64,000 bases of DNA from Paramicrobacterium agarici. Lineage in GTDB: Bacteria > Actinomycetota > Actinomycetes > Actinomycetales > Microbacteriaceae. The translations under genes and the position numbers were made by a program. This document shows positions 1-64,000 of the stretch, piece after piece. The notes below the pieces were generated by a model. It was not told the origin of the DNA. It searched no databases and saw nothing but the letters and a program-made list of their open reading frames with translations. The DNA is taken from NCBI RefSeq assembly GCF_002563955.1, contig NZ_PDJE01000001.1:186001-250000 (forward strand). Reading direction: 5' to 3'. How positions within the stretch are numbered: the stretch's first letter is position 1; each line of letters begins with the position of its first letter.

Positions 1-339
1 GACAATATCTCGTGCATTCCAAAGCATCTCATTACTAGCGGCTTCTCGTCCTGCTACTCACGCCTGCGTGGCGATGAACCTGCCGTAACGATCACAGTCA
101 ATTTCGTTCACCCCGCGTCGAACAAGTGCATACACCCTGACTTCGACCGCGCGCTAACACCCCGTGAGGGGGCACGTCTTCAGTCCTACGATGACGATTT
201 TGTTTTCAAAGGAAATCGGGCCCAGATCGTCAAGCAAATCGGCAATGCTGTGCCACCTCTGCTCGGGCAAGCTATCGCACAAAGCGTTCTAGATGCGCTC
301 GGCGCACCGGCACGGTCTCAAGAGCAATTGATCGCATAA
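1..339 (+). CDS. DNA (cytosine-5-)-methyltransferase, C-terminal part
   Basis: The window opens inside this gene; the last 112 codons are visible and end in TAA. The protein carries the C5-methyltransferase carboxy-terminal signatures: RALTPREGARLQSYDDDF, which is motif IX, followed about 14 residues later by QIGNAVPPLLGQAIA, which is motif X. The enzyme methylates the C5 position of cytosine in a defined DNA sequence. The catalytic Pro-Cys motif lies upstream of the window, so activity cannot be judged. No restriction endonuclease is visible on the right side; one could lie to the left. It sits in the integrative element and is probably cargo protecting or stabilising it. Confidence 0.85.
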   Translation, partial: DNISCIPKHLITSGFSSCYSRLRGDEPAVTITVNFVHPASNKCIHPDFDRALTPREGARLQSYDDDFVFKGNRAQIVKQIGNAVPPLLGQAIAQSVLDALGAPARSQEQLIA

Positions 340-448
340 TCGCGCGATTGTTCGCTCGCTCAGATACGAGACAGCACGACGCAGCGTTTGTCCCAGAGCT
401 GGAAGCCATTGGCGGGTAGGTGCCCTGAAATTCGAGCGTAGGCGCGAT

Positions 449-479
449 CGCTAATGCCGCGACTTCCTCGGCATTAGCG
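449..479. terminator. 11-bp inverted repeat between convergent genes
   Basis: CGCTAATGCCG at 449-459 pairs perfectly with CGGCATTAGCG at 469-479 across a 9-nt loop. It lies after the methyltransferase gene and overlaps the stop codon of the convergent helix-turn-helix gene, so it could end transcription from both sides. There is no clear T-run, so intrinsic termination is an inference. Confidence 0.5.
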
Positions 480-989
480 CGGAAGAGTCAATGCTTCCCG
501 TCCGCGCCCCAATGGGAGCCGCGTTAAATAGTGCTCTCGCCATAACTCGCCGTCGTAGTCGAGGTCGAACCGCCAGCCACGAGCGTCGACGTCGTAACTC
601 TTGTCGCGGATCCACCAAGCTCCCACAATCCAATCCGACACCTCCGCTAACAAGAGTTTCCGCTCGACTCCATCGTCTAGTCGAAGCGGCCACCATTTCT
701 CAGCGGCCTCACGCTTGCGCGGCTCACGCCAGCTCTCGTGCCAGCCCGTGTGCGTGTCACCGTTCTCCTCAGGCGGTGCCGAGAGTCGAACTACGACGGC
801 GGGCATGGTCGGATCAGCCGCACCACGCGCCAGCAGTCGATCGATGCCATGCACACCATCAGCCGACTCCTCAGCAAACATCACCAGGTGCGCGACCCTC
901 GTCGGCGAAAGCAATCCGCACGCCACGAGCTTGTCAACTGATGTGGTGCTGACCGACAACAGCGCGGCAGCATCCTTCCTTGTGATCAT
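474..989 (-). CDS. Helix-turn-helix protein of the integrative element, unknown function
   Basis: A 171-aa protein starting at the ATG at 989 (MITRKDAAALLSVSTTSV). The first 40 residues look like an excisionase/MerR-type helix-turn-helix (ITRKDAAALLSVSTTSVDKL), suggesting DNA binding. The remaining 130 residues are rich in Trp and charged residues and match no family I recognise. It is transcribed away from the 1128 gene, and the gap between them holds a perfect 16-bp direct repeat, so it may be the element's own repressor acting there. A longer reading frame extends upstream across the repeat region, but it would run through the divergent promoter and is unlikely to be used. Confidence 0.6.
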   Translation of the reverse strand: MITRKDAAALLSVSTTSVDKLVACGLLSPTRVAHLVMFAEESADGVHGIDRLLARGAADPTMPAVVVRLSAPPEENGDTHTGWHESWREPRKREAAEKWWPLRLDDGVERKLLLAEVSDWIVGAWWIRDKSYDVDARGWRFDLDYDGELWREHYLTRLPLGRGREALTLPR

Positions 990-1007
990 CGAACCAGCCT
1001 GCCTCAC

Positions 1008-1067
1008 CTGAGATTGATTTGCTCGTAACTCCAAACATGCTATCGTTCTGTCTGAGATTGATTTGCT
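1008..1067. repeat. Two copies of a 16-bp direct repeat, candidate operator or iteron
   Basis: CTGAGATTGATTTGCT occurs at 1008-1023 and again, without mismatch, at 1052-1067, a start-to-start distance of 44 bp, about four helical turns. The pair fills the gap between the divergent genes at 989 and 1128. Same-face spacing favours a regulator binding site that controls both genes; a replication or transfer iteron is the alternative. Confidence 0.65.
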
Positions 1068-1127
1068 AATCATTCTCAGGATTCCATGGCGGGGCTTCCC
1101 GCCAAATCGAGAGTTTGGAGAAAACGC

Positions 1128-1490
1128 ATGACCCGAAACGTCACAGTCCCAATTTCCGGTGAGGCGATCGCCCTCGTACCCGCAGGCGAGCCGCGCGGCG
1201 CGTTCGTCTACGAGAAAGGAAGGCGCACAGACACCCCGCGAACCAACGCACAGGGACAACCGTTGTATGCCTTCGATGCGCTCGCCCAACTCAACGGCGC
1301 TGATCTCGGGACCGTCCGCGTGTCTTCCCCCGCAGAGGTGCTGCCCACGACTGGCTTCGGCACGGTTTTGGTCGGCGAAGGCGCGGGGTTGCTCACCGTC
1401 CGCAATACAGACGGGTTTGACTTGGCTGTTTCTGTCCAACTCGACGGCGTCAATCCCACCACCACGTCAGCGCGGCGCCGCGGCGAGTGA
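1128..1490 (+). CDS. Hypothetical protein of the integrative element
   Basis: A 120-aa protein starting at the ATG at 1128, chosen because a GGAG sequence lies seven bases upstream; an ATG at 1086 in the same frame has no such site. It has no membrane segment, signal peptide or motif I recognise. The N-terminal half is rich in Val, Pro and Gly and the C-terminus is Arg-rich (SARRRGE). Its place directly before the translocase gene, in the same direction, suggests a role in control or transfer of the element, but this is context only. Confidence 0.6.
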   Translation: MTRNVTVPISGEAIALVPAGEPRGAFVYEKGRRTDTPRTNAQGQPLYAFDALAQLNGADLGTVRVSSPAEVLPTTGFGTVLVGEGAGLLTVRNTDGFDLAVSVQLDGVNPTTTSARRRGE

Positions 1491-1546
1491 CGTTACTTGC
1501 CCCCGCCCACGTTCGCTTGCCGCTATCCAACAAGTAGGGAACCAAA

Positions 1547-2956
1547 ATGACCGGATATCTTGCCCGGCGCGTCGGCCTTTGCTCGGCGCTTGCACTCGTC
1601 CTCGGATTTGCCGTCCCCCGTGCAGCTGCGGACGCAACCGCGAACTGGTGGCCACCATTCGTTGTGCTGGGGGTCAGCGTTGCGTTCCTCCCGTCCGTGA
1701 TACTCATGTGCGTTGCCGTGCCTGCGTTGTGGGACGCGCTGCTACGTCGAACCGGTGTGGCGCGTTACACCCGCCGCCACCTGAGCCGTGCGGACAACCC
1801 TCGTCGCAACGAATTGAGCTACGCCGAGCGACTGCGGCGTCCGCTGATTTGGGCTGAGGGAGCGGGCGTCAGTGGGACCCGCCGAGTTACCGTGACCACA
1901 CACAACCAGGACGGCAGTACAAGTCAACGCGACAAGAAGGTTCCGACTTTCCCGAGATGCGCGCGCGTTTTCATGGGCGTTCACGGACCCACCGGAACTT
2001 ACGTTGTTCCTCCTGGCACGACGCCGCATCAGTGGGAAGCAGAGCGTATTGCCGCTCAGTTGGGCAAGGCCTCTGTGCGCGTCGAAAAGACGGATGCGCG
2101 TACGGTGAGCGTCACGGTTCTCACCCGAGACGGGCTCTCCGATAAAGAGTTGGTCCCATTCCGGATGGTCAATTTGGCAGACCCCGCCGACCCGATTTGT
2201 ATCGGAGTCTCAGCGAACGGGGTGTTTGCGCTCCCAGTCTTCGGGAGACATACCTTGCTGCTCGGTGCGTCCAATTCCGGGAAGAGCTCCGTCATTTGGT
2301 CGGTTGTAGGGCAGCTCGCACCGAGCATCCACGCAGGGATAGTGCGTCTGCACGGCATCGACCTCAAAGGCGGCGTCGAGTTGGCATCCGGGCGAGATCT
2401 CTTCCACAACGCGGCATACACATACGATGATGCGGCAGAGATAATTTCAAACCTTGCAGAACGACTCGATGAACGCCTCGCGCGCATGCGGGAGCGTGGT
2501 CTGCGCAAGCATGAGCCAACCGTTGCAGAACCGCTGGAGATCTTGCTGATCGATGAGGCCGCGTCGCTTACGTACGTCGCGCCGGATCGAAAGACAGCCG
2601 AGGTAGTGAACGCGAATCTGAAGCGCATACTTAGCACCGCTCGCGCGGCGGGTATCGCTGTGCTGGCGGCGATGCAGGATCCTCGGAAAGAAGCGTTCCC
2701 TGTTCGCGATCTATTCACGCAGACTATAGCCCTCAGGTTTAGAACGAAGGATGATTCAGTTCTAGCTCTCGGGTCAGCAGCTTATGAGGCGGGCGCACAC
2801 TGTGAACGTATTCCTCAGACACAAGCCGGCACGGGATACTCCATCGATGGAGACACCGGCAAAATCGTTCAGTTCCGCGCATTCTGGGTGTCCGATGAGA
2901 CGATCCGAGAACTCGCACGTCGCTACCCTGGGCGAAAAGGCGAGGGGCAGTTGTGA
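1547..2956 (+). CDS. FtsK/SpoIIIE-type DNA translocase, TraB-like conjugation protein
   Basis: A 469-aa protein. Two hydrophobic stretches at about residues 11-28 and 36-62 form an N-terminal membrane anchor. A P-loop ATPase domain follows, with Walker A GASNSGKSS at 240-248 and Walker B LLIDEA at 333-338. In actinomycete elements such proteins (TraB/Tra) form a hexameric pump that moves double-stranded DNA into the recipient, needing no relaxase. It is about half the length of FtsK and close to the size usual for AICE transfer proteins. Its TGA stop overlaps the ATG of the next gene, so the two are translationally coupled. Confidence 0.85.
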   Translation: MTGYLARRVGLCSALALVLGFAVPRAAADATANWWPPFVVLGVSVAFLPSVILMCVAVPALWDALLRRTGVARYTRRHLSRADNPRRNELSYAERLRRPLIWAEGAGVSGTRRVTVTTHNQDGSTSQRDKKVPTFPRCARVFMGVHGPTGTYVVPPGTTPHQWEAERIAAQLGKASVRVEKTDARTVSVTVLTRDGLSDKELVPFRMVNLADPADPICIGVSANGVFALPVFGRHTLLLGASNSGKSSVIWSVVGQLAPSIHAGIVRLHGIDLKGGVELASGRDLFHNAAYTYDDAAEIISNLAERLDERLARMRERGLRKHEPTVAEPLEILLIDEAASLTYVAPDRKTAEVVNANLKRILSTARAAGIAVLAAMQDPRKEAFPVRDLFTQTIALRFRTKDDSVLALGSAAYEAGAHCERIPQTQAGTGYSIDGDTGKIVQFRAFWVSDETIRELARRYPGRKGEGQL

Positions 2957-3114
2957 TGGAGCGCCCGGGTCTCGCGGAACTCATCGCGCGCACGGAGCGC
3001 GTGGCCACAGGCAAGGCGATGACCGGCAATTGGTCCGCCACCGATGAAGCCCGCCTGTCAACACTGTACGACGAGCGTCGCTGCCTGCGCGACGAAGGAG
3101 CAGACTATGAGTGA
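2956..3114 (+). CDS. Small 52-aa protein between translocase and excisionase
   Basis: The ATG at 2956 overlaps the translocase stop codon (TGATG), and the frame ends by overlapping the start of the excisionase gene. The protein is charged and probably alpha-helical (EARLSTLYDERRCLRDEGAD near its end), with no membrane segment. Tight overlaps on both sides are the main reason to accept it as real. Small genes in this position are common in actinomycete elements and usually have no assigned function. An accessory role in excision or transfer is inference. Confidence 0.6.
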   Translation: MERPGLAELIARTERVATGKAMTGNWSATDEARLSTLYDERRCLRDEGADYE

Positions 3115-3292
3115 GTCACCAGAAAAGCTCTGGTACACGGAATCTGAGCTTGCCACCCTGCTACGGGTGCACCCATCGACGGTGTCACGGCGGGTGCGCG
3201 AGGGCACTCTGCCGTTCACACCGTTGGTCGTCGGTACACGGCGCGTCTATCCCGTCGCCGAAGTCCGCCGCCTCGCGGGGCTGTTCGCTTGA
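3107..3292 (+). CDS. xis: Excisionase-type helix-turn-helix protein
   Basis: A 61-aa protein starting at the ATG at 3107, with a GGAG site nine bases upstream. It is almost entirely an excisionase/MerR-like winged helix: YTESELATLLRVHPSTVSRR is the recognition region and VGTRRVYPVAEVRRL the wing and last helix. Such proteins bend the attachment-site DNA and steer the integrase towards excision. It overlaps the gene before it by 8 nt and the integrase start by 4 nt (TTGA), so xis and int are made together. Family and context agree well. Confidence 0.8.
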   Translation: MSESPEKLWYTESELATLLRVHPSTVSRRVREGTLPFTPLVVGTRRVYPVAEVRRLAGLFA

Positions 3293-4461
3293 GTATCGAA
3301 CGCCGTGAGAACTCATCAGGCGTGCGCTGGCGGGTGCGTCTTCACGTCGGGGGCCGCGTGGTCGCAGATCGCACGTTCACCACGAAGCGGGCAGCCGAGG
3401 CCTGGGAGCGGCAACAAAAAGAGGCGTTGGGTGGCGGCAGCTTCGTCTCGCCCCGCCAGTCGCGCACTCCGGTATCGGCTGTCGCCACCGCCTTCCTCGC
3501 AGCCCGCTCAGGGCAGGTCGCTCCGCACACGTTCCGCACCGACCGAGACAATCTAGCGGCGCTGCCGCCAAAGTTCGCCGCTCGGCCCGTCGGCTCCGTG
3601 ACCGAGGCCGATATTCTCGCTCTGCTTACAGCTCTTCTTGGAACGCGCGCGCATTCGACCGTCTCCCGCATTCGTACGACGCTCTCCGCGCTGTGGACGT
3701 GGGCGGTGCGCGAGCGATGGACTACGACAAATCCAGTGCGAGGAGTACGGATGCCGCCCGGAGCGGTACAGACTCACGATGGTGCGCCGCTAACGGACTC
3801 GACGCTCACGGCGATAATCAGCTCTCAGCGCGAGCGGTCGCCGCACGGTGCGCTCATCACCGAATGGCTAAGTCTCACAGGACTCCGCTGGTCCGAGTTG
3901 CGGGCGCTGCGCGTTGGCGATCTGCAAGACCTCCCCTTCCCCGCCGCGCGTGTGCTCCGCGCGCAGAGTGACGGCTACTCGGAGAAGGCTCCAAAGTCGG
4001 TTCGTGGACGTCGCTCGGTGCCTCTCGTTGCTCGCGCGCATGACATCGCTCGGGAATGGGCGGCAGGCAAGGGATTGACGGACTATCTAGCGACCAGCGC
4101 AACCGGCCGCCAGCTGCGAGGCACATACTTCCGACGGGCAGTTGCCTGGACGACAACTGCTCCCGGCCACACGATCCACGACCTGCGGCACTATGCGGCG
4201 AGCACATGGCTCCGTCAGGGCATTCCGATCAACCAGGTTGCGACCTGGCTGGGGGACGATCCGCGCACTGTTCTGAAGGTGTACGCCCACGTTCTCGGAG
4301 AAGCGCAGGACTTGGAAGCGCTGCGCCGCCTGAACTCGCCGCTCCCCTCACACTCCCCTGAATGCACATCGAGACACGATCCGCAGGAAGGAGGGAGGCC
4401 GGAGGAACCGAGCAAAGCGGTTCCTAACCAGGGAAAAAAGTGCGGAGACGGAGGGATTTGA
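3289..4461 (+). CDS. int: Tyrosine recombinase, integrase of the element
   Basis: A 390-aa integrase with a TTG start that overlaps the excisionase stop. Residues 1-55 resemble the AP2-like arm-binding domain, about 62-160 the SAM-like core-binding domain, and 170-345 the catalytic domain. Catalytic residues are visible: R200 (TGLRWSELRAL), K236, H297 and R300 (HDLRHY) and nucleophile Y332 (LKVYAH). The usual LGH motif reads LGDD, so Asp323 stands at the His/Trp position. The last ~45 residues are hydrophilic, and the final codons lie inside the tRNA-Ser gene, so the C-terminus is encoded by the joined target DNA. It catalyses site-specific integration and excision. Confidence 0.9.
   Translation: MSIERRENSSGVRWRVRLHVGGRVVADRTFTTKRAAEAWERQQKEALGGGSFVSPRQSRTPVSAVATAFLAARSGQVAPHTFRTDRDNLAALPPKFAARPVGSVTEADILALLTALLGTRAHSTVSRIRTTLSALWTWAVRERWTTTNPVRGVRMPPGAVQTHDGAPLTDSTLTAIISSQRERSPHGALITEWLSLTGLRWSELRALRVGDLQDLPFPAARVLRAQSDGYSEKAPKSVRGRRSVPLVARAHDIAREWAAGKGLTDYLATSATGRQLRGTYFRRAVAWTTTAPGHTIHDLRHYAASTWLRQGIPINQVATWLGDDPRTVLKVYAHVLGEAQDLEALRRLNSPLPSHSPECTSRHDPQEGGRPEEPSKAVPNQGKKCGDGGI
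4443..4461. other. Probable attachment-site core in the tRNA-Ser 3' end
   Basis: The integrase reading frame ends at 4461, 19 bp inside the 3' end of the tRNA-Ser(GCU) gene. Elements of this kind recombine in the 3' part of a tRNA gene and restore it with their own copy. The exact core cannot be fixed because the second copy lies left of the window. Confidence 0.55.
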
Positions 4462-4531
4462 ACCCTCGGTCCCCTTACGGGGACTCCACCTTAGCAGGGT
4501 GGTGCACTCGACCGGACTATGCGACGTCTCC
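4443..4531 (-). tRNA. tRNA-Ser(GCU)
   Basis: Read on the minus strand, the 89-nt gene opens with GGAGACG and ends with CGTCTCC plus a G discriminator, giving a 7-bp acceptor stem. The anticodon loop is CTGCTAA, closed by CCACC/GGTGG, so the anticodon is GCT. A long variable arm (CCCCGTAAGGGG) marks it as a class II serine tRNA, and GGTTCAAATCC is the T loop. CCA is not encoded. It serves AGC/AGU codons. Confidence 0.95.
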
Positions 4532-4594
4532 ATGCGTTCGTCAAAGAACGCGGGTTCAATCATAACGGGTGAGAGCGTCAGCGGCGAATCACGA

Positions 4595-4617
4595 GGATGC
4601 TGCCGCCGACAGCATCC
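4595..4617 (-). terminator. Hairpin built from an inverted GGATGCTG pair after the LCP gene
   Basis: GGATGCTG at 4595-4602 pairs with CAGCATCC at 4610-4617 across a 7-nt loop, starting 4 nt after the stop codon of the upstream minus-strand gene. It has no T-run. It uses the same octamer that is scattered over the window. Confidence 0.6.
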
Positions 4618-4620
4618 GCT

Positions 4621-5871
4621 CTACCTGCCGTTTCCGTCTGCGCAGGTGACCTGCGAGGCGTTCTGCCCGTGAATCGAGTCGGGCAATTCGACGGTGTCGT
4701 CTTGCGGGGGCTCCGTCGAATCGGGGCGCTCGGTCTCAGGCGGCGCTGTTGAAGCGGGCGGCTCAGTCGTGCCACCGTCAGTCTCGCCGTCCTTCGGAAT
4801 CGAACCGCCCGTGCCACCCGTGACCGAGAGGTTCTTGTCGGCCTTGATCGCATCCATGAGCGTCTCAGCATCTGACGTCAGCGGAGCAACGCCGTCGCCC
4901 TCGTAGTAGTTCGGGTACTGCACGAACGTGATCTTGTCTGTGGGAATGTCTGCGAGCGAGCGCGCGAGGCCCACCATCGTGTTGATGTTGTTGAGGCTCT
5001 GCGAGAACGTCATGTTCGTCGCCGCCACTTTCGCAATGCTGTAGAGCTTGACCGGGTCGGTGAGCGTCTCGGCCGATTTGAGATCGCGCACGAGGGCCGA
5101 GAGAAACAGCTGCTGGTTGCTGATGCGGCCCAGGTCGGATCCGTCGCTCACACCGTGGCGGGTGCGCAAGAACTGCAGCGCGTCCTTGCCCTTGAGCGAC
5201 ACGTTGCCCGCGGGCAGATCGAGATCGGTCTTGGGGTCCTTGATCGATTGCGCGAGGCACACTTCGACGCCACCGATCGCGTTCGACAGTGCGATCACGC
5301 CGTTGAACTGCACCATCGTGGCGTACTGAATGTCGATGCCGGTGAGCTCTTCGACCGTCAGAACGGTGCACGCCATGCCGCCATATGACAGCGACGTGTT
5401 GATCTTCTGACGACTCATGGCGTAGTGGTACTCGCCAGTCGGATTGCCCTCGTCGTCGACCTTGGGGCACGACGGGATCGGAACGTACATGTCGCGGGGA
5501 AAGCTCACCACGGTGGCGTTGCTGTGGTCTTCGGCAATGTGCAGCAGCATGGTGACGTCGTTGAGCTTGGCGGTCTCGTGCTGACCGTAGCCGTCGCCCT
5601 GACCCTCGCGGCTGTCGCTGCCGATGACGAGAACGTTTGCGCCGCCCTCAATCGAGTTGATGTCGGGAATCGGCTGCCCCGGGGTCTCACCCGCGAGCGT
5701 GACTCCTTCGGGAACCGTCTGAACCACATCGGTGACCGCCCAGGCGACGACGGCGGTAGCGCTCACGAGCGCGACGGCGAGACTCGAAGCCACGAACTTG
5801 CCGACGGTTGTCCACGGATTGCGCCTCGGCAACTTGCCGTGGCGCGCAACGGGTGCGGCTCGTCGCGCCAC
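4621..5871 (-). CDS. LytR-CpsA-Psr (LCP) family cell-wall glycopolymer transferase
   Basis: A 416-aa protein starting at a GTG with a purine-rich GAGAGGA site upstream. A basic N-terminus is followed by one membrane segment (about residues 25-47), then an extracytoplasmic LCP domain with its hallmarks: VIGSDSREGQ, a metal/pyrophosphate-site region NDVTMLLHI, SFPRDMYVPIP and RTRHGVSDGSDLGR. LCP enzymes move undecaprenyl-linked wall polymers onto peptidoglycan or arabinogalactan. The C-terminal ~70 residues are rich in Thr, Pro and Glu, probably a wall-spanning tail. It stands alone between two tRNA-Ser genes on its own strand. Confidence 0.9.
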   Translation of the reverse strand: MARRAAPVARHGKLPRRNPWTTVGKFVASSLAVALVSATAVVAWAVTDVVQTVPEGVTLAGETPGQPIPDINSIEGGANVLVIGSDSREGQGDGYGQHETAKLNDVTMLLHIAEDHSNATVVSFPRDMYVPIPSCPKVDDEGNPTGEYHYAMSRQKINTSLSYGGMACTVLTVEELTGIDIQYATMVQFNGVIALSNAIGGVEVCLAQSIKDPKTDLDLPAGNVSLKGKDALQFLRTRHGVSDGSDLGRISNQQLFLSALVRDLKSAETLTDPVKLYSIAKVAATNMTFSQSLNNINTMVGLARSLADIPTDKITFVQYPNYYEGDGVAPLTSDAETLMDAIKADKNLSVTGGTGGSIPKDGETDGGTTEPPASTAPPETERPDSTEPPQDDTVELPDSIHGQNASQVTCADGNGR

Positions 5872-6051
5872 TGAAGTGTCCTCTCGCAGGGGGTCAGATA
5901 CTCGAGAATCCGCTCGTCAACCCGCGATCCGGGGAGAATTCGGCTCTCTAAGGCATCGATTTTACGCGCAGATGGCTGAAAATCCGGTAGAAGCGCGCTC
6001 GACAGATGCCGAAATCGCCGCAGAACGCGCACCAACGCCGCGAAAAATTTG

Positions 6052-6136
6052 CGGAGGGCGTGGGATTCGAACCCACGAGACATTTCTGCCCACTGGTTTT
6101 CAAGACCAGCTCCATCGGCCGCTCGGACAGCCCTCC
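6052..6136 (-). tRNA. tRNA-Ser(UGA)
   Basis: On the minus strand the 85-nt gene starts GGAGGGC and ends GCCCTCC plus a G discriminator. The anticodon loop CTTGAAA, closed by CTGGT/ACCAG, gives anticodon TGA. The long variable arm is typical of serine tRNAs, and GGTTCGAATCC is the T loop. CCA is not encoded. It reads UCN codons, mainly UCA. Confidence 0.95.
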
Positions 6137-6202
6137 TCACCGCCTGAAAGACGGCGCGAACGATTCTACCTGACGGGCGAGACAGGCACGATTCGGATGC
6201 CG

Positions 6203-6994
6203 CTACAGCGACGCGAGCACGGTGACCACGCCGTCGCTGGCAACGTCAGCGACGGCTTCTGTCGCAGCATCCTTCACCTCGTCTGGCGCTTGGCCCATCG
6301 CCACGCTGCGCCCATGCTTCCCTGCCCAGCGCAGCATCTCGATGTCGTTGCGACCGTCTCCGACAGCGACCAGGTTCGTTCGATCGACCCCGAGCCACGA
6401 GCGCACGTGCTCAAGACCCGTCGACTTGTTGACGCCGAATGGCGCGATGTCGAGCCAGGCCGTCCACCCAATCGCATATGTGACCTTGTGCAGCCCCATG
6501 TCTTCGACGGCCTTGAGAAACTCCTGCTCGTCGTGTCCTGGCGAGACCACGACGACACGTGTCACCGGCTTCTCGAGCAGCTCGTCGAACTCGACCATCT
6601 CTGCGCCGTCGAGATTCCACTCGGTCATACCCTCGGTGAATCGGCGAAAGCCATCGGGGTACTCGACGAGGTAGCGACCGTCGTCGAGGTGGTTGTGAAT
6701 GAGCCGCAGAACCTCGGTGGGATCGAACGTCTCGACGTGATGGCGCACATAGTCGTCGCCCTCACGCTTCATGATCACCGCACCATTGGCGCAGACAACG
6801 TAGTCACTCGCGATTCCCAGCTGCTGCATCACCGGTTCGGTCGCCTCCCAGCTGCGACCGGTAGCGAGCATGAGCATGTGACCCGAGGCGGATGCTGTCG
6901 CCACGGCGTCGAGCACGGCGGGCGACACCTCGCCGTTCTCGTGCAGCACCGTTCCGTCGACGTCGAGCGCGACGAGTTTGGAGACGGGCGTCAC
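6203..6994 (-). CDS. HAD-superfamily phosphatase, Cof type
   Basis: A 263-aa protein whose GTG start lies in the serS stop codon (GTGA), so it is co-translated with serS. HAD motifs are clear: motif [12 protein letters not shown] near the N-terminus with the nucleophile Asp, motif II LATGRS, a conserved Lys ([11 protein letters not shown]) and motif [13 protein letters not shown]. The long insert between motifs II and III is the Cof-type (IIB) cap. Such enzymes dephosphorylate sugar phosphates, nucleotides or flavin precursors. The substrate cannot be told from sequence. Linkage to serS is common in actinobacteria but has no established meaning. Confidence 0.85.
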
Positions 6995-8256
6995 GCCACG
7001 GGCTCCGCGACCTCGAGTCCGCCCAGGTAGGGACGCAGCACCTCGGGGATCACGACGGAGCCGTCTGCACGCTGATGCGTCTCGAGCAGCGCGACGAGCC
7101 ACCGCGTCGTCGCGAGGGTTCCGTTGAGCGTCGCCACGGGAGCTGTCTTTCCGGACTCGGTGCGGTGGCGCGTGTCGAGCCGGCGTGCCTGGAACGTCGT
7201 GCAGTTCGACGTCGATGTCAGCTCGCGATATGCCTCTTGCGTCGGCACCCACGCCTCGACGTCGTACTTGCGGGCGGCGCTCGACCCGAGATCGCCGGCC
7301 GCGGTATCGATGACCCGGTAGCTCAGGCCGAGGCTCTGCAGCATCCCTTCTTGCCACGCCAGCAGCCGCTCATGCTCGGCCTCGGCCTCTGCGGGGTCGG
7401 TGTAGACGAACATCTCGAGCTTGTTGAATTGGTGCACACGAATGATGCCGCGCGTGTCTTTGCCGTGCGATCCGGCCTCGCGCCGATAGCACGTGGACCA
7501 CCCGGCGTAGCGCAGCGGCCCGTTCGAGAGATCGACGATCTCGTCTGCGTGGTAGCCGGCGAGCGCGACCTCGCTCGTGCCCGTGAGGTAGAGGTCGTCT
7601 GCTTCGAGCTTGTACACCTCGGCGGCGTGCTCGCCCAGGAACCCCGTTCCCGCCATGATCTCCGGCTTCACGAGCGTCGGCGTAATGAGGGGCGTGAAGC
7701 CCGCCTCAAGCGCACGGTCGAGCCCGAGGTTCATGAGTGCGAGTTCAAGCCGCGCGCCAATGCCCTTGAGGTAGTAGAAGCGGGCGCCCGACACCTTGGT
7801 GCCGCGCGCCATGTCGATGGCGTCGAGCTTCTCGCCGAGCTCGAGATGGTCGCGCGGTGCGAAGTCGAACGTCGGAAGCTCCCCCTCGGTGCGCAGCAGC
7901 GTGAAGTCGTCTTCTCCGCCCGAGGGCACGCCGTCAATGACGATGTTCTCGATCGCGCGAGCGGTGGCGGTGAATGACTCTTCGGCGTCACTCGCTGCGC
8001 GCTGCGCCTCTTTCACGCGGGCAGCCAGCTGCTGCACCTCCGCGATCAGCGCCTTCTTCTCGTCTTTCGGAGCCTGCGCGACCTTCTTGCTGAACGCGTT
8101 CTGCTCGGCGCGCAGCTCTTCGTAGACGCCGATGGCGCGTCGACGCGCAGCATCCGCCTCGATCGCCTCGTCGACGATGTCGACTCGGGACCCGCGCGCC
8201 TCCTGCGAGCGTCGAACGAGGTCAGGGTTTTCACGCAGAAGTACCGGATCAATCAC
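6991..8256 (-). CDS. serS: Seryl-tRNA synthetase
   Basis: A 421-aa class II synthetase, normal in length. The first ~110 residues form the coiled-coil tRNA-binding arm, rich in Ala, Glu and Lys. The catalytic domain follows with [12 protein letters not shown], motif 2 ([15 protein letters not shown]) and motif 3 region ([17 protein letters not shown]). It charges tRNA-Ser and tRNA-Sec in the cytoplasm. The GTG start has a TAGACT -10 box exactly 6 nt upstream, so the mRNA is probably leaderless. Two tRNA-Ser genes lie within 2.5 kb on the same strand. Confidence 0.97.
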
Positions 8257-8292
8257 AGGCCAAGTCTAAGCGGAAGCGGGTAGGTTTCTCGT

Positions 8293-9273
8293 ATGAGCGT
8301 CGGAGGCAAGCGGTTCGCGGCAGTCGTGTACAACCCGGTGAAGACCGACGGCGACAAGCTGAAGAAGATCTTCACCGAGGGCGCCGTGGAGCACGGGTGG
8401 GACGAGCCGCGCTTCATCGAGACGACCGTCGACGACCCCGGCGTCGCCATGGCGAAGGATGCGGTGCGAGACGGCGCATCGGTCGTGATCGCCGCGGGCG
8501 GCGACGGAACAGTGCGCTGCGTCGCGGAGGGCTTGCGTTCGAGCGGCGTTCCCCTCGCGATCGTGGCCGCGGGCACGGGCAACCTGCTCGCGCGCAACCT
8601 CGACATTCCGCTGAGCAACGTCAAGCAGGCCATGACCATCGCGTACACGGGCGACGACCGCACGATCGACGTGGGTGTCGCCGAGGTGAAGTCCGACGAC
8701 CGCGCGACGCAGGAGTACGTGTTTCTCGTGATGGCGGGCATGGGCATCGACGCGCAGATGATCGCGAACACCAATGACGATCTGAAGAAGACCGTGGGGT
8801 GGTTGGCATATGCGGATGCTGTCGTGCGCTCGCTCGCGGGGCTGAAGCCGTTTCGCATTCGCTACCAGCTCGCCGAGTCGGCTCCGCACGGTGCCCACGT
8901 GAGCACCATCCTCGTGGCCAACTGCGGAACGCTTCCCGCCGGCATCGAGCTGCTGCCCGACGCCAAGGTCGACGACGGAAAGCTCGACCTCGCCGTGCTG
9001 CAGCCCAAGGGCGTTCTCGGCTGGGTGCAGGTGTGGCGCAAGGTTCGGTGGGAGAACGGCGTACTTCGCCGGTCAAGCATCGGTCGACGCATCTTGAAGG
9101 CGTCGGAGGGGCGCGACAGCACCATCACCTACCTGCGCTCCCCCATGGTGACGGTGAAGCCCGACGACCCGCAGGAGCTCGAGCTTGACGGTGACGAGGT
9201 GGGCACGACGACGGCCACGCGCTTCACGGTCGACCCGCTCGCGCTGACCGTGAAGGTGCCGCAGGCGCGCTGA
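8293..9273 (+). CDS. Diacylglycerol kinase-family lipid kinase
   Basis: A 326-aa protein of the YegS/DgkB-like lipid kinase family. The nucleotide-binding motif GGDGT is at residues 69-73 and the family motif AAGTGNLLARNLDIP follows about 25 residues later. The C-terminal beta-rich half ends in ELDGDEVG, a usual phosphate-loop motif. These enzymes phosphorylate diacylglycerol or related lipids at the inner membrane face, recycling lipid to phosphatidate. It has a TAGGTT -10 box 6 nt before its ATG and is divergent from serS with only 36 nt between them, so the two promoters overlap. Confidence 0.88.
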   Translation: MSVGGKRFAAVVYNPVKTDGDKLKKIFTEGAVEHGWDEPRFIETTVDDPGVAMAKDAVRDGASVVIAAGGDGTVRCVAEGLRSSGVPLAIVAAGTGNLLARNLDIPLSNVKQAMTIAYTGDDRTIDVGVAEVKSDDRATQEYVFLVMAGMGIDAQMIANTNDDLKKTVGWLAYADAVVRSLAGLKPFRIRYQLAESAPHGAHVSTILVANCGTLPAGIELLPDAKVDDGKLDLAVLQPKGVLGWVQVWRKVRWENGVLRRSSIGRRILKASEGRDSTITYLRSPMVTVKPDDPQELELDGDEVGTTTATRFTVDPLALTVKVPQAR

Positions 9274-9300
9274 CCGCGCGCCGCAACGCCCCACCGCTCC

Positions 9301-9352
9301 GTCGTCACAAACGGCGACGTTTCGCCGCAAAACATCGCGCATTGCGACCACT
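9301..9352. repeat. Palindromic repeat, copy A
   Basis: An imperfect ~50-bp palindrome, opening GTCGTCACAAACGGCGACG and closing GCGCATTGCGACCA. It belongs to a four-copy family seen only at 9.3-9.4 and 10.5-10.6 kb, and lies just after the lipid kinase gene. Confidence 0.7.
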
Positions 9353-9383
9353 GCCCCGTGAGTCGCCGCTGCTCCACCGGGCA

Positions 9384-9434
9384 ACTGTCACAAAGGGCGA
9401 GGTTCCGGCGCAGAACCGTGCACATTGTGACCAA
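9384..9434. repeat. Palindromic repeat, copy B
   Basis: Second copy, 30 bp after copy A and in the same orientation, with the core CACAAAGGGCGAGGTTCCGG and the closing ACATTGTGACCAAC. It differs from copy A at several positions but keeps the palindromic pattern. Confidence 0.7.
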
Positions 9435-9582
9435 CGCCAGCGTCTACGGCGGCCGCGCGAACAGCCACGCCACCGTGCTCCGCCACGCGACACGTTGTCC
9501 ACAGCAGCGGCGACGACCGCGCCTCTCCACAATGCTTCGGGAACAGCTCATGGCCCGTACGAAACGTCGGCACACTCGTGGC

Positions 9583-10485
9583 ATGCGCTTCATCAAGCCA
9601 CTGCCCGACAGCATCCGCGAGCCCGTCTCTGTCGCGACGGCGCGCGAACGCGGTGCCACACGTTCTCAGCTGCGCAACACGGCGTTCCGCGCACCATTTC
9701 ACGGCACGCGAGTGCTGGGGCCGGCCGAGCCGTCGCTCCAGGTCTGCTGCACCGCCCTGATGACTCGGCTGCCCGACGGTTCCGCGATCAGCCACCTCAC
9801 CGCGGCCGACCTTCGATCGATGCGGCTCCCACTTGCGCGTCGCGACGGCGTTCACGCGACCGTGCCGCCGTCGCATCGCGCACCCCGGCATCGCGGCGTA
9901 CATGGTCACAGCGCGAGGCTGCGCGACACCGACGTTACGCTTGTGGACGGCATCCCCACGACCACCGTTGAGCGCACGTGGTGCGACCTCGGTGCCCTGC
10001 TGAGCCTGCCCGAACTCGTCGCCGTCGCAGACGGCGCACTGTGGATCGAAGACGCGACGACGACGCTGTCCGACCTTCGCGACGCCATGCGCGAGCACCG
10101 GAATCGGCCGTACTTCCCGAAGCTTCGTCGCGCTCTTGAGCTGACGAGCGCGCACTCGGCATCCCGCCCCGAATCGCTTCTGCGCGTGCATATCGTGCTC
10201 AGCGATCTTCCCGATCCCATTCCGAACTACACCCTCGAGCTCACGCACCGCGCCGGGCATCGAGTACTCGACCTCGCGTATCCGAAGTACCGCCTGGGGC
10301 TGGAGTATCACGGTGATCATCACCGCACCGACAAGCATCAGTGGCATACCGACATCCAACGAGCCAATGACATCGTTAAGGAAGACTGGGAAGAGCTGCA
10401 GTTCACCGGCGCCGATCTGCCGCGCCTCGACGTACTGCTGGCGCAAGTGGAACGCCGCTTGCGTGCACGGGGCTGGGTGGGATAA
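9583..10485 (+). CDS. DUF559-type (Vsr-like) putative endonuclease
   Basis: A 300-aa protein. The ATG at 9583 is preferred because the sequence from MRFIKPLPDSIREPVSVATA matches the usual beginning of this family; an ATG at 9550 is in frame. The N-terminal part (VATARERGATRSQLRN) resembles the AbiEi-like winged helix. The C-terminus (about residues 200-295) looks like a PD-(D/E)xK nuclease fold with PESLLRVHIV, RVLDLAYP and GLEYHGDHH carrying the acidic residues. Such proteins are frequent orphans in actinobacteria with unknown role. Here the gene is flanked on each side by two palindromic repeats. A role in DNA processing of those repeats is speculation. Confidence 0.65.
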   Translation: MRFIKPLPDSIREPVSVATARERGATRSQLRNTAFRAPFHGTRVLGPAEPSLQVCCTALMTRLPDGSAISHLTAADLRSMRLPLARRDGVHATVPPSHRAPRHRGVHGHSARLRDTDVTLVDGIPTTTVERTWCDLGALLSLPELVAVADGALWIEDATTTLSDLRDAMREHRNRPYFPKLRRALELTSAHSASRPESLLRVHIVLSDLPDPIPNYTLELTHRAGHRVLDLAYPKYRLGLEYHGDHHRTDKHQWHTDIQRANDIVKEDWEELQFTGADLPRLDVLLAQVERRLRARGWVG

Positions 10486-10500
10486 CGACACGTCACATGC

Positions 10501-10553
10501 AGTCGTCACAAAACGCGACGTTCCCGCGAAGAACCTCACGCATCGAAACCAGC
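10501..10553. repeat. Palindromic repeat, copy C
   Basis: Third copy, starting 15 bp after the endonuclease stop codon: AGTCGTCACAAAACGCGACG, then GAACCTCACGCATCG. It is the most degenerate of the four. Confidence 0.65.
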
Positions 10554-10585
10554 GCCGCAGGCCAGTCCTCACGCCCTCCCGAGCA

Positions 10586-10636
10586 GTCGTCGCAAAAGGG
10601 CGAGGTTTCGCCACGAAACCTCGCCCTTTGCGACGA
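10586..10636. repeat. Palindromic repeat, copy D, likely bidirectional terminator
   Basis: The best-preserved copy. CGCAAAAGGGCGAGGTTTCG at 10591-10610 pairs with CGAAACCTCGCCCTTTGCG at 10614-10632 with one bulged A and a 3-nt loop. It lies between the convergent endonuclease and gdhA genes, 24 bp after the gdhA stop, so it probably ends both transcripts. Confidence 0.75.
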
Positions 10637-10659
10637 GAGCGGGTAGGAAGCAGCCGCCG

Positions 10660-12156
<1,497 letters not shown>

Positions 12157-12711
12157 TTACAGCGGGGTTTCGTCAATCTCGCGACGACGAATGGATGCTG
12201 CCACATGCCAGCGCGCGGCCAGCCAGAACAGCCCCGCGAACGTGATCAGGCCGCCCGCGAACACCGGGATCATGTACGCGTGCGGGGTCCACCGGCCGTT
12301 CACGAGAGGGTTCCAGTACCCGCGAAATATAGGAACCTCGTTCGACACCGCGAGGAGCTTGTTGTCTGACACCCAGACAGTCACCGGCTCCGCAGAGAAT
12401 GAACCGGCGGCCTCCGCTTGTCGCAAGAGGATGTCGCGGATCCGCGCGGCCATACTGTCGACGAACCCGGTGTCGGTGGCGTCGAGCTCGCTCCCGCCTG
12501 CTGAGAAGATCACGTACTCCTCGACGTCTTCAGGCACGTCGCCGTCCTTCACGGTAATCGCGGACTGCGCTGAGTCATGACGGTGCGCGAGCCCCTGCAC
12601 GACGTACGCGACACTGCCGATGCTCAGCACGAGCCCAAGCAGCGTCACGATGACCGCGCGCGACGACCGGAAGCGGCGAGGTGCGGCGCGCGCAGCAGCC
12701 GAGCCCGTCAT
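12157..12711 (-). CDS. Small membrane protein, unknown function
   Basis: A 184-aa protein starting at the ATG at 12711 that overlaps the preceding gene's stop (ATGA). One membrane segment lies at about residues 18-40 and a second near 150-170 (YMIPVFAGGLITFAGLFWLA). The ~100 residues between are acidic and likely outside the cell, and the last ~20 are cytoplasmic with RRREIDE. I recognise no family. Coupling with the next membrane protein suggests a two-protein complex at the membrane; this is inference. Confidence 0.7.
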   Translation of the reverse strand: MTGSAAARAAPRRFRSSRAVIVTLLGLVLSIGSVAYVVQGLAHRHDSAQSAITVKDGDVPEDVEEYVIFSAGGSELDATDTGFVDSMAARIRDILLRQAEAAGSFSAEPVTVWVSDNKLLAVSNEVPIFRGYWNPLVNGRWTPHAYMIPVFAGGLITFAGLFWLAARWHVAASIRRREIDETPL

Positions 12712-13238
12712 CGATGCTCGCGCCGCTCACGCCGCCACGTGATCGCTGCGAAGAACACGACGCCCATCAGAACGAGGAGCCCGACGGCAAATCCAAACGG
12801 CGCAAGGCCGAGGGCGAACTGAGCTTGTGTATACGCGTCTTGCGTCTGCTCGTTGTCTCCGAAGGCGCCGCCGAAAATGTCGCTCGTCGCCGAAACAGCC
12901 GACGAGTATGAGGTCCACGACCACACAACGAGAGCGGCTCCGAGCACGACGATGAGCCACACGAAGGGGTTGCGCAGCAGCAGCGCTGTCTCGCTGCGCG
13001 GCGCCGGCGCAGCAGCATCCTGAACCTCTCGCTCCTCACGGTCGATCGCTCCCCCTGGCGCAAGATCGTCAGCGTCGAGAACGGGAATGTCACCGGGAAG
13101 TTCCGGCGACGGCTGCGTCGACGCCTCGTGACGCCGGGACGGCCGAGGCGCGCTGGATTCACCGTGCACGTCGGGGTCGTATCCGGGCTGAAACCGCGGG
13201 TCGAATCGCGGATCGAAACCGGGTGTCGGGTTGGGCAC
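12708..13238 (-). CDS. Pro-rich membrane protein, unknown function
   Basis: A 176-aa protein. Its first 85 residues are Pro-, Asp- and Arg-rich and probably cytoplasmic, opening with near-repeats (FDPRFDPRFQPGYDPDVHG). Two membrane segments follow, near residues 90-110 and 143-168, separated by a short acidic loop, and the C-terminus is strongly basic (WRRERREHR). It overlaps the start of the following gene by 4 nt and lies 31 nt from pheA on the same strand, so it may be transcribed with pheA. No family recognised. Confidence 0.65.
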   Translation of the reverse strand: MPNPTPGFDPRFDPRFQPGYDPDVHGESSAPRPSRRHEASTQPSPELPGDIPVLDADDLAPGGAIDREEREVQDAAAPAPRSETALLLRNPFVWLIVVLGAALVVWSWTSYSSAVSATSDIFGGAFGDNEQTQDAYTQAQFALGLAPFGFAVGLLVLMGVVFFAAITWRRERREHR

Positions 13239-13269
13239 GTTCAGCTCCTTCGGTGAATCGTGGGCGGGG

Positions 13270-14229
13270 TCAGTACGCCGCGTCGGGCTCCCCCGAGATC
13301 AGGCCGCGCAGCCAATCGCGGGCCTCGATGTACACGTCGTCGTCGTACCGCGCGTCGAAGCGCACCGGCGTTTTGTCGGCGCGCGGGTACGAGCCGAGAA
13401 ATGTTACGCGCGGGCTGAATCGGTGAATTCCCATGAGCGCATCGGCGACCCGCTCGTCGCGAACGTGGCCGTCGACGTCGATCACGAAACGGTAGCGGCC
13501 GAGCTCATCGCCGATGGGGCGCGACTGAATCATCGTCATGTTCACACCGCGCGTCGAGAGCTGCTCGAGCATGTCGAGAAGGGCACCCGGCTGGTCGACA
13601 GGCAGCTCGGCCACGAAGCTCGTCTTGTCGGCGCCGGTGGGGTCAGGGATGCTGCGCGACGTCGTCACGAGCACGAAACGTGTGACGGCATTGAGGTTGT
13701 CGCCGATGTGCTCCGCGAGCACCTCGAGGTCGTAGTGTTCGGTGATCGTCGGCGGTGCGATCGCGGCGTCGGCGACGTCGCTCTCGAGCAGGTTCGCGGC
13801 GGCCGCGACGTTGCTCGTCGACGGAATGTGCGTGTGACCGGGCAGGTTCTTCTCGATCCAGCGACGGCACTGCGCGTAGGCGACCGGATGCCCGTTGAGA
13901 TGGGTGACCTGGTCGAGAGTCGTGCCTCTGCGAGCGACAACCGTGAAGTCGACGGGCACAAGGTACTCCCCCATGATGCGCAGTCCCGGCGTGGTGGCCA
14001 GAGCGTCTTGCGCGGCAGAGACCCCGCCGTCGATCGAGTTCTCAAGGGCGACGACAGCGCCGTCAGCAACACCGTTCGCCACATCAGAGAACGCCTCGCC
14101 GACGTTGTTGACGCTGCGCCAGTTCTGCCCCTGTGCCTCGGCGACCTGCGCAAGCGCCGCCTCCGTAAACGTTCCCCGCGGACCAAGATAGCTGTACGTG
14201 CGCAAGGTCTGGGCGTCGTTCTGAGGCAT
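13270..14229 (-). CDS. pheA: Prephenate dehydratase
   Basis: A 319-aa monofunctional enzyme that converts prephenate to phenylpyruvate, the committed step to phenylalanine. The start is the ATG at 14229, with a TAGGCT -10 box 7 nt upstream. It opens YSYLGPRGTFTEAAL, then VVALENSIDGGVSA; the catalytic TRF motif appears in NAVTRFVLV. The C-terminal ~100 residues are an ACT domain (QPGALLDMLEQLSTRGVNMT, with ESRP reading QSRP), which normally binds Phe for feedback control. No chorismate mutase domain is present. Confidence 0.93.
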   Translation of the reverse strand: MPQNDAQTLRTYSYLGPRGTFTEAALAQVAEAQGQNWRSVNNVGEAFSDVANGVADGAVVALENSIDGGVSAAQDALATTPGLRIMGEYLVPVDFTVVARRGTTLDQVTHLNGHPVAYAQCRRWIEKNLPGHTHIPSTSNVAAAANLLESDVADAAIAPPTITEHYDLEVLAEHIGDNLNAVTRFVLVTTSRSIPDPTGADKTSFVAELPVDQPGALLDMLEQLSTRGVNMTMIQSRPIGDELGRYRFVIDVDGHVRDERVADALMGIHRFSPRVTFLGSYPRADKTPVRFDARYDDDVYIEARDWLRGLISGEPDAAY

Positions 14230-14278
14230 AGCCTCGAGCCTAGTCGCCTCCGCCAGCGGGCACTGAGACAATGGGCAG

Positions 14279-15901
14279 ATGAACGAGCGTGCTGGAACCG
14301 TCGCCACCGACGAGGATCTTGTCGACATCGAAGCTCTGATCGCCGCGTATCACGAGCGCAAGCCCGACCCCAGTGTCGCCTCGCAGCGCGTGGTGTTCGG
14401 CACGAGCGGTCACAGAGGATCGTCGCTCAACTCAGCATTCAACGACGATCACATTGCCGCGACCACGCAGGCGATCGTGGAGTACCGGGCTTCGATCGGC
14501 GTCGACGGACCTCTGTTCCTGGGAGCCGACACGCACGCGCTCAGCGCCCCCGCGCATACGACGGCGCTCGAAGTGCTGGTGGCGAACAACGTGCACGTGC
14601 TCGTCGACGAGTTCGGCGACTACGTGCCGACGCCCGCGCTCAGCCACGCGATCCTCGTCTACAACAACGATCCGGCGCACCACGATCGCGCCGACGGCAT
14701 CATCATCACGCCGAGCCACAATCCGCCGACCGACGGCGGCTTCAAATACAACCCACCCCACGGCGGCCCCGCCGACAGAGACGCGACATCGTGGATCGCC
14801 GACCGCGCCAACGCGCTCATCGAGGCTGGTCTCACCGATGTGAAGCGTGCCCAGCCGAGCGCTGTCGACACCTACGATTTCCGCGGCCGATACGTCGACG
14901 ATCTCGCGAGCATCATCGACATGGATGCTGTCAAGGCTTCGGGAATCCGCATCGGAGCCGACCCTCTCGGTGGTGCGAGCGTGCACTACTGGCAGGCGAT
15001 CGCCGAGCGCTATGACCTCAACCTCACAGTCGTGAACCCCCTCGTCGACCCGACGTGGCGATTCATGACGCTGGACTGGGACGGCAAGATCCGCATGGAT
15101 CCCTCAAGCCCGTCGGCCATGGCGTCCGTTCTGACCCATCAGAGCGACTACGACATCCTCACCGGAAACGACGCCGACGCCGACCGGCACGGCATCGTCA
15201 CGCCCGATGCGGGACTCATGAACCCGAATCACTTTCTCGCTGTCGCGATCGACTATCTCTACCAGCACCGCCCGGGCTGGAATCCGGATGCTGCGATCGG
15301 AAAGACGCTCGTGTCAAGTTCCATGATCGACCGCGTCGCCGCATCCCTCGATCGCACACTGTGGGAGGTGCCGGTCGGATTCAAGTGGTTCGTTCCCGGG
15401 CTCGTCGACGGCTCGGTCGGGTTCGGCGGCGAAGAGAGCGCCGGCGCGAGTTTCTTGCGCATGGACGGAACCGTCTGGACGACAGACAAAGACGGCATCC
15501 TGCTCTGCCTTCTCGCCGCTGAGATTCGCGCTGTCACCGGAAAGTCACCGTCGCAGCTGTACGCGGGACTCACGCAGCGCTTCGGCGATCCCGCGTACCG
15601 GCGCGTCGATGCTCCAGCGAGCCCGCAGCAGAAGGCCGCGCTCAAGAAGCTCGACGGCGATGCGATCACGGCAACCTCGCTCGCGGGCGAAGAGATCACA
15701 GCGAAGCTCTCGCACGCGCCGGGCAATGACGCGGAGATCGGCGGAGTCAAGGTCGTGACTGAGAATGCCTGGTTCGCGGCGCGTCCGAGCGGTACCGAAG
15801 ACGTGTACAAGATCTACGCCGAGTCGTTCCGCGGGCAGGAGCACCTCGAGCAGGTGCTCGCCGAGGCGAAGAGCATCGTCGACGCTGCACTCGAGGGCTG
15901 A
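14279..15901 (+). CDS. pgm: Phosphoglucomutase, alpha-D-glucose specific
   Basis: A 540-aa alpha-D-phosphohexomutase that interconverts glucose 1- and 6-phosphate, linking glycolysis with glycogen, trehalose and wall sugar synthesis. The phosphoserine loop is ITPSHNPPTDGG with Ser146; the metal loop reads GNDADADRHG; the sugar-binding loop is GGEESAG; and the phosphate-binding loop RPSGTEDVYKIYAES is near the C-terminus. Length matches bacterial Pgm. A GACAAT -10 box lies 6 nt before the ATG, so the mRNA is probably leaderless. It is divergent from pheA with a 49-nt gap. Confidence 0.95.
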   Translation: MNERAGTVATDEDLVDIEALIAAYHERKPDPSVASQRVVFGTSGHRGSSLNSAFNDDHIAATTQAIVEYRASIGVDGPLFLGADTHALSAPAHTTALEVLVANNVHVLVDEFGDYVPTPALSHAILVYNNDPAHHDRADGIIITPSHNPPTDGGFKYNPPHGGPADRDATSWIADRANALIEAGLTDVKRAQPSAVDTYDFRGRYVDDLASIIDMDAVKASGIRIGADPLGGASVHYWQAIAERYDLNLTVVNPLVDPTWRFMTLDWDGKIRMDPSSPSAMASVLTHQSDYDILTGNDADADRHGIVTPDAGLMNPNHFLAVAIDYLYQHRPGWNPDAAIGKTLVSSSMIDRVAASLDRTLWEVPVGFKWFVPGLVDGSVGFGGEESAGASFLRMDGTVWTTDKDGILLCLLAAEIRAVTGKSPSQLYAGLTQRFGDPAYRRVDAPASPQQKAALKKLDGDAITATSLAGEEITAKLSHAPGNDAEIGGVKVVTENAWFAARPSGTEDVYKIYAESFRGQEHLEQVLAEAKSIVDAALEG

Positions 15902-15919
15902 GCGGGAACGGCCGGCTGG

Positions 15920-16822
15920 CTACGGGATCGAGTAGAACCAGACGTCGCCGCCGGGATGCTCCTCGGTGAGCGTCTCGTCGAGGTCGCGGAAATCGTAGTC
16001 GACGTTGTGCCCGACGAGCTTGATGTCGATGCTGCCGTCGTCGTTCGCGATCACGTCAGAGACGATCATGACGTGGTCGCGATACCCCGTTCCGCTCCAG
16101 CTGAAGACCGCAACGTCTCCGACCGCAACCTGATCGCGCTGCTCGCTGCTCAAGCGGGTCACATCGGGAACGGTCTGCAGCCAGTTGTCGAGTGCCGGCA
16201 CGAACGACCAGGCTGAGGTCGCGCTCCCCGCTGAGTTGCGCCACGTCGCGGTCTGCTCCCACCCGCGAGCGGCGAGAGTCTGCGAGACGAAGTTGGCGCA
16301 ATCGCCTCCGAGCGGGTTGTAATTGCCCCACTCGTCGTCGTTGTAGTCCTTCCAGTACGCCAGCGCGTACTGCATCTGCCGGTCGACATCGCTGACGGCC
16401 GTGTACTCGTAGCTGAGGTCTCCGGTCGCCGGCACGGTCTGCTCGCCCGACTTCGCGGTTATGGCGACGCTGCCCGACTGGTAGGTGGCGTGCCGTGGTG
16501 CGACCACCGTGATGGTGTTCTCGTCGACGACGGTCAGGTCGGTCGCGGCCTGCTCGCCGAACATCACCGCCGTCACCTGCGACAGCGACGAGCCCGTGAG
16601 CGTGACGGTGTCGCCACCCGAGAGGGATCCGGATGCCGGTGAGGCCGCCTCGACCGTCGGAATCGCGATGGGGGTCGCCGTCGCCGACGGAACGGGACGC
16701 GGCTGGAGACGCTGTGCGACCGTGCCCGCGGTCTCGGCGAAAGCCGCGGTGCATCCCGCGAGCAGCAGCGCAGACACGACGAAAACCGCCGCGGCAGCGA
16801 CGGTACGTGGCGAATGACGCAT
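15920..16822 (-). CDS. Lipoprotein with TIG/IPT and amidase domains
   Basis: A 300-aa secreted protein. The ATG at 16822 is chosen because it opens a standard lipoprotein signal (MRHSPRTVAAAAVFVVSALL, then lipobox LAGC); a longer start at 16858 would put 12 extra residues before it. Residues about 50-130 form an IPT/TIG immunoglobulin-like domain (PASGSLSGGDTVTLTGSSLS). The C-terminal half is an amidase-type (NlpC/P60-like) domain with catalytic Cys in GGDCANFVSQTL, then a His in YRDHVMIVSD. It probably cleaves or binds peptidoglycan at the outer membrane face. It is convergent with pgm, 18 nt apart. Confidence 0.8.
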   Translation of the reverse strand: MRHSPRTVAAAAVFVVSALLLAGCTAAFAETAGTVAQRLQPRPVPSATATPIAIPTVEAASPASGSLSGGDTVTLTGSSLSQVTAVMFGEQAATDLTVVDENTITVVAPRHATYQSGSVAITAKSGEQTVPATGDLSYEYTAVSDVDRQMQYALAYWKDYNDDEWGNYNPLGGDCANFVSQTLAARGWEQTATWRNSAGSATSAWSFVPALDNWLQTVPDVTRLSSEQRDQVAVGDVAVFSWSGTGYRDHVMIVSDVIANDDGSIDIKLVGHNVDYDFRDLDETLTEEHPGGDVWFYSIP

Positions 16823-16975
16823 GGAGACCTTCGGAGCGGGGATATGTTTCGCCCCCAATCTTAGGCGAAGCGACCTGAGAGCAGCGAGCGCGCCGCCTCC
16901 GCGAGAACGATGTCCTTCAACTCATGTCGCGCCAAGCCCCGCGCAACCGGCAAGCGTTTGCTTCTCGAAGGACGA

Positions 16976-17005
16976 TTGACAAATCCTCGCGAACCTGTCT
17001 AGAGT
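16976..17005 (+). promoter_or_regulatory. Promoter of the cello-oligosaccharide operon
   Basis: TTGACA at 16976-16981, an 18-bp spacer, then TAGAGT at 17000-17005. Two repressor operators begin about 15 and 40 bp downstream, so bound repressor would block early elongation. Confidence 0.75.
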
Positions 17006-17019
17006 CTTGTCCAGTTTGA

Positions 17020-17035
17020 GTGAGAGCGCTCTCAC
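17020..17035. promoter_or_regulatory. CebR-type operator 1
   Basis: GTGAGAGCGCTCTCAC is a perfect 16-bp palindrome. It matches the Streptomyces CebR operator TGGGAGCGCTCCCA except at one symmetric position per half-site. Confidence 0.85.
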
Positions 17036-17044
17036 GGCGTCAAA

Positions 17045-17058
17045 TGAGAGCGCTCTCA
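17045..17058. promoter_or_regulatory. CebR-type operator 2
   Basis: TGAGAGCGCTCTCA, a perfect 14-bp palindrome identical to the core of operator 1, with a 24-bp centre-to-centre distance. The pair lies between the promoter and the binding-protein gene. Confidence 0.85.
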
Positions 17059-17095
17059 CAAAACGCACCAATCCACCACCCACAAAGGAGTGACC

Positions 17096-18415
17096 GTGAA
17101 ACTCTCACGACGCACCACCGCAGCAGCGACAATTGCCGGTGCTGCAGCCTTCGCGATGCTGGCGACGGGCTGTTCCGCAGGCAGTGGCTCTGCAGCATCC
17201 GGTGACGAAGACATCACCCTCACCATCACGACGTTCGGAACCTTCGGCTACGACGACCTCTACAAGGAGTACGAAGAGCTGCACCCGAACGTCACGATCA
17301 AGCCCACCAACATCGACACCGGAGGCAACGCGCGCACCGACGCCTTCACGAAGCTCGCGGCCGGCTCTGGCCTGAGCGACATCGTCGCGATCGAGGAGGG
17401 CTGGCTCGGCGCCATCATGGAGGTCTCCGACCGCTTCGTCGACCTCAACGATTTCGGCGCTCAGGACATCAAGGACCGCTGGCTCGACTGGAAGTTCGAG
17501 CAGGGCACCGACGCGGACGGCCGCGTCATCGGCTACGGAACCGACATTGGCCCGACCGGCCTCTGCTACAACGGCAAGCTCTTCGAAGAAGCAGGCCTGC
17601 CGAGCGACCGCGCCGAGGTCGCCGAATTGTTCGGGGGCGCCGACGCGAGCTGGGACACCTACTTCGAGCTCGGTGCCGAATACACCGAGAAGACCGGCAA
17701 GGCCTGGTACGACCACTCGGGCTTCGTCTGGAACTCCATGGTCAACCAGATGGACGAGGGTTACTACACCTCGGACGGCGAGCTCAACATCGAGGGCAAC
17801 TCTGAGATGCGCGACCGCTTCGATCAGCTCGCCGAAGCCACGCTGAACGGCCAGTCGGCCGCGCAGACCGCATGGGACTGGGGCGGCGGTAAGGCATTCG
17901 TCGACGGCTCGTTCGCCACGTTCGTGTGCCCGGGCTGGATGCTGGGAACGATCAAGGGTCAGCTTGAGGCTGGTGGCGGCGACGCCAGCACGGGCTGGGA
18001 CTTCGCAGACGTCTTCCCCGGAGGCCCCGTGAACTGGGGCGGCGCGTTCCTCTCGATCCCGACGACCTCGAAGCACCAGGAAGCAGCAGCTGAGCTCACT
18101 GCATGGCTGACCGCTCCCGAGCAGCAGGTCAAGCAGTCGAAGGCTGCCGGCAACTTCCCGAGCACGATTGAAGCGGCCGAGACCATTGCTGAAGAGTCAG
18201 CACCGAACGAGCTGTTCAACGACGCACCAACGGGTGCCATCCTCGCCGAGCGCGCCAAGGGCGTGAAGGCGCAGTTCAAGGGCCCCGACGACTCCGTGAT
18301 TCAGGAGAACGTCTTCGGTCCGGCGCTCAACCTGCTCGACCAGCAGGAGGCGACAGCAGACGAAGCATGGCAGCAGGCCATGGATCTTCTGCAGGATCTC
18401 GTCATCGACAACTGA
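17096..18415 (+). CDS. cebE: Sugar ABC transporter substrate-binding lipoprotein (CebE-like)
   Basis: A 439-aa lipoprotein. The GTG at 17096 is chosen over one at 17090 because AAGGAG at 17085-17090 then lies five bases upstream. A signal peptide ends in lipobox LATGC (MKLSRRTTAAATIAGAAAF at the start). The mature part is a family 1 extracellular solute-binding protein with the usual opening ITLTITTFGTFGYDDLYKEY and WDWGGGKAFVDGSFATFVCPG near the ligand pocket. Operators, neighbouring permeases and a beta-glucosidase point to cellobiose or cello-oligosaccharides. No ATPase gene is present in the operon; such CUT1 systems commonly share an MsiK-type ATPase encoded elsewhere. Confidence 0.85.
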   Translation: MKLSRRTTAAATIAGAAAFAMLATGCSAGSGSAASGDEDITLTITTFGTFGYDDLYKEYEELHPNVTIKPTNIDTGGNARTDAFTKLAAGSGLSDIVAIEEGWLGAIMEVSDRFVDLNDFGAQDIKDRWLDWKFEQGTDADGRVIGYGTDIGPTGLCYNGKLFEEAGLPSDRAEVAELFGGADASWDTYFELGAEYTEKTGKAWYDHSGFVWNSMVNQMDEGYYTSDGELNIEGNSEMRDRFDQLAEATLNGQSAAQTAWDWGGGKAFVDGSFATFVCPGWMLGTIKGQLEAGGGDASTGWDFADVFPGGPVNWGGAFLSIPTTSKHQEAAAELTAWLTAPEQQVKQSKAAGNFPSTIEAAETIAEESAPNELFNDAPTGAILAERAKGVKAQFKGPDDSVIQENVFGPALNLLDQQEATADEAWQQAMDLLQDLVIDN

Positions 18416-18421
18416 TGTCAG

Positions 18422-18449
18422 GGGGCTCCCGGTCACAGCCGGGAGCCCC
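18422..18449 (+). terminator. Strong intercistronic hairpin after the binding-protein gene
   Basis: GGGGCTCCCGG at 18422-18432 pairs perfectly with CCGGGAGCCCC at 18439-18449 across a 6-nt loop, 6 nt after the cebE-like stop. Lack of a T-run and the tightly following permease suggest partial termination or mRNA protection rather than a full stop. Confidence 0.75.
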
Positions 18450-18465
18450 ACACGATTGGGCACTC

Positions 18466-19536
18466 ATGACTGCAACACTCACCCCGGGCACGACAACGCC
18501 TCCCCGTCCTTCACAGCCGCGCACAGCCGATCGCGCTGAGCGCCGACGCCACTGGCTCAGCCGCCTCGACGTCAAGGCTTCTCCGTACGCTTACGTCGCG
18601 CCGTTCTTCATTCTGTTCGGACTCGTCGGCCTCTTTCCGCTCATCTACACGTTCGTCGTCTCGCTCTACGACTGGGACCTTCTGAAGGGCCAGGGCGACT
18701 TCGTCGGCATCGCCAACTTCATGAGTGTTCTGCAAGACGAGTACTTCTGGAACTCGCTGTTCAATACGCTCAGCATCTTTATTCTCTCGTCGATCCCCCA
18801 GCTCATCGCCGCAACGTTCATCGCGGCGATCCTCGACCAGAACATTCGCGCCAAGACGTTCTGGCGCATGAGCGTTCTGCTGCCCTACGTTGTGACGCCT
18901 GCCGCTGTCGCGCTCATCTTCTCGAATATGTTCAGCGAGGACTACGGCCTCATCAACAACATGCTGCAGAACTTCGGCCTCGACGCCATCGGCTGGAAGA
19001 CCGACACCTTCGCGAGCCACATCGCGATCGCGACGATGGTCAACTGGCGATGGACCGGCTACAACGCGCTCATCCTGCTCGCGGCGATGCAATCCGTGCC
19101 GCGCGACGTCCACGAATCCGCGGCGCTGGATGGCGCCGGAGCACTGCGCCGGTTCTTCAGCATCACCCTCCCAAGCATCCGCCCCACCATGGTCTTCGTC
19201 ATCATCACGGCGACCATCGGCGGTCTGCAGATCTTCGTCGAGCCTCGTATGTTCGACGCCTCGACGGCGGGCGGCGCTCAGCGTCAGTTCCAGACGACGG
19301 TTCTCTACCTGTGGGAGATGGCATTCTTCCGTCAGAACTTCGGTGAGGCATCAGCGATCGCGTGGCTGCTGTTTCTCATCATCATCTGCTTCGGCCTGAT
19401 CAATTTCATGCTGTCGAGGACCATCGCCACCGCCGAGACCAAGGTGACCTCGACGAGGCGGCAGAAGCGGCTCGCTCGCTTGCGAAGCGCTCGATCCACA
19501 CCCGCCACGACGCGCAGCACGGAGGACGCACAATGA
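18466..19536 (+). CDS. cebF: Sugar ABC transporter permease, MalF type (CebF-like)
   Basis: A 356-aa inner-membrane permease starting at the ATG at 18466. About six membrane segments are visible, the first at FFILFGLVGLFPLIYTFVVS. The EAA loop that contacts the ATPase reads ESAALDGAGALRRFFSITLP. A cytoplasmic basic C-terminus (RRQKRLARLRSARS) follows the last segment. It pairs with the next gene, overlapped by 4 nt (ATGA), to form the membrane channel for the sugar taken from the binding protein. Confidence 0.88.
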   Translation: MTATLTPGTTTPPRPSQPRTADRAERRRHWLSRLDVKASPYAYVAPFFILFGLVGLFPLIYTFVVSLYDWDLLKGQGDFVGIANFMSVLQDEYFWNSLFNTLSIFILSSIPQLIAATFIAAILDQNIRAKTFWRMSVLLPYVVTPAAVALIFSNMFSEDYGLINNMLQNFGLDAIGWKTDTFASHIAIATMVNWRWTGYNALILLAAMQSVPRDVHESAALDGAGALRRFFSITLPSIRPTMVFVIITATIGGLQIFVEPRMFDASTAGGAQRQFQTTVLYLWEMAFFRQNFGEASAIAWLLFLIIICFGLINFMLSRTIATAETKVTSTRRQKRLARLRSARSTPATTRSTEDAQ

Positions 19537-20417
19537 GCATCGCAGTCAAGCAGAAGCAGACGGCTCAGGATGCTGCGAAGCGCCGCCGCTTCTTCGGCAT
19601 CGATCGCCGACCGGGCTTTCTCACGTACGGCCTGCTCACGGTCTTTCTCGTGTGCTCCGCCTACCCGCTCTGGTGGTCGTTCATCATGTCGACGCGGCCC
19701 AACTCGGACTTCGGGCTGAGCTGGCCGCCGCTGCTGCCCGGAGGCCAGTTCTGGATCAACGTGCAGACGGTTCTCGAATCGATTCCGTTCTGGAAGGCGC
19801 TGGCCAACAGCCTCATCATTTCGTGCGTCATCACGATCTCGGTCGTGACGTTCTCGACGCTCGCGGGCTACGCCTTCGCCAAGCTGCGGTTCCGCGGCCG
19901 CAACGGCCTCATGGTCTTCGTGATCGCGACCCTCGCGGTGCCGACGCAGCTCGGAATCATTCCGCTGTTCATGCTCATGCGCAACTGGGGCTGGACGGGC
20001 AGCATCGGAGCGGTGATCATTCCGCTGCTCGTGACGGCGTTCGGCGTGTTCTTCATGCGCCAGTACCTCGTCGACGTCATTCCTGACGAGCTGATCGAGG
20101 CCGCGCGCGTCGACGGTGCCAACATGATCCGCACGTTCTTCCATGTCGCAGTTCCCGCAGCCCGTCCCGCAATGGCGATCCTCGCGCTGTTCACCTTTAT
20201 GACCGCGTGGACCGACTTTCTCTGGCCGCTGCTCGTGCTCGACTCGACGAACCCCACCCTGCAGACGGCGCTCAGCCAGCTGCAGTCTGCGCACTACGTC
20301 GACTACTCGGTCGTTCTGGCCGGTGCAGTACTCTCGACAATCCCACTGCTTGTACTCTTCGTACTGGCAGGCAAACAACTCATTTCCGGAATCATGCAAG
20401 GAGCCGTGAAGGGCTGA
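19533..20417 (+). CDS. cebG: Sugar ABC transporter permease, MalG type (CebG-like)
   Basis: A 294-aa permease with six membrane segments and an EAA loop (IEAARVDGANMIRTFFHVAV) in the normal position for MalG-type subunits, ending QLISGIMQGAVKG as is usual for the family. Its start overlaps the cebF-like stop (ATGA) and its stop overlaps the beta-glucosidase start by 1 nt (TGATG), so the transporter and hydrolase are made in coupled fashion. Together with the MalF-type partner it forms the transmembrane pathway. Confidence 0.88.
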   Translation: MSIAVKQKQTAQDAAKRRRFFGIDRRPGFLTYGLLTVFLVCSAYPLWWSFIMSTRPNSDFGLSWPPLLPGGQFWINVQTVLESIPFWKALANSLIISCVITISVVTFSTLAGYAFAKLRFRGRNGLMVFVIATLAVPTQLGIIPLFMLMRNWGWTGSIGAVIIPLLVTAFGVFFMRQYLVDVIPDELIEAARVDGANMIRTFFHVAVPAARPAMAILALFTFMTAWTDFLWPLLVLDSTNPTLQTALSQLQSAHYVDYSVVLAGAVLSTIPLLVLFVLAGKQLISGIMQGAVKG

Positions 20418-21838
20418 TGACACTCAACTTCCCGCCGACGTTCATGTGGGGATCCGCCACCGCCGCCGCTCAGGTCGAGGGGGCAGGGCACGAAGAAGGC
20501 AAGCGCGACTCCGTGTGGGACGCTTTCGCTCGCGTCCCCGGCGCCGTCGCGCGAGGCGAGAACCTCGAGGTCGCCGTCGACCACTACCACCGCTACCGCG
20601 AAGACGTCGCGATCATGCGTGAGCTCGGACTCGACACCTACCGGTTCTCAACGAGCTGGTCGCGCGTGCTGCCCGACGATGGCGACGTCAATCAGGCGGG
20701 CATCGACTTCTACAGCCGTCTCGTCGATGAGCTGCTCGAAGCCGGAATACTCCCGTGGCTCACCCTGTATCACTGGGATCTGCCGCAGGCGCTCGAAGAG
20801 CGCGGCGGGTGGGCGAACCGCGAGACGGCCGAACGTTTCGTGCGCTACGCGGAGGTCATGTACGCCGCCCTCGGCGACCGCGTGAAGCACTGGACGACGT
20901 TCAACGAGCCCTTCTGCTCATCGCTGCTGGGGTACGCGTCGGGCGTTCACGCACCCGGTCGACAGGAGCCGGATGCTGCCGTCGCAGCGATTCACCATCA
21001 GCACCTCGCTCACGGTCTCGCCGTCAACCGCCTGCGCGAGCTGGGTGCCGAGAGCCTCGGCATCACGCTCAACCTGTCGAACTCGATTCCGCTCGACGAG
21101 AACGATCCCGTCGACGTCGAGGCGGCGCGCCGGTTCGACGTGCTGCAGAACCGGGTCTTCCTCGAGCCGATCGTCACGGGCGCGTATGCCGACGACACGC
21201 TCGCCGATCTCGAGCAGTTCGGTCTGCGCGAGCGAATTCAGCCGGGCGACATGGAGATCATCGGAACCCCGATCGACTTCTTGGGCGTCAACCACTACCA
21301 CGACGACCAGGTGTCGGGGCATCCGTCGCCGGGCTCCGATGGCCACTCGGGTGCCACGGACCGCACGCTCTCGTCGCCGTGGGTCGGCAGCGAGCATCTC
21401 GCGTTCCCCTCGCGAGGACTGCCGCGCACCGCTATGGGCTGGGAGGTCAATCCGTCGGGGCTGCGCGTGCTGCTCACACGGCTGGGGCGCGAGTACCCGA
21501 ACCTGCCGCCGCTCTACGTCACCGAGAACGGCGCGGCGTACGACGACGTCGTGTCTGACGACGGCCGTGTGCACGACCCCGAGCGCGCCGCGTACATTCG
21601 AGACCACGTGCAGGCGGTCTCCGACGCCATCGCCGACGGCGCTGACGTGCGCGGATACTTCGTATGGTCGCTGCTCGACAACTTCGAGTGGTCGTGGGGC
21701 TACGACAAGCGGTTCGGCATTGTGCGCGTCGACTACGACACGCTCGAACGCACCGTGAAGGACTCCGGCCGCATGTACGCCGATCTGATTGCACAGGTCC
21801 GCTCGCGCGTGGGCGCCGATGCGGCATCCGCGCATTAA
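20417..21838 (+). CDS. GH1 family beta-glucosidase (cellobiose hydrolase)
   Basis: A 473-aa glycoside hydrolase family 1 enzyme. The acid/base Glu164 is in WTTFNEPF and the nucleophile Glu370 in YVTENGA. FPPTFMWGSATAAAQVEGA is the family N-terminal signature, and WSLLDNFEWSWGYDKRFGIV the aglycone-site motif. There is no signal peptide, so it works inside the cell on cellobiose or short cello-oligosaccharides brought in by the coupled importer, releasing glucose. The gene corresponds in role to bglC of the Streptomyces ceb operon. Confidence 0.93.
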   Translation: MTLNFPPTFMWGSATAAAQVEGAGHEEGKRDSVWDAFARVPGAVARGENLEVAVDHYHRYREDVAIMRELGLDTYRFSTSWSRVLPDDGDVNQAGIDFYSRLVDELLEAGILPWLTLYHWDLPQALEERGGWANRETAERFVRYAEVMYAALGDRVKHWTTFNEPFCSSLLGYASGVHAPGRQEPDAAVAAIHHQHLAHGLAVNRLRELGAESLGITLNLSNSIPLDENDPVDVEAARRFDVLQNRVFLEPIVTGAYADDTLADLEQFGLRERIQPGDMEIIGTPIDFLGVNHYHDDQVSGHPSPGSDGHSGATDRTLSSPWVGSEHLAFPSRGLPRTAMGWEVNPSGLRVLLTRLGREYPNLPPLYVTENGAAYDDVVSDDGRVHDPERAAYIRDHVQAVSDAIADGADVRGYFVWSLLDNFEWSWGYDKRFGIVRVDYDTLERTVKDSGRMYADLIAQVRSRVGADAASAH

Positions 21839-21883
21839 GGTGGGAGCAAGCACTCTGCCAGCCGATGGAGGGGGACGGGCGCG

Positions 21884-22921
21884 ATGACCGATCGCACAAT
21901 CGCGAAGCCAAGCGCGCCCACCCTCGAGGCCGTCGCCGCGCACGCCGGCGTCTCGCGCGCCACCGTGTCGCGCGTCGTCAACAACTCGCCGAAGGTGACC
22001 GATGAGGTCGTGGCGATCGTGAACGCAGCCATCGACGAGCTCGGATACGTTCCGAACCGCGTCGCCCGGTCGCTCGCGAGCCGCAAGACGCAGGCGATCG
22101 CGGTCATCGTTCCCGAGACGGCGTCGAAGGTGTTCGACGACCCGTTCTTCTCATCGATCGTGCAGGGCGTCGCACTGCACTTGGCGGGCACCGAGTACAC
22201 GCTCAGCCTGCTGATGGAGACCGAGAACTCGTCGGCAAAGACGCGGCGCTACTTGCGCGGCGGAAACGTGGACGGGGCGCTCATCGTGTCGCACCACGTC
22301 AGCGACCACTCGTACACGCAGCTGGGCGCGACGGTGCCGATGGTCTTCGCGGGGCGCCCACTGATTCCCGAAGCCGTCGCGAGCTACTACGTCGACGTCG
22401 ACAACGTCGAGGGCGCTCGCATGGCGACGAATCATCTGATCGAGTTGGGCCACACCCGCATCGCGACGATCGCCGGCCGCACAGACATGCCTGGGGGCCA
22501 CGACCGTCTCGCGGGCTGGCGAGCTGCGATGGCCGCTGCGGGTCTCGACGACTCGCTCGTTGCGCACGGTGACTTCTCCCCCGCTGACGGCGCGGCGGCG
22601 ATGCGCGCTCTGCTTGAGCGCGGCGAGCCCATCGACGCCGTCTTCTCGGCGAACGACCAGATGGCGGTCGGGGCGTACTCGGCGGTGCGGAGCGCGGGCC
22701 TGCGGATTCCCGACGACATCTCGATCGTGGGTTTCGACAATGATCGCTATGCTGCGACCGCCTCGCCGCCCCTGACGACCGTCGACCAGTCGCCCGAGCA
22801 GATGGGCGAGGCGATGGCCGGCATCCTGCTGCGACTCATCGACGGCGACGAGACGGTGCCGAACGCGACGATGATGCCACTCGAGCTCGTCGTGCGCGAG
22901 TCCACAGCCCCGCGTCGCTGA
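21884..22921 (+). CDS. cebR: LacI-family repressor of the cello-oligosaccharide operon (CebR-like)
   Basis: A 345-aa regulator. A LacI helix-turn-helix begins near residue 13 (TLEAVAAHAGVSRATVSRVV) with the hinge helix VPNRVARSLASRKT after it. The rest is a periplasmic-binding-protein-like effector domain (AIAVIVPETASKVFDDPFF; VFSANDQMAVGAYSAVRSAG; DISIVGFDND). It follows the beta-glucosidase by 45 nt in the same direction. The two TGAGAGCGCTCTCA palindromes before the operon are its probable targets, and cellobiose or a cello-oligosaccharide is the probable inducer, by analogy with Streptomyces CebR. Confidence 0.85.
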   Translation: MTDRTIAKPSAPTLEAVAAHAGVSRATVSRVVNNSPKVTDEVVAIVNAAIDELGYVPNRVARSLASRKTQAIAVIVPETASKVFDDPFFSSIVQGVALHLAGTEYTLSLLMETENSSAKTRRYLRGGNVDGALIVSHHVSDHSYTQLGATVPMVFAGRPLIPEAVASYYVDVDNVEGARMATNHLIELGHTRIATIAGRTDMPGGHDRLAGWRAAMAAAGLDDSLVAHGDFSPADGAAAMRALLERGEPIDAVFSANDQMAVGAYSAVRSAGLRIPDDISIVGFDNDRYAATASPPLTTVDQSPEQMGEAMAGILLRLIDGDETVPNATMMPLELVVRESTAPRR

Positions 22922-22936
22922 GCCGCCGCCGGGTAA

Positions 22937-22959
22937 CACCGCCCCCGACCGGGGCGGTG
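22937..22959 (+). terminator. Hairpin terminator after the repressor gene
   Basis: CACCGCCCC at 22937-22945 pairs with GGGGCGGTG at 22951-22959 across a 5-nt loop. It separates the ceb-like operon from sufS, whose -10 box starts 5 nt later. Confidence 0.75.
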
Positions 22960-22976
22960 CGCGAGACAATGGATAC

Positions 22977-24269
22977 GTGACAGTTCAGACTCTGACCCTC
23001 GACGACACGACGGTTCGCCGCATCCGATCGGACTTTCCCGAGCTCGATGCGCAGGTGAACGGCGCACCCCTCGTGTACCTCGATTCGGGCGCCACGAGCC
23101 TCAAACCGACGAACGTTCTCGACGCTGAACGTTCATTCGCCGAGAACTACACCGCTGCCGTTCACCGCGGAGCCCACACACTCGCAGCTGAGGCGACCGA
23201 GCTGTTCGAAAGCGCGCGCGAACGCGTTGCCGCCTTTGTCGGGGTCGACGCAGACGAGATCGTCTGGACCTCCAACGCGACAGAAGCCGTGAACCTCGTC
23301 GCCTACGCGATCGGAAACGCGACGGTGGGGCGCGGCGGCGCAGCATCCGAAAGATTTCGACTCGCCCCGGGCGACGAGATCGTCGTGACCGAGGCTGAGC
23401 ACCACGCCAATCTCATTCCATGGCAAGAGCTCGCGGCACGCACGGGCGCCGTCGTGCGGGCGATCCCGGTCGATGACCAGGGACGCCTCGACCTCGACGC
23501 CGCTGCCGAGATCATCGGCGAGCGCACACGTATCGTCGCCTTCGCGCACGCCTCGAACGTGACGGCCGCGATCGCGCCGGTTGCCGAGCTCGTCGCACTG
23601 GCGCACGCGGCCGACGCCCTTGTTGTACTCGACGCGTGTCAGTCGGTGCCGCACATGCCCGTCGATCTGCACGCACTCGACGTGGACTTCGCCGTATTCT
23701 CGGGCCACAAGATGCTCGCCCCCACAGGAATCGGTGCGTTGTACGGGCGTCGCGAACTGCTGAATGCGCTTCCGCCGTTTCTCACGGGCGGATCGATGAT
23801 CACGACCGTCACCCTCGAATCGGCGGAGTACCTGCCCGCGCCGCAGCGCTTCGAGGCTGGAACGCAGCGCATTTCGCAGGCGATCGCCCTCGCTGCCGCA
23901 TGCGATTACCTGAGCATTGTGGGCCTCGATCGCATCGCCGCCCACGAGCACGAGCTCGGCGCGCGTCTTGTCGACGGACTGCAGCAGATCGACGGTGTGC
24001 GTCTTTTGGGCCCGACGGATGCTGCTGCTCGCACCGGCCTCGCGGCATTCGATCTCGCGGGCGTTCATGCTCACGACGTGGGGCAGTTCCTCGACGACCG
24101 CGGCATTGCCGTGCGCGTCGGCCACCACTGCGCTCAGCCGCTGCACCGGCGCTTCGGAATGACAGCATCCACCCGCGCCAGCACCTACCTGTACAACACG
24201 ACGGCTGATGTCGACGCGTTCCTCGACGCCCTCACGGGCGTGCGCTCGTTTTTCGGGGTGAGCGCATGA
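22977..24269 (+). CDS. sufS: Cysteine desulfurase, SufS type
   Basis: A 430-aa PLP enzyme that takes sulfur from cysteine for Fe-S cluster assembly. The PLP-binding lysine is K245 in FSGHKMLAPTG and the active-site cysteine is C385 in VGHHCAQPLH; the short loop around the cysteine marks the group II (SufS) class. A GTG start sits 6 nt after a GACAAT -10 box, consistent with a leaderless mRNA. The next gene, sufU, overlaps it by 4 nt. No SufBCD genes are in the window, so this pair stands apart from the rest of the pathway. Confidence 0.92.
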   Translation: MTVQTLTLDDTTVRRIRSDFPELDAQVNGAPLVYLDSGATSLKPTNVLDAERSFAENYTAAVHRGAHTLAAEATELFESARERVAAFVGVDADEIVWTSNATEAVNLVAYAIGNATVGRGGAASERFRLAPGDEIVVTEAEHHANLIPWQELAARTGAVVRAIPVDDQGRLDLDAAAEIIGERTRIVAFAHASNVTAAIAPVAELVALAHAADALVVLDACQSVPHMPVDLHALDVDFAVFSGHKMLAPTGIGALYGRRELLNALPPFLTGGSMITTVTLESAEYLPAPQRFEAGTQRISQAIALAAACDYLSIVGLDRIAAHEHELGARLVDGLQQIDGVRLLGPTDAAARTGLAAFDLAGVHAHDVGQFLDDRGIAVRVGHHCAQPLHRRFGMTASTRASTYLYNTTADVDAFLDALTGVRSFFGVSA

Positions 24270-24706
24270 GCGGGCTCGAGAGCCTGTACCAGCAGGTCAT
24301 TCTGGATCACTCCCGCGAGAAGCACGGTTTCGGGCTGCGCGAGGGCGAAGCAGCATCCTCCCATCAGTTGAACCCGACGTGCGGTGACGAGCTGACGCTG
24401 CAGGTGCACGTGTCAAGCGACGGCGAGACGATCGACGCTGTCACGTGGGAGGGCGCGGGGTGTTCGATCTCGATGGCGTCTGCGTCGCTGCTGAGTGACC
24501 TGGCGGCCGGGATGCCGGTGGCGGATGCGCCCGCTCGCATTGCGCTTTTTCGGGAGCTGATGCGTTCGAAGGGCGCCGGCGTCGACGACGACGAGCCGCT
24601 GGGCGACGCCGCTGTGCTTGAGGGCGTGTCGCGCTACATAGCTCGCGTGAAGTGCGCGATGCTCGCGTGGGTCGCTCTTGAGGACTCCCTGGCGAAGCTG
24701 CCGTAG
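24266..24706 (+). CDS. sufU: Zinc-dependent sulfurtransferase SufU
   Basis: A 146-aa protein of the SufU/NifU-N family. The zinc-site residues are visible: Cys and Asp in NPTCGDEL, Cys in GAGCSISMASASLL and Cys in VKCAMLAW. In Gram-positive bacteria SufU accepts persulfide sulfur from SufS and passes it to the SufBCD scaffold. Its ATG overlaps the sufS stop, so the two are made in equal amounts. It has the SufU-type insertion between the second and third ligand (MRSKGAGVDDDEPLGDA). Confidence 0.92.
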   Translation: MSGLESLYQQVILDHSREKHGFGLREGEAASSHQLNPTCGDELTLQVHVSSDGETIDAVTWEGAGCSISMASASLLSDLAAGMPVADAPARIALFRELMRSKGAGVDDDEPLGDAAVLEGVSRYIARVKCAMLAWVALEDSLAKLP

Positions 24707-24964
24707 CCTCGCCCGAGCGCCGCCAGTCATCCGCGTCCCTTCTGTTCCAAGCGAGCCACCTGCTCCCCGCGAGCCGACCCCGCCAGCGCCAAAAAATGTT
24801 TGACGACGCCCTAACGTTTAGTCTTCTCGAATATTTTCTTGGCGCATATCTCCCCGGGTCGGCACATTAAGCGGCACCACCTGGGTGCAAATCGGCAGGT
24901 TCTTGCAAACGATCGCGGAGTCTGACGATACTGGCCACGACACGTCGAGCACGGGAGGTAGTCC

Positions 24965-26188
24965 ATGACGCGGTCCATCGTCATCGGCGCGGGAATGGTG
25001 GGCCTCGCCACGGCGTGGCATCTGCAAGAGCGCGGCGTCGATGTGACGGTCATCGATCGCGCGGGAGTCGCGGCTGGGTCGTCGTGGGGCAACGCCGGGT
25101 GGCTCGCCCCGGCCAAGACGATTCCGCTGGCCGATCCGAGCGTGTGGACGTACGGGCCGCGAGCCCTGTTCGATGCGGATGCTGCGCTGCACGTTCCCGT
25201 GCGCGTCGACGTAAGCCTCTGGTCGTTCCTCGCGCGCTTCGTCGCCCACGGCACGCAACGCGCCTGGGACACAGCGATGGCCGCACTTACACCGATCGAC
25301 AAGCTGGCGCTCGAGAGTTTCGATGAGCTGATCGACGGTGGCGTCGATGCGTGGACTCGCGAAGGGCCGTTCATCGTCGGGTTCGGCCACGAGAAGCAGG
25401 CTCGCGGTTTCATGCGCGACATCGCGGGCGTAATTCAGCACGGGCAGCGTGTTCACGTCGAGCGCCTCGACGACCCGCGCGCTCTTGCGCCGCAGCTCTC
25501 CGGCCAGGTCGGCGCGGCGTACCGCATGGACGGGCAGCGATTCATTGAGCCGGGGCCCTTCGTGCACGCTCTCGCTGCCGCTGTCGAAGAGCGCGGCGCC
25601 GATATGCGCGTGAACGCCGCGGTGACCGACGTGAATCGGACGTCGATGCCGACGGTGACGCTCGCGACGGGCGAGAAACTCTCCGCCGACTCCGTCGTCA
25701 TCGCCACAGGTGCATGGATGCCGGAGCTCGCTCGGCCCCTCGGCGTCAACGTACGCGTGCAGGCAGGTCGTGGCTACTCGTTCACCGTCGACACTGACGA
25801 GCCTGCCGCGCATCCGATCTACCTTCCCCTTCAGCGTGTTGCCTGCACGCCGTATGACGGCAGGCTACGCATCGCGGGGACGATGGAGTTTGTCGGACCC
25901 GACGAACCGCTGCAGGCACGCCGCGTGCAGGCGATCGTCAACCAAGTGCGTCCCTTCATGACCGGGGTCGACCTCGACAATCGGCACGACGAGTGGGTCG
26001 GATCCCGTCCCGTCACACCCGACGGGCTCCCGCTCGTTGGCGAGACGCGATCTGCCGGAGTCTACGTTGCGGGAGGCCACGGCATGTGGGGCATCGTGCT
26101 CGGGCCGGCGACAGGCAAGCTCCTCGCCGAGCGCATCGTCACCGGCAGAACCGACCCTGCAATCGCCCCGTTCGACCCACTGCGCTGA
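24965..26188 (+). CDS. FAD-dependent D-amino acid dehydrogenase / glycine oxidase-like
   Basis: A 407-aa DAO-family flavoprotein. The FAD-binding Rossmann motif opens the protein (VIGAGMVGLATAWHLQERG), followed by AGSSWGNAGWLAPA, typical of DadA-type dehydrogenases, and closed by the C-terminal flavin motif GGHGMWGIVLGPATGK. It oxidises an amino acid or other secondary amine, probably at the membrane, passing electrons to a quinone or oxygen. Substrate cannot be assigned. GGAGGT lies just upstream of the ATG. It is a lone gene after a 258-bp gap in which I see only candidate promoter elements. Confidence 0.8.
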   Translation: MTRSIVIGAGMVGLATAWHLQERGVDVTVIDRAGVAAGSSWGNAGWLAPAKTIPLADPSVWTYGPRALFDADAALHVPVRVDVSLWSFLARFVAHGTQRAWDTAMAALTPIDKLALESFDELIDGGVDAWTREGPFIVGFGHEKQARGFMRDIAGVIQHGQRVHVERLDDPRALAPQLSGQVGAAYRMDGQRFIEPGPFVHALAAAVEERGADMRVNAAVTDVNRTSMPTVTLATGEKLSADSVVIATGAWMPELARPLGVNVRVQAGRGYSFTVDTDEPAAHPIYLPLQRVACTPYDGRLRIAGTMEFVGPDEPLQARRVQAIVNQVRPFMTGVDLDNRHDEWVGSRPVTPDGLPLVGETRSAGVYVAGGHGMWGIVLGPATGKLLAERIVTGRTDPAIAPFDPLR

Positions 26189-26347
26189 CGGCACGCATCG
26201 TCACCAGCGCCGAGCCATGTCGGACCGAGCATTACTCCCGATCTCAGGTGAACACCCGCATGCTCGCGAAATGCGCCGCCCTGATTCATGAAGACCCGTT
26301 GCGTGAACTGATCGCCAGACAGCGGTCGTTAATGCAATAATCTGCGT

Positions 26348-26722
26348 ATGCATGCAGACAACAGAGTACGCGAGTCGATGTGCCAGTTGACCCCCGAGAG
26401 CGAGTTCGTCGATCTCGCTGTCGAGGTATTCGCCATGCTCGCTGATGCCACTCGAGTGAAGATCATTCTGGCGCTCCGAGACGGCGAACTCTCGGTCAAC
26501 CATCTCGCCGACATCGTCGATAAGAGTCCGGCCGCAGTCTCGCAGCATCTCGCAAAGCTCCGCATGTCGCGCATGGTGACCACGCGCCACGACGGGACGC
26601 GCGTGTTCTACAGCCTCACCGACGAACACGCACGCCAACTCGTCGTCGATGCCGTCCAACAAGCAGAACACACTGTCGGCCGTCCCTCTCACCACCGCGA
26701 CGATGGCCCCACGGAAGCCTGA
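26348..26722 (+). CDS. ArsR/SmtB-family metal-responsive repressor
   Basis: A 124-aa winged-helix regulator: FAMLADATRVKIILALRDGE, then recognition helix KSPAAVSQHLAKLRM and wing TTRHDGTRVFYSL. The C-terminal helix carries an Asp/His pattern (DEHARQLVVDAVQQAEHTV) and a His-rich end (PSHHRDD), which fits an alpha5-type zinc site like that of SmtB/CzrA. It lies 1 nt before a zinc-type CDF exporter, its likely target. There is no ribosome-binding site, and an AATAAT -10 box ends 6 nt before the ATG, so the mRNA may be leaderless. Confidence 0.85.
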   Translation: MHADNRVRESMCQLTPESEFVDLAVEVFAMLADATRVKIILALRDGELSVNHLADIVDKSPAAVSQHLAKLRMSRMVTTRHDGTRVFYSLTDEHARQLVVDAVQQAEHTVGRPSHHRDDGPTEA

Positions 26723-26723
26723 C

Positions 26724-27743
26724 ATGCCCGCGCCGCACAACCACACCCACAGTCAGGAACACGATGGTGCGCATGGGCACTCTCATTCGCACAAGGGCGG
26801 ATTCGCCGGTTTCATCGCCCATCTCTTCGTCCCGCACAGCCACGATGCCAGCGACTCCATCGACGACGCGCTCGAAGCGAGCACGCAAGGGATCCGCGCC
26901 GTCAAGATCAGCCTGATCGCCCTCGGGGCGACGGCCCTGCTTCAGGGCGTCATCGTCGCCCTCAGCGGCTCGATCGCACTGCTCGCCGATACCATCCACA
27001 ATTTCTCGGATGCTCTGACAGCAATTCCGCTGTGGATCGCGTTCTCCCTCAGCCGACGCGCGGCCACGCCCCGCTACACCTGGGGGTTTGGCCGCGCCGA
27101 AGACCTCGCGGGCCTCTTCATCGTCGCGATGATCGCGTTGTCCGCCGTGCTCGCCGCCGTCGAATCGGTGCACCGTCTCCTCGAACCACGCCCACTCGAG
27201 TACACCGGATGGGTCTTCGCCGCCGGGCTCCTCGGGTTCGCGGGCAACGAACTGGTCGCGATCTACCGCATCCGCACGGGTCGCCGTATCGGCTCGGCCG
27301 CGCTCGTCGCCGACGGCGTCCATGCCCGCACCGATGGCTTCACGTCGCTCGCCGTTGTTCTCGGCGTCGTCGGCGTGTGGCTCGGTTTCCCCTGGGCCGA
27401 CCCCGCCATCGGCATCCTGATCTCTCTCGCAATCGTCGTGCTGCTGATCGGGACCGCGCGCGACGTGGGCAGGCGTCTTCTCGACGGCGTCGATCCCGAT
27501 CTCACACGCCGGGCACGCGACGTGCTCGCGCATGATTCACGCGTGATCGCCGTCGATGTGCTCCGCTTGCGGTGGAACGGGCACCGGCTCACTCTGCAGG
27601 CGACGGTCACGACGAGCGGAGACCTCTCGGTCGACGAGTTTCACAGCTTGGAGCACGACCTCACGCATCGCCTCGGGCACGCGCTTCCCGGCCTGGGCGA
27701 TTGCGCGCTCACTCCGCAGCCGGGTTCAGCCGCTCGCGCATGA
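26724..27743 (+). CDS. Cation diffusion facilitator, zinc-type exporter
   Basis: A 339-aa CDF transporter starting at the ATG at 26724. A His-rich cytoplasmic N-terminus (HNHTHSQEHDGAHGHSHSHK) likely collects metal. About six membrane segments follow; the transport-site motifs are LLADTIHNFSDALTA in helix 2 and LVADGVHARTDGFTSLAV in helix 5, the HD-HD pattern typical of zinc. A C-terminal cytoplasmic domain completes it. It exports zinc (possibly cadmium or cobalt) by proton exchange. It is co-transcribed with the ArsR regulator and its last 35 nt overlap the convergent methyltransferase gene. Confidence 0.88.
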   Translation: MPAPHNHTHSQEHDGAHGHSHSHKGGFAGFIAHLFVPHSHDASDSIDDALEASTQGIRAVKISLIALGATALLQGVIVALSGSIALLADTIHNFSDALTAIPLWIAFSLSRRAATPRYTWGFGRAEDLAGLFIVAMIALSAVLAAVESVHRLLEPRPLEYTGWVFAAGLLGFAGNELVAIYRIRTGRRIGSAALVADGVHARTDGFTSLAVVLGVVGVWLGFPWADPAIGILISLAIVVLLIGTARDVGRRLLDGVDPDLTRRARDVLAHDSRVIAVDVLRLRWNGHRLTLQATVTTSGDLSVDEFHSLEHDLTHRLGHALPGLGDCALTPQPGSAARA

Positions 27744-28617
27744 TCGCAACGGCCTCGGGGTTCTCATCGATCAGCACATAGTTGCGTCCGAGCGAAGCGG
27801 CGGCAGCCCCCGTCGTGCCGCTCCCGGCGAAGAAGTCGAGCACCCAATCACCCTCTCGACTCGACGCCTGAATAATGCGCCGCAGCACACCCACGGGCTT
27901 CTGCGTCGGGTACCCCGTCTTCTCTCGGCCAGTCGGCGAGACGATCGTGTGCCACCACACGTCGGTCGGCAACTTACCTCGCGCGGCCTTCTCGGGCGTC
28001 ACGAGACCGGGCGCCATGTAGGGCTCACGGTCGATCGCATCGGAATCGAACACGTAGCTCCGCGGGTTCTTTACGTACACGAGGATCGTGTCGTGCTTTG
28101 TCGGCCACCGCGACTTCGATTTGCCGCCGTAGTCGTACGCCCAGATGATCTCGTTGAGAAAACAGTCGCGGCCGAAGATCGCGTCGCACAGCACCTTGGC
28201 GTAGTGCGCCTCACGATAGTCAAGGTGCAGGTACAGCGTGCCGTCGTCGGCAAGCAGCCGCCACGCTTCGAGAAGCCGCGGCTCGAGAAACGCCCAGTAG
28301 TCGTCGAACGCGTCGTCATAGCGGTGCAACTGCCCGCGGATGCGCTCGTACGTCTGCCCTTTGAACCCCGTCACTGTTCCGCTCGCGGCCTCGCTCGAGC
28401 GCACGTGGGTCGTCCGGGTACGACGCTGCTCACGCCCGGTATTGAACGGCGGGTCGATGTAGATCAGCGTGAAAGCAGCATCCGGAAACTCGGGCAGAAT
28501 CTGCAGGTTGTCGCCCTCGAGAATCACGCTCGACTCGGGCAAACTCCGGTCGTCACCTGCATCAGGCGCATCGGATGCTGTCGCCGCGACACCCGAAGCG
28601 ACACCCTCCTGCGTCAT
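27709..28617 (-). CDS. Orphan DNA methyltransferase, N4/N6 beta-type
   Basis: A 302-aa site-specific DNA-methyltransferase. Motif IV, DPPF, is at residues 55-58 (LIYIDPPFNTG) and motif I, FFAGSGTTG, is near the C-terminus; this order is the beta class, which methylates adenine N6 or cytosine N4. GREKTGYPTQKPVGVLRRII is the conserved region before motif I. The ATG at 28617 overlaps the lipoate-ligase stop by 1 nt (TGATG). No restriction gene lies nearby, so it is probably a housekeeping or epigenetic methylase. Its target is unknown. Confidence 0.85.
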   Translation of the reverse strand: MTQEGVASGVAATASDAPDAGDDRSLPESSVILEGDNLQILPEFPDAAFTLIYIDPPFNTGREQRRTRTTHVRSSEAASGTVTGFKGQTYERIRGQLHRYDDAFDDYWAFLEPRLLEAWRLLADDGTLYLHLDYREAHYAKVLCDAIFGRDCFLNEIIWAYDYGGKSKSRWPTKHDTILVYVKNPRSYVFDSDAIDREPYMAPGLVTPEKAARGKLPTDVWWHTIVSPTGREKTGYPTQKPVGVLRRIIQASSREGDWVLDFFAGSGTTGAAAASLGRNYVLIDENPEAVAIMRERLNPAAE

Positions 28618-29666
28618 CAAGGCACCCGATTGAGCCACGCCTCGGTCGAGAACTTCGTCTCGACGAGCTTCTCGGCGTCGGCATACTCCTGCGGCGTGAT
28701 CTCACCCTCGGTTGCGCCGGTCTGCTTCACGAACGTCTCTTTCATGCGTTCGATGATTTCGGCTCGGCTCAGCCCGGTCTGGCTGCGCAGCGGGTCAACG
28801 CGCTTGGCCGCGGAGGTGGTTCCCTTGTCACTCATCTTCTCGCGACCGATGCGCAGCACGTCGGTCATGACGCCGCCGTCCATGTCATAGCTCATGGTCA
28901 CGTGATGCAGCACGCCGCCGTTGCCGAGACGCTTTTGCGCAGCACCGCCGATCTTGCCTCCGGGGCTCGTGATGTCGTTGAGCGGCTTGTACTCCGCGTC
29001 GATGCCGAGAGAACGCAGCGCCTCGATCACCCATTCGTCGAGGTAGGCGTATGAGTCGGCGAACGACATGCCCTGCACGAGCTCTGCCGGGACGTAGAGC
29101 GAATAGGTGACGACCTCGCCTTTCTTCATGAGCATCGCGCCACCGCCCGAGATTCGACGCACGACGTCGAAACCGTGCTTCGCTGCACCCTCCATGTCGA
29201 CCTCATTTTTGAGCGACTGGAAGCTGCCGATCACGACGGCCGATTCGTCCCATTCCCAAATGCGCAATGTTGGTCCGCGACGCCCCTCGCCGACTTCGCT
29301 CGTGAGCACTTCGTCGAGTGCAAGATGCACGCGCGGCGGAACTGCCTTCGAGTGAATGATCTGCCACTCGAAATCGCGCCAGTCCGCGGCTTGCGTCAGC
29401 GCACGGCGTGTGGCGACGCCCACCGATTCGGGAGTGAAGCCAAGAAGCGACGCGTCGTCGGGCAGGGCATCGCGCACCGCGGCCGCGAATGTCGGTGTGT
29501 CGCTCGCCGCCGCCATGCCGAGCATCGCCTGGTTGATCGCGCCGAGCGCTTCGTCTGGTTCGAGAAAGAAGTCTCCGGCGAGGGCGAATTCCGTGATGAC
29601 TCCGTTGTCCACCTCGAGGTCGACGACCACGAGTTTTCCGCCTGGAACCTTGTATTCACCGTGCAT
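28617..29666 (-). CDS. Lipoate-protein ligase A family protein
   Basis: A 349-aa protein of the biotin/lipoate ligase fold. The catalytic core starts near residue 95, with a lipoate-binding region VVRRISGGGAMLMKKGEV (the RRxSGGG motif), then LNDITSPGGKIGGAAQKR carrying the catalytic Lys. The N-terminal ~90 residues (MHGEYKVPGGKLVVVDLEVD) resemble the LplA accessory domain, here placed first instead of last. It attaches lipoate or octanoate to 2-oxoacid dehydrogenase subunits. It is coupled to the orphan methyltransferase, an odd pairing. A TAAGCT -10 box lies 6 nt before the start. Confidence 0.85.
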   Translation of the reverse strand: MHGEYKVPGGKLVVVDLEVDNGVITEFALAGDFFLEPDEALGAINQAMLGMAAASDTPTFAAAVRDALPDDASLLGFTPESVGVATRRALTQAADWRDFEWQIIHSKAVPPRVHLALDEVLTSEVGEGRRGPTLRIWEWDESAVVIGSFQSLKNEVDMEGAAKHGFDVVRRISGGGAMLMKKGEVVTYSLYVPAELVQGMSFADSYAYLDEWVIEALRSLGIDAEYKPLNDITSPGGKIGGAAQKRLGNGGVLHHVTMSYDMDGGVMTDVLRIGREKMSDKGTTSAAKRVDPLRSQTGLSRAEIIERMKETFVKQTGATEGEITPQEYADAEKLVETKFSTEAWLNRVP

Positions 29667-29718
29667 GCTGTCAGCTTATCGCCGTTGCATCCATGCTCAG
29701 GGGCGGCAGAATGGGAGC

Positions 29719-30336
29719 ATGAGCACGACATTGATCATGGTCAGGCACGGCGAGACCGTGTGGCACGGGGAGCACCGGTATGCCGGGTCGAGCGATGTCG
29801 CGCTGACCGAGCGAGGCATGCAGCAGGCCGAAGAGCTTGCCGAGTGGGCGTCTCGCCACCGGCCCGACGTGCTCGTCTCGTCCGCGCTGTCGCGTGCCTG
29901 GCTCACGGCCGATGCAGTCGCGAAGGCGACGGGTCTTGAGCACTGGACCGAGAAGGACCTCGGAGAGGTGGACTTCGGCAAGGGCGAGGGACTCACGCTC
30001 GACGAGCTCGCCGAGAAATATCCGGATGCTGCCGCAGCCTTCGTCGCGGCACCGGCTCAGTCCCCCATGCCTTCTGGCGAGCCCGGCGCGATCGCCGTTG
30101 CGCGTGCGCTCAAGGTACTTGCCAGGATCATTCGCGACACCGATGGCGGTGCAGCGCTCGTCGTGGGCCACGGAACGCTCATGCGTCTCGTGATGTGCAC
30201 GCTCTTCTCGATCGACCCGAACCTCTATCGTGACGTGTTCCCCGAGATCGGCAATTGTGCGCTCACGACGCTCTCGTTTGAGGGCGACAAAGCGTCGCTG
30301 CTGAGCTTCAACGTGCCGGTCGCCAACGCGCGCTAG
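29719..30336 (+). CDS. Histidine phosphatase family protein
   Basis: A 205-aa phosphoglycerate-mutase-like protein. The catalytic motif is RHGET near residue 9 (LIMVRHGETVWHGEHRYAG), the second active-site His is in LVVGHGTLMRLV, and Glu in EVDFGKGEGLT is the likely proton donor. Lacking a phosphoglycerate-mutase C-terminal insert, it is more likely a phosphatase of sugar phosphates or cobalamin-type intermediates; substrate unknown. It is divergent from the lipoate ligase with a 52-nt gap. A CAGAAT box ends 6 nt before its ATG. Confidence 0.85.
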   Translation: MSTTLIMVRHGETVWHGEHRYAGSSDVALTERGMQQAEELAEWASRHRPDVLVSSALSRAWLTADAVAKATGLEHWTEKDLGEVDFGKGEGLTLDELAEKYPDAAAAFVAAPAQSPMPSGEPGAIAVARALKVLARIIRDTDGGAALVVGHGTLMRLVMCTLFSIDPNLYRDVFPEIGNCALTTLSFEGDKASLLSFNVPVANAR

Positions 30337-30391
30337 CTGCGTTCGTGGTCATACTTTCGCGAGCCTCCCATTACCGCGGTAGTGTCACGAA

Positions 30392-31048
30392 ATGGATCTG
30401 GAAGAAGTCTGGCCGCTGTTCGGCCTTGAGATCGCCACGCCACGTCTGATTCTTCGACCGGTGCGCGACGCCGACCTTCCCGGCCTTGCGGAGGCTGCGC
30501 TCGACGGCGTGCATGATCCCGCGCACATGCCGTTCGGTTTTCCCTGGACCGACGCTGACGCTGCCGACTTGCCTCGAAACTTGGCCGCGTACCACTGGAC
30601 GCTCCGTAATCGGGTCACACCTCACAATTGGAACATCGCCTTCGCCGTGCACGTCAACGGCACCGTGGTCGGCGCCCAGGACCTCTCTGCCTATGACTTT
30701 GCGAATCGACGCACCGTCAATTCCGGATCATGGCTCACCCGCCGGGTCCAAAATCAGGGTCTGGGAACAGAGATGAGAGTCGGCCTTCTCCAATCCGCCT
30801 TCGATTATCTTGGTGCGCAGTGGGCAGAATCAAGCGCGGCGACCTGGAACGAGGCGTCCCTTCGCGTTTCTCGCAAACTCGGCTACTCGCTCAACGGAAT
30901 CACTCGGCAATCACCGCGCCCCGGCCAGCCCATTAATGAACAGCGTGTGCGGCTGGAACGTGACGAGTTCGCGAGCCCAAACTGGTCAATCGCCGTTCGC
31001 GGATTCGACGCGGCTTGTACTCAGCTCGGAATTACACCGCGCCGCTGA
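30392..31048 (+). CDS. GNAT family N-acetyltransferase
   Basis: A 218-aa acetyltransferase of the RimJ/RimL-like group. It starts with LRPVRDADLPGLAEAALDG, the acetyl-CoA pyrophosphate loop is RRVQNQGLGTEMR, and the family motif TWNEASLRVSRKLGYSLNG follows. The substrate may be a protein N-terminus or a small molecule. A TAGTGT -10 box lies 6 nt before the ATG, so the mRNA may be leaderless. Base composition looks less GC-rich than the neighbouring core genes and it is followed by other accessory genes, hinting at acquisition. Confidence 0.82.
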   Translation: MDLEEVWPLFGLEIATPRLILRPVRDADLPGLAEAALDGVHDPAHMPFGFPWTDADAADLPRNLAAYHWTLRNRVTPHNWNIAFAVHVNGTVVGAQDLSAYDFANRRTVNSGSWLTRRVQNQGLGTEMRVGLLQSAFDYLGAQWAESSAATWNEASLRVSRKLGYSLNGITRQSPRPGQPINEQRVRLERDEFASPNWSIAVRGFDAACTQLGITPRR

Positions 31049-31107
31049 CAACGTAGTCGGGCAAGCGACCGGCGTCCAGTGCCTTTCGCATCGTCGATCC
31101 GCTCGCG

Positions 31108-31929
31108 TCAGTCCGCGTGCAGAAGGCGAAGAAAGTGGCGTGCCTGGCCTTCCGTCGTTCCGCGGGGATTCCTCGAGAACGCCCCATTGCCCGGAAGAAG
31201 CATAAGGAGCCAGAAGATGGCCCAGTGCACCCGATACTTGTTCATACGCGCGACGTCGTCGCGCGAGAGACCCGCGGCAGAGCTCAGCAGCTCAGCGCTC
31301 CAATTGCCGTCACGTCGGTTCGCAAGGTGTTCGACATGATCCGCGATCTCAAAAGCAGGTTCAGTGAGGCCGCCATCCTCAAAATCAACGAGACGGCAAA
31401 CGCGTCCGTCCCAGAGAACGTTCGCCGGATTGAGATCTGCGATGCCGATCGAGGTCAGGCGAGGCTTGATGCGTGCGTCGTCTCGTTCGATGTATGCGCA
31501 CGCCGATTCAAGCGCTTCCGTGACGAGTGCGGGATTTTCACATACGTCAAGGCTATGTACCTGGCTCAGTCCGTGCCGGAGGATGTCGATGATCTCGGTC
31601 GGGCCGCAGCGTCGTTCACGAAGATCAATCGAGTGCGCAGCCGTCAGCGGAACCCTATAGACGCGTTGGAGGGTTCGGCCAAGCGCAGCGACGATCGACA
31701 CGCTTGTGTCTTGAAGGGTCAGGGGATCCCCCGCCAGCCGGCTCATGATGATGACGGGAGCATCGCCATCGCGCTCGCGCCGTAGCGGAGTGGGCGCGAT
31801 TCCTGGCGCGTGTTCTGCCAGAAGCGACAACGTAGCCCACTCGCGGGAATCTTCACCGTCATTCCACGTGACGAATCGCTTTCGCACGGTAGTTTCGCCG
31901 ATCGTGAGCTCGTGCGTTGCGGTCTGCAT
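31108..31929 (-). CDS. Aminoglycoside phosphotransferase-like (APH family) protein
   Basis: A 273-aa kinase-fold protein. IIMSRLAGDPL is the hinge region, IADLNPANVLW corresponds to the catalytic loop (D and N kept), and VDFEDGG to the metal-binding DFG-like motif. The His usually two residues before the catalytic Asp is Ile here. The family includes antibiotic kinases, homoserine/choline kinases and many of unknown role; resistance cannot be claimed from sequence. A TAGGTT -10 box is 6 nt before the start. Composition is less GC-rich than core genes. It is convergent with the GNAT gene, 59 nt apart. Confidence 0.72.
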   Translation of the reverse strand: MQTATHELTIGETTVRKRFVTWNDGEDSREWATLSLLAEHAPGIAPTPLRRERDGDAPVIIMSRLAGDPLTLQDTSVSIVAALGRTLQRVYRVPLTAAHSIDLRERRCGPTEIIDILRHGLSQVHSLDVCENPALVTEALESACAYIERDDARIKPRLTSIGIADLNPANVLWDGRVCRLVDFEDGGLTEPAFEIADHVEHLANRRDGNWSAELLSSAAGLSRDDVARMNKYRVHWAIFWLLMLLPGNGAFSRNPRGTTEGQARHFLRLLHAD

Positions 31930-32002
31930 GCGCTCAACCTATCGAAAGCGAGGTTTCAGATAGTGCTCGACTGGGGATCGGACGCGCCGGTCCCCAGGTT
32001 AT

Positions 32003-32161
32003 TCAGGAACTCACAGCGCTGAATTCAGCGGGCCTCTCCGTATTCAGCTCGCGTCTGCCGCCCTCGATGATTCGAAACTGAGCACCGCGAATTCCGTCGG
32101 CCAGCTGACGCGCCACCGGGAGGTTCGGCTTGTCCCTCGAACTAGATACGACGAGAGTCGG
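32003..32161 (-). pseudogene. Relic: C-terminal piece of an alpha/beta-hydrolase
   Basis: On the minus strand, 52 codons plus a stop read PTLVVSSSRDKPNLPVARQL, then ADGIRGAQFRIIEGGRREL. This is the final part of a PcaD-like alpha/beta-hydrolase (the usual 'PTLVIxGxxD...ADxIPGA...ERP' pattern), with the catalytic His region degraded (GRRELN in place of an Ala-His pair). A stop codon lies one codon further upstream, so no N-terminal part remains. It is a decayed gene remnant, judged from protein similarity by eye. Confidence 0.6.
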
Positions 32162-32202
32162 AGCCTACATCGAGACCAAGATCGCACGGAACCCGACCGG
32201 GC

Positions 32203-32328
32203 TATTCTGAGTGGCTCATCGGTCCTCGCTCGATCGAGGAGACGCGAGCGTCCATGGCCGGACTCAACATCTCGCTCTCCGAGGCACAAGTGCGCTGGCT
32301 CGACCTGCGCACTGACAGCCCGGAGTAA
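32203..32328 (+). pseudogene. Relic: C-terminal piece of an aldo/keto reductase
   Basis: On the plus strand the frame reads SEWLIGPRSIEETRASMAG and NISLSEAQVRWLDLR before TAA at 32326. This is the conserved C-terminus of aldo/keto reductases (usually 'IIGPRTxEQLxxNLxALD..LSxEExxxLD'). Nothing upstream looks like the barrel of the enzyme. An ATG at 32254 could start a 24-aa peptide, but there is no ribosome-binding site. With the opposite-strand hydrolase relic it marks a deletion or insertion scar. Confidence 0.6.
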
Positions 32329-32335
32329 CGGTCCG

Positions 32336-33076
32336 CTACTCGGGCTGCACCGGCGGCACGAAGGTCAGCGCATTCCACTCCCCCGGCGACTTCAACGGTG
32401 CGAAGCGCACATCGGCGGCTTCGGTCGACACGCTCGCGACGCACGCGAGCAGCGAGAGCGTCGGGTACCCGTGAGCGCGGTTGTCGCGAATGATCGCGGC
32501 GTCGTCTTCGGGCGAGAGATGGCTACTGCGCTCGAGAATCGTTGCCCAGTCGCGCCACCACTCATCGTGCAGGCCGCCACCCGCAGGCGCGGCCTCGCGA
32601 AACTCCGGCAACCACTGCGAGATCCGCGCCGAACCGGGATCATCCACGTCATGATGCTCGATCATGTGAACACCGGGCACGAGTTCTTCAATGCCGACGC
32701 TGTCGCCGTCCCACGTGGTCACGGTCACAGTCGCGCCCGCAACATCGACGAGATTGAAGCCCGCTGTTCGCGGATCACGAGGCGGTCGCCCGGAAACCGA
32801 TTCGAGAACCAGGCCGCCGCGAGACTCGAGCTCTCCTGGAGCCGCGTTAAGCGTGTCGGGGCGATTCAGCATCACAGCGAGCCGTCCGCGCACCGGGTCA
32901 GCCCCGAGCCACGCACCGCCCGCGCGCACATCGCGCACGCCCACGACTCCCGGGTAGGCCTCGGGCCACCACGCGCCGAGCGGCTGCCACGGCCGCTGCG
33001 GATCCTCATCGCGTACGGCGAGCATGCGCACGACGCCCTCTGCAGACTCTGGCACGGCAACAATCACTGTGCACAT
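32336..33076 (-). CDS. NRDE (TANGO2-like) family protein
   Basis: A 246-aa protein starting at the ATG at 33076, chosen because MCT puts a Cys at position 2, the N-terminal nucleophile position of this Ntn-hydrolase-like family. The signature NRDE appears as AVRDEDP, and GAWLGADPVRGRLAVMLNRP matches the next conserved block. Family members are implicated in lipid or haem handling in other organisms, but bacterial function is unknown. It starts 4 nt after the end of the hydrolase gene upstream, so the two form an operon. Confidence 0.82.
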   Translation of the reverse strand: MCTVIVAVPESAEGVVRMLAVRDEDPQRPWQPLGAWWPEAYPGVVGVRDVRAGGAWLGADPVRGRLAVMLNRPDTLNAAPGELESRGGLVLESVSGRPPRDPRTAGFNLVDVAGATVTVTTWDGDSVGIEELVPGVHMIEHHDVDDPGSARISQWLPEFREAAPAGGGLHDEWWRDWATILERSSHLSPEDDAAIIRDNRAHGYPTLSLLACVASVSTEAADVRFAPLKSPGEWNALTFVPPVQPE

Positions 33077-33080
33077 GGCG

Positions 33081-33926
33081 TTACGCTTCCCCACCAACAT
33101 GGTCGTTGAGCCACTCGATCAGCCGCTCCACGACCTCGTCGCGATTCGTCTCGTTGAACACCTCGTGTCGCGCGTCGTCGAAGATCTGCAGATCGACGTC
33201 GCTCACGCCGGCCCGGCCGCTGTATGCCTCGGCGAGCATGGTCGCACCGCGCTCGCCACCGAGCGTGTCGCGCGATCCGACCATGATCAGCACCGGGATG
33301 TCCCGCGGCATCCTCGGCGATGGCCGCCCGAGAAACCCGAGGGCCTGAACGAGATTCCACACCGGCTTCTCGGCAATGTCGAAGCACAGCGGGTCGGCGA
33401 CAAACGCCACAGCGACTGCCTCGTCTCGGCTCAGCCATTCAAGCCCGGTCGATCGCGGCCCGCGCCACGGCTTATTGAGATCGCCGCCGTTCAGCACCCC
33501 GGGTACGGCCAGCGACGTCCCCGTGAGGATCACGCCGTCGTAGACGGGCGAGCGCGCGACGATCTTCTGCACCATGAGCGATCCCCAGCTGTGACCGAGA
33601 CCGAAGAAGGGCAGGGTCGGATGCTGCTCGCGCACCGTTTCGGCCACTCGCTGCAGCGAGTTCGTCGCCCCTCGCACGCCCCGCGGGCCGAGGTGGGCAA
33701 GACCCAGGTAATCGACGCCGGTCTGCCCGTGACCACGATGATCGTCTGCGACGACCGAATAGCCGGCCTCGACAAGATCCGCGGCGAGAGCGCCATAGCG
33801 ACGCGCGTGCTCGCCCGCACCGTGTGCAATGTGCACGACTCCCCGTGGGTGGGGCGCAACCCACTCGTAGTACGTGACGCGCACGTTGTCGTCGTCGACG
33901 AGCGTGCGTGTGAAGTCAGGCTCCAT
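33081..33926 (-). CDS. Alpha/beta-hydrolase, monoacylglycerol lipase-like
   Basis: A 281-aa serine hydrolase starting at the ATG at 33926. The nucleophile elbow is GHSWGS with Ser113; the acid is in VGSRDTLGGE and the His in DDARHEVFNE. HGAGEHARRYGALAADL and DHRGHGQTG are hallmarks of the lysophospholipase/monoglyceride lipase group. It has no signal peptide and probably hydrolyses monoacylglycerols or similar esters in the cytoplasm. A TACGCT -10 box lies 6 nt before the start. It is transcribed with the NRDE gene. Confidence 0.87.
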   Translation of the reverse strand: MEPDFTRTLVDDDNVRVTYYEWVAPHPRGVVHIAHGAGEHARRYGALAADLVEAGYSVVADDHRGHGQTGVDYLGLAHLGPRGVRGATNSLQRVAETVREQHPTLPFFGLGHSWGSLMVQKIVARSPVYDGVILTGTSLAVPGVLNGGDLNKPWRGPRSTGLEWLSRDEAVAVAFVADPLCFDIAEKPVWNLVQALGFLGRPSPRMPRDIPVLIMVGSRDTLGGERGATMLAEAYSGRAGVSDVDLQIFDDARHEVFNETNRDEVVERLIEWLNDHVGGEA

Positions 33927-33978
33927 AGGCCAAGCGTAGCGCGACAGCATCCAACCGGGCTTCCAACATTGTCATTTA

Positions 33979-34009
33979 CTTAGCAACGCTAATGAGCTAA
34001 GCTAATTAG
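33979..34009. promoter_or_regulatory. Likely MarR operator/promoter region
   Basis: Repeated TTAGC/GCTAA half-sites (TTAGCAACGCTAA at 33980-33992, then GCTAAGCTAATTAGC) fill the 31 bp before the GTG of the MarR gene and overlap the only visible -10-like sequences. Such nested inverted repeats suit autorepression. Confidence 0.5.
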
Positions 34010-34011
34010 CC

Positions 34012-34437
34012 GTGGGAAAGACTATCGGGGAGCAGAGCACCGACCTGCGCATCGCGACGTTTCGCCTGGCGCGCCGACTCCGCGCCGAGAAGGCCGACGG
34101 TGAGTTGAGCGACGCCCACTTCTCGGTGCTCGCCGGTCTGCACAAACACGGAGAAGAGACGTTGAGCGCACTTGCCGAGCGCGAGGGTGTCTCAGCGCCG
34201 TCGATGAACCGCACCGTCAACTCCCTTGAGGAGTGGGGCTACGTCGAGCGCATCTCCGACGAACGTGACCGCCGCAAGGTGATCGTCGCTCTCACAGACT
34301 CGGGCCACGACACCGTCAAGAACACCGTGAAGAAACGCGACCGGTGGCTGCACCAGCAGTTGCGCGGACTGAGCTCAGAAGACCGCGCGACACTCTTTGC
34401 CGCAAGTGAGCTGATGAGGAGACTCGCCACCCAGTGA
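34012..34437 (+). CDS. MarR-family transcriptional regulator
   Basis: A 141-aa winged-helix regulator with a GTG start. LSALAEREGVSAPSMNRTVN is the DNA-recognition region, and RISDERDRRKVIVALTDSG is the classic MarR wing. The gene overlaps the start of the MFS exporter (GTGA), so the regulator probably controls that exporter and perhaps the polyketide genes that follow. Inverted GCTAA half-sites lie directly before it, fitting autorepression. The ligand is unknown; phenolic compounds are common MarR effectors, which would fit a phenolic polyketide product. Confidence 0.88.
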   Translation: MGKTIGEQSTDLRIATFRLARRLRAEKADGELSDAHFSVLAGLHKHGEETLSALAEREGVSAPSMNRTVNSLEEWGYVERISDERDRRKVIVALTDSGHDTVKNTVKKRDRWLHQQLRGLSSEDRATLFAASELMRRLATQ

Positions 34438-36074
34438 AAGCCATGTTCCGCTCGCTGTCGAGCTTCAACTACCGCATCTGGTTCATCGGAGCCCTCGTGT
34501 CGAACATCGGCGCGTGGATGCAGGCGACGACGCAGGACTGGGTCGTTCTCGTCGATCTGACCGACAACGATGCCCTCGCGGTGGGAACGACAATGGCTCT
34601 GCAGTTCGGACCTCAGCTGCTGATGGTGCCGATCTCGGGATATATCGCCGACCACTTCGACAGGCGCAAGATCCTTATGTGCACCCAATCGGCGCTCATG
34701 CTGCTCGCGGCGGGCCTCGGCATCCTTCTGCTCACCGGGGTGGCGGAGCTGTGGCATGTGTTCGTCTTCGCGTTCACGCTCGGCGTCGTCAACGCGATCG
34801 ACACTCCAGCGCGGCAGGTGTTCGTGTCCGACCTGGTCGGTCAAGAGAACATGGCGAACGCGGTGTCGCTCAACTCGGCATCCTTCAACACAGCGCGCCT
34901 CATCGGACCGGCGGTCGCCGGCATCCTGATCGCACTCGTCGGCTCGGGCTGGGTCTTCATGATCAACGCCGTGTCGTTTCTCGCGGTGCTCACCGTGCTC
35001 ATCAGCCTGCGCGTCAGCGAACTGCACCGCAGCCCGCGCGCGACGGGGAGCCCCATTAAGAACATCGTCGAGGGCTTCTTGTATGTGAGAGCTCGCCCCG
35101 ACCTGACGGTAATCTTCGTGATCGTGTTCATCATGGGCGCGTTCGGCATGAACTTTCCCATCGTCGCCTCGACGATGGCCGTCGAGTTCGGGCGCGGCGC
35201 GAGCGAGTACGGTGCGCTGTCATCGATCCTCGCGATCGGGTCGCTCACGGGAGCGCTGCTCGCGGCACGCCGCGCGAGACCGCAGATGCGCATCGTCATC
35301 GTGGCGGCGGGGCTGTTTGGCACAGCATCCACCGTCTCGGGCATTATGCCCACCTACATATCGTTCGCGATCTCAATGATTCTCGTGGGCTTCTCGACCG
35401 TGACGCTGCTGACCACGGCGAACAGCTACGTGCAAACGACGTCGGACCCGATCATTCGTGGGCGGGTCATGGCGTTGTATGCGGCGATTCTGATGGGCTC
35501 GACGCCCGTGGGCTCGCCGATCGTCGGTTGGGTGGCGAACGCGTTCGGTGCGCGGTGGACGCTCGGGGTCGGCGCCATGGCGGGGTTTGCCGCGTGCGCC
35601 GTCGGGCTCGGATGGCTGATCGTCTCGCGCAAGCTGCGGCTTCACCGCGACCCGGAGTCTCGCTGGCGACTCGTCGTCACGCACTTCGGCAAGCCCATGC
35701 CTGGCGCCGCGCCATCGAGCTTGGGCCGCATGGGCCTCACCACGCCGATTCAGGTTGTGCACGGCGAAAACGGCGAGCGCGAGTACCTCGACGTGCACGG
35801 CAAGGCGTTCGTGCCCGCGAGTACGTCAGAACCGGATGCTGCGCCGCGACGCCCTGACACCAAGCCGTTGCCGGTGCCCGACGACGCGCGCTCCGAGACG
35901 GCGACGAACGACGATGCTGGCTCCCGCGAACCGTGCGCTGAGACCGCGAGCGTCGGTCTCCCGCAGTCGGCGCCGCAGGCCGTTCCGTTCATTGAGCCCG
36001 AGACGCTGACGGGGCAGATTCGAGTGCAGTACCTCGACGATGATGGCGAAGACCGCACAGCGCCGCGCCCCTGA
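34434..36074 (+). CDS. MFS exporter with long hydrophilic C-terminal tail
   Basis: A 546-aa major facilitator of the EntS-like/MFS_3 group. About ten to twelve membrane segments occupy residues 10-400. The motif between helices 2 and 3 is GYIADHFDRRKIL, and AIDTPARQVFVSDLV is typical of the group. The last ~140 residues are hydrophilic, with a Pro-rich stretch and an acidic end (QVQYLDDDGED-like). GTG start overlaps the MarR stop. It lies directly before a type III polyketide synthase and may export its product; this is inferred from position. Confidence 0.82.
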   Translation: MKAMFRSLSSFNYRIWFIGALVSNIGAWMQATTQDWVVLVDLTDNDALAVGTTMALQFGPQLLMVPISGYIADHFDRRKILMCTQSALMLLAAGLGILLLTGVAELWHVFVFAFTLGVVNAIDTPARQVFVSDLVGQENMANAVSLNSASFNTARLIGPAVAGILIALVGSGWVFMINAVSFLAVLTVLISLRVSELHRSPRATGSPIKNIVEGFLYVRARPDLTVIFVIVFIMGAFGMNFPIVASTMAVEFGRGASEYGALSSILAIGSLTGALLAARRARPQMRIVIVAAGLFGTASTVSGIMPTYISFAISMILVGFSTVTLLTTANSYVQTTSDPIIRGRVMALYAAILMGSTPVGSPIVGWVANAFGARWTLGVGAMAGFAACAVGLGWLIVSRKLRLHRDPESRWRLVVTHFGKPMPGAAPSSLGRMGLTTPIQVVHGENGEREYLDVHGKAFVPASTSEPDAAPRRPDTKPLPVPDDARSETATNDDAGSREPCAETASVGLPQSAPQAVPFIEPETLTGQIRVQYLDDDGEDRTAPRP

Positions 36075-36139
36075 TACAGGCAGTCCGGGTGCAGATCAAT
36101 GCCCTAGCCGCACTCATTCGCCCCTGCCTACCATCGACT

Positions 36140-37216
36140 ATGACCATCTCGATTGCCTCGCTGGCCACGCGCACTCCCGACACCGTCCTGCACCAGCCGA
36201 CCGTTCGAGACGTCTTCGCCTCGCAGCCCGATGTCAGCAGGCTCGCCCAGCGTCTGATCTCGACGAGCTTCGATCAATCGGGCATCGAGACGCGTCGCTC
36301 GGCGATCGTGGAGTTCGACGAGTCGCTTGATGTCGAGCATCCGGTCTTCTACGATCGCGAAGCGGGGCTGCTGCTCTCGCCTGGCACCGAGGCGCGCAAC
36401 GACCTGTATACCGAGGCCGCGGGAAAGCTTTTCGTCGATACCGCGCGCGACGCCACAGCAAACCTCGACACCGACACGATCACGCACGTCATCACGGTGT
36501 CGTGCACGGGGTTCTTCGCGCCAGGACCTGACTACCTGATCGCCCGCGAGCTCGGCCTCCGACCGAACGTGCAGCGCTACAACCTCGGGTTCATGGGATG
36601 CTACGCGTCAATGCCCGCGCTTCGGCTCGCTCAGCAGCTGTGCGCCGCCGACCCCGACGCCGTCGTGCTCGTCGTGAGCGTCGAGCTCTGCACGCTGCAC
36701 GTGCGCGCGTCGAACGACCCCGACCAGATCATCGCGTCGTCGCTCTTCGCCGACGGCGCGGCGGCCGCGGTCGTGCACACCGGGTCGGGACTCGCGAGCC
36801 TCGATGCGTTCGACACGCGCGTGACGCCGACCGGCGAAGAGGCCATGGCCTGGACCATCGGAGACGAGGGCTTTCTCATGGTGCTGTCGAGTTACGTGCC
36901 GCATATCATCGGCGAACACATCACGGGCGCTCTCGACGGGCTCATCGACGACACGACGCCTCGCGACATCACACACTGGGCGCTGCATCCCGGTGGCCGC
37001 AGCATCGTCGACCGTGTCGAGGCCGCGCTTGAGCTCGACCCGGCCCAGCTTTCGGCGTCGCGCGCCGTGCTGCGCGAGTTCGGCAACATGAGCAGTGCGA
37101 CCGTGCTGTTCGTGCTCGAGCGCATTCTCGCCGACGCCGAGGCCGGCGACAGCGTATGCGCCCTCGCGTTCGGGCCGGGACTCACGGTGGAATCCGCGCT
37201 GCTCACGGTGCAGTGA
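36140..37216 (+). CDS. Type III polyketide synthase (chalcone/alkylresorcinol synthase family)
   Basis: A 358-aa enzyme of normal type III PKS length. The catalytic triad is visible: Cys154 in GFMGCYASMPAL, His283 in ALHPGGRSIVD and Asn316 in EFGNMSSATVLFVL. These enzymes extend an acyl-CoA starter with malonyl units and cyclise it to resorcinols, pyrones or phloroglucinols. The start at 36140 has a TACCAT box 5 nt upstream. Its stop overlaps the methyltransferase start (TGATG), and a monooxygenase follows, as in the Streptomyces srsABC phenolic-lipid operon. The product cannot be predicted precisely. Confidence 0.9.
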   Translation: MTISIASLATRTPDTVLHQPTVRDVFASQPDVSRLAQRLISTSFDQSGIETRRSAIVEFDESLDVEHPVFYDREAGLLLSPGTEARNDLYTEAAGKLFVDTARDATANLDTDTITHVITVSCTGFFAPGPDYLIARELGLRPNVQRYNLGFMGCYASMPALRLAQQLCAADPDAVVLVVSVELCTLHVRASNDPDQIIASSLFADGAAAAVVHTGSGLASLDAFDTRVTPTGEEAMAWTIGDEGFLMVLSSYVPHIIGEHITGALDGLIDDTTPRDITHWALHPGGRSIVDRVEAALELDPAQLSASRAVLREFGNMSSATVLFVLERILADAEAGDSVCALAFGPGLTVESALLTVQ

Positions 37217-37911
37217 TGGTGGAGCTTGACCGCCGCGATTCTGCCTTGCGCGAGCGCATGGACGACCCCGATTGCGACCCCGCGAGACTGCGGCGCACCT
37301 ACCGCCGCTTCGACATCGTCAATCGCCTCGTCGCGGGGTGGCGACACACGTATATCGAGCGCCTGCGTCCGCGCCTCGCGGCGTCGAGCAACGCTCGGCT
37401 GCTCGATGTGGGCTGCGGTGCTGGCGACGTCACGCGCGCGATCGAGCGCTGGGCACGGCGTGACGGATTGTCGCTCGAGGTCACCGGAGTCGATCCCGAT
37501 CCTGTGGCGATCAAGTCGGCAGAGGATGCTGCAGGGCGACACCGCTCTCACGCGCGATTTCTCCGCACGCGCGCCGCTGACCTCGACGAGCAGTTCGACG
37601 TGGTCATCTCGAACCACGTTCTGCACCACATCGCTGATCTGCCCGGCTTTCTCGACGAGACACTCGGATGCTGCGCGCGCGACGGCCTCGTCGTTCACAG
37701 CGATATCGAGCGATCACGCTTCGCCTACCTCGGGTTCAGCGCCCTCGCGGCGCCCCTGACGCCCGGCACGTTCATTCGCGAAGACGGGCTACTGTCGATC
37801 CGACGCAGCTATACAGCGCCCGAGCTTCGAGCAGCATCGCCCGAGGGGTGGCTCGTCGACAGCCAGGCTCCGAGCCGGCTGCTGCTGCACCGGGAGGCGC
37901 ACAGTGCCTGA
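37216..37911 (+). CDS. Class I SAM-dependent methyltransferase of the polyketide cluster
   Basis: A 231-aa enzyme. The SAM-binding motif I is LLDVGCGAGDVTRAIE near residue 72, motif II GVDPDPVAIKSA, and FDVVISNHVLHHI the post-motif region. It starts by overlapping the polyketide synthase stop by 1 nt and ends by overlapping the monooxygenase start by 8 nt. It probably O- or C-methylates the polyketide. This differs from srsB, which encodes a membrane ICMT-type methyltransferase, so the tailoring step is likely different. Confidence 0.85.
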   Translation: MVELDRRDSALRERMDDPDCDPARLRRTYRRFDIVNRLVAGWRHTYIERLRPRLAASSNARLLDVGCGAGDVTRAIERWARRDGLSLEVTGVDPDPVAIKSAEDAAGRHRSHARFLRTRAADLDEQFDVVISNHVLHHIADLPGFLDETLGCCARDGLVVHSDIERSRFAYLGFSALAAPLTPGTFIREDGLLSIRRSYTAPELRAASPEGWLVDSQAPSRLLLHREAHSA

Positions 37912-38962
37912 CGTCGTCGTCGTGGGCGCCGGACCGGTCGGAACACTCATCGCCGCGCTTCTGCAGCGCCGCGGCATCGAGACGGCAGTGTACGAGCGCC
38001 GCACAGCCATCTCGACACGGCCGCGCGCCGTCGGCATCCATCCGCCAGCCGTGGCCGCCCTGCGGCAGCTCGGACTTGAACTCCACGGCGCACGGCAGAT
38101 CACCCGCGGTGAAGCGCGCGACCGTGCCAGCATCCTGGGCGCAATGCACTTCGACCCACCGGTCCTCACGCTTCCGCAACACACCCTTCAGGCCGAGCTC
38201 GATGCACACGTGCGCCACCTGCGGCGCGGTGCTCCGGTGCTCACGGTCGAGACCGGCTCACATGCCGCTCGGGTCATTCTTGCCGGCGGGTCCGTCGGCG
38301 CGCGGCTCGTGATCGCGGCAGACGGCGTCGGCAGCAGCATCCGCTCAAGCCTCGGTGTCACGTGGCATCGCCGGCCCGGTCACGGGCGCTACCTCATGGC
38401 TGACATCGACGATGACGGAGGCCTCGGCGATGCGGCTGCGCTCTGGTTCGCCCGCGGAGGCGTCGTTGAGTCGTTTCCCCTGCCCGCATCACGCAGACGC
38501 TGGGTCGCGAGAGCGGCTACGGGCAGCGATCTCGCTCGCTGTGTCGCCGAGCGCACCGGGATTTCGCTCCCCTCCGCGACGGCAGAGGCGACGAGCATCT
38601 TCGTCGCCTCCCAGCACATCGCCGAGCGGTGGGTCCACGACCGCGTCGTGCTCCTCGGCGATGCCGCGCACGAGCTCAGTCCGATCGGCGGGCAGGGCAT
38701 GAACCTGGGAATCCTGGATGCTGTCGCACTCGCCCCGTGCGTGGAGCGCGCGCTGGACGGCGATGCCGATGCGCTCACTCGGTGGGAGAGCGAACGCCGG
38801 CCGTCGGCGCGGCGAGCAGTGGCGCAAGCCGCCTTCAACATGAGTGTCGGCGTGCCGGTCCCCGGAACGCTTCAGCCCGTCAAGAATCTCCTCGTGCGCG
38901 GTCTCGCCCGTGGCCCGGCGGCGCGCATGCTCGCGCGCGCCTTCACGATGCAGCAGCTGTAA
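37904..38962 (+). CDS. FAD-dependent monooxygenase of the polyketide cluster
   Basis: A 352-aa group A flavoprotein hydroxylase with a GTG start. The FAD motif is VVVGAGPVGTLIAALLQRRG at the N-terminus, a DG motif appears as VIAADGVGSSIR, and the second FAD motif reads GDAAHELSPIGGQGMNLGI. Such enzymes hydroxylate phenolic rings with NAD(P)H and oxygen, often making quinones. Its tight overlap with the methyltransferase places it as the last tailoring enzyme of the polyketide operon. It is convergent with the LacI gene after a 99-nt gap. Confidence 0.85.
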   Translation: MPDVVVVGAGPVGTLIAALLQRRGIETAVYERRTAISTRPRAVGIHPPAVAALRQLGLELHGARQITRGEARDRASILGAMHFDPPVLTLPQHTLQAELDAHVRHLRRGAPVLTVETGSHAARVILAGGSVGARLVIAADGVGSSIRSSLGVTWHRRPGHGRYLMADIDDDGGLGDAAALWFARGGVVESFPLPASRRRWVARAATGSDLARCVAERTGISLPSATAEATSIFVASQHIAERWVHDRVVLLGDAAHELSPIGGQGMNLGILDAVALAPCVERALDGDADALTRWESERRPSARRAVAQAAFNMSVGVPVPGTLQPVKNLLVRGLARGPAARMLARAFTMQQL

Positions 38963-39061
38963 CGCACGCGTGGTCGAGGCGGATCACACAGCTCATGACG
39001 CCGAGCAGCTGCGCATCGACCGAGGTCAAGGCCCTCTCGCCGACGGCGAATCACCCGCCGG

Positions 39062-40069
39062 TTACGTCGACGTCGAGTCGCGCACGACGAGCTCAGGCTG
39101 AAACACGTACTGCTCGTGCCGAAAGTCCTGTCCCTCGGCGTTCTCGCGCAGCAGCAGGTCCACTGCCGTGTGCCCGATCTCGTGGCTCGGCTGACGGATT
39201 GACGACAGCGGCACGACCGATGCCCGCGTAAAGTCGATGTCGTCGTACCCGATCAGAGCAACGTCGTCGGGGACTCGGATGCTGCCGAGCATCGCGAATG
39301 CCTGCAAGACGCCCATCGCCAGCAGATCGTTCGCAGCAAAGACGGCATCCGGGCGATTCGACGCGGGTCGAGAACACAACCGCTCACCTGCAGCGCGTCC
39401 CTGGAGCACCGACAGTGAGTCCTGCAGAATCACCTCGAGTGTCGCGTCGGAAACGTCGGCGACAGCCCTCTGCGCTCCTTCGAGGCGATCGGCCACCTGG
39501 CGAATTCGCGCGGGTCCTCCGACGAACACGATGCGGCGTCGTCCGATGTCGAGCAGGTGCTTCACGGCCATGTAGCCGCCGGCCACGTCGTCGACCGCGA
39601 CAGACGAGAAGTCGTCGCTGTCGGTCTGCCTGTCGACAAGTACGGTCGGTGTCCCCTGCCGCCGTAGCGATTCGAGTCTCTCGGGCCGAGCCCCGACGGG
39701 GGTCAGCAGGATGCCGAAGACACGCTGCTCCGCGAAGAGATCGAGGTGAGCGGCTTCGCGGTCGGCGTCTTCGTCGCTGTTCGCGAGCAGCACGGACAGG
39801 CTCGCATCGCGTGCGCGGTCCTCGGCGCCGCGCGCAATGTCGGTGAAGAATGGGTTGCCGATGTCGAGCACCGACAGGCCGATGCTGCGACTGCGACCGG
39901 CGCGAAGCTGACGCGCGGCATCGTTGCGCACGAAGCCCAGATCCGCGATGGCCGCGGCCACGCGTTCGACGGTTGTGGGTGACACGCGTTCTGGGCGATT
40001 GAGCACGTTCGACACGGTCCCGACCGATACGCCCGCCCTGTCGGCGACGTCTCGAACACTGGCGGCCAT
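39062..40069 (-). CDS. LacI-family regulator of the rhamnose operon
   Basis: A 335-aa repressor starting at the ATG at 40069, preceded by GGGAGGT. The helix-turn-helix is SVRDVADRAGVSVGTVSNVL and the hinge NDAARQLRAGRSRSIG; the effector domain contains FAANDLLAMGVLQAF and DVALIGYDDIDF. It is divergent from the rhamnose transport and catabolic operon. Two TGAAWCG-type inverted repeats lie in the shared 156-bp region, one near each gene. L-rhamnose or rhamnulose is the likely inducer. Confidence 0.85.
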   Translation of the reverse strand: MAASVRDVADRAGVSVGTVSNVLNRPERVSPTTVERVAAAIADLGFVRNDAARQLRAGRSRSIGLSVLDIGNPFFTDIARGAEDRARDASLSVLLANSDEDADREAAHLDLFAEQRVFGILLTPVGARPERLESLRRQGTPTVLVDRQTDSDDFSSVAVDDVAGGYMAVKHLLDIGRRRIVFVGGPARIRQVADRLEGAQRAVADVSDATLEVILQDSLSVLQGRAAGERLCSRPASNRPDAVFAANDLLAMGVLQAFAMLGSIRVPDDVALIGYDDIDFTRASVVPLSSIRQPSHEIGHTAVDLLLRENAEGQDFRHEQYVFQPELVVRDSTST

Positions 40070-40112
40070 TCCACCTCCCGAAAGCGACTGAGGGTCAGCA
40101 TACACTGCGGCA

Positions 40113-40124
40113 TGAATCGTCTCA
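40113..40124. promoter_or_regulatory. Rhamnose LacI operator, upstream site
   Basis: TGAATCGTCTCA, an imperfect palindrome one base away from the consensus of the site at 40190. It lies 44 bp upstream of the regulator start, where it could mediate autorepression or looping with the second site (77 bp apart, about seven turns). Confidence 0.65.
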
Positions 40125-40148
40125 GCCAATCGACGTTCACCCGGGCAC

Positions 40149-40178
40149 TTGACAGCGGAATGCTGGAAACCCTACTCT
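40149..40178 (+). promoter_or_regulatory. Promoter of the rhamnose operon
   Basis: TTGACA at 40149-40154, 18-bp spacer, TACTCT at 40173-40178. The second operator begins about 12 bp downstream of the -10 box, over the transcription start. Confidence 0.7.
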
Positions 40179-40189
40179 GATCCCACCCC

Positions 40190-40201
40190 TGAAACGATTC
40201 A
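40190..40201. promoter_or_regulatory. Rhamnose LacI operator, promoter-proximal site
   Basis: TGAAACGATTCA, a near-perfect 12-bp palindrome (TGAAWCGWTTCA), located between the -10 box and the ATG of the transporter ATPase gene. Confidence 0.75.
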
Positions 40202-40225
40202 TTTCCCATCCCAGGAGAACGATCG

Positions 40226-41740
40226 ATGACGATCCCTGCCCCTTCCCCGGTTCTCGAGTTGCGCGACGTGCGCAAGACCTTCGGGTCCGTCGTCGCTCTC
40301 GACTCCGGCAGCCTGACCGTGCTTCCCGGCTCCATCCACGCGCTTGTCGGCGAAAACGGCGCGGGAAAGTCGACGCTCGTCAAGGTGATCGCCGGTGTGC
40401 ACCGCCGTGATGCAGGAAGCGTCACTCTCGGGGGCGAGAACGTCGATTTCACCTCGACCGCCGAGGCCAAGAACGCGGGCGTCGCGGTCATCTACCAAGA
40501 GCCGACCCTCTTTCCCGATCTCTCGGTCGCCGAGAACGTCTTCATGGGCCGCCAGCCCGTGCGAGCGGGACGGGCCATCGACCGCAGCGTTATGAACGCC
40601 GAGACGACAAAGCTCTTTGAGCGCCTCGGCGTCTCGATCGATCCAACGCGCCCCGCACTCGGGCTCTCCATCGCCGACCAGCAGGTACTGGAGATCGCGA
40701 AGGCCATCTCGCTCGATGCCCGAGTGCTCGTCATGGATGAGCCGACAGCCGCGCTGAGCGGCGTCGAGGTCACACGCCTCTTCACGATCGCACGCGCGCT
40801 GCGCGATGAGGGCAGAGGAATCGTCTTCATCTCGCATCGGTTCGACGAGATCTTCGAGCTCTGCGACACCGTGACCGTCATGCGAGACGGCGCATACGTC
40901 TCGACGCACCGCGTCGACGACGTCACTCCCGCAGAGATCGTCACAAGCATGGTGGGCCGCGACGTCGACACGCTGTTCCCGAAAACCGAGGGAACCGAAG
41001 CAGGCAACGTCGTGCTCTCGGTCGACGGCCTCACCTCGCCTGGTGTCTTCTCCGACGTGAACTTCACCGTGAGGGAACGTGAGATCGTCGGACTCGCCGG
41101 GCTCGTCGGCGCGGGCCGCAGCGAGATCGCGCGAGCGGTCTTCGGCATCGACGGCTACAGCGCCGGCGTCGTGCGTATCGACGGCGCCACCCTCGCGAAG
41201 GGCAATCCACGCAAGGCGATCAAGGCGGGAATCGGCCTTGTCCCCGAGGATCGCCGGCAGCAGGGGCTCATCGTCGACATGTCGGTCGCTCGCAACATGA
41301 CACTCGTCATCCGCCGAGCCCTTGCGCGCTGGGGGCTCATGTCGAGCGGCCGTGAGTACGAACGCGCACGCGAAGGCGCCGCACGGCTGCGCGTGAAAGC
41401 GGGCGATCTCGACAGCGAGGCAGGAACGATGTCGGGCGGCAACCAGCAGAAGGTCGTTCTTGCGAAGTGGCTCGAGACGAAGCCTCGCCTGCTCATCGTC
41501 GATGAGCCGACGCGCGGTATCGACGTCGGAACGAAAGCCGAAGTGCATCGCCTGCTCGATGAGCTCGCTCAGCAGGGAATGGCCATCCTCATGATCTCGT
41601 CAGAGCTGCCCGAAGTTCTCGGCATGAGCGATCGCGTCCTCGTGGTTCGCGAAGGCCGCATCACGGCCGAGCTGAGCCGCAGCGAAGCCACGTCTGAAGC
41701 CGTCATGACCGCTGCGACCCGCACGGGAGAAGCCGCATGA
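40226..41740 (+). CDS. Rhamnose ABC transporter ATP-binding protein
   Basis: A 504-aa double ATPase of the CUT2 (RbsA/AraG-like) family. The first nucleotide-binding half has Walker A GENGAGKST, signature LSIADQQ and Walker B VLVMDEPTAAL. The second half has a degenerate Walker A (GLVGAGRSE), signature MSGGNQQK and LLIVDEPTRGID, as is usual for this family. It powers import by the two permeases that follow, each joined by a 4-nt overlap. AGGAGA precedes the ATG. The promoter and operator lie directly upstream. Confidence 0.92.
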   Translation: MTIPAPSPVLELRDVRKTFGSVVALDSGSLTVLPGSIHALVGENGAGKSTLVKVIAGVHRRDAGSVTLGGENVDFTSTAEAKNAGVAVIYQEPTLFPDLSVAENVFMGRQPVRAGRAIDRSVMNAETTKLFERLGVSIDPTRPALGLSIADQQVLEIAKAISLDARVLVMDEPTAALSGVEVTRLFTIARALRDEGRGIVFISHRFDEIFELCDTVTVMRDGAYVSTHRVDDVTPAEIVTSMVGRDVDTLFPKTEGTEAGNVVLSVDGLTSPGVFSDVNFTVREREIVGLAGLVGAGRSEIARAVFGIDGYSAGVVRIDGATLAKGNPRKAIKAGIGLVPEDRRQQGLIVDMSVARNMTLVIRRALARWGLMSSGREYERAREGAARLRVKAGDLDSEAGTMSGGNQQKVVLAKWLETKPRLLIVDEPTRGIDVGTKAEVHRLLDELAQQGMAILMISSELPEVLGMSDRVLVVREGRITAELSRSEATSEAVMTAATRTGEAA

Positions 41741-42765
41741 GCCCCGCTACCTCACGCTTGACCACGCTCCTCAAGCGGCGCGAGACCAGCGTCGCCCTCG
41801 CGGTGATCGTGGTGATCGTCATCGCAACCCTCTTCAACTCGAACTTCACGTTCGGCTCCGACGGGTTTCGCAATCTGCTTCTCACGCCGTCGATTCTCGT
41901 CTTGCTCGCGATCGCGCAGGCGGTCGTCGTCATCACGCGCAACATCGACCTGTCGGTGAGCGCGATCCTCGGACTCTCGGCGTACGCGACGGGCCGCATG
42001 TTCACCGATTGGCCTGGCGCCCCCACGATTCTCGTGATTCTGCTCGGCGTTCTGCTCGGCACCGCGCTCGGCATCATCAATGGGCTGCTCGTGAGCGTCG
42101 CCAAGGTTCCCGCCCTCGTCATCACGCTGGGCACCCTCTACATCTACCGCGGCATCGATATCGCCTGGGCCGGCTCCACGCGCATCAACGCCTCGGATCT
42201 GCCGCGCGACTTCACGTCGATCGGAACGGGCTCGCTCTTCGGCATCCCGTGGCTCACCGTCATCGCGCTCGTGGCGTTCGCCGTGCTCGCCTATTACCTC
42301 GGCTACTCGCGGTCCGGTCGCGACCTGTACGCCATTGGGTCGAATCCGGATGCCGCGAAGCTCTACGGTCTTCCCGTCGCTCGACGCGTCTTCAGCACCT
42401 TCGTCATCTCTGGCACGCTGTCCGGCGTCGCGGGCGTGATGTACGCCGCCCGCTACGCAACGGTGAGTGCGACCGCCGGCTCTGGAATGGAACTCGACTC
42501 CGTCGCCGCTGCCGTCATCGGCGGAGTCGCGATCTTCGGCGGCAGCGGAACCGTGCTCGGCGCTGCCCTGGGAGCCGTGCTGCTGTCGACGATCGACCGC
42601 GCGCTTCCGACCGTCGGCATTCAGGACTTCTGGCAGCAGGCCGTTGTCGGTGCGCTCATTATCGGTGCGATCGTTCTCGACCGCGTGCTGTACGTGCGCA
42701 ACCAGAAGGCACTCGCGCGAGAACGACAAACACCCTCCGGCGACCGCGAAGGAGCGCGCTCATGA
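41737..42765 (+). CDS. Rhamnose ABC transporter permease 1
   Basis: A 342-aa CUT2-type permease with eight to ten membrane segments. ARNIDLSVSAILGLSAYATG-like sequence (RNIDLSVSAILGLSAY) is the conserved cytoplasmic loop contacting the ATPase, and NPDAAKLYGLPVARRVF is the second family landmark. Overlaps the ATPase gene stop (ATGA). Rhamnose systems of the RhaTPQS kind carry two separate permeases as here, unlike ribose systems with one. Confidence 0.9.
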   Translation: MSPATSRLTTLLKRRETSVALAVIVVIVIATLFNSNFTFGSDGFRNLLLTPSILVLLAIAQAVVVITRNIDLSVSAILGLSAYATGRMFTDWPGAPTILVILLGVLLGTALGIINGLLVSVAKVPALVITLGTLYIYRGIDIAWAGSTRINASDLPRDFTSIGTGSLFGIPWLTVIALVAFAVLAYYLGYSRSGRDLYAIGSNPDAAKLYGLPVARRVFSTFVISGTLSGVAGVMYAARYATVSATAGSGMELDSVAAAVIGGVAIFGGSGTVLGAALGAVLLSTIDRALPTVGIQDFWQQAVVGALIIGAIVLDRVLYVRNQKALARERQTPSGDREGARS

Positions 42766-43802
42766 CGCGAACGCTTGAGAAGACGACGACGCCCGAGGCT
42801 CCCTCGCTCGCCCATCGGCTGCGAGCGCTGCTCTTCGGCCGGTCGGCGGCGATCATCGCTCTGCTGGTTGTCGTGTGGATCATCGCCTCGGTGAGCGTTG
42901 AGAACTTCAATACGCCGAACACGCTGTACTTTCTCATTCTCGATGTCTTTCCGGTGCTGCTCATCGCTCTGCCGATGACGTTCATCATCATCACGGGCGA
43001 GATCGACCTCTCCGTCGCCAGCATGGTCGGTCTGTCGAGTGTGACCATCGGTGCGCTCTTTCAGGCGGGAGTTCCTGTTCCCGTGGCAATCGTGATCGCC
43101 CTCATCGTCGGGCTGGCCGGAGGTGCGGTCAACGGGTTTCTCGTCACGACTATCGGATTGCCTTCGCTCGCGGTGACCATCGGATCGCTCGCACTGTACC
43201 GGGGGATCGCGGTCGGCATTCTCGGCACAACCGCGATCACAGGATTCCCCGAGATGTTCGGCGACCTCGTGAAAGACCGCCTTTTCGGGCGCGGAACGGC
43301 GATCCCCGGCATCCTCATTGTGTTCATCGTTCTCGCGATCATCGCGATCGTGCTCTTGCACGCCACGTCGATCGGCCGCAGCACGTACGCGATCGGGCTC
43401 AACAAAGAAGCATCGCTGTTCTCGGGAATCGATGCCGGTCGCCTCAAGTTCTGGTTCTTCGTCGCGAGCGGCGTCGTGTCGGCTCTCGCCGGGGCCTTCT
43501 GGACGCTGCGTTACGACTCGGCACGAGGAGACAATGCCATGGGCCTCGAGCTTGTCGTCGTGGCAGCGGTGCTGGTCGGAGGCGTCTCGATCTTCGGCGG
43601 GCGCGGATCGCTCGTCGGCGTCATCGCGGGCGTGCTCGTCATCGGAGCCCTACGCAGCGCGCTACGCCTGGCCGACGTCTCGTCAGACGTCATCAACGTC
43701 GCGACGGGTCTTCTGCTCGTCGTCTCGGTGATCGTTCCGTCGATCATCTCTGCTGTCACGGGCTTCGCCGAACGAAGACGCGCTGCCGCGGCGGCATCCT
43801 GA
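42762..43802 (+). CDS. Rhamnose ABC transporter permease 2
   Basis: A 346-aa CUT2-type permease starting at the ATG at 42762, which overlaps the previous stop by 4 nt. It shows the same landmarks as permease 1: TGEIDLSVASMVGLSS, LPSLAVTIGSLALYRGIAVG and GLNKEASLFSGIDAGRLKF. About ten membrane segments. It likely forms a heterodimer with permease 1. The C-terminal end is short and basic. A 41-nt gap with a Shine-Dalgarno sequence (AGAAAGAAGGA) separates it from the binding-protein gene. Confidence 0.9.
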   Translation: MTRTLEKTTTPEAPSLAHRLRALLFGRSAAIIALLVVVWIIASVSVENFNTPNTLYFLILDVFPVLLIALPMTFIIITGEIDLSVASMVGLSSVTIGALFQAGVPVPVAIVIALIVGLAGGAVNGFLVTTIGLPSLAVTIGSLALYRGIAVGILGTTAITGFPEMFGDLVKDRLFGRGTAIPGILIVFIVLAIIAIVLLHATSIGRSTYAIGLNKEASLFSGIDAGRLKFWFFVASGVVSALAGAFWTLRYDSARGDNAMGLELVVVAAVLVGGVSIFGGRGSLVGVIAGVLVIGALRSALRLADVSSDVINVATGLLLVVSVIVPSIISAVTGFAERRRAAAAAS

Positions 43803-43843
43803 CCCTGCTCCACCCCTACACACCACAGAAAGAAGGACGAACA

Positions 43844-44899
43844 ATGACGTTGTTCAGCAAACGCTCCCGCTCTGGGCTCGCGCTCGTCGCGCTTGCCCTC
43901 GGCGTGTCGCTCACGGCCACGGCCTGCTCCGCCGGCGGCGGCGGATCCGAAGGCGGCGGTGACGGCGGAGGCGCCTCCTACGACATCGCATTTCTGCCCA
44001 AGAGCCTCGGCAACCCGTACTTCGAGGCATCGGATGCCGCGGGCAAGTCGGCGGTCGAGGGCTTCGGCGGCACGTTCAAAGAAGTGGGTCCGACGGAGGC
44101 GACCGCCGACGGTCAGGTGACCTACATCAACACGCTCACTCAGCAGAGCGTCGACGCCATCGTGCTCTCGGCAAACGACCCGAACGCACTCTGCGACGCC
44201 CTGGGCGAAGCACGCGACGCCGGGGTCGCCGTCGTCACATTCGACTCCGACGTCGACCCCGAGTGCCGCGACATCTACGTCTCGGCCTCGAACGCCGAAC
44301 TGATCGCCAAGAAGCAGGTCGACCTGATCGCCGAGCAGATCGGCGGCGAAGGGCAGATCGCGATTCTGTCGGCATCGGCGAACGCGACAAACCAGAACGC
44401 CTGGATCGCCGAGATGGAGACCTACCTCGACTCGGAGTACCCCGACATCGAGCTCGTCGACACCGTGTATGGCAACGACGACGACCAGACCTCGTTCGAC
44501 AAGACCGAGGCACTGCTCTCGACGTACCCCGACCTCAAGGGCATCATCTCGCCCACGACAGTCGGCATCGCCGCTGCGGCACGTTACCTGTCGACCTCGG
44601 ACTTCAAGGGCGAGGTGGCGCTGACCGGACTCGGCACGCCGAACGACATGCGTGAGTACGTCGAAAACGGCACAGTCACGTCGTTCGCGCTGTGGAACCC
44701 CGAGGACCTCGGCATTCTCGCGGCGTTCGCAGCGAAGGCCATGATCGACGGCGACATCACCGGCGAAGAAGGCGACACGTTCGAGGTTGAGGGTCTCAGC
44801 ACCGACAAGACCTCGTACGAAGTGGGCGCAGACGGCGTCGTCACCCTTGGCGACCCGTTCGTGTTCACCGCAGACAACATCGACGACTTCGACTTCTAG
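43844..44899 (+). CDS. Rhamnose ABC transporter substrate-binding lipoprotein (RhaS-like)
   Basis: A 351-aa lipoprotein with signal peptide and lipobox TATAC (Cys near residue 28), then a Gly-rich linker (SAGGGGSEGGGDGGG). The mature part is a Peripla_BP_4 domain: AFLPKSLGNPYFEASDAAGK, then ILSASANATNQNAWIAEME in the hinge/pocket. Such proteins bind L-rhamnose outside the membrane and present it to the permeases. It lies after the permease genes and is followed by a strong hairpin, which probably raises its transcript level over the catabolic genes. Confidence 0.88.
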   Translation: MTLFSKRSRSGLALVALALGVSLTATACSAGGGGSEGGGDGGGASYDIAFLPKSLGNPYFEASDAAGKSAVEGFGGTFKEVGPTEATADGQVTYINTLTQQSVDAIVLSANDPNALCDALGEARDAGVAVVTFDSDVDPECRDIYVSASNAELIAKKQVDLIAEQIGGEGQIAILSASANATNQNAWIAEMETYLDSEYPDIELVDTVYGNDDDQTSFDKTEALLSTYPDLKGIISPTTVGIAAAARYLSTSDFKGEVALTGLGTPNDMREYVENGTVTSFALWNPEDLGILAAFAAKAMIDGDITGEEGDTFEVEGLSTDKTSYEVGADGVVTLGDPFVFTADNIDDFDF

Positions 44900-44906
44900 T
44901 CGTCAC

Positions 44907-44938
44907 GATGCGCCGGCGGTCGCCGCCGCCGGCGCATC
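44907..44938 (+). terminator. Strong hairpin between transport and catabolic genes
   Basis: GATGCGCCGGCGG at 44907-44919 pairs perfectly with CCGCCGGCGCATC at 44926-44938 (13-bp stem, 6-nt loop), 8 nt after the binding-protein stop. With no T-run it probably gives partial read-through into the isomerase gene. Confidence 0.75.
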
Positions 44939-44969
44939 CCTCCCTCTCGTTCACACAAGGAGCTGAACA

Positions 44970-46136
44970 ATGTCAGATCGATTCGACGCGATTGTCGCCG
45001 AGCTCGCCAAGCAGAAGATCGAGCTGCCCTCGTGGGCGTTCGGAAACTCGGGCACGCGCTTCAAGGTCTTCGGAACGCCCGGCACTCCGCGCAGCGTCGA
45101 AGAGAAGATCGCGGATGCTGCCACGGTGCACCGCTATACCGGGCTCGCTCCCGCTGTCGCCCTGCACATTCCGTGGGACACCGTCGATGACTACAGCGCG
45201 CTGCGCGACTATGCCGCCGAGCAGGGTGTCGCCCTCGGCACGGTGAACTCCAACACCTTCCAGGACGACACGTATAAATTCGGCTCGCTCACGCACTCCG
45301 ACCCCGACGTGCGACAGCAGGCGATCGACCACCACTTCCGCTGCATCGACGTCATGAACGCCACCGGGTCGCGCGACCTCAAGATCTGGCTCGCCGACGG
45401 CACGAACTACCCCGGGCAGGGCGACATCCGCTCGCGGCAGGACTGGCTGCACGAATCGCTGCAGACCATCTACGACCGTCTGGGCGATGATCAGCGCATG
45501 GTGCTCGAGTACAAGTTCTTCGAGCCGGCGTTCTACCACACCGATGTTCCCGACTGGGGCACCTCCTACGCTCAAGTGAGCGCACTCGGCGACAAGGCGA
45601 TGGTGTGCCTCGACACCGGCCACCACGCACCGGGCACCAACATCGAGTTCATCGTGGCTCAGCTGCTGCGCCTCGGAAAGCTCGGCTCGTTCGACTTCAA
45701 CTCGCGGTTCTACGCCGATGACGATCTCATCGTGGGGGCCGCTGACCCGTTCCAGCTGTTCCGCATTCTCGTCGAGGTCGTGCGCGGCGGCGGCTATGCC
45801 AACCCCGACGTCGCATTCATGCTCGACCAGTGCCACAACGTCGAAGACAAGATCCCCGGGCAGATCCGCTCGGTGCTCAACGTGCAGGAGATGACGACGC
45901 GCGCGCTGCTTCTCGATCGCGAGGCACTCACCCGAGCACAGCACGAGCACGACGTGCTCGGGGCGAACGAGATCTTTATGGACGCGTTCTACACGGATGT
46001 GCGCGGCGACCTCGCCGAGTGGCGTGAGTCACGGGGACTGCCCGCCAACCCGATGGCCGCCTATGCGGCATCTGGACACCAGCAGCGCATTGAGAACGAG
46101 CGCGTCGGCGGCACGCAGGCGGGCTGGGGCGCGTAG
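44970..46136 (+). CDS. rhaI: L-rhamnose isomerase
   Basis: A 388-aa isomerase of the Pseudomonas/actinobacterial RhaI type, converting L-rhamnose to L-rhamnulose. Metal ligands expected for this xylose-isomerase-like TIM barrel are visible in LEYKFFEPAFYHTD (Glu), LDTGHHAPGTN (Asp, His) and FDFNSRFYADDDL (Asp). AAGGAG precedes the ATG. It is the first catabolic gene after the importer, in the same direction as the aldolase/dehydrogenase and kinase genes. Confidence 0.93.
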   Translation: MSDRFDAIVAELAKQKIELPSWAFGNSGTRFKVFGTPGTPRSVEEKIADAATVHRYTGLAPAVALHIPWDTVDDYSALRDYAAEQGVALGTVNSNTFQDDTYKFGSLTHSDPDVRQQAIDHHFRCIDVMNATGSRDLKIWLADGTNYPGQGDIRSRQDWLHESLQTIYDRLGDDQRMVLEYKFFEPAFYHTDVPDWGTSYAQVSALGDKAMVCLDTGHHAPGTNIEFIVAQLLRLGKLGSFDFNSRFYADDDLIVGAADPFQLFRILVEVVRGGGYANPDVAFMLDQCHNVEDKIPGQIRSVLNVQEMTTRALLLDREALTRAQHEHDVLGANEIFMDAFYTDVRGDLAEWRESRGLPANPMAAYAASGHQQRIENERVGGTQAGWGA

Positions 46137-46183
46137 GCCGCTGCTCCGCGCTCCCACGAACGCTACTCAGACACGGAGAGATA

Positions 46184-48220
46184 ATGACCAACCCCACCGT
46201 CAGCGCACTGATCGAACGCAGCAACCGCCTCGGCGCCGACCCCAAGAACACCAACTACGCCGGCGGCAATACGTCGGCGAAGGGCACGGAGACCGACCCG
46301 GTGACAGGTGACGATGTCGAGCTCATGTGGGTGAAGGGCTCAGGCGGAGACCTGGGAACACTGCAGGAGAAGGGCCTCGCTGTGCTGCGCGTCGACCGAC
46401 TGCGCGCCCTGCAGAACGTGTACCCCGGCGTCGATCGCGAAGACGAAATGGTCGCCGCGTTCGACTACACGCTCTTCGGCAAGGGCGGTGCCGCGCCTTC
46501 CATCGACACGGCGATGCACGGCCTTGTCGACGCGGCGCACGTGGACCACCTGCATCCCGACGCGGGCATCGCGATCGCGACGGCGGCAGACGGCGAGCGC
46601 CTCACCACCGAGATCTTCGGACGCCGGGTCGTGTGGGTGCCGTGGCGGCGCCCGGGGTTTCAGCTCGGCCTCGACATCGCGGCGATCAAAGCCGAGAACC
46701 CGGATGCTGTCGGCTGCATTCTCGGCGGGCACGGAATCACCGCCTGGGGCGGCACCTCTGACGAAGCTGAGAAGAACTCGCTGTGGATCATCGAGACCGC
46801 GGCGGCATACATCGCCGAGCACTCGAAGCCGGAGCCGTTCGGAACCGTCATTGCCGGTTACGAAACACTGCCTGAAAAGGAACGGCGCGCAAAGGCCGCT
46901 GCTCTCGCGCCGGCGCTGCGTGCCGTAGCATCCGCTGATCGCCCCATGGTGGGGCACTTCACCGACTCTGATGTCGTTCTCGATTTTCTCTCGCGCAGCG
47001 AGCACCCGCGCCTGGCCGCACTCGGCACCAGCTGCCCCGACCATTTTCTGCGCACGAAGGTGAAGCCGCTCGTCGTCGACCTGCCCGCCACCGCAACGAT
47101 CGACGAGGTGCTCGAGCGCCTGCCCGAACTGCATGAGCAGTACCGTGCCGATTACGTCGCCTACTACGAGCGGCATGCAACCGACGACTCCCCGGCGATG
47201 CGCGGTGCCGACCCGCTCATCATTCTTGTGCCCGGCGTCGGCATGTTCAGCTACGGCAAAGACAAGCAGACCGCGCGCGTTGCCGGCGAGTTCTACGTGA
47301 ACGCCATCAACGTCATGCGGGGTGCCGAGGGGCTGTCACACTACGCGCCGATCGATGAGGCCGAGAAGTTCCGTATCGAGTACTGGACGCTCGAAGAGGC
47401 GAAGCTGCAGCGCATGCCCAAGCCGAAGCCGCTCGCCACGCGCATCGCGCTCGTGACGGGCGCAGCATCGGGTATTGGCAAGGCGATCGCGAGGCGGCTC
47501 GCTGCCGAGGGCGCATGCGTCGCGATCGCGGACCTCGACATCGAGAAGGCGCGTGCCGCAGCCTCCGAAATCGGCAACGCCGACGTGGCCGTGGGGATCG
47601 CCGCCGACGTCTCGAACGAGCAGGCGGTGAAGGCGGCAATCGACGAGACGCTGCTCGCGTTCGGCGGGCTCGACATCGTCGTCAACAACGCCGGGCTGTC
47701 GCTGTCGAAGTCGCTGCTCGAGACGACCGAGCGCGACTGGGATCTGCAGCACGATGTCATGGCGAAGGGGTCGTTTCTCGTATCGAAGAATGCCGCGCGC
47801 GTGCTCATCGACCAGAAGCTCGGTGGCGACATCGTGTACATCTCGAGCAAGAACTCGGTTTTCGCCGGGCCGAACAACATCGCATACTCGGCGACGAAAG
47901 CCGACCAGGCGCATCAGGTGCGGCTGCTCGCTGCAGAACTGGGCGAGCACGGCATCAAGGTGAACGGCATCAATCCAGACGGCGTCGTTCGCGGTTCGGG
48001 CATCTTCGCCTCGGGATGGGGTGCGAATCGTGCCAAGACGTACGGCATTCCGGAGGAGGACCTCGGCAAGTTCTATGCCCAGCGCACGATTCTGAAGCGC
48101 GAGGTCGTGCCCGAGAACGTCGCCAACGCCGTGTTCGTGCTGTGCACGGCAGACCTCGACCACACGACAGGACTGCACATTCCGGTGGATGCGGGAGTGG
48201 CAGCGGCGTTCTTGCGATGA
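46184..48220 (+). CDS. Bifunctional rhamnulose-1-phosphate aldolase / short-chain dehydrogenase
   Basis: A 678-aa fusion. Residues 1-~410 form a class II aldolase domain with zinc-site motifs VDHLHPDAGIAIA and GGHGITAWGG; it splits rhamnulose 1-phosphate into dihydroxyacetone phosphate and L-lactaldehyde. Residues ~420-678 form an SDR domain with VTGAASGIGKAIARRLAAEG, NNAG in VVNNAGLSLSK and active-site YSATK; it oxidises lactaldehyde to lactate with NAD. The fusion (RhaEW/YuxG type) is known in Gram-positive rhamnose pathways. The kinase gene overlaps its stop (ATGA). Confidence 0.93.
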   Translation: MTNPTVSALIERSNRLGADPKNTNYAGGNTSAKGTETDPVTGDDVELMWVKGSGGDLGTLQEKGLAVLRVDRLRALQNVYPGVDREDEMVAAFDYTLFGKGGAAPSIDTAMHGLVDAAHVDHLHPDAGIAIATAADGERLTTEIFGRRVVWVPWRRPGFQLGLDIAAIKAENPDAVGCILGGHGITAWGGTSDEAEKNSLWIIETAAAYIAEHSKPEPFGTVIAGYETLPEKERRAKAAALAPALRAVASADRPMVGHFTDSDVVLDFLSRSEHPRLAALGTSCPDHFLRTKVKPLVVDLPATATIDEVLERLPELHEQYRADYVAYYERHATDDSPAMRGADPLIILVPGVGMFSYGKDKQTARVAGEFYVNAINVMRGAEGLSHYAPIDEAEKFRIEYWTLEEAKLQRMPKPKPLATRIALVTGAASGIGKAIARRLAAEGACVAIADLDIEKARAAASEIGNADVAVGIAADVSNEQAVKAAIDETLLAFGGLDIVVNNAGLSLSKSLLETTERDWDLQHDVMAKGSFLVSKNAARVLIDQKLGGDIVYISSKNSVFAGPNNIAYSATKADQAHQVRLLAAELGEHGIKVNGINPDGVVRGSGIFASGWGANRAKTYGIPEEDLGKFYAQRTILKREVVPENVANAVFVLCTADLDHTTGLHIPVDAGVAAAFLR

Positions 48221-49641
48221 GCACGACGACCGTCGCCGCTGTCGACATCGGAGCGTCGAGCGGACGCGTCATGCTCGGGCATGTCGGCCCGGGCGAACTG
48301 CGGCTCGAGCACGTTGCGCGGTTCCCGACAGGATCGGTTGTACTGCCCGACGGTCTGCACGTGAACGTCGTCGAGCTCTACCGCGCGGTGGTCGACGGGT
48401 TGAGAGAGGCGCGGCGGCGAGCGACAGCATCCGGTGGCCCTGACATCGCCTCGATCGGCATCGATGCGTGGGCGGTCGACTACGGTCTGCTGCGCGATGG
48501 CCGCCTGCTCGGGGTGCCGTACCACTACCGGGACAGCAGAACGGATGCTGCCGTGCGCAGCGTGCACCAGGCGGTGCCGTTCACCGAGCTCTATGCCGAG
48601 AACGGTCTGCAGTTTCTGCCGTTCAACACGCTCTACCAGCTCACCGCCGACAACACCGCCGGAATGCTCCACCTCGCCGATCAGGCGCTGCTCATTCCCG
48701 ATCTGCTCGCGTACTGGCTGACGGGAGAGCGCGTCGCCGAGGCGACGAACGCGTCGACAACGGGGCTGCTGCGCGTCGACGGCAGCGCGTGGAACACGTC
48801 ATTGATCGAGCGGCTCGGCCTGCCGGACAGCATCCTCCCGCCCCTCGTGCGGCCGGGCGAGACGATCGGTCGCATCACCGAGCAGAGCCCGACGGGTCTC
48901 GACGGCGCCACGGTCACAGCTGTCGGGTCGCACGACACTGCCTCCGCCGTGGTGGCTGTTCCCATGACCGAGCCCGATGCCGCATACATCAGCTGCGGCA
49001 CGTGGGGCCTTGTCGGCGTCGAACTTGAGCATCCGGTGCTCTCCGACGCCGCACGCGAGGCGAACTTCACGAACGAGGGCGGGGTCGACGGCCGCGTGCG
49101 CTTCTTGCACAACGTCATGGGGCTGTGGCTGCTGTCGGAGTCCGTGCGCGCGTGGGAGGCCGAATCTGGTGAGACGATCGAGCTGAATGGGCTGCTGGAT
49201 GCCGCGGGAGCGGTCACCGACCTTCAGCCGGTTTTCGACGCGAACGATCCGCGTTTCATGCCGCCGGGCGACATGCCGACACGCATTGCCGCGTGGCTGC
49301 GAGAGCACGATCTGCCGGTGCCGGAATCGCGAGCGGCCATGGTGCGGTGCATTGTTGAGAGTCTCGCTGATGCTTTCGCCGACGCCGTGCTGACCGCATC
49401 CGAACTGTCGGGCAAACCGGTCTCGGTCATTCACGTGGTCGGCGGCGGGTCGCAGAACGAGCTGCTCTGCCGGCTGACGGCACAGCGCGCTGGTCTTCCG
49501 GTGCTCGCGGGTCCTGTCGAGGCGACGGCCCTCGGCAATGTGCTCGTGCAGGCCCGCGCTCTCGGGGTGCTGCCCGGCAGCCTTGAGGCGCTGCGCGACC
49601 TCGTCGCCCGCACGACGAGACCGCGCCGCGACGACCCGTGA
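48217..49641 (+). CDS. rhaB: Rhamnulokinase
   Basis: A 474-aa FGGY-family sugar kinase. The phosphate-1 motif is AVDIGASSGRVMLG at the N-terminus, SIGIDAWAVDYGLL and ENGLQFLPFNTLYQL are rhamnulokinase signatures, SHDTASAVVAVP follows, and GGGSQNELLCRLTA is the adenosine motif. It phosphorylates L-rhamnulose to the 1-phosphate cleaved by the aldolase encoded just upstream, with which it is translationally coupled. It ends the rhamnose operon. No mutarotase gene (rhaM) is present. Confidence 0.94.
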   Translation: MSTTTVAAVDIGASSGRVMLGHVGPGELRLEHVARFPTGSVVLPDGLHVNVVELYRAVVDGLREARRRATASGGPDIASIGIDAWAVDYGLLRDGRLLGVPYHYRDSRTDAAVRSVHQAVPFTELYAENGLQFLPFNTLYQLTADNTAGMLHLADQALLIPDLLAYWLTGERVAEATNASTTGLLRVDGSAWNTSLIERLGLPDSILPPLVRPGETIGRITEQSPTGLDGATVTAVGSHDTASAVVAVPMTEPDAAYISCGTWGLVGVELEHPVLSDAAREANFTNEGGVDGRVRFLHNVMGLWLLSESVRAWEAESGETIELNGLLDAAGAVTDLQPVFDANDPRFMPPGDMPTRIAAWLREHDLPVPESRAAMVRCIVESLADAFADAVLTASELSGKPVSVIHVVGGGSQNELLCRLTAQRAGLPVLAGPVEATALGNVLVQARALGVLPGSLEALRDLVARTTRPRRDDP

Positions 49642-49725
49642 CCGGCGGGCGCAGCTCACAGACTCGTATGAGAATCCACTCATACTCCGTGCCGGGGTCT
49701 GCTTCGCGGGCGTATCGTGGGCCCT

Positions 49726-50352
49726 ATGAGAGCACAACGAACACCGATCACGGCGGCAGCGGCCGTTGCGGTGGCGCTGGGCCTGACACTTGCCGGGTGC
49801 ACGGCGTCGGACGACCCCCATCCCAACGACGACGGGCCGCCCGCACCGACCGCATCGCAGAGCTCCGGCGAGTCCACGACCGGCAGCGGCACTGAGCGGG
49901 GCGCTGCCCTCGCGACGACCGCGTTCGCTCTAGCATGGCGCGACGCCGTCGACACCGCCAAAGACGGATTCGAGGGCGAGCTCACCGAGATCGAGCTGGG
50001 CTGGGAAACGGATCGCTACGCCTACACCGTTGAACTCCTGTCTGGCGATCACGAGCACACAGCTGTCGTCGACGCCGAGACCGGCGAGATCGTGACGAAC
50101 AGCGGCGAGCCCGTCGAGAACGACGACGTGGCCGAGAAGAAGGCCGAGGTGATCGACTACGAGGGCCTCGTCCCGTTGGAAGAGGCGATGTCCACGGCAC
50201 TCGATGCGCAGTCGGGCACCGTCAGCGAGTTGAAGCTCGAGGGAACCCAGAACGGCGCGCAGTGGCAGTTCGACATCGACGCCGGCTCGGGCGAAGACTA
50301 TGAAGTAACCGTGGATGCCTACAGCGGCGACGTGATCACCACCGACGACTGA
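49726..50352 (+). CDS. PepSY-domain lipoprotein
   Basis: A 208-aa secreted lipoprotein. The start at the ATG at 49726 gives a clean signal with lipobox LAGC (ITAAAAVAVALGLTLAGC); a TATCGT -10 box lies 7 nt upstream. After a ~50-residue low-complexity linker (Pro, Ser, Thr) come two PepSY modules: residues ~70-125 (FEGELTEIELGWETDRYAYT) and ~140-205 (LKLEGTQNGAQWQFDIDAG). PepSY domains often inhibit proteases or sense wall stress; function here is unknown. It is separated from rhaB by 84 nt and has its own promoter. Confidence 0.83.
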   Translation: MRAQRTPITAAAAVAVALGLTLAGCTASDDPHPNDDGPPAPTASQSSGESTTGSGTERGAALATTAFALAWRDAVDTAKDGFEGELTEIELGWETDRYAYTVELLSGDHEHTAVVDAETGEIVTNSGEPVENDDVAEKKAEVIDYEGLVPLEEAMSTALDAQSGTVSELKLEGTQNGAQWQFDIDAGSGEDYEVTVDAYSGDVITTDD

Positions 50353-50386
50353 CGACCGTAGACGTGCGCGCCGGTAGGCTCGAAGC

Positions 50387-51310
50387 ATGTCTCAGCGCCT
50401 CGTCGTCAGCACCCCCGGTAACGCTCTTCGCACCATGGTCGGGGAGGTGCCCGAGGGCGTCGAGATGATTCGCTGGGACATGGACGGGCCCGCACCTGTG
50501 GACCACATAGACATTGCGGTGGGACCGTACATGGGCGGACCCGAGCCCCTTGCGCACCTTGAGACCGTGACGACGCAGCTCGTGCAGAGCCAGTCGATCG
50601 GGTACGACGGCGTCACGGGGTACCTTCCCTCGGGCCGGGTCTTCGCCAATGCAGCATCCGTACACGAGGCCTCGACGGCCGAGCTGGCCATGGCGCTCAT
50701 TCTCGCAGTCCAGCGCGGAATCCCCGACTTCGTACGCGCTTCGTCACAGGGCACCTGGGCGCCCGCACGCTACGCGAGCCTCGCCGACCGCCGCGTGCTC
50801 ATCGTCGGATACGGCGGCATCGGCGTCGCCCTCGAAGAACGTCTTGACGGTTTCGAAGCATCGGTGACGCGTGTGGCTCGCACGGCGCGCGACTCATCGG
50901 CTGGGCGCATTCACGGATTCGACGAGCTTCCGGCCCTGCTGCCCGACGCCGAGATCGTCGTTCTCGCGGTTCCGCTTAATGACGAGACGACATACATGGT
51001 GGATGCTGCGTTCCTCGCAGCCCTGCCCGATGACGCACTCGTGGTCAACGTCGCCCGAGGCGCCGTGATCGACACCGATGCGATGCTCGCCGAGGCCCGA
51101 ACCGGGCGCCTCCGCTTCGGCCTCGACGTGACCGACCCCGAGCCGCTCCCCGAGGGCCACGAGCTGTTCACGCTCGACAACGTTCTGATCTCGCCGCACG
51201 TGGGCGGCGCCTCCACTGCCATGCTGCCCCGCATGGCGAAGCTTCTGCGCCGGCAGATCGACCACGCACTCGCGGGAGAGAGCTTCGAGAACGTGGTCAT
51301 TCGGCCCTAG
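50387..51310 (+). CDS. D-isomer-specific 2-hydroxyacid dehydrogenase
   Basis: A 307-aa NAD(P)-dependent dehydrogenase. The dinucleotide-binding motif is VLIVGYGGIGVALEERL, and active-site features include NVARGAVIDTDAM (Arg), LDVTDPEPLPEGHELF (Glu) and ISPHVGGAS (His). It reduces a 2-oxoacid or oxidises a D-2-hydroxyacid; family members include glyoxylate reductases and phosphoglycerate dehydrogenases. No C-terminal ACT domain, so not a standard SerA. A TAGGCT -10 box ends 6 nt before the ATG, suggesting leaderless translation. Confidence 0.88.
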   Translation: MSQRLVVSTPGNALRTMVGEVPEGVEMIRWDMDGPAPVDHIDIAVGPYMGGPEPLAHLETVTTQLVQSQSIGYDGVTGYLPSGRVFANAASVHEASTAELAMALILAVQRGIPDFVRASSQGTWAPARYASLADRRVLIVGYGGIGVALEERLDGFEASVTRVARTARDSSAGRIHGFDELPALLPDAEIVVLAVPLNDETTYMVDAAFLAALPDDALVVNVARGAVIDTDAMLAEARTGRLRFGLDVTDPEPLPEGHELFTLDNVLISPHVGGASTAMLPRMAKLLRRQIDHALAGESFENVVIRP

Positions 51311-51344
51311 TTCGAAGATTTCTCAACTTTTTTGCTCGAAGCTC

Positions 51345-51372
51345 TTGCGGCCGGAGAGCGTATACCCATAGT
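51345..51372 (+). promoter_or_regulatory. Candidate promoter for the small-ORF transcript
   Basis: TTGCGG at 51345-51350, 16-bp spacer, CATAGT at 51367-51372, about 52 bp before the small ORF at 51424. It is a moderate match only. Confidence 0.4.
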
Positions 51373-51423
51373 CTGTAAAGCTGTCGTTCATCTGGAGCAA
51401 CGACATGCAGAGAGGAGGCGACA

Positions 51424-51513
51424 ATGATTATCGCAATGACCCGGAGTGACCAGGGTGCAGCAGGCTTTGTCCTCGGCGATCGTATGGCTCGTCTCTCTCA
51501 CGGGGCCGCATAA
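51424..51513 (+). CDS. 29-aa small ORF with strong ribosome-binding site
   Basis: An ATG-TAA frame encoding MIIAMTRSDQGAAGFVLGDR plus nine residues. AGGAGG at 51413-51418 lies five bases upstream, one of the best Shine-Dalgarno sequences in the window, and a promoter-like sequence precedes it. It has no clear membrane segment or similarity I recognise. It lies in a 436-bp gap between larger genes and 233 bp before another small unknown gene in the same direction, so it could be a free small protein or a leader peptide. Existence rests on the start signal alone. Confidence 0.45.
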   Translation: MIIAMTRSDQGAAGFVLGDRMARLSHGAA

Positions 51514-51585
51514 CGCTCAGCGCGCGACGCGCATCACCAGCGATCATTCCCCTTTACTGAGCACCTGACCACGGTGCCCTTCGCT

Positions 51586-51606
51586 CTGCGACTCCTGTAG
51601 TCGCAG
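51586..51606. other. Hairpin in the gap before the 51747 gene
   Basis: CTGCGACT at 51586-51593 pairs with AGTCGCAG at 51599-51606 across a 5-nt loop. It lies between the 29-aa ORF and the next gene and could end or regulate the first transcript. The rest of 51514-51746 shows nothing else I can name. Confidence 0.45.
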
Positions 51607-51746
51607 AACCGTCATGCCGGTCGGCCACCCCTTCGTGCGGGCCTTCCGACCGTCTTTCTCATCGCGACGTTCGTCGTGCCCTGGCGCATTCGTGCCGGGG
51701 ATCTTCAGCGTGCCCGCACGAGCTCCACCACAACACAAGGAACACA

Positions 51747-52007
51747 GTGAACACCACAACAGTGCAGTCCCCCGTCCACACGGCCGAAACCTCGCACCCG
51801 CCGAGACTCCGGCCCCCAACCGAATCGGAACCACCGCGGCGTGTGCGGCGCCAACGCCGCACGTCATGGGTCGCACGGCTCGTGGCCCGCCTGCGTCGGC
51901 CGCGCTCCGAAACCGACCCGTACACGGCGCACCAGAACGAGCTAGAGCGCGTCGAGCGCGAGGCCAAGCACGCTCGCGCTCTCGTGTACTTCGGCGGATT
52001 CCGATGA
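51747..52007 (+). CDS. Small basic protein, unknown function
   Basis: An 86-aa protein with a GTG start, AAGG six bases upstream. It is Pro-, Arg- and Thr-rich at first (RLRPPTESEPPRRVRRQRR), then has a short amphipathic basic helix (WVARLVARLRRP) and a charged C-terminal helix (ELERVEREAKHARALVYFGG). It has no signal peptide and no family I recognise. It is convergent with the zinc dehydrogenase gene. Codon third positions are GC-rich as in the neighbours, which supports it being real. Confidence 0.5.
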   Translation: MNTTTVQSPVHTAETSHPPRLRPPTESEPPRRVRRQRRTSWVARLVARLRRPRSETDPYTAHQNELERVEREAKHARALVYFGGFR

Positions 52008-52089
52008 CCGGATGCTGCGAGGCAGCGACCCGCGCGCTGCCTCGCCCCTCCGGCATCCACCCTCACGCACGCTGACCGTTGACACGCGA

Positions 52090-53094
52090 TCAATCCGGGA
52101 CGATCACCGTCTTGATGCCGCGTCCCTCGCGAATGTTCTCGAAGGCGCGCTGCCACTCGGCGATCCGAACACGTTCCGTGACAAGCGGGTCGAGCGCGAC
52201 AAGCCCTCCCTCGATGAGCGTCATGGCACGGCGCCACGATGCCGGTGTCGACGCGAAGCCGCTCGTCACCGTGATCTCTTTGTAGAGCACGGCATCAAAC
52301 GGCAGCGGCACGTCGCGACCGAAGATGCCGACCTGAACATAGCGGCCGGCGCGACGAACCGCCGAGAACGCGAGCGCAGCTCCTGGAGCACTCCCGGACG
52401 CCTCGAGCACGACGTCGAAGCTCTCAGCATCCGGAGCCTCCGTCGTCGTGCTGAAGCCGAGCTCGCGCGCGACGCGCAGCCGCTCGGCGTCTTTCGGTAA
52501 ACCGGCAAGCGTCACGACACCACCCTGAGCGCGGGCCACCTGCGCACTGAGCTGCCCCATGGCGCCGGGACCGACGACGAGCACGTCGTCACCTGGGGAG
52601 ATGACAGACGGGTCGCACAGGCAGTGCGCCACACACGCGAGCGGCTCAGCGAGTACGGCGCCGATTCCGGCATCCTGCCCCTTGTCTGCAGAGGGCACCG
52701 CGTGCAGATTTGCCACGGGCACGCAGACATACGGCGCAAAGCCGCCATTTTCGAACGAGCCGATCGAACGGCGATTCGGGCACAGGTTGATGCGACCATC
52801 GCGGCACGGGGCACAGCGTCCGCACGTGCTGAAGTACGTCTCGGTTGCGACACGCTGCGACACCCAATGCTCGTCTGCAGCGTCGCCGATGGCATCGACC
52901 TCGCCGAGAATCTCGTGCCCCATGACGACGGGCGCCTCGTAGCCGTACTCGTCGCGGGCGATGTGCAGATCGGTACCGCACACTCCCGTCGCGATCACGC
53001 GGATGCGCGCGAACCCGGCCTGCGGCTCGGGAACATCTGTCTCGCCGAGACCGACGCCGGCCTCGCCCGGCGCCGTCTTCATCACGGCGCTCAT
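52090..53094 (-). CDS. Zinc-binding medium-chain alcohol/polyol dehydrogenase
   Basis: A 334-aa MDR-family enzyme. The start MSAVMKTAPG at 53094 matches how related enzymes begin; an ATG at 53106 adds four residues. Catalytic zinc ligands are in GVCGTDLH (Cys) and MGHEILGE (His, Glu); the structural zinc site is CGRCAPCRDGRINLC. The NAD-binding motif reads VLVVGPGAMGQL. It oxidises a sugar alcohol or sugar acid, as threonine, sorbitol or idonate dehydrogenases do. It ends an operon after two permeases and a binding protein, so its substrate is probably what they import. Confidence 0.87.
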   Translation of the reverse strand: MSAVMKTAPGEAGVGLGETDVPEPQAGFARIRVIATGVCGTDLHIARDEYGYEAPVVMGHEILGEVDAIGDAADEHWVSQRVATETYFSTCGRCAPCRDGRINLCPNRRSIGSFENGGFAPYVCVPVANLHAVPSADKGQDAGIGAVLAEPLACVAHCLCDPSVISPGDDVLVVGPGAMGQLSAQVARAQGGVVTLAGLPKDAERLRVARELGFSTTTEAPDAESFDVVLEASGSAPGAALAFSAVRRAGRYVQVGIFGRDVPLPFDAVLYKEITVTSGFASTPASWRRAMTLIEGGLVALDPLVTERVRIAEWQRAFENIREGRGIKTVIVPD

Positions 53095-53109
53095 TCGCGA
53101 CAGCATCCG

Positions 53110-53979
53110 TCAGCCCTTGGTGGCGCCGGCCGTCAGGCCCGACACGATGTACTTCTGCGCGAACAGCGCGACAACGATGATCGGCAGCGTCATGATGCAC
53201 GCCGCGGCCATGATCGCACCCCAGTCGATGCTCGCGTACGACACGAAGTCAAACACGGCCACCGGCAGCGTCTTCGTGTTCGACCCCGAGAGCACGAGGG
53301 CGAACATGAAGTTGTTCCACGAGAAGATGAACGACAGGATGCCGGCGGTCGCGATGCCCGGAACAGACAACGGCAGCAGAATGCGCAGGAACGCACCGAT
53401 CGGCGTCAGCCCGTCGACAAGCGATGCCTCTTCGAGTTCGAGCGGCATGGAGTCGAAGAACGACATCATGATGTACACGCTGATCGGGATCAGAATGAAC
53501 ATGTGCGAGATGATCAGCACACCGTAACCGCCGACCCAGCCGAGGTTCGCGAAGACGTAGTACCACGGCACCAGCAGGCTGACGCCCGGGATGATGCGGG
53601 CGAGAAGCACGAGCAGCGCCGACTTCTGCATGTTGAAGCGGCTCATCGAGTAGGCGGCCGGCACACCGATGAGCAGCGAGATGCCAGTCGCGCAGAATGC
53701 CACCCAGAAGCTGTTCCACACGAAGTTCAGGTAGCTGTCGTTGCCGAGTACGTGCGAGTAGTTGTCGAGAATCGGCGTGAAGATGAACGACTTCGTGGTG
53801 TCGTGAATGTCGACGTTCGTCTTGAACGACGCCATCACCATCCACACCAGAGGAAGCAAGAAGATCAGCACGACGGCGACGATCATCACGCCGCGGAATG
53901 AGTTGTACGCCTTGAGCCGGCCGGGCCTGCGCCGCTTAGCCACCTCGTCAGCGCTGCGGGTCATCGTCTGCGCACTCAC
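53110..53979 (-). CDS. Sugar ABC transporter permease, MalG type
   Basis: A 289-aa permease starting with a GTG that overlaps the stop of the partner permease (GTGA). Six membrane segments are visible, from VMIVAVVLIFLLPLVWMVMA onwards. The EAA loop is LEEASLVDGLTPIGAFLRIL and the end QKYIVSGLTAGATKG is typical of MalG-type subunits. With the upstream MalF-type partner it forms the channel of a CUT1 importer. No ATPase gene is in the operon, as in the cello-oligosaccharide system, so a shared ATPase is likely. Confidence 0.9.
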   Translation of the reverse strand: MSAQTMTRSADEVAKRRRPGRLKAYNSFRGVMIVAVVLIFLLPLVWMVMASFKTNVDIHDTTKSFIFTPILDNYSHVLGNDSYLNFVWNSFWVAFCATGISLLIGVPAAYSMSRFNMQKSALLVLLARIIPGVSLLVPWYYVFANLGWVGGYGVLIISHMFILIPISVYIMMSFFDSMPLELEEASLVDGLTPIGAFLRILLPLSVPGIATAGILSFIFSWNNFMFALVLSGSNTKTLPVAVFDFVSYASIDWGAIMAAACIMTLPIIVVALFAQKYIVSGLTAGATKG

Positions 53980-54899
53980 AGCTTCGCCCCCTTTCGGCGG
54001 AACGTCAGCAACCACATCACCACGAGAATCATCAAGAAGAAGATGATGAGCACGGCGGATGCTGTTCCAAAGTCGTTGTATTTGAAGCTCAGCCCATACA
54101 CGTAGATGTTCAGCGTCTCGGCTTCGTGGAAGGACCCGCCGCCCTGCCCCTTGACGACATAGAGCAGGTCGAAGGTCTTGAGCGCATCGATCGAGCGCAG
54201 CAGCACGGCGACCAGCACAACCGGCCGCAGCAGCGGCAGCGTCACGTACCAGAACCGCTGCCACGCGTTCGCACCGTCGATGCGCGCCGCTTCGTCGGGC
54301 TCGTCAGATAGCGACGTCAACCCGGCCAGCAGAATGATCGCGATCATCGGAGTGAATTCCCAAATATCAACGAACATCAAGGTCGGCAGCGTCGTCGCCG
54401 GCTCAGAGAACCAGGGTTGCGGTGGAACGCCCACCCAGCTGAGCACGCGGTTCGCGAAGCCGATGTTCGGATCGAAGATCAGCCGCCACATCATCGCGAT
54501 CGCTACCGGAGTCGCAACGAACGGCAGCAGAATCGCCACACGCACCCACTTCTGCGCCTTGAACGGCCGCCACAACAGCAACGCGATCGCCATTCCGGCG
54601 ACCAGCTCAACGGCCAGCGCACCAAACGTGAAGACGCCGGTGCGCATCACAGCAGGCCAGAAGCGATCGACGTCCGTCAGAACGTCGATGTAATTTTCGA
54701 TACCGATGAAGTCGGCGGGGGCGCGCACGGAACCCTTCGCGTCCGTGACGCTCAGGTAGATGGTCCACCCGATCGGAAAACCGATCAGAATGGCGGTGAA
54801 GATCATCGCGGGCGCAGCGAAAATCCACTTGCGGTGATCATTGACCCACCGCGAGACCCGTTCGGTACCCGAGGATCTGTTCAGCGACGTCGTTGTCAT
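53976..54899 (-). CDS. Sugar ABC transporter permease, MalF type
   Basis: A 307-aa permease; the ATG at 54899 (MTTTSLNRSSGTERV) is chosen because a longer start at 54950 adds only Arg-rich residues read through the intercistronic hairpin region. Six membrane segments, first at IFAAPAMIFTAILIGFPIGW; EAA loop DEAARIDGANAWQRFWYVTL. Coupled to the MalG-type gene by a 4-nt overlap. It follows the binding-protein gene after a 90-nt gap that holds a strong hairpin. Confidence 0.9.
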   Translation of the reverse strand: MTTTSLNRSSGTERVSRWVNDHRKWIFAAPAMIFTAILIGFPIGWTIYLSVTDAKGSVRAPADFIGIENYIDVLTDVDRFWPAVMRTGVFTFGALAVELVAGMAIALLLWRPFKAQKWVRVAILLPFVATPVAIAMMWRLIFDPNIGFANRVLSWVGVPPQPWFSEPATTLPTLMFVDIWEFTPMIAIILLAGLTSLSDEPDEAARIDGANAWQRFWYVTLPLLRPVVLVAVLLRSIDALKTFDLLYVVKGQGGGSFHEAETLNIYVYGLSFKYNDFGTASAVLIIFFLMILVVMWLLTFRRKGAKL

Positions 54900-54931
54900 T
54901 CGTCTCACTCGTTCGTGTCGGCGAGAGGGGC

Positions 54932-54969
54932 GGATGCTGTCGCGAGGCACGCGCCGCGCGACAGCATCC
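54932..54969 (-). terminator. Hairpin from an inverted, extended GGATGCTG pair after the binding-protein gene
   Basis: GGATGCTGTCGCG at 54932-54944 pairs perfectly with CGCGACAGCATCC at 54957-54969 (13-bp stem, 12-nt loop), 20 nt after the binding-protein stop on the minus strand. It probably limits transcription into the permease genes. Confidence 0.75.
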
Positions 54970-54989
54970 GTCTTCTACATCAGTGCCGG

Positions 54990-56285
54990 CTACTTCTCGG
55001 AATCCAGGAGATCCTGGAACTTCTGATTCGCTTCGTCTGCCGCAGCATCCGAATCGCCGCCCGTAATCGCCTCGACGATCGGGGCACCGACGATCTCGCG
55101 AGCCTCGGCCACGCCGATGACGAGCGGGCGGTCGTTGCCGACACCGTTCTCACCGTTCACCTGGATCGCCTTGGCGAGTTCTTCGGGGAAGTTCGACGTG
55201 CCTTCGGGGTTCTCCCACACCGAGGTGCGGGCACTCGGCACGCCTTCCTTCTGAATCTCGAGCGTCATCTCGGGACTCGTCGCCCACTTGATGAACTTCC
55301 ATGCATTGTCTTGATTCTGCGACGCAGCGTTGATGCCGAGCGCCCACGCCGCGACGTTGTACGGCTTCGAACCTGCCGGGCCCTCGGGGAACGGCGCAAA
55401 GCCGACCTGGTCGCCGACCTTCGACTTCTCGGGGTCGTACACGTTCTCGTACAGGCTCGATGCGTCGATCCAGAACCCGGCATCGCCCTGCGCGAAGATC
55501 GCCGCTGCCTCAGGCCAGCTCATGTCTGTGCTGATCTGGTCGGGGCCGTAGTCGTGCAGCAGCTTGCCGTAGAAGGCATACGCTTCCTTGGCCTCGTCAC
55601 TGCCGATCGCGGAGTTTCCCGAATCGTCTTCCCACGTTCCGCCGAAGCTGTAGAGGAATCCCGAGAACTGCGTGACCGCCGCGGAAGCCTGGCTGCGCAT
55701 GACGATGCCGGCGACGCCATCGTTGTCTTCTTTGATGGTCTTCGCCGCGTTCATCAGGTCATCCATCGTCTTCGGAACCTCGAGTCCTGACTTCTCCAGA
55801 AGATCCTTGCGGTAGTACAGCATCTCGTTCTCGGTGATCATCGGCACGCCGACGACCATGTCCTCGTACGTGGTGAGCCCGACGGGCCCGGCCTGGAAGT
55901 CATCCCAGTTCCAGTCGCCCGCGTCGTTGACTCTGTCGGTGATGTCGGCAAAGTAGCCGCTCTGTCCGAAGAGCTTGCCCACCTGCAGAGGCCGGTACAT
56001 CATGACGTCGACATCACTCGACCCCGCGTTGAGCTTGACCTTGTAGTTGTCGACGAGCTGGTCCTCGCTGAGCTGATTAATCTCAACGGTGAGGCCCGAA
56101 TCCTCTTCGAACTCCTTGATCTTCTTGGTGATCACGTCTGTCCAGACGTGATTGGCGAGGGTGACGTTGAGGGTCTTCGACCCGCCATCATCTCCACCGC
56201 CACTGCTGCAGGCTGTGAGCACGCCTGCGCTGAGCAGCGCTGCCGCGGCTAGGGCCACGACTCGCTTTGCCGATCCAAACTTCAT
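54990..56285 (-). CDS. Sugar ABC transporter substrate-binding lipoprotein
   Basis: A 431-aa family 1 solute-binding protein starting at the ATG at 56285, with AGGAGGTC nine bases upstream. Signal peptide and lipobox LTAC (MKFGSAKRVVALAAAALLSA at the start). The mature protein shows MITENEMLYYRKDLLEKSG and FAQGDAGFWIDASSLYENV, usual for CUT1 binding proteins. The ligand may be a sugar, polyol or sugar acid, judged from the dehydrogenases encoded with it. Promoter elements lie upstream at 56345-56372. Confidence 0.88.
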   Translation of the reverse strand: MKFGSAKRVVALAAAALLSAGVLTACSSGGGDDGGSKTLNVTLANHVWTDVITKKIKEFEEDSGLTVEINQLSEDQLVDNYKVKLNAGSSDVDVMMYRPLQVGKLFGQSGYFADITDRVNDAGDWNWDDFQAGPVGLTTYEDMVVGVPMITENEMLYYRKDLLEKSGLEVPKTMDDLMNAAKTIKEDNDGVAGIVMRSQASAAVTQFSGFLYSFGGTWEDDSGNSAIGSDEAKEAYAFYGKLLHDYGPDQISTDMSWPEAAAIFAQGDAGFWIDASSLYENVYDPEKSKVGDQVGFAPFPEGPAGSKPYNVAAWALGINAASQNQDNAWKFIKWATSPEMTLEIQKEGVPSARTSVWENPEGTSNFPEELAKAIQVNGENGVGNDRPLVIGVAEAREIVGAPIVEAITGGDSDAAADEANQKFQDLLDSEK

Positions 56286-56344
56286 TGCTTGACCTCCTGT
56301 GCTTCGTTGCACTGCGGCTGGCACGGATGCGCCGTTGCTTCTAG

Positions 56345-56372
56345 GGTATATACAATAAGTATTACGTATCAA
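56345..56372 (-). promoter_or_regulatory. Promoter of the binding-protein operon in a divergent AT-rich region
   Basis: Read on the minus strand: TTGATA (56372-56367), 16-bp spacer, TATACC (56350-56345). The spacer, with AATACTTATTGTAT, is the most AT-rich stretch of the area and lies between divergent operons, a likely site for the FadR-type regulator encoded at 57241. Confidence 0.6.
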
Positions 56373-56423
56373 TGGCGTGATCAAAACGTGACCGCGAGAG
56401 CGGCACGGGGCAATGGAGCCGAG

Positions 56424-57209
56424 ATGCAGATAGAACTGGGCGGCAAGACAGCCGTCATCACGGGAGCCGGTCGCGGTATTGGGCGAGACATCGCCCTCTC
56501 TCTCGCTCGCGAAGGCGTGCACGTGGTTGCGTGCGACCTGAACGACGACGACATCGCTCGAGTGGCGCGCGAACTCGCCGCTATCGATCCGCGCTCGCGC
56601 GGCTATACGTGCGACGTCCGCGATTCTGTGGGAATCGCCGAGCTAATCGCCGAGACGCATAACGATCTGGGAAGCATCGACATCCTCGTCAACAACGCCG
56701 GCGTCGTCGGCGATGCGCCCATTGACGAGCTCGACGAACGCACGTGGGACCTTATTCAAGACGTCAACGTCAAGGGCACCTTCCTCATGTGCCAGGCGGT
56801 CGCGCCGTACATGAAGAAGCAGCGCTCGGGGCGCATCATCAATGCGGCATCCTTCGCTGCGATCTCGCCACGCGTTCGCAGCGTCGCCTATGCCACGTCG
56901 AAGGCGGCTGTTGCGCACTTCACGCGAGGACTCGCGGGCGAGCTGGGTCCATGGAACATCACGGTGAACGCGTATGCACCGGGCATGATCCCCACGCAGA
57001 TGAACCGATTCGCCGAGCTCCCCGATGACAAGCAGAGCGAACTGCTCGATACCCTCACACTACGACGCTGGGGAAGCACAGACGACATCGCGAACCTCAT
57101 CTGCTTTCTCGCCTCAGACCAGGCCTCGTACATCACCGGAACACTCATCGACGTCAGCGGCGGCAAGCTCGCCACTCAGATTCCTTCCGAGGCTTACCAG
57201 GCAGACTGA
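56424..57209 (+). CDS. Short-chain dehydrogenase/reductase
   Basis: A 261-aa classical SDR. The cofactor motif is VITGAGRGIGRDIALSLARE, NNAG occurs in ILVNNAGVVGDAP, the catalytic Ser is in NAASFAAIS and the Tyr/Lys pair in VAYATSKAA. Asp at the end of beta-strand 2 (VACDLND) favours NAD(H). It is divergent from the importer operon and followed by its likely regulator. With the zinc dehydrogenase across the promoter it could carry out two successive oxidations or an oxidation/reduction of a sugar acid or polyol, like IdnD and IdnO; this is inference. Confidence 0.88.
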   Translation: MQIELGGKTAVITGAGRGIGRDIALSLAREGVHVVACDLNDDDIARVARELAAIDPRSRGYTCDVRDSVGIAELIAETHNDLGSIDILVNNAGVVGDAPIDELDERTWDLIQDVNVKGTFLMCQAVAPYMKKQRSGRIINAASFAAISPRVRSVAYATSKAAVAHFTRGLAGELGPWNITVNAYAPGMIPTQMNRFAELPDDKQSELLDTLTLRRWGSTDDIANLICFLASDQASYITGTLIDVSGGKLATQIPSEAYQAD

Positions 57210-57240
57210 GACGGCACCGTCGGCGGAGGGAGAACAGCGC

Positions 57241-58080
57241 ATGAGCGAGAACGACCCGCGGAACGTCATATCGTGGCGGTCCGATGCTCCGCCGTTGCCG
57301 CCACCGCGCACTCGATTCAACGCCCGTAAAGGCCATGGCCTGTACGACCGCGTCGTCGACGTGATCGGGCAGCAGATCGTCACCGGCGAGCTGCCGGTCG
57401 GCTCGATCATCTACGCCGAGCAGGTCTGCGAGCAGCTCGACATCTCACGCTCGGTCGTTCGCGAAGGCATTCGCACCCTCAGCTCGATGGGGCTCGTCGA
57501 GTCGCGACCGCAGCGTGGCACGCGCGTGCAACCCCGCGATCAGTGGGACCTCCTCAACCCGCACGTCGTCCAGTGGCGCGGCGAGGGATCCGAATACCTG
57601 CAGCAGATGTACGAGCTCCTCGAGCTGCGCCTCGGCATCGAGTATGCCGCCGCTCACTTTGCGGCACTGCGCATGAGTGATGCCGATCGCGAGGCCGTCG
57701 TCGCGGCGGGCTACGCGATGCAGCGCGCGTACGAAGACCGCGACCCGCACACGTTCTTCATGGCCGACGCCGATCTGCACCGGCTCATGCTCGAGGGCAC
57801 GGGAAACGCCGTGATCGGGCAGTTTGCCGACACCGTCTCGACGGCTCTGCACATTCGCGGCAGCAATGCGTCGCGCTCGTATTCAAGGGCGCAGAGCCTC
57901 GATGCACTGTCAGCAGGCCGACACGTCGAGCTGGCCGAGGCGCTTGCGCGCAGAGATCCGGATGCTGCGCAGAAAGCCGTGAACGACATCATGTTCGCGA
58001 CCCTCGCAGAAGTGCAGAATCTGCTTGAGGCCCGCAATGGCACGGTAGCGAACACGAGCTCTTCGGCTCACCACGGCTGA
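57241..58080 (+). CDS. FadR-type (FCD) GntR-family regulator
   Basis: A 279-aa regulator starting at the ATG at 57241 after a GGAGGG site. An unusual ~30-residue Pro-rich N-terminus comes first. The winged helix follows: GLYDRVVDVIGQQIVTGELP, then LDISRSVVREGIRTLSSMGL and the wing VESRPQRGTRV. The C-terminal FCD domain includes LLELRLGIEYAAAHFAAL and a metal-site His pattern (DADLHRLMLEGTGN and GRHVELAEALARRD). It likely represses both divergent units of this cluster and is released by a sugar acid. Confidence 0.88.
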   Translation: MSENDPRNVISWRSDAPPLPPPRTRFNARKGHGLYDRVVDVIGQQIVTGELPVGSIIYAEQVCEQLDISRSVVREGIRTLSSMGLVESRPQRGTRVQPRDQWDLLNPHVVQWRGEGSEYLQQMYELLELRLGIEYAAAHFAALRMSDADREAVVAAGYAMQRAYEDRDPHTFFMADADLHRLMLEGTGNAVIGQFADTVSTALHIRGSNASRSYSRAQSLDALSAGRHVELAEALARRDPDAAQKAVNDIMFATLAEVQNLLEARNGTVANTSSSAHHG

Positions 58081-58185
58081 CGACCTTCCTTCCACAGGCA
58101 AGGAGTGTTTCGGGTTGTCCACAATGGTGTTTTGACCGGGTCTTCTGTCGGTGGCAATGTCAGTGGGTGCTGGAAGACTGTTGGC

Positions 58186-59757
58186 ATGGAGAACGCAGCC
58201 GCAGCACCCGGATACGAGTCCGAAATGGGCCCGGATGCTGTCGCTGTGCGTGCCGCTGAGAATGTACTCGCGGCTGCTGCTGACCTCACCGATGTAGACC
58301 CGAGCGCGCTCTCGGCGGACGCCCTTCTGGAGTTCACGGGTCTGCTGGGAAACATTGCTCGTCTTGTCGAGGGCCGCCAGGTCGGCAACGTGGGCGACAT
58401 CGCTCTCCGCTCCGACACCGATGCCGGGTTCGATGGTCTCGCCGCTCGTCATGGGGCGGCGTCTGCGACGGGACTGTTTGAGAAGATCACGGGGGCGAAG
58501 AACTCGACCGCGTACCGGTACACGAGACTCGCCGCCCACACGACACCGCGCGTCTCCGACACCGAGCTTCCGCTTGACCCGGTGTTTCCGCAGACCGCTC
58601 AGGCGTTGAGCGACGGTGTCATCGGTTTGGACGCTGCCGAAGCGATCACCGCGACACTCGCACCGGTGCTCCCGCGTGCGGTGCCGGAGCAGATGGACTG
58701 GGCAGAAGCCACGCTGCTGGGCAACGCGACCGGCGCGAACGGGGAAGCACCGGTGTCAGCGGATAACCTGCGTCAGCAGGCCCGCGCGTTCTGCGCCGTG
58801 CTGGACCCGGACGGTGTGGAACCGTCGGCGGAAGACCTCCACCAGGCGCGGAAGCTCGTGTTCCGGCACCAAGACGACGGCAGTCTGAAGATCACCGGCA
58901 CCTTGTCACCGGAACAGGCAGCACAAGTGACACCCGTGTTCGACGCCTACATGTCCAAACGCACGTCACCGACGTTTATGCATGCCGACGAGCAAGCCGA
59001 TAACAATGACGCGCCGGAGGAGCGGTCGAAACCGCAGGAACGCGCCGATGTGTTCATCGCGATCATCAGCGGCACCGGAAAGCAGAAGACCGCACCGAAA
59101 CTCCACGGGCGAGGACCGACCGTGCTGGTGACTGTGGATGAACGCAACCTCAACACGGGAACCGGCGCGGCGTGGTCGCCGGGAACACCGGCAGCGTTGC
59201 CGATGAGCTACGTGCAGCAAATGCAATGCGACGGCGACACCCGGCACGTGCAGATCGACGAGCACGGCGAAGTGCTTGACCAGGGACATGCCAGCCGGGA
59301 GTTCTCCCCGAATCAACGCTTGGCCTTGATCGCACGCGACGGCAACACCTGCGCCGTCCCCGACTGCCAGATTCCCGCCTGGTTGTGCGGAGCACACCAC
59401 ATTCACGGATGGAAAACCGGCGGTAAAACAGACCTGTCCAACGGCGTCCTACTGTGCTGGTGGCACCACCGCGTTGTCGAACACGGAGAATGGGCCATCA
59501 CCCGCGACAACAACGGCCGACCACGCGTGGTGCCGCCCGGCTGGTACGTCAACCGCGGTTACCTCGGGCAACGGAGAGCGCCAGGACGCGGTACCAGTGC
59601 TGACGAACCAGGCACGAGCGCGGCCGGTCCACAGACGAGTGCGCCCCGGCCCGGGACCAACGCGACGAGACCGCGGACGAGTGCGCCCGAAGGCACAACC
59701 AACAGTGAAAACGGCGGTCCGCCCGGCGACGGACGAGATACCGGGCCGCGTTCCTGA
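58186..59757 (+). CDS. DUF222 / HNH endonuclease (REP13E12-like family)
   Basis: A 523-aa protein starting at the ATG at 58186. The N-terminal ~330 residues are the DUF222 domain; the HNH nuclease lies near residues 370-430: RDGNTCAVPDCQIPAWLCG, AHHIHGWKTGGKTDLSNGV, then LCWWHHRVVEHG. Four Cys/His positions probably bind a metal. The C-terminal ~75 residues are low-complexity (repeated TSA/GT with Pro and Arg). This family is present in many copies in actinobacterial genomes and is related to the mycobacterial 13E12 repeat; its role is not settled. Upstream sequence (58090-58180) includes TTGTCCACAATGG. Confidence 0.88.
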   Translation: MENAAAAPGYESEMGPDAVAVRAAENVLAAAADLTDVDPSALSADALLEFTGLLGNIARLVEGRQVGNVGDIALRSDTDAGFDGLAARHGAASATGLFEKITGAKNSTAYRYTRLAAHTTPRVSDTELPLDPVFPQTAQALSDGVIGLDAAEAITATLAPVLPRAVPEQMDWAEATLLGNATGANGEAPVSADNLRQQARAFCAVLDPDGVEPSAEDLHQARKLVFRHQDDGSLKITGTLSPEQAAQVTPVFDAYMSKRTSPTFMHADEQADNNDAPEERSKPQERADVFIAIISGTGKQKTAPKLHGRGPTVLVTVDERNLNTGTGAAWSPGTPAALPMSYVQQMQCDGDTRHVQIDEHGEVLDQGHASREFSPNQRLALIARDGNTCAVPDCQIPAWLCGAHHIHGWKTGGKTDLSNGVLLCWWHHRVVEHGEWAITRDNNGRPRVVPPGWYVNRGYLGQRRAPGRGTSADEPGTSAAGPQTSAPRPGTNATRPRTSAPEGTTNSENGGPPGDGRDTGPRS

Positions 59758-59872
59758 CAGCGCGGCGGCCCTGACACACGACACGCACGAGTGAAACCAC
59801 TCGAAGCGCTACTCGGAGTGCCCGTACGCGCTATGAAGGCGCACAACAACAAGGTTCCGCTTCTGCAACGCC

Positions 59873-60613
59873 CTATTTTCCGTACGAGTGACTGTGCACC
59901 GGCGAAATGACGAGCTCGTTGACACAGACATCCGCAGGAGAATCCACCACGAACGCGACGGCGCGCGCCACGTCATCAGGACTCAACATGCGTGATCGTG
60001 CCGCAGCATCCGGAACCGTCGGACGCTTGTCAACGAATTCGGTGTCGATGTCGCCAGGGCAGATCACGGTAGCGCTGATGCCATGTGCGCTCTCCTGATC
60101 ATTCAGCGACTCCGTGAGCGAAATCAGTCCCGTCTTGCTTGCCGAGTACGCAACGCCAGCACCTCGGCCGAAAGCCCACCCGGCCCACGACGAGATCACA
60201 ACGACACGACCCCGCCCTCTGCTTCTCATCTCGGGCAGCACAGCGGAAATTCCCCGCGCGACAGAGGTGAGGTTGGTCTCGACCACGGCCTGAAATTCCG
60301 CGATCTCCAGCTTGTCCCAGTGCCGTTTCGTGACGTTCATTCCCGCGCAGAAGACGATCTCGTCGACGGCACCCGCCTCGGCGTGAACGCGATCGAGCGC
60401 CTGCCGAGTCGACTCGTCATCTGCAGCATCCATTGGAATGACAATCGCCCTTCCGCCCCGCTGCTCCACCTTCGCACGCACGACCTCGAGGGCATCAACG
60501 CGACGACCACTGAGCGCGAGCACGCGACCGGATGCCGCAAGAGCAAGCGCGCTCGAAGCCCCGACACCCGAACTTGCTCCGATGATCCAGGTCACAGTGT
60601 TCGATTCGCTCAC
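59873..60613 (-). CDS. Short-chain dehydrogenase/reductase
   Basis: A 246-aa SDR. The GTG at 60613 is preferred over one at 60619 because GGAGG then lies five bases upstream. Cofactor motif WIIGASSGVGASSALALAAS (TGxxxGxG reads GASSGVG), Asp-Ala in MDAADDES, FCAG in IVFCAGMNV, catalytic Ser in VISSWAGW and YSASK in VAYSASKTGL. Arg residues after beta-2 (SGRRVDAL) favour NADP(H). It is a lone gene with unknown substrate, convergent with the HNH gene after a 115-nt gap in which I see nothing definite. Confidence 0.86.
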   Translation of the reverse strand: MSESNTVTWIIGASSGVGASSALALAASGRVLALSGRRVDALEVVRAKVEQRGGRAIVIPMDAADDESTRQALDRVHAEAGAVDEIVFCAGMNVTKRHWDKLEIAEFQAVVETNLTSVARGISAVLPEMRSRGRGRVVVISSWAGWAFGRGAGVAYSASKTGLISLTESLNDQESAHGISATVICPGDIDTEFVDKRPTVPDAAARSRMLSPDDVARAVAFVVDSPADVCVNELVISPVHSHSYGK

Positions 60614-60705
60614 ACGCACCTCCAGAATCTGCGGCGATTACCGACACCATACCGCCTGAGTTTCGCGCAGCACCCCGCAGCCAGCCGGCTGGTAGAGTCC
60701 TCCGC

Positions 60706-61209
60706 ATGGGACGCTCGAGGTCGACAGGGATGCTGTTGTGCGCACTGTCGCTCGGACTCGCACTCACGTTCGCCGCATGCTCGAGTTCCCCGCCAGAATC
60801 GAGCGAGGCGCAGGACGATCCGGCGCCGCGGCCCACCCCGTCCGTCATCGCCGAGCCGACAGGCGTTCCTGCACCCGCCAACGACTCTTCAGACGAACAC
60901 GACGACACCGCAGCGGAATTCGATCCCGCGCAGATCGAAGACCTCGGTGCGCGCGAGGGTGCCTCAGGCGAGGCCAGGCACGACGCGAGCGGCTTCTGGT
61001 ACTACGAGGTTGTTTCAGGCGATGTTGCGAGTGTCATCTGCGATCGCTTTGACCGCCGATGGTGGCAGCTCGAGACTCTCGACGCCGAGCCCGGCTTCGA
61101 TTGCCGCAGCACGATCTACCCCGGTCAAATTCTCATTCCGACCGCTTATGCCGAAGATCACAACGTCGATCCGCCGTGGGTGCCGAGCGACAATCCGTTC
61201 ACGGGGTGA
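60706..61209 (+). CDS. LysM-like secreted lipoprotein
   Basis: A 167-aa lipoprotein with signal peptide MLLCALSLGLALTFAAC (lipobox FAAC, Cys near residue 25), a ~65-residue linker rich in Pro, Ser and acidic residues, and a C-terminal LysM-like module of ~50 residues (WYYEVVSGDVASVICDRF, then STIYPGQILIPT). LysM modules bind peptidoglycan; two cysteines in this one may form a disulfide. A TAGAGT -10 box lies 7 nt before the ATG. Its last 11 nt overlap the convergent pseudouridine synthase gene. Confidence 0.78.
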   Translation: MGRSRSTGMLLCALSLGLALTFAACSSSPPESSEAQDDPAPRPTPSVIAEPTGVPAPANDSSDEHDDTAAEFDPAQIEDLGAREGASGEARHDASGFWYYEVVSGDVASVICDRFDRRWWQLETLDAEPGFDCRSTIYPGQILIPTAYAEDHNVDPPWVPSDNPFTG

Positions 61210-62116
61210 GCGACGACCACGCGGCCAGCTCTCGCCTGCTGGTGAATTCCCGAATCGTGCCGTCAACGGGGTCTGTGAAGCGCAGTGTCTTCGCGAGCAG
61301 CTGCAGCGGCGACGAGAAGTCGTCAATCGACGTGTCGACGACCTCGGGATAGAACGGGTCATTCACGATCGGCAGACCGAGAGCGTTCATGTGCAGGCGG
61401 ATCTGGTGCGTCTTGCCGGTATGCGGCGTCGCTCGATAGCGCGCGAGGCCCGATGCCTGCTCGATCAGCTCAATGCGCGTCTCGGCGTTCGGCTCGCGAT
61501 CGGTTACTTCGTATGCACGCACCTCACCGTGAATCTTGACGATGTGGCTGCGCACCGTCGCCGGAAGCTCGCGGTCGCCGGGCGCGTTGGCGATCGCCTC
61601 ATACTCCTTCTCGACCTCGCGGCGGTCGAACATCGTCTGATATGCACCGCGCCACTCGCGCGCCGCCGTGAGCAGCAGCACTCCTGCTGTCACACGGTCA
61701 AGCCGATGAGCGGGAACAAGTTGCGGCAAATCGAGCAGACGACGCGCCTTCACCACGACGCTCTGCGTCACGTGCCGACCGCGCGGAATCGTCGAGAGAA
61801 AGTGCGGTTTGTCAATGACGACAATGCGGTCGTCGCGGTGCAGAACGTCAATGTCGAACGGAACCTCGACCTCCTCGCGCAGATCTCGATGGAACCACAC
61901 GAACGTGTGCGGCCGATACGGCGCGTCTGCCGCGAACGGACGGCCGTCATCGCCCGCGAACTCCCCGTTCGCGAGCATGTCGTCGATGCGCGCGGCCTCG
62001 AGCTTCGGCAAGCGCTCAATCAGAAACTGCCGAAGGGTCTTCCAACGGCGCTCGCGCGGCGTGCGCACCCACGCGGCATCGAGCCCGTGGCGTTGCGGAA
62101 GAGGTGAGATCGGCAC
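61199..62116 (-). CDS. RluA-family pseudouridine synthase
   Basis: A 305-aa RNA-modifying enzyme with a GTG start; a TACCCT -10 box lies 6 nt upstream. The catalytic motif HRLDR is at residues 137-141 with Asp140 as nucleophile, and TGKTHQIRLHMNALGLPIVN is the conserved C-terminal motif. DDRIVVIDKPHFLSTIPRG precedes the core, and the N-terminal 80 residues form an S4-like or accessory domain. It converts uridine to pseudouridine in rRNA or tRNA; which site cannot be told. Confidence 0.9.
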   Translation of the reverse strand: MPISPLPQRHGLDAAWVRTPRERRWKTLRQFLIERLPKLEAARIDDMLANGEFAGDDGRPFAADAPYRPHTFVWFHRDLREEVEVPFDIDVLHRDDRIVVIDKPHFLSTIPRGRHVTQSVVVKARRLLDLPQLVPAHRLDRVTAGVLLLTAAREWRGAYQTMFDRREVEKEYEAIANAPGDRELPATVRSHIVKIHGEVRAYEVTDREPNAETRIELIEQASGLARYRATPHTGKTHQIRLHMNALGLPIVNDPFYPEVVDTSIDDFSSPLQLLAKTLRFTDPVDGTIREFTSRRELAAWSSLTP

Positions 62117-62176
62117 TCATCGAGGGTACCCCTCCCCATTGAAGCGCCCCGCTTGCCCCTGGATAGACTCCCCCTC

Positions 62177-64000
62177 ATGGGGAGAATCGCACGTGCGCTG
62201 GTCGCAACCGGTGCGGCCGCCGCGGCAGCAGCGATGCTGACCGGGGCGGCCATGGCCGGGACCGTGCCGACGGACGAGAGACCGGGTGAGCCCACGTCGC
62301 TCAACCACGCGACAGCAGCGGCGCAGCCCAACGGCACCTCGCCCGTCATGGCGCTCGGCGTCGCGCCCTCCGACGTCGACGATTTCGAGTTTCAGAGCCT
62401 CGACGTCGACTACACCATCGGCCGCGACGACGACGGCCACAGCACGCTCACGGTCGTCGAAGAGTTCACGGCGGTCTTTCCCGACGCCGATCAGAACCGT
62501 GGAATGCGCCGCAGCATCCCGACGACCTATAACGGTCAGCCGCTCAACCCCGAACTTGTCTCGATCACCGACGGCGCGGGCACAGAGCGCCCCGCTGAGA
62601 CCGACACCGAAGACGGCACGTTTCAGATGACATCTCGTGCTGACGACTACCTGCACGGGGCACAGACCTTCGTGTTCACGTACACGCTGCAGCACGTCAC
62701 GTGGTACTTCGACGAGACCGACACCGAGGAGTTCTACTGGGACGTCAACGGCGTCGACTGGAAGCAGCCCTTCGGCTCCATCGAGGCCACGCTGCACGTC
62801 CCAGCATCCCTCGCGCCCGCGATGACGGCCGAGCAGTCCTGCTACCGGGGAGCGCAGGGCAGCGCCGACACCTGCTCGATTCTGGCGACTCCGGATGCTG
62901 ATGGCGGCGCGACCGTGACGGCGCACGCCCGCGACATTTCCCCGTACGAGACGACCTCCATCGCTGTCGGATTCGAGCCCGGCACTTTCGTTCCGTACGA
63001 CACGTCGTTCTTCGCCCGCGCGTGGGGATGGTTGCAGCTCGTCGTGACGCTCGCCGCCGTCGCCCTGCTGATCCCGGCCATCCACACGCGAGTCACGAAG
63101 CTCCGCGATGCGCCCGGACGCCCCAGGGTGATCGCCGAATACGAGCCGCCGCACGACATCGACGCACTGCAGGCCGCCGTCTTTCTCGGCAAGCAGGCGA
63201 AGGCGATCCCGGCCGAGGTTCTCGAGCAGGCCGTCTCCGGCAGCATCCGCATTATCGAGGGTCGCAGAAAGTTCTTCGGCGGCGCGCGGCTGCAGGCCCA
63301 GCTCGTCGACACGTCGAAGGCAGACGGTGATGGGCGCATGCTTCTATACGGTCTCTTCGGCCCCGCACCGGCAGCCGGTGCCGTCTTCGAGTTCGGCCGC
63401 CAAGACAAACGGCTGTCGAAGACGGCGCAGAACATCATCACGTGGGCGAAGACGCAGCTTAAGTCACGCGAGTACCGCCGAACGGTGTCATCGACGGCCG
63501 TCAAAGCTCCCGCAATTCTCGGCTTTCTCGCCGCGGGCGCGTCTGTCGCACTGGGCGTCATCTCTCTCAACCTGCAGGTCGAGCCGCTGCTGCCCGTTCT
63601 GCTCATGATCGGCGCCGTCGTCGCGTGGGTCGCATGCATCATGCTCGTCGCGCACCGACCGCTGACGCCCAGGGGAGCCGAGCTTCGCGACCACCTCGCA
63701 GGTCTCAAGGAGTTCATCGAGTGGGCAGAGGCCGACAGAATCAGGATGCTGCAATCGCCGACCGGCGCGGAACGCAGGACCATCGATGCGAGCGACCCGC
63801 GCCAAGTGCTGCACCTCTATGAGAAGCTCCTGCCGTTTGCAGTGATCTTCGGGCAAGAGAAGCAATGGGCCGACCAGCTCGTCGTGCTCTACCAGTACAC
63901 CGGTGCCGCCGCGCCGACGTGGTACTACGGTGCGGCCGGTTTCAACGCGTCGGCGTTCTCTAGCGGCATATCGACGTTGTCGACAACTGCTGTCAGCGCC
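62177..64000 (+). CDS. DUF2207 membrane protein, 3' end beyond the window
   Basis: 608 codons are visible with no stop. A signal peptide (residues ~1-27, ending AMA) precedes a ~250-residue extracytoplasmic DUF2207 domain (VDYTIGRDDDGHSTLTVVEE, FTYTLQHVTWYF, EFYWDVNG). A membrane segment near residue 280 (WGWLQLVVTLAAVALLIPAI) is followed by a cytoplasmic region and two more segments near 440-490. The family is common in actinobacteria with unknown function. The end turns Gly/Ser/Thr-rich (SAFSSGISTLSTTAVSA). The ATG lies in the loop of a hairpin, and a TAGACT box 7 nt upstream suggests a leaderless mRNA. Confidence 0.82.
   Translation, partial: MGRIARALVATGAAAAAAAMLTGAAMAGTVPTDERPGEPTSLNHATAAAQPNGTSPVMALGVAPSDVDDFEFQSLDVDYTIGRDDDGHSTLTVVEEFTAVFPDADQNRGMRRSIPTTYNGQPLNPELVSITDGAGTERPAETDTEDGTFQMTSRADDYLHGAQTFVFTYTLQHVTWYFDETDTEEFYWDVNGVDWKQPFGSIEATLHVPASLAPAMTAEQSCYRGAQGSADTCSILATPDADGGATVTAHARDISPYETTSIAVGFEPGTFVPYDTSFFARAWGWLQLVVTLAAVALLIPAIHTRVTKLRDAPGRPRVIAEYEPPHDIDALQAAVFLGKQAKAIPAEVLEQAVSGSIRIIEGRRKFFGGARLQAQLVDTSKADGDGRMLLYGLFGPAPAAGAVFEFGRQDKRLSKTAQNIITWAKTQLKSREYRRTVSSTAVKAPAILGFLAAGASVALGVISLNLQVEPLLPVLLMIGAVVAWVACIMLVAHRPLTPRGAELRDHLAGLKEFIEWAEADRIRMLQSPTGAERRTIDASDPRQVLHLYEKLLPFAVIFGQEKQWADQLVVLYQYTGAAAPTWYYGAAGFNASAFSSGISTLSTTAVSA

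Follow-up and report, generated by a model that had tools for sequence, protein, structure and literature searches.

Results

The window, by which we mean the whole 64-kb stretch of DNA analysed here, contains 61 exact copies of the octamer GGATGCTG, 32 on the plus and 29 on the minus strand (0.95 per kb), against an expectation of 2.58 derived from 100 dinucleotide shuffles (maximum among them 8). In second-order Markov z it ranks first among the over-represented 8-mers there (61 versus 2.58, z 36.4). The initial annotation had reported about 57 copies (29 plus and 28 minus) where two to four would be expected at random; its large excess and its expectation agree with our data, while its exact count was too low, and its example coordinates are correct within 4 bases, those given as 14920, 15290 and 48544 belonging at 14923, 15286 and 48543. 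Its statement that most copies extend to CGGATGCTG(C/T) also holds, with both flanks present in 34/61 copies and C/T after the word in 55/61. The exact matches comprise two inverted pairs and 57 single sites:

4595..4617, no strand, inward inverted pair GGATGCTG...CAGCATCC in a gap without a called gene; hairpin stem
54932..54969, no strand, inward inverted pair in a noncoding gap; long hairpin, -46.1 kcal/mol (plus strand, 54920-54995)
968..975, minus strand, GGATGCTG copy
6265..6272, minus strand, GGATGCTG copy
6890..6897, plus strand, GGATGCTG copy
7339..7346, minus strand, GGATGCTG copy
8148..8155, minus strand, GGATGCTG copy
8814..8821, plus strand, GGATGCTG copy
9609..9616, minus strand, GGATGCTG copy
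11010..11017, minus strand, GGATGCTG copy
12193..12200, plus strand, GGATGCTG copy
13013..13020, minus strand, GGATGCTG copy
13647..13654, plus strand, GGATGCTG copy
14923..14930, plus strand, GGATGCTG copy
15286..15293, plus strand, GGATGCTG copy
17193..17200, minus strand, GGATGCTG copy
17937..17944, plus strand, GGATGCTG copy
19568..19575, plus strand, GGATGCTG copy
20971..20978, plus strand, GGATGCTG copy
23341..23348, minus strand, GGATGCTG copy
24017..24024, plus strand, GGATGCTG copy
24163..24170, minus strand, GGATGCTG copy
24351..24358, minus strand, GGATGCTG copy
25177..25184, plus strand, GGATGCTG copy
28476..28483, minus strand, GGATGCTG copy
28573..28580, plus strand, GGATGCTG copy
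30024..30031, plus strand, GGATGCTG copy
33619..33626, plus strand, GGATGCTG copy
33945..33952, minus strand, GGATGCTG copy
35323..35330, minus strand, GGATGCTG copy
35834..35841, plus strand, GGATGCTG copy
37524..37531, plus strand, GGATGCTG copy
37666..37673, plus strand, GGATGCTG copy
38128..38135, minus strand, GGATGCTG copy
38335..38342, minus strand, GGATGCTG copy
38716..38723, plus strand, GGATGCTG copy
39277..39284, plus strand, GGATGCTG copy
45113..45120, plus strand, GGATGCTG copy
46702..46709, plus strand, GGATGCTG copy
48425..48432, minus strand, GGATGCTG copy
48543..48550, plus strand, GGATGCTG copy
48828..48835, minus strand, GGATGCTG copy
50652..50659, minus strand, GGATGCTG copy
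51001..51008, plus strand, GGATGCTG copy
52010..52017, plus strand, GGATGCTG copy
52425..52432, minus strand, GGATGCTG copy
53101..53108, minus strand, GGATGCTG copy
54057..54064, plus strand, GGATGCTG copy
55043..55050, minus strand, GGATGCTG copy
57960..57967, plus strand, GGATGCTG copy
58233..58240, plus strand, GGATGCTG copy
60004..60011, minus strand, GGATGCTG copy
60424..60431, minus strand, GGATGCTG copy
60728..60735, plus strand, GGATGCTG copy
62512..62519, minus strand, GGATGCTG copy
62802..62809, minus strand, GGATGCTG copy
62893..62900, plus strand, GGATGCTG copy
63241..63248, minus strand, GGATGCTG copy
63744..63751, plus strand, GGATGCTG copy

A genome-wide count, as proposed in the initial annotation, gave 2,789 copies of GGATGCTG in 3,233,920 bp versus 99 (46 + 53) of the reversed word used as control, and the equal strand use claimed there applies both to the window and to the genome (1,416 + 1,373). 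The word was present across every chromosome stretch sampled, with near-exponential spacing. It is non-palindromic, differing from its own reverse complement, and is flanked by C at -1, Y at +1 and G at +3, with AT-rich flanks absent; a looser form reads CGGATGC[T/c]G[C/T]. Among its 24 one-mismatch neighbours, a strong excess was seen in GGATGCCG only (173 versus 36.9), the next-best reaching about 1.3-1.7-fold.

The excess of GGATGCTG acts at the DNA level. Based on gene calls from a simple in-house ORF scorer, used in place of a standard annotator, the word exceeded protein-preserving synonymous shuffles 2.7 to 51-fold in each of six frames of a 484 kb sample, and noncoding DNA of the same sample held 47 copies versus 2.2 expected. 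Copies in several reading frames had been noted before, as had a forcing of the Ala codon GCT, and GCT indeed makes up 34.9% of Ala codons after GAT versus 14.2% overall; neither a codon-pair bias confined to one frame nor a frequency at the level of composition, the two outcomes named in advance as contrary evidence, was found. Among 2 kb segments, the GC-richest had a density of 1.36/kb and those below 58% GC one of 0.15/kb, low-GC segments being a stand-in for acquired DNA. GGATGCCG has a density of 0.33 per kb in Microbacterium phages; chromosomal loci from four genomes of that genus, none of them the phages' own host strain, have 1.48 per kb. Since the phages nevertheless show a milder, 3.4-fold excess of GGATGCCG, part of the excess of this spelling may be due to codon use.

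The suggestion of a replication-linked word gained no support, as the 484 kb sample held 188 leading versus 187 lagging copies when base 1 is taken as the origin, and 178 versus 189 (summed counts) with the origin moved to the GC-skew switch near 0.4 Mb. Where two copies lie within 60 bp of each other in this sample, 12/17 pairs are inward inverted (binomial P 1e-4). Five of these 12 are in noncoding gaps, four of them between convergent genes, and all five fold as hairpins, with no clear T-run 3' of any. The inverted pairs that the initial annotation had read as terminators are thus real and form hairpins, but a terminator role for the noncoding ones is only plausible because a clear T-run is missing. 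Convergent gaps had the highest density (1.70/kb, a figure that counts four inverted pairs, 8/20 copies), followed by tandem (0.73) and divergent gaps (0.64).

The mapping of related genomes suggested in the initial annotation showed GGATGCTG to be a single dialect of a word with a wide distribution. GGATGCCG occurs at least 5 times as often as its reversed control in 103/199 genomes of the family (Microbacteriaceae), with up to 4,491 copies in one relative, and the strand totals of the 49 family genomes that have it at 10-fold or more are 54,893 and 54,865. A second family (f18) has a cousin word, GTATGCCG, that is abundant in 5/9 of its sampled genomes, with a maximum of 2,535 copies. These three words were counted in whole genomes; samples of 20-40 kb hint at further spellings, dialect calls from them being weak at counts under about 15. 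Across 75 sampled genomes the top 8-mer was GGATGC-type in 26, GGATC-type in 7 and some other word in 42, and two genomes (G148 and G199) each hold two dialects. No word of the GGATGCTG kind was found in 12 other families, one stretch each; the 14 other-family stretches obtained included two from f18 genomes, picked for the GTATGCCG already found there. Actinomyces loci show TCTGGGAC.

Within the genus, one species spells its orthologous sites CCG where two others spell them CTG; the sites thus stayed in place as the spelling of the word changed, and the change would have run from CCG to CTG. In G085, 41/61 window sites align (20/61 were dropped for unalignable flanks), of which 30/41 are exact versus 23/51 aligned control-word sites (P 0.006). 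In G001, 46/61 align (15/61 dropped), giving 1 CTG and 19 CCG, and retention from the window's genome (G000) to G001 was not significant (20/46 versus 12/41 for controls, P 0.13). In the reverse direction, the CCG sites of G001 were CTG or CCG in G000 at 26/49 aligned sites versus 12/51 for controls (P 0.002). The retention data span 20 ordered species pairs with 15 hand-chosen octamers as controls, and in five of the six comparisons that were Fisher-tested (P uncorrected) the word beat the control words, the exception being G000 to G001.

A search for com genes, also proposed in the initial annotation, found comEA/comEC and tad-type loci, and found com genes in relatives without the word too. 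With comEC in 195/199 and T2SSE ATPases in 199/199 family genomes, and comEA adjoining comEC in 60/60 comEC loci and also in genomes of 1.4-1.8 Mb without the word, these genes do not follow the distribution of the word and are uninformative as an explanation of which genomes carry it. MshEN-type PilB is present in 107/199 family genomes, where the median enrichment ratio is 7.1 versus 3.4 in those without it (kinship ignored); it is missing from G000, G085 and G148 despite the strong word there, and from 6 of the 18 genomes richest in GGATGCCG. The tad locus of G000 encodes T2SSE, two T2SSF, TadE and Tad domains; in one of its ATPase frames the match to the family is limited to positions 107-285 of 370, and a phage-integrase-family frame adjoins it. 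ComEA and the TadE/Tad-domain frames of the tad locus are leads as candidate receptors.

Discussion

We consider it probable that GGATGCTG is a self-recognition word for DNA uptake in a Gram-positive actinobacterium, functionally analogous to the DUS of Neisseria and the USS of Haemophilus. Uptake is the best supported reading, given about one copy per kb, equal use of the strands, inverted pairs, low-GC scarcity, site retention and dialects. A wider proposition seems to us evenly poised: monoderms would have sequence-specific, self-preferring uptake, its fast-evolving word dialects would extend over Microbacteriaceae and one further family of their order, and a Tad-pilus or ComEA-linked receptor with no relation to ComP would read them. 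The uptake hypothesis of the initial annotation is therefore supported in part, by genome anatomy; binding of the word, promotion of uptake by that binding and the identity of the receptor are steps that we infer, because com genes occur in relatives with and without the word. Double-stranded DNA bearing the word in either orientation would be bound by a DNA-binding component of a Tad/Flp-type pilus or by some other surface protein, and would then be fed to ComEA and ComEC. Kin DNA taken up in this way would recombine, allowing word-carrying alleles to spread through molecular drive with or without selection, and as the receptor changed along lineages the genome would follow, giving rise to dialects such as the shift from CCG to CTG in the genus.

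Several known systems share features with the word described here. The USS of Haemophilus and other Pasteurellaceae is a word used in uptake that, as here, is frequent and comes with inverted pairs; it differs in word, in phylum and in having AT-rich flanks. It has been called functionally analogous to DUS (PMC2397512). According to the parts of the two reports considered here, Neisseria DUS number 2,245 to 3,603 copies per genome, form inverted pairs, are conserved above their surroundings, are rare in the accessory genome and exist as lineage dialects, with two in the S. muelleri genome (PMC3630211; PMC2397512). Thousands of copies, inverted pairs, conserved sites, lineage dialects and two-dialect genomes (G148 and G199, as in S. 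muelleri) are thus common to both, whereas our word is a different one in Gram-positive actinobacteria with a putative uptake role, no ComP-type receptor is known here and G000 lacks MshEN-type PilB. The actinobacterium Micrococcus luteus requires two tad clusters for transformation (PMC4322843) and resembles our organism in its comEA/comEC and tad-type loci; unlike here, no word is reported for it in the portion of that article considered, and 'uptake sequence' is absent from its main text. Counting against the uptake reading, a 2025 article states, in the part considered here, that DNA uptake in monoderms is without sequence specificity (PMC12153270). Among the matches listed in our search of the open-access literature, which placed most subscription journals and preprints outside its scope, titles and abstract openings held no uptake word in Actinobacteria.

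Other functions must be weighed against uptake. Binding of the word by a nucleoid protein or one that organises the chromosome, with about one site per kb kept by selection, is rather unlikely. The presence in all sampled chromosome stretches at near-exponential spacing, the scarcity in low-GC DNA and the concerted change of spelling, which implies a trans-acting reader, would all fit such a protein; however, the organising words KOPS, matS and parS are polar, regional or rare, whereas here there are thousands of copies with no polarity in the sample, inward inverted pairs and richness in convergent gaps would not be expected, and there are small relatives that lack a clear word. A repair or mutation drive that writes the word, with no receptor function, has a precedent in HIP1 of cyanobacteria, a massively over-represented octamer whose function is unsettled, and would slowly leave low-GC DNA and phages poor in the word. 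We hold it to be unlikely, as HIP1 is a palindrome and our word is non-palindromic with lineage dialects, as a specific reader is needed to explain why sites are kept more often than local conservation would predict and why the spelling changes by one letter from species to species, as the depleted one-mismatch neighbours are too few to be the source of the excess, and as phages and chromosomal loci differ so clearly in GGATGCCG density.

The length of the word, its frequency and its chromosome specificity recall Chi, likewise an octamer read in trans, but a site for end-processing recombination enzymes is quite improbable given the even leading and lagging counts of the 484 kb sample. The RecC family was found in 0/199 family genomes (E. 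coli positive control matched) and AddB in 0/5 genus genomes, which argues against classical Chi; these searches covered RecC and AddB, and an enzyme of the AdnAB type would be expected here. As an 8-bp word it might also guide an FtsK/TraB-type double-strand DNA translocase in conjugative chromosome mobilisation, for which the TRS/clc of Streptomyces, an 8-bp recognition word of such a translocase, is an actinobacterial precedent; we know of no clc sites amplified tens of times over chance, and regard this function as very improbable. An artefact of composition or codon pairs, to which the mild preference for GGATGCCG even in phages might point, was rejected and has next to no probability, since, measured against protein-preserving shuffles, GGATGCTG is in excess in every one of the six frames as well as in noncoding DNA, and its reversal is not enriched.

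Even with another function, a word that is present in thousands of copies and differs concertedly in spelling from one sister species to the next suggests a trans-acting reader, of which we found no description. If the uptake reading is true, it would overturn the view, as given in the part of the 2025 article considered here, that Gram-positive transformation ignores sequence (PMC12153270). Words paired with their receptors would then also form a natural series from which to learn how pili read DNA, there would be a gene-flow barrier readable from sequence alone, and DNA tagged in the right dialect would offer a practical handle for Microbacterium and its relatives.

Abundance and sharpness of the word

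The over-representation of the octamer on both strands, proposed in the initial annotation, is borne out and extends far beyond the window. In its CTG spelling, GGATGCTG, the word has 61 copies in the window, 32 on the plus and 29 on the minus strand, against a mean of 2.58 and a maximum of 8 in 100 dinucleotide shuffles, and it ranks first among 8-mers there by second-order Markov z. The single 3,233,920 bp contig of the genome (G000) holds 1,416 forward and 1,373 reverse copies, 2,789 in all, compared with 46 and 53 by strand for the reversed word, which is the octamer read backwards and serves as control. A 464 kb sample of G000, made up of the window and 20 stretches of 20 kb each, contained 367 copies versus 20.9 expected, and of the 24 one-mismatch neighbours only the CCG spelling, GGATGCCG, was strongly enriched in it (173 versus 36.9 expected); some others were enriched about 1.3-1.7-fold, and certain neighbours fell under expectation, for example GCATGCTG (16 versus 36.0). 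Around GGATGCTG, C is favoured directly upstream, C or T directly after, and G at +3.

The excess was analyzed by frame in 484 kb, with 430 genes taken from a simple in-house ORF scorer. Relative to shuffles preserving every protein, GGATGCTG was enriched 2.7 to 51-fold in each of the six reading frames (4.8 to 55-fold with a codon-order shuffle as reference), and the noncoding part held 47 copies versus 2.2 expected. GCT made up 34.9% of Ala codons following GAT, compared with 14.2% overall. Because all six frames and noncoding DNA are enriched, neither codon-pair bias in one frame nor composition explains the excess, and the constraint sits on the DNA and not on the protein, as had been argued from the window.

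Layout along the chromosome

Spacing of GGATGCTG is near-exponential with a mean of 1.2 kb, and no replication polarity was seen in the 484 kb sample, with 188 leading and 187 lagging copies when the origin is assumed at base 1, nor in the 464 kb sample, with 178 and 189 when the origin is moved to about 0.4 Mb, where GC skew changes sign among the sampled stretches. Neighbouring pairs at most 60 bp apart were mostly inward inverted (12 of 17; chance 1e-4). Noncoding gaps contain five of these 12 pairs, of which four are flanked by convergent genes, and all five fold into hairpins, with no clear T-run seen 3' of them. Density was 1.70 per kb in convergent gaps (20 copies, 8 belonging to inverted pairs), 0.73 in tandem gaps and 0.64 in divergent gaps. 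It also climbs with GC: where GC is under 58% the density is 0.15/kb, 3.8 times the expected value, and at 67% GC or more it is 1.36/kb (30-fold). The eight Pfam-matched proteins scanned in three low-GC stretches were members of families for sugar metabolism, CoA transfer, surface polysaccharides or other enzymes.

Spellings across the family and order

Of the five genus genomes, G001 has 575 copies of GGATGCTG and the other four 1,680 to 3,355, while the ceiling outside the genus in our panel of 199 Microbacteriaceae genomes is 777. In this panel GGATGCCG peaks at 4,491 copies in a genome with 159 of the reversed word. The count of GGATGCCG is at least five times its reversed control in 103 of the 199 genomes and at least ten times in 49, over which its strand totals are 54,893 and 54,865. 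Both spellings occur in 80 kb stretches surrounding the orthologue of the window, with CCG/CTG counts of 82/13 in G001, 54/46 in G148, 55/47 in G199 and 38/82 in G085.

Among 75 family genomes with at least 12 kb sampled, the top 8-mer was of GGATGC type in 26, of GGATC type in 7 and another, often codon-type, word in 42. Minor spellings, counted in sampled stretches, include GGATGCGC (29 versus 4.1 expected in G028, and found in G100 and G155 too), GGATGCGG (20 versus 1.3 in G161), GCGGATCC (34 versus 5.8 in G164), GCGGATCG (18 versus 2.4 in G051) and GCAGGATC (15 versus 1.4 in G047). The dominant word may differ even between congeners, as in genus g85, where it is GCGGATCC in G164 and GGATGCCG in G106, the richest GGATGCCG genome. 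Four named Microbacterium had 24 to 36 GGATGCCG per 20-21 kb locus, and most of seven sampled genomes of 1.4-1.8 Mb had no word of this kind.

A second family of this order, f18, has a cousin word, GTATGCCG. Five of the nine f18 genomes counted are rich in it (2,535, 2,476, 1,455, 1,251 and 1,192 copies, against 99, 135, 462, 191 and 64 of the reversed word, respectively), and the remaining four have low counts of 7 to 71. Its extended form GTATGCCG(Y)(G) was noted for f18 genomes and the loci L080, L060, L041, L211 and L214, and GTATGCCG is also prominent in named Ornithinimicrobium and Intrasporangium loci, presumably members of f18. Separately, Actinomyces naeslundii (L010) and Actinomyces sp. 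oral taxon 170 (L014) had 13 and 12 copies of TCTGGGAC/GTCCCAGA per 21 kb versus 0.7-0.8 expected, perhaps a similar word. The words AAACTCAG and CCACTCAA, with 11-13 copies versus 0.0-0.6 expected in 20 kb at comEC in L171 (G029) and L175 (G049), are probably small local repeats.

Orthologous sites within the genus

Each word site was aligned between species together with some 300 bp of surrounding sequence, and sites with non-aligning flanks were excluded.

Table. Retention of word sites versus control words, in six chosen tests from 20 ordered species pairs; P values are uncorrected.
G000 to G085, exact sites: 30/41 versus 23/51 (15 control words), P 0.006
G000 to G001: 20/46 versus 12/41, P 0.13
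G001 to G000, CTG or CCG kept: 26/49 versus 12/51, P 0.002
G001 to G085: 29/43 versus 13/51, P 5e-5
G085 to G000: 30/54 versus 23/71, P 0.008
G148 to G199, CCG sites: 30/46 versus 21/64, P 0.0007

From G000 to G085, 41 of 61 sites align, at a mean flank identity of 0.83, and 22% of octamers at neighbouring multiple-of-three offsets were identical. The 46 sites aligning from G000 to G001, where retention was not significantly better than for control words, included 1 CTG and 19 CCG; in the opposite direction, 49 of 82 CCG sites align, corresponding to 19 CTG, 7 CCG and 23 other sequences. Many kept sites differing in step by one letter is what would be expected as the trace of a changing trans-acting reader.

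Candidate uptake machinery

Open frames for comEA, comEC and holA form a single run in G000; comEA and comEC have NCBIfam matches, the best comEC model slightly under cut-off, and the holA label comes from position and our own reading. In 60 loci selected for comEC, comEA was present in 60 and holA in 59; across the family, 195 of the 199 genomes yielded comEC. At least two TadA-like ATPase matches besides PilB turned up in every one of the five genus genomes, and match scores point to the same two TadA-type loci throughout. In G000, one locus (L222) has T2SSE and T2SSF frames and the other (L223) has T2SSE, two T2SSF-type (one under the Pfam cut-off), TadE and Tad frames. The ATPase frame of L223 is partial, covering only family positions 107-285 of 370, and adjoins a phage-integrase-family frame:

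L223:7401-9453, near 2,604 kb of G000: region of the partial tad-locus ATPase and phage-integrase-family frames

One tad-locus ATPase frame of G199 likewise matches only part of its family. MshEN-type PilB occurs in 107 of 199 genomes and was not found in G000, G085 or G148; the median enrichment ratio was 7.1 with PilB versus 3.4 without it, or 7.1 versus 4.4 in genomes of at least 2 Mb, both by a statistic that ignores kinship. RecC was found in none of the 199 family genomes, and AddB in none of the five genus genomes.

Discussion

Seven Microbacterium phages (317 kb; host M. foliorum for six, Microbacterium sp. ISAT203 for one) carry an excess of GGATGCCG, 106 versus 31 expected (0.33/kb, 3.4-fold). 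Chromosomal loci of four Microbacterium other than the host strain, in which GGATGCCG is the main spelling, reach 125 versus 13.2 in 84.5 kb (1.48/kb, 9.5-fold), and GGATGCCG is outside the top three words in each phage, so replication in such hosts alone does not write the word to the chromosomal level. The leftover phage excess suggests a slight codon-use preference. Two phages had repeats of their own: UtzChips (L221), with a serine integrase annotated, carries CGTGTAAACG-type repeats, among them GTGTAAAC 23 times in 47 kb versus about 0 expected, which may be operators for the repressor of a temperate phage, and PiperSansNom (L216) has a ACCTATAGG-type word in 9 copies versus about 0 expected.

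DNA uptake sequences (DUS) offer the closest comparison. The DUS of Neisseriaceae fall into eight dialects and number in the thousands per genome, two dialects occur together in one genome, and dialects act as exchange barriers (PMC3630211); neisserial DUS are strongly conserved and frequently form inverted repeats, with the accessory genome described as poor in them (PMC2397512). Recombination tracts rich in the word are reported from Neisseria. A 2025 paper states that sequence specificity is absent from DNA uptake in monoderms (PMC12153270). Transformation of Micrococcus luteus depends on two tad clusters (PMC4322843), and the available text of one review (PMC6370729) makes no mention of an actinobacterial uptake word. 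Most of the DUS features visible at sequence level are present here, and a few give a mixed picture. The word would work like a DUS and should be called a putative, not yet a proven one. The uptake hypothesis of the initial annotation is supported by copy number, strand equality, occurrence in all frames, dialects and kept sites, while its functional part is what we infer. A DNA-uptake word in Gram-positive actinobacteria seems to us the best explanation and a somewhat probable one, and the congeners G164 and G106 are a good pair for tracing the gene of its reader.
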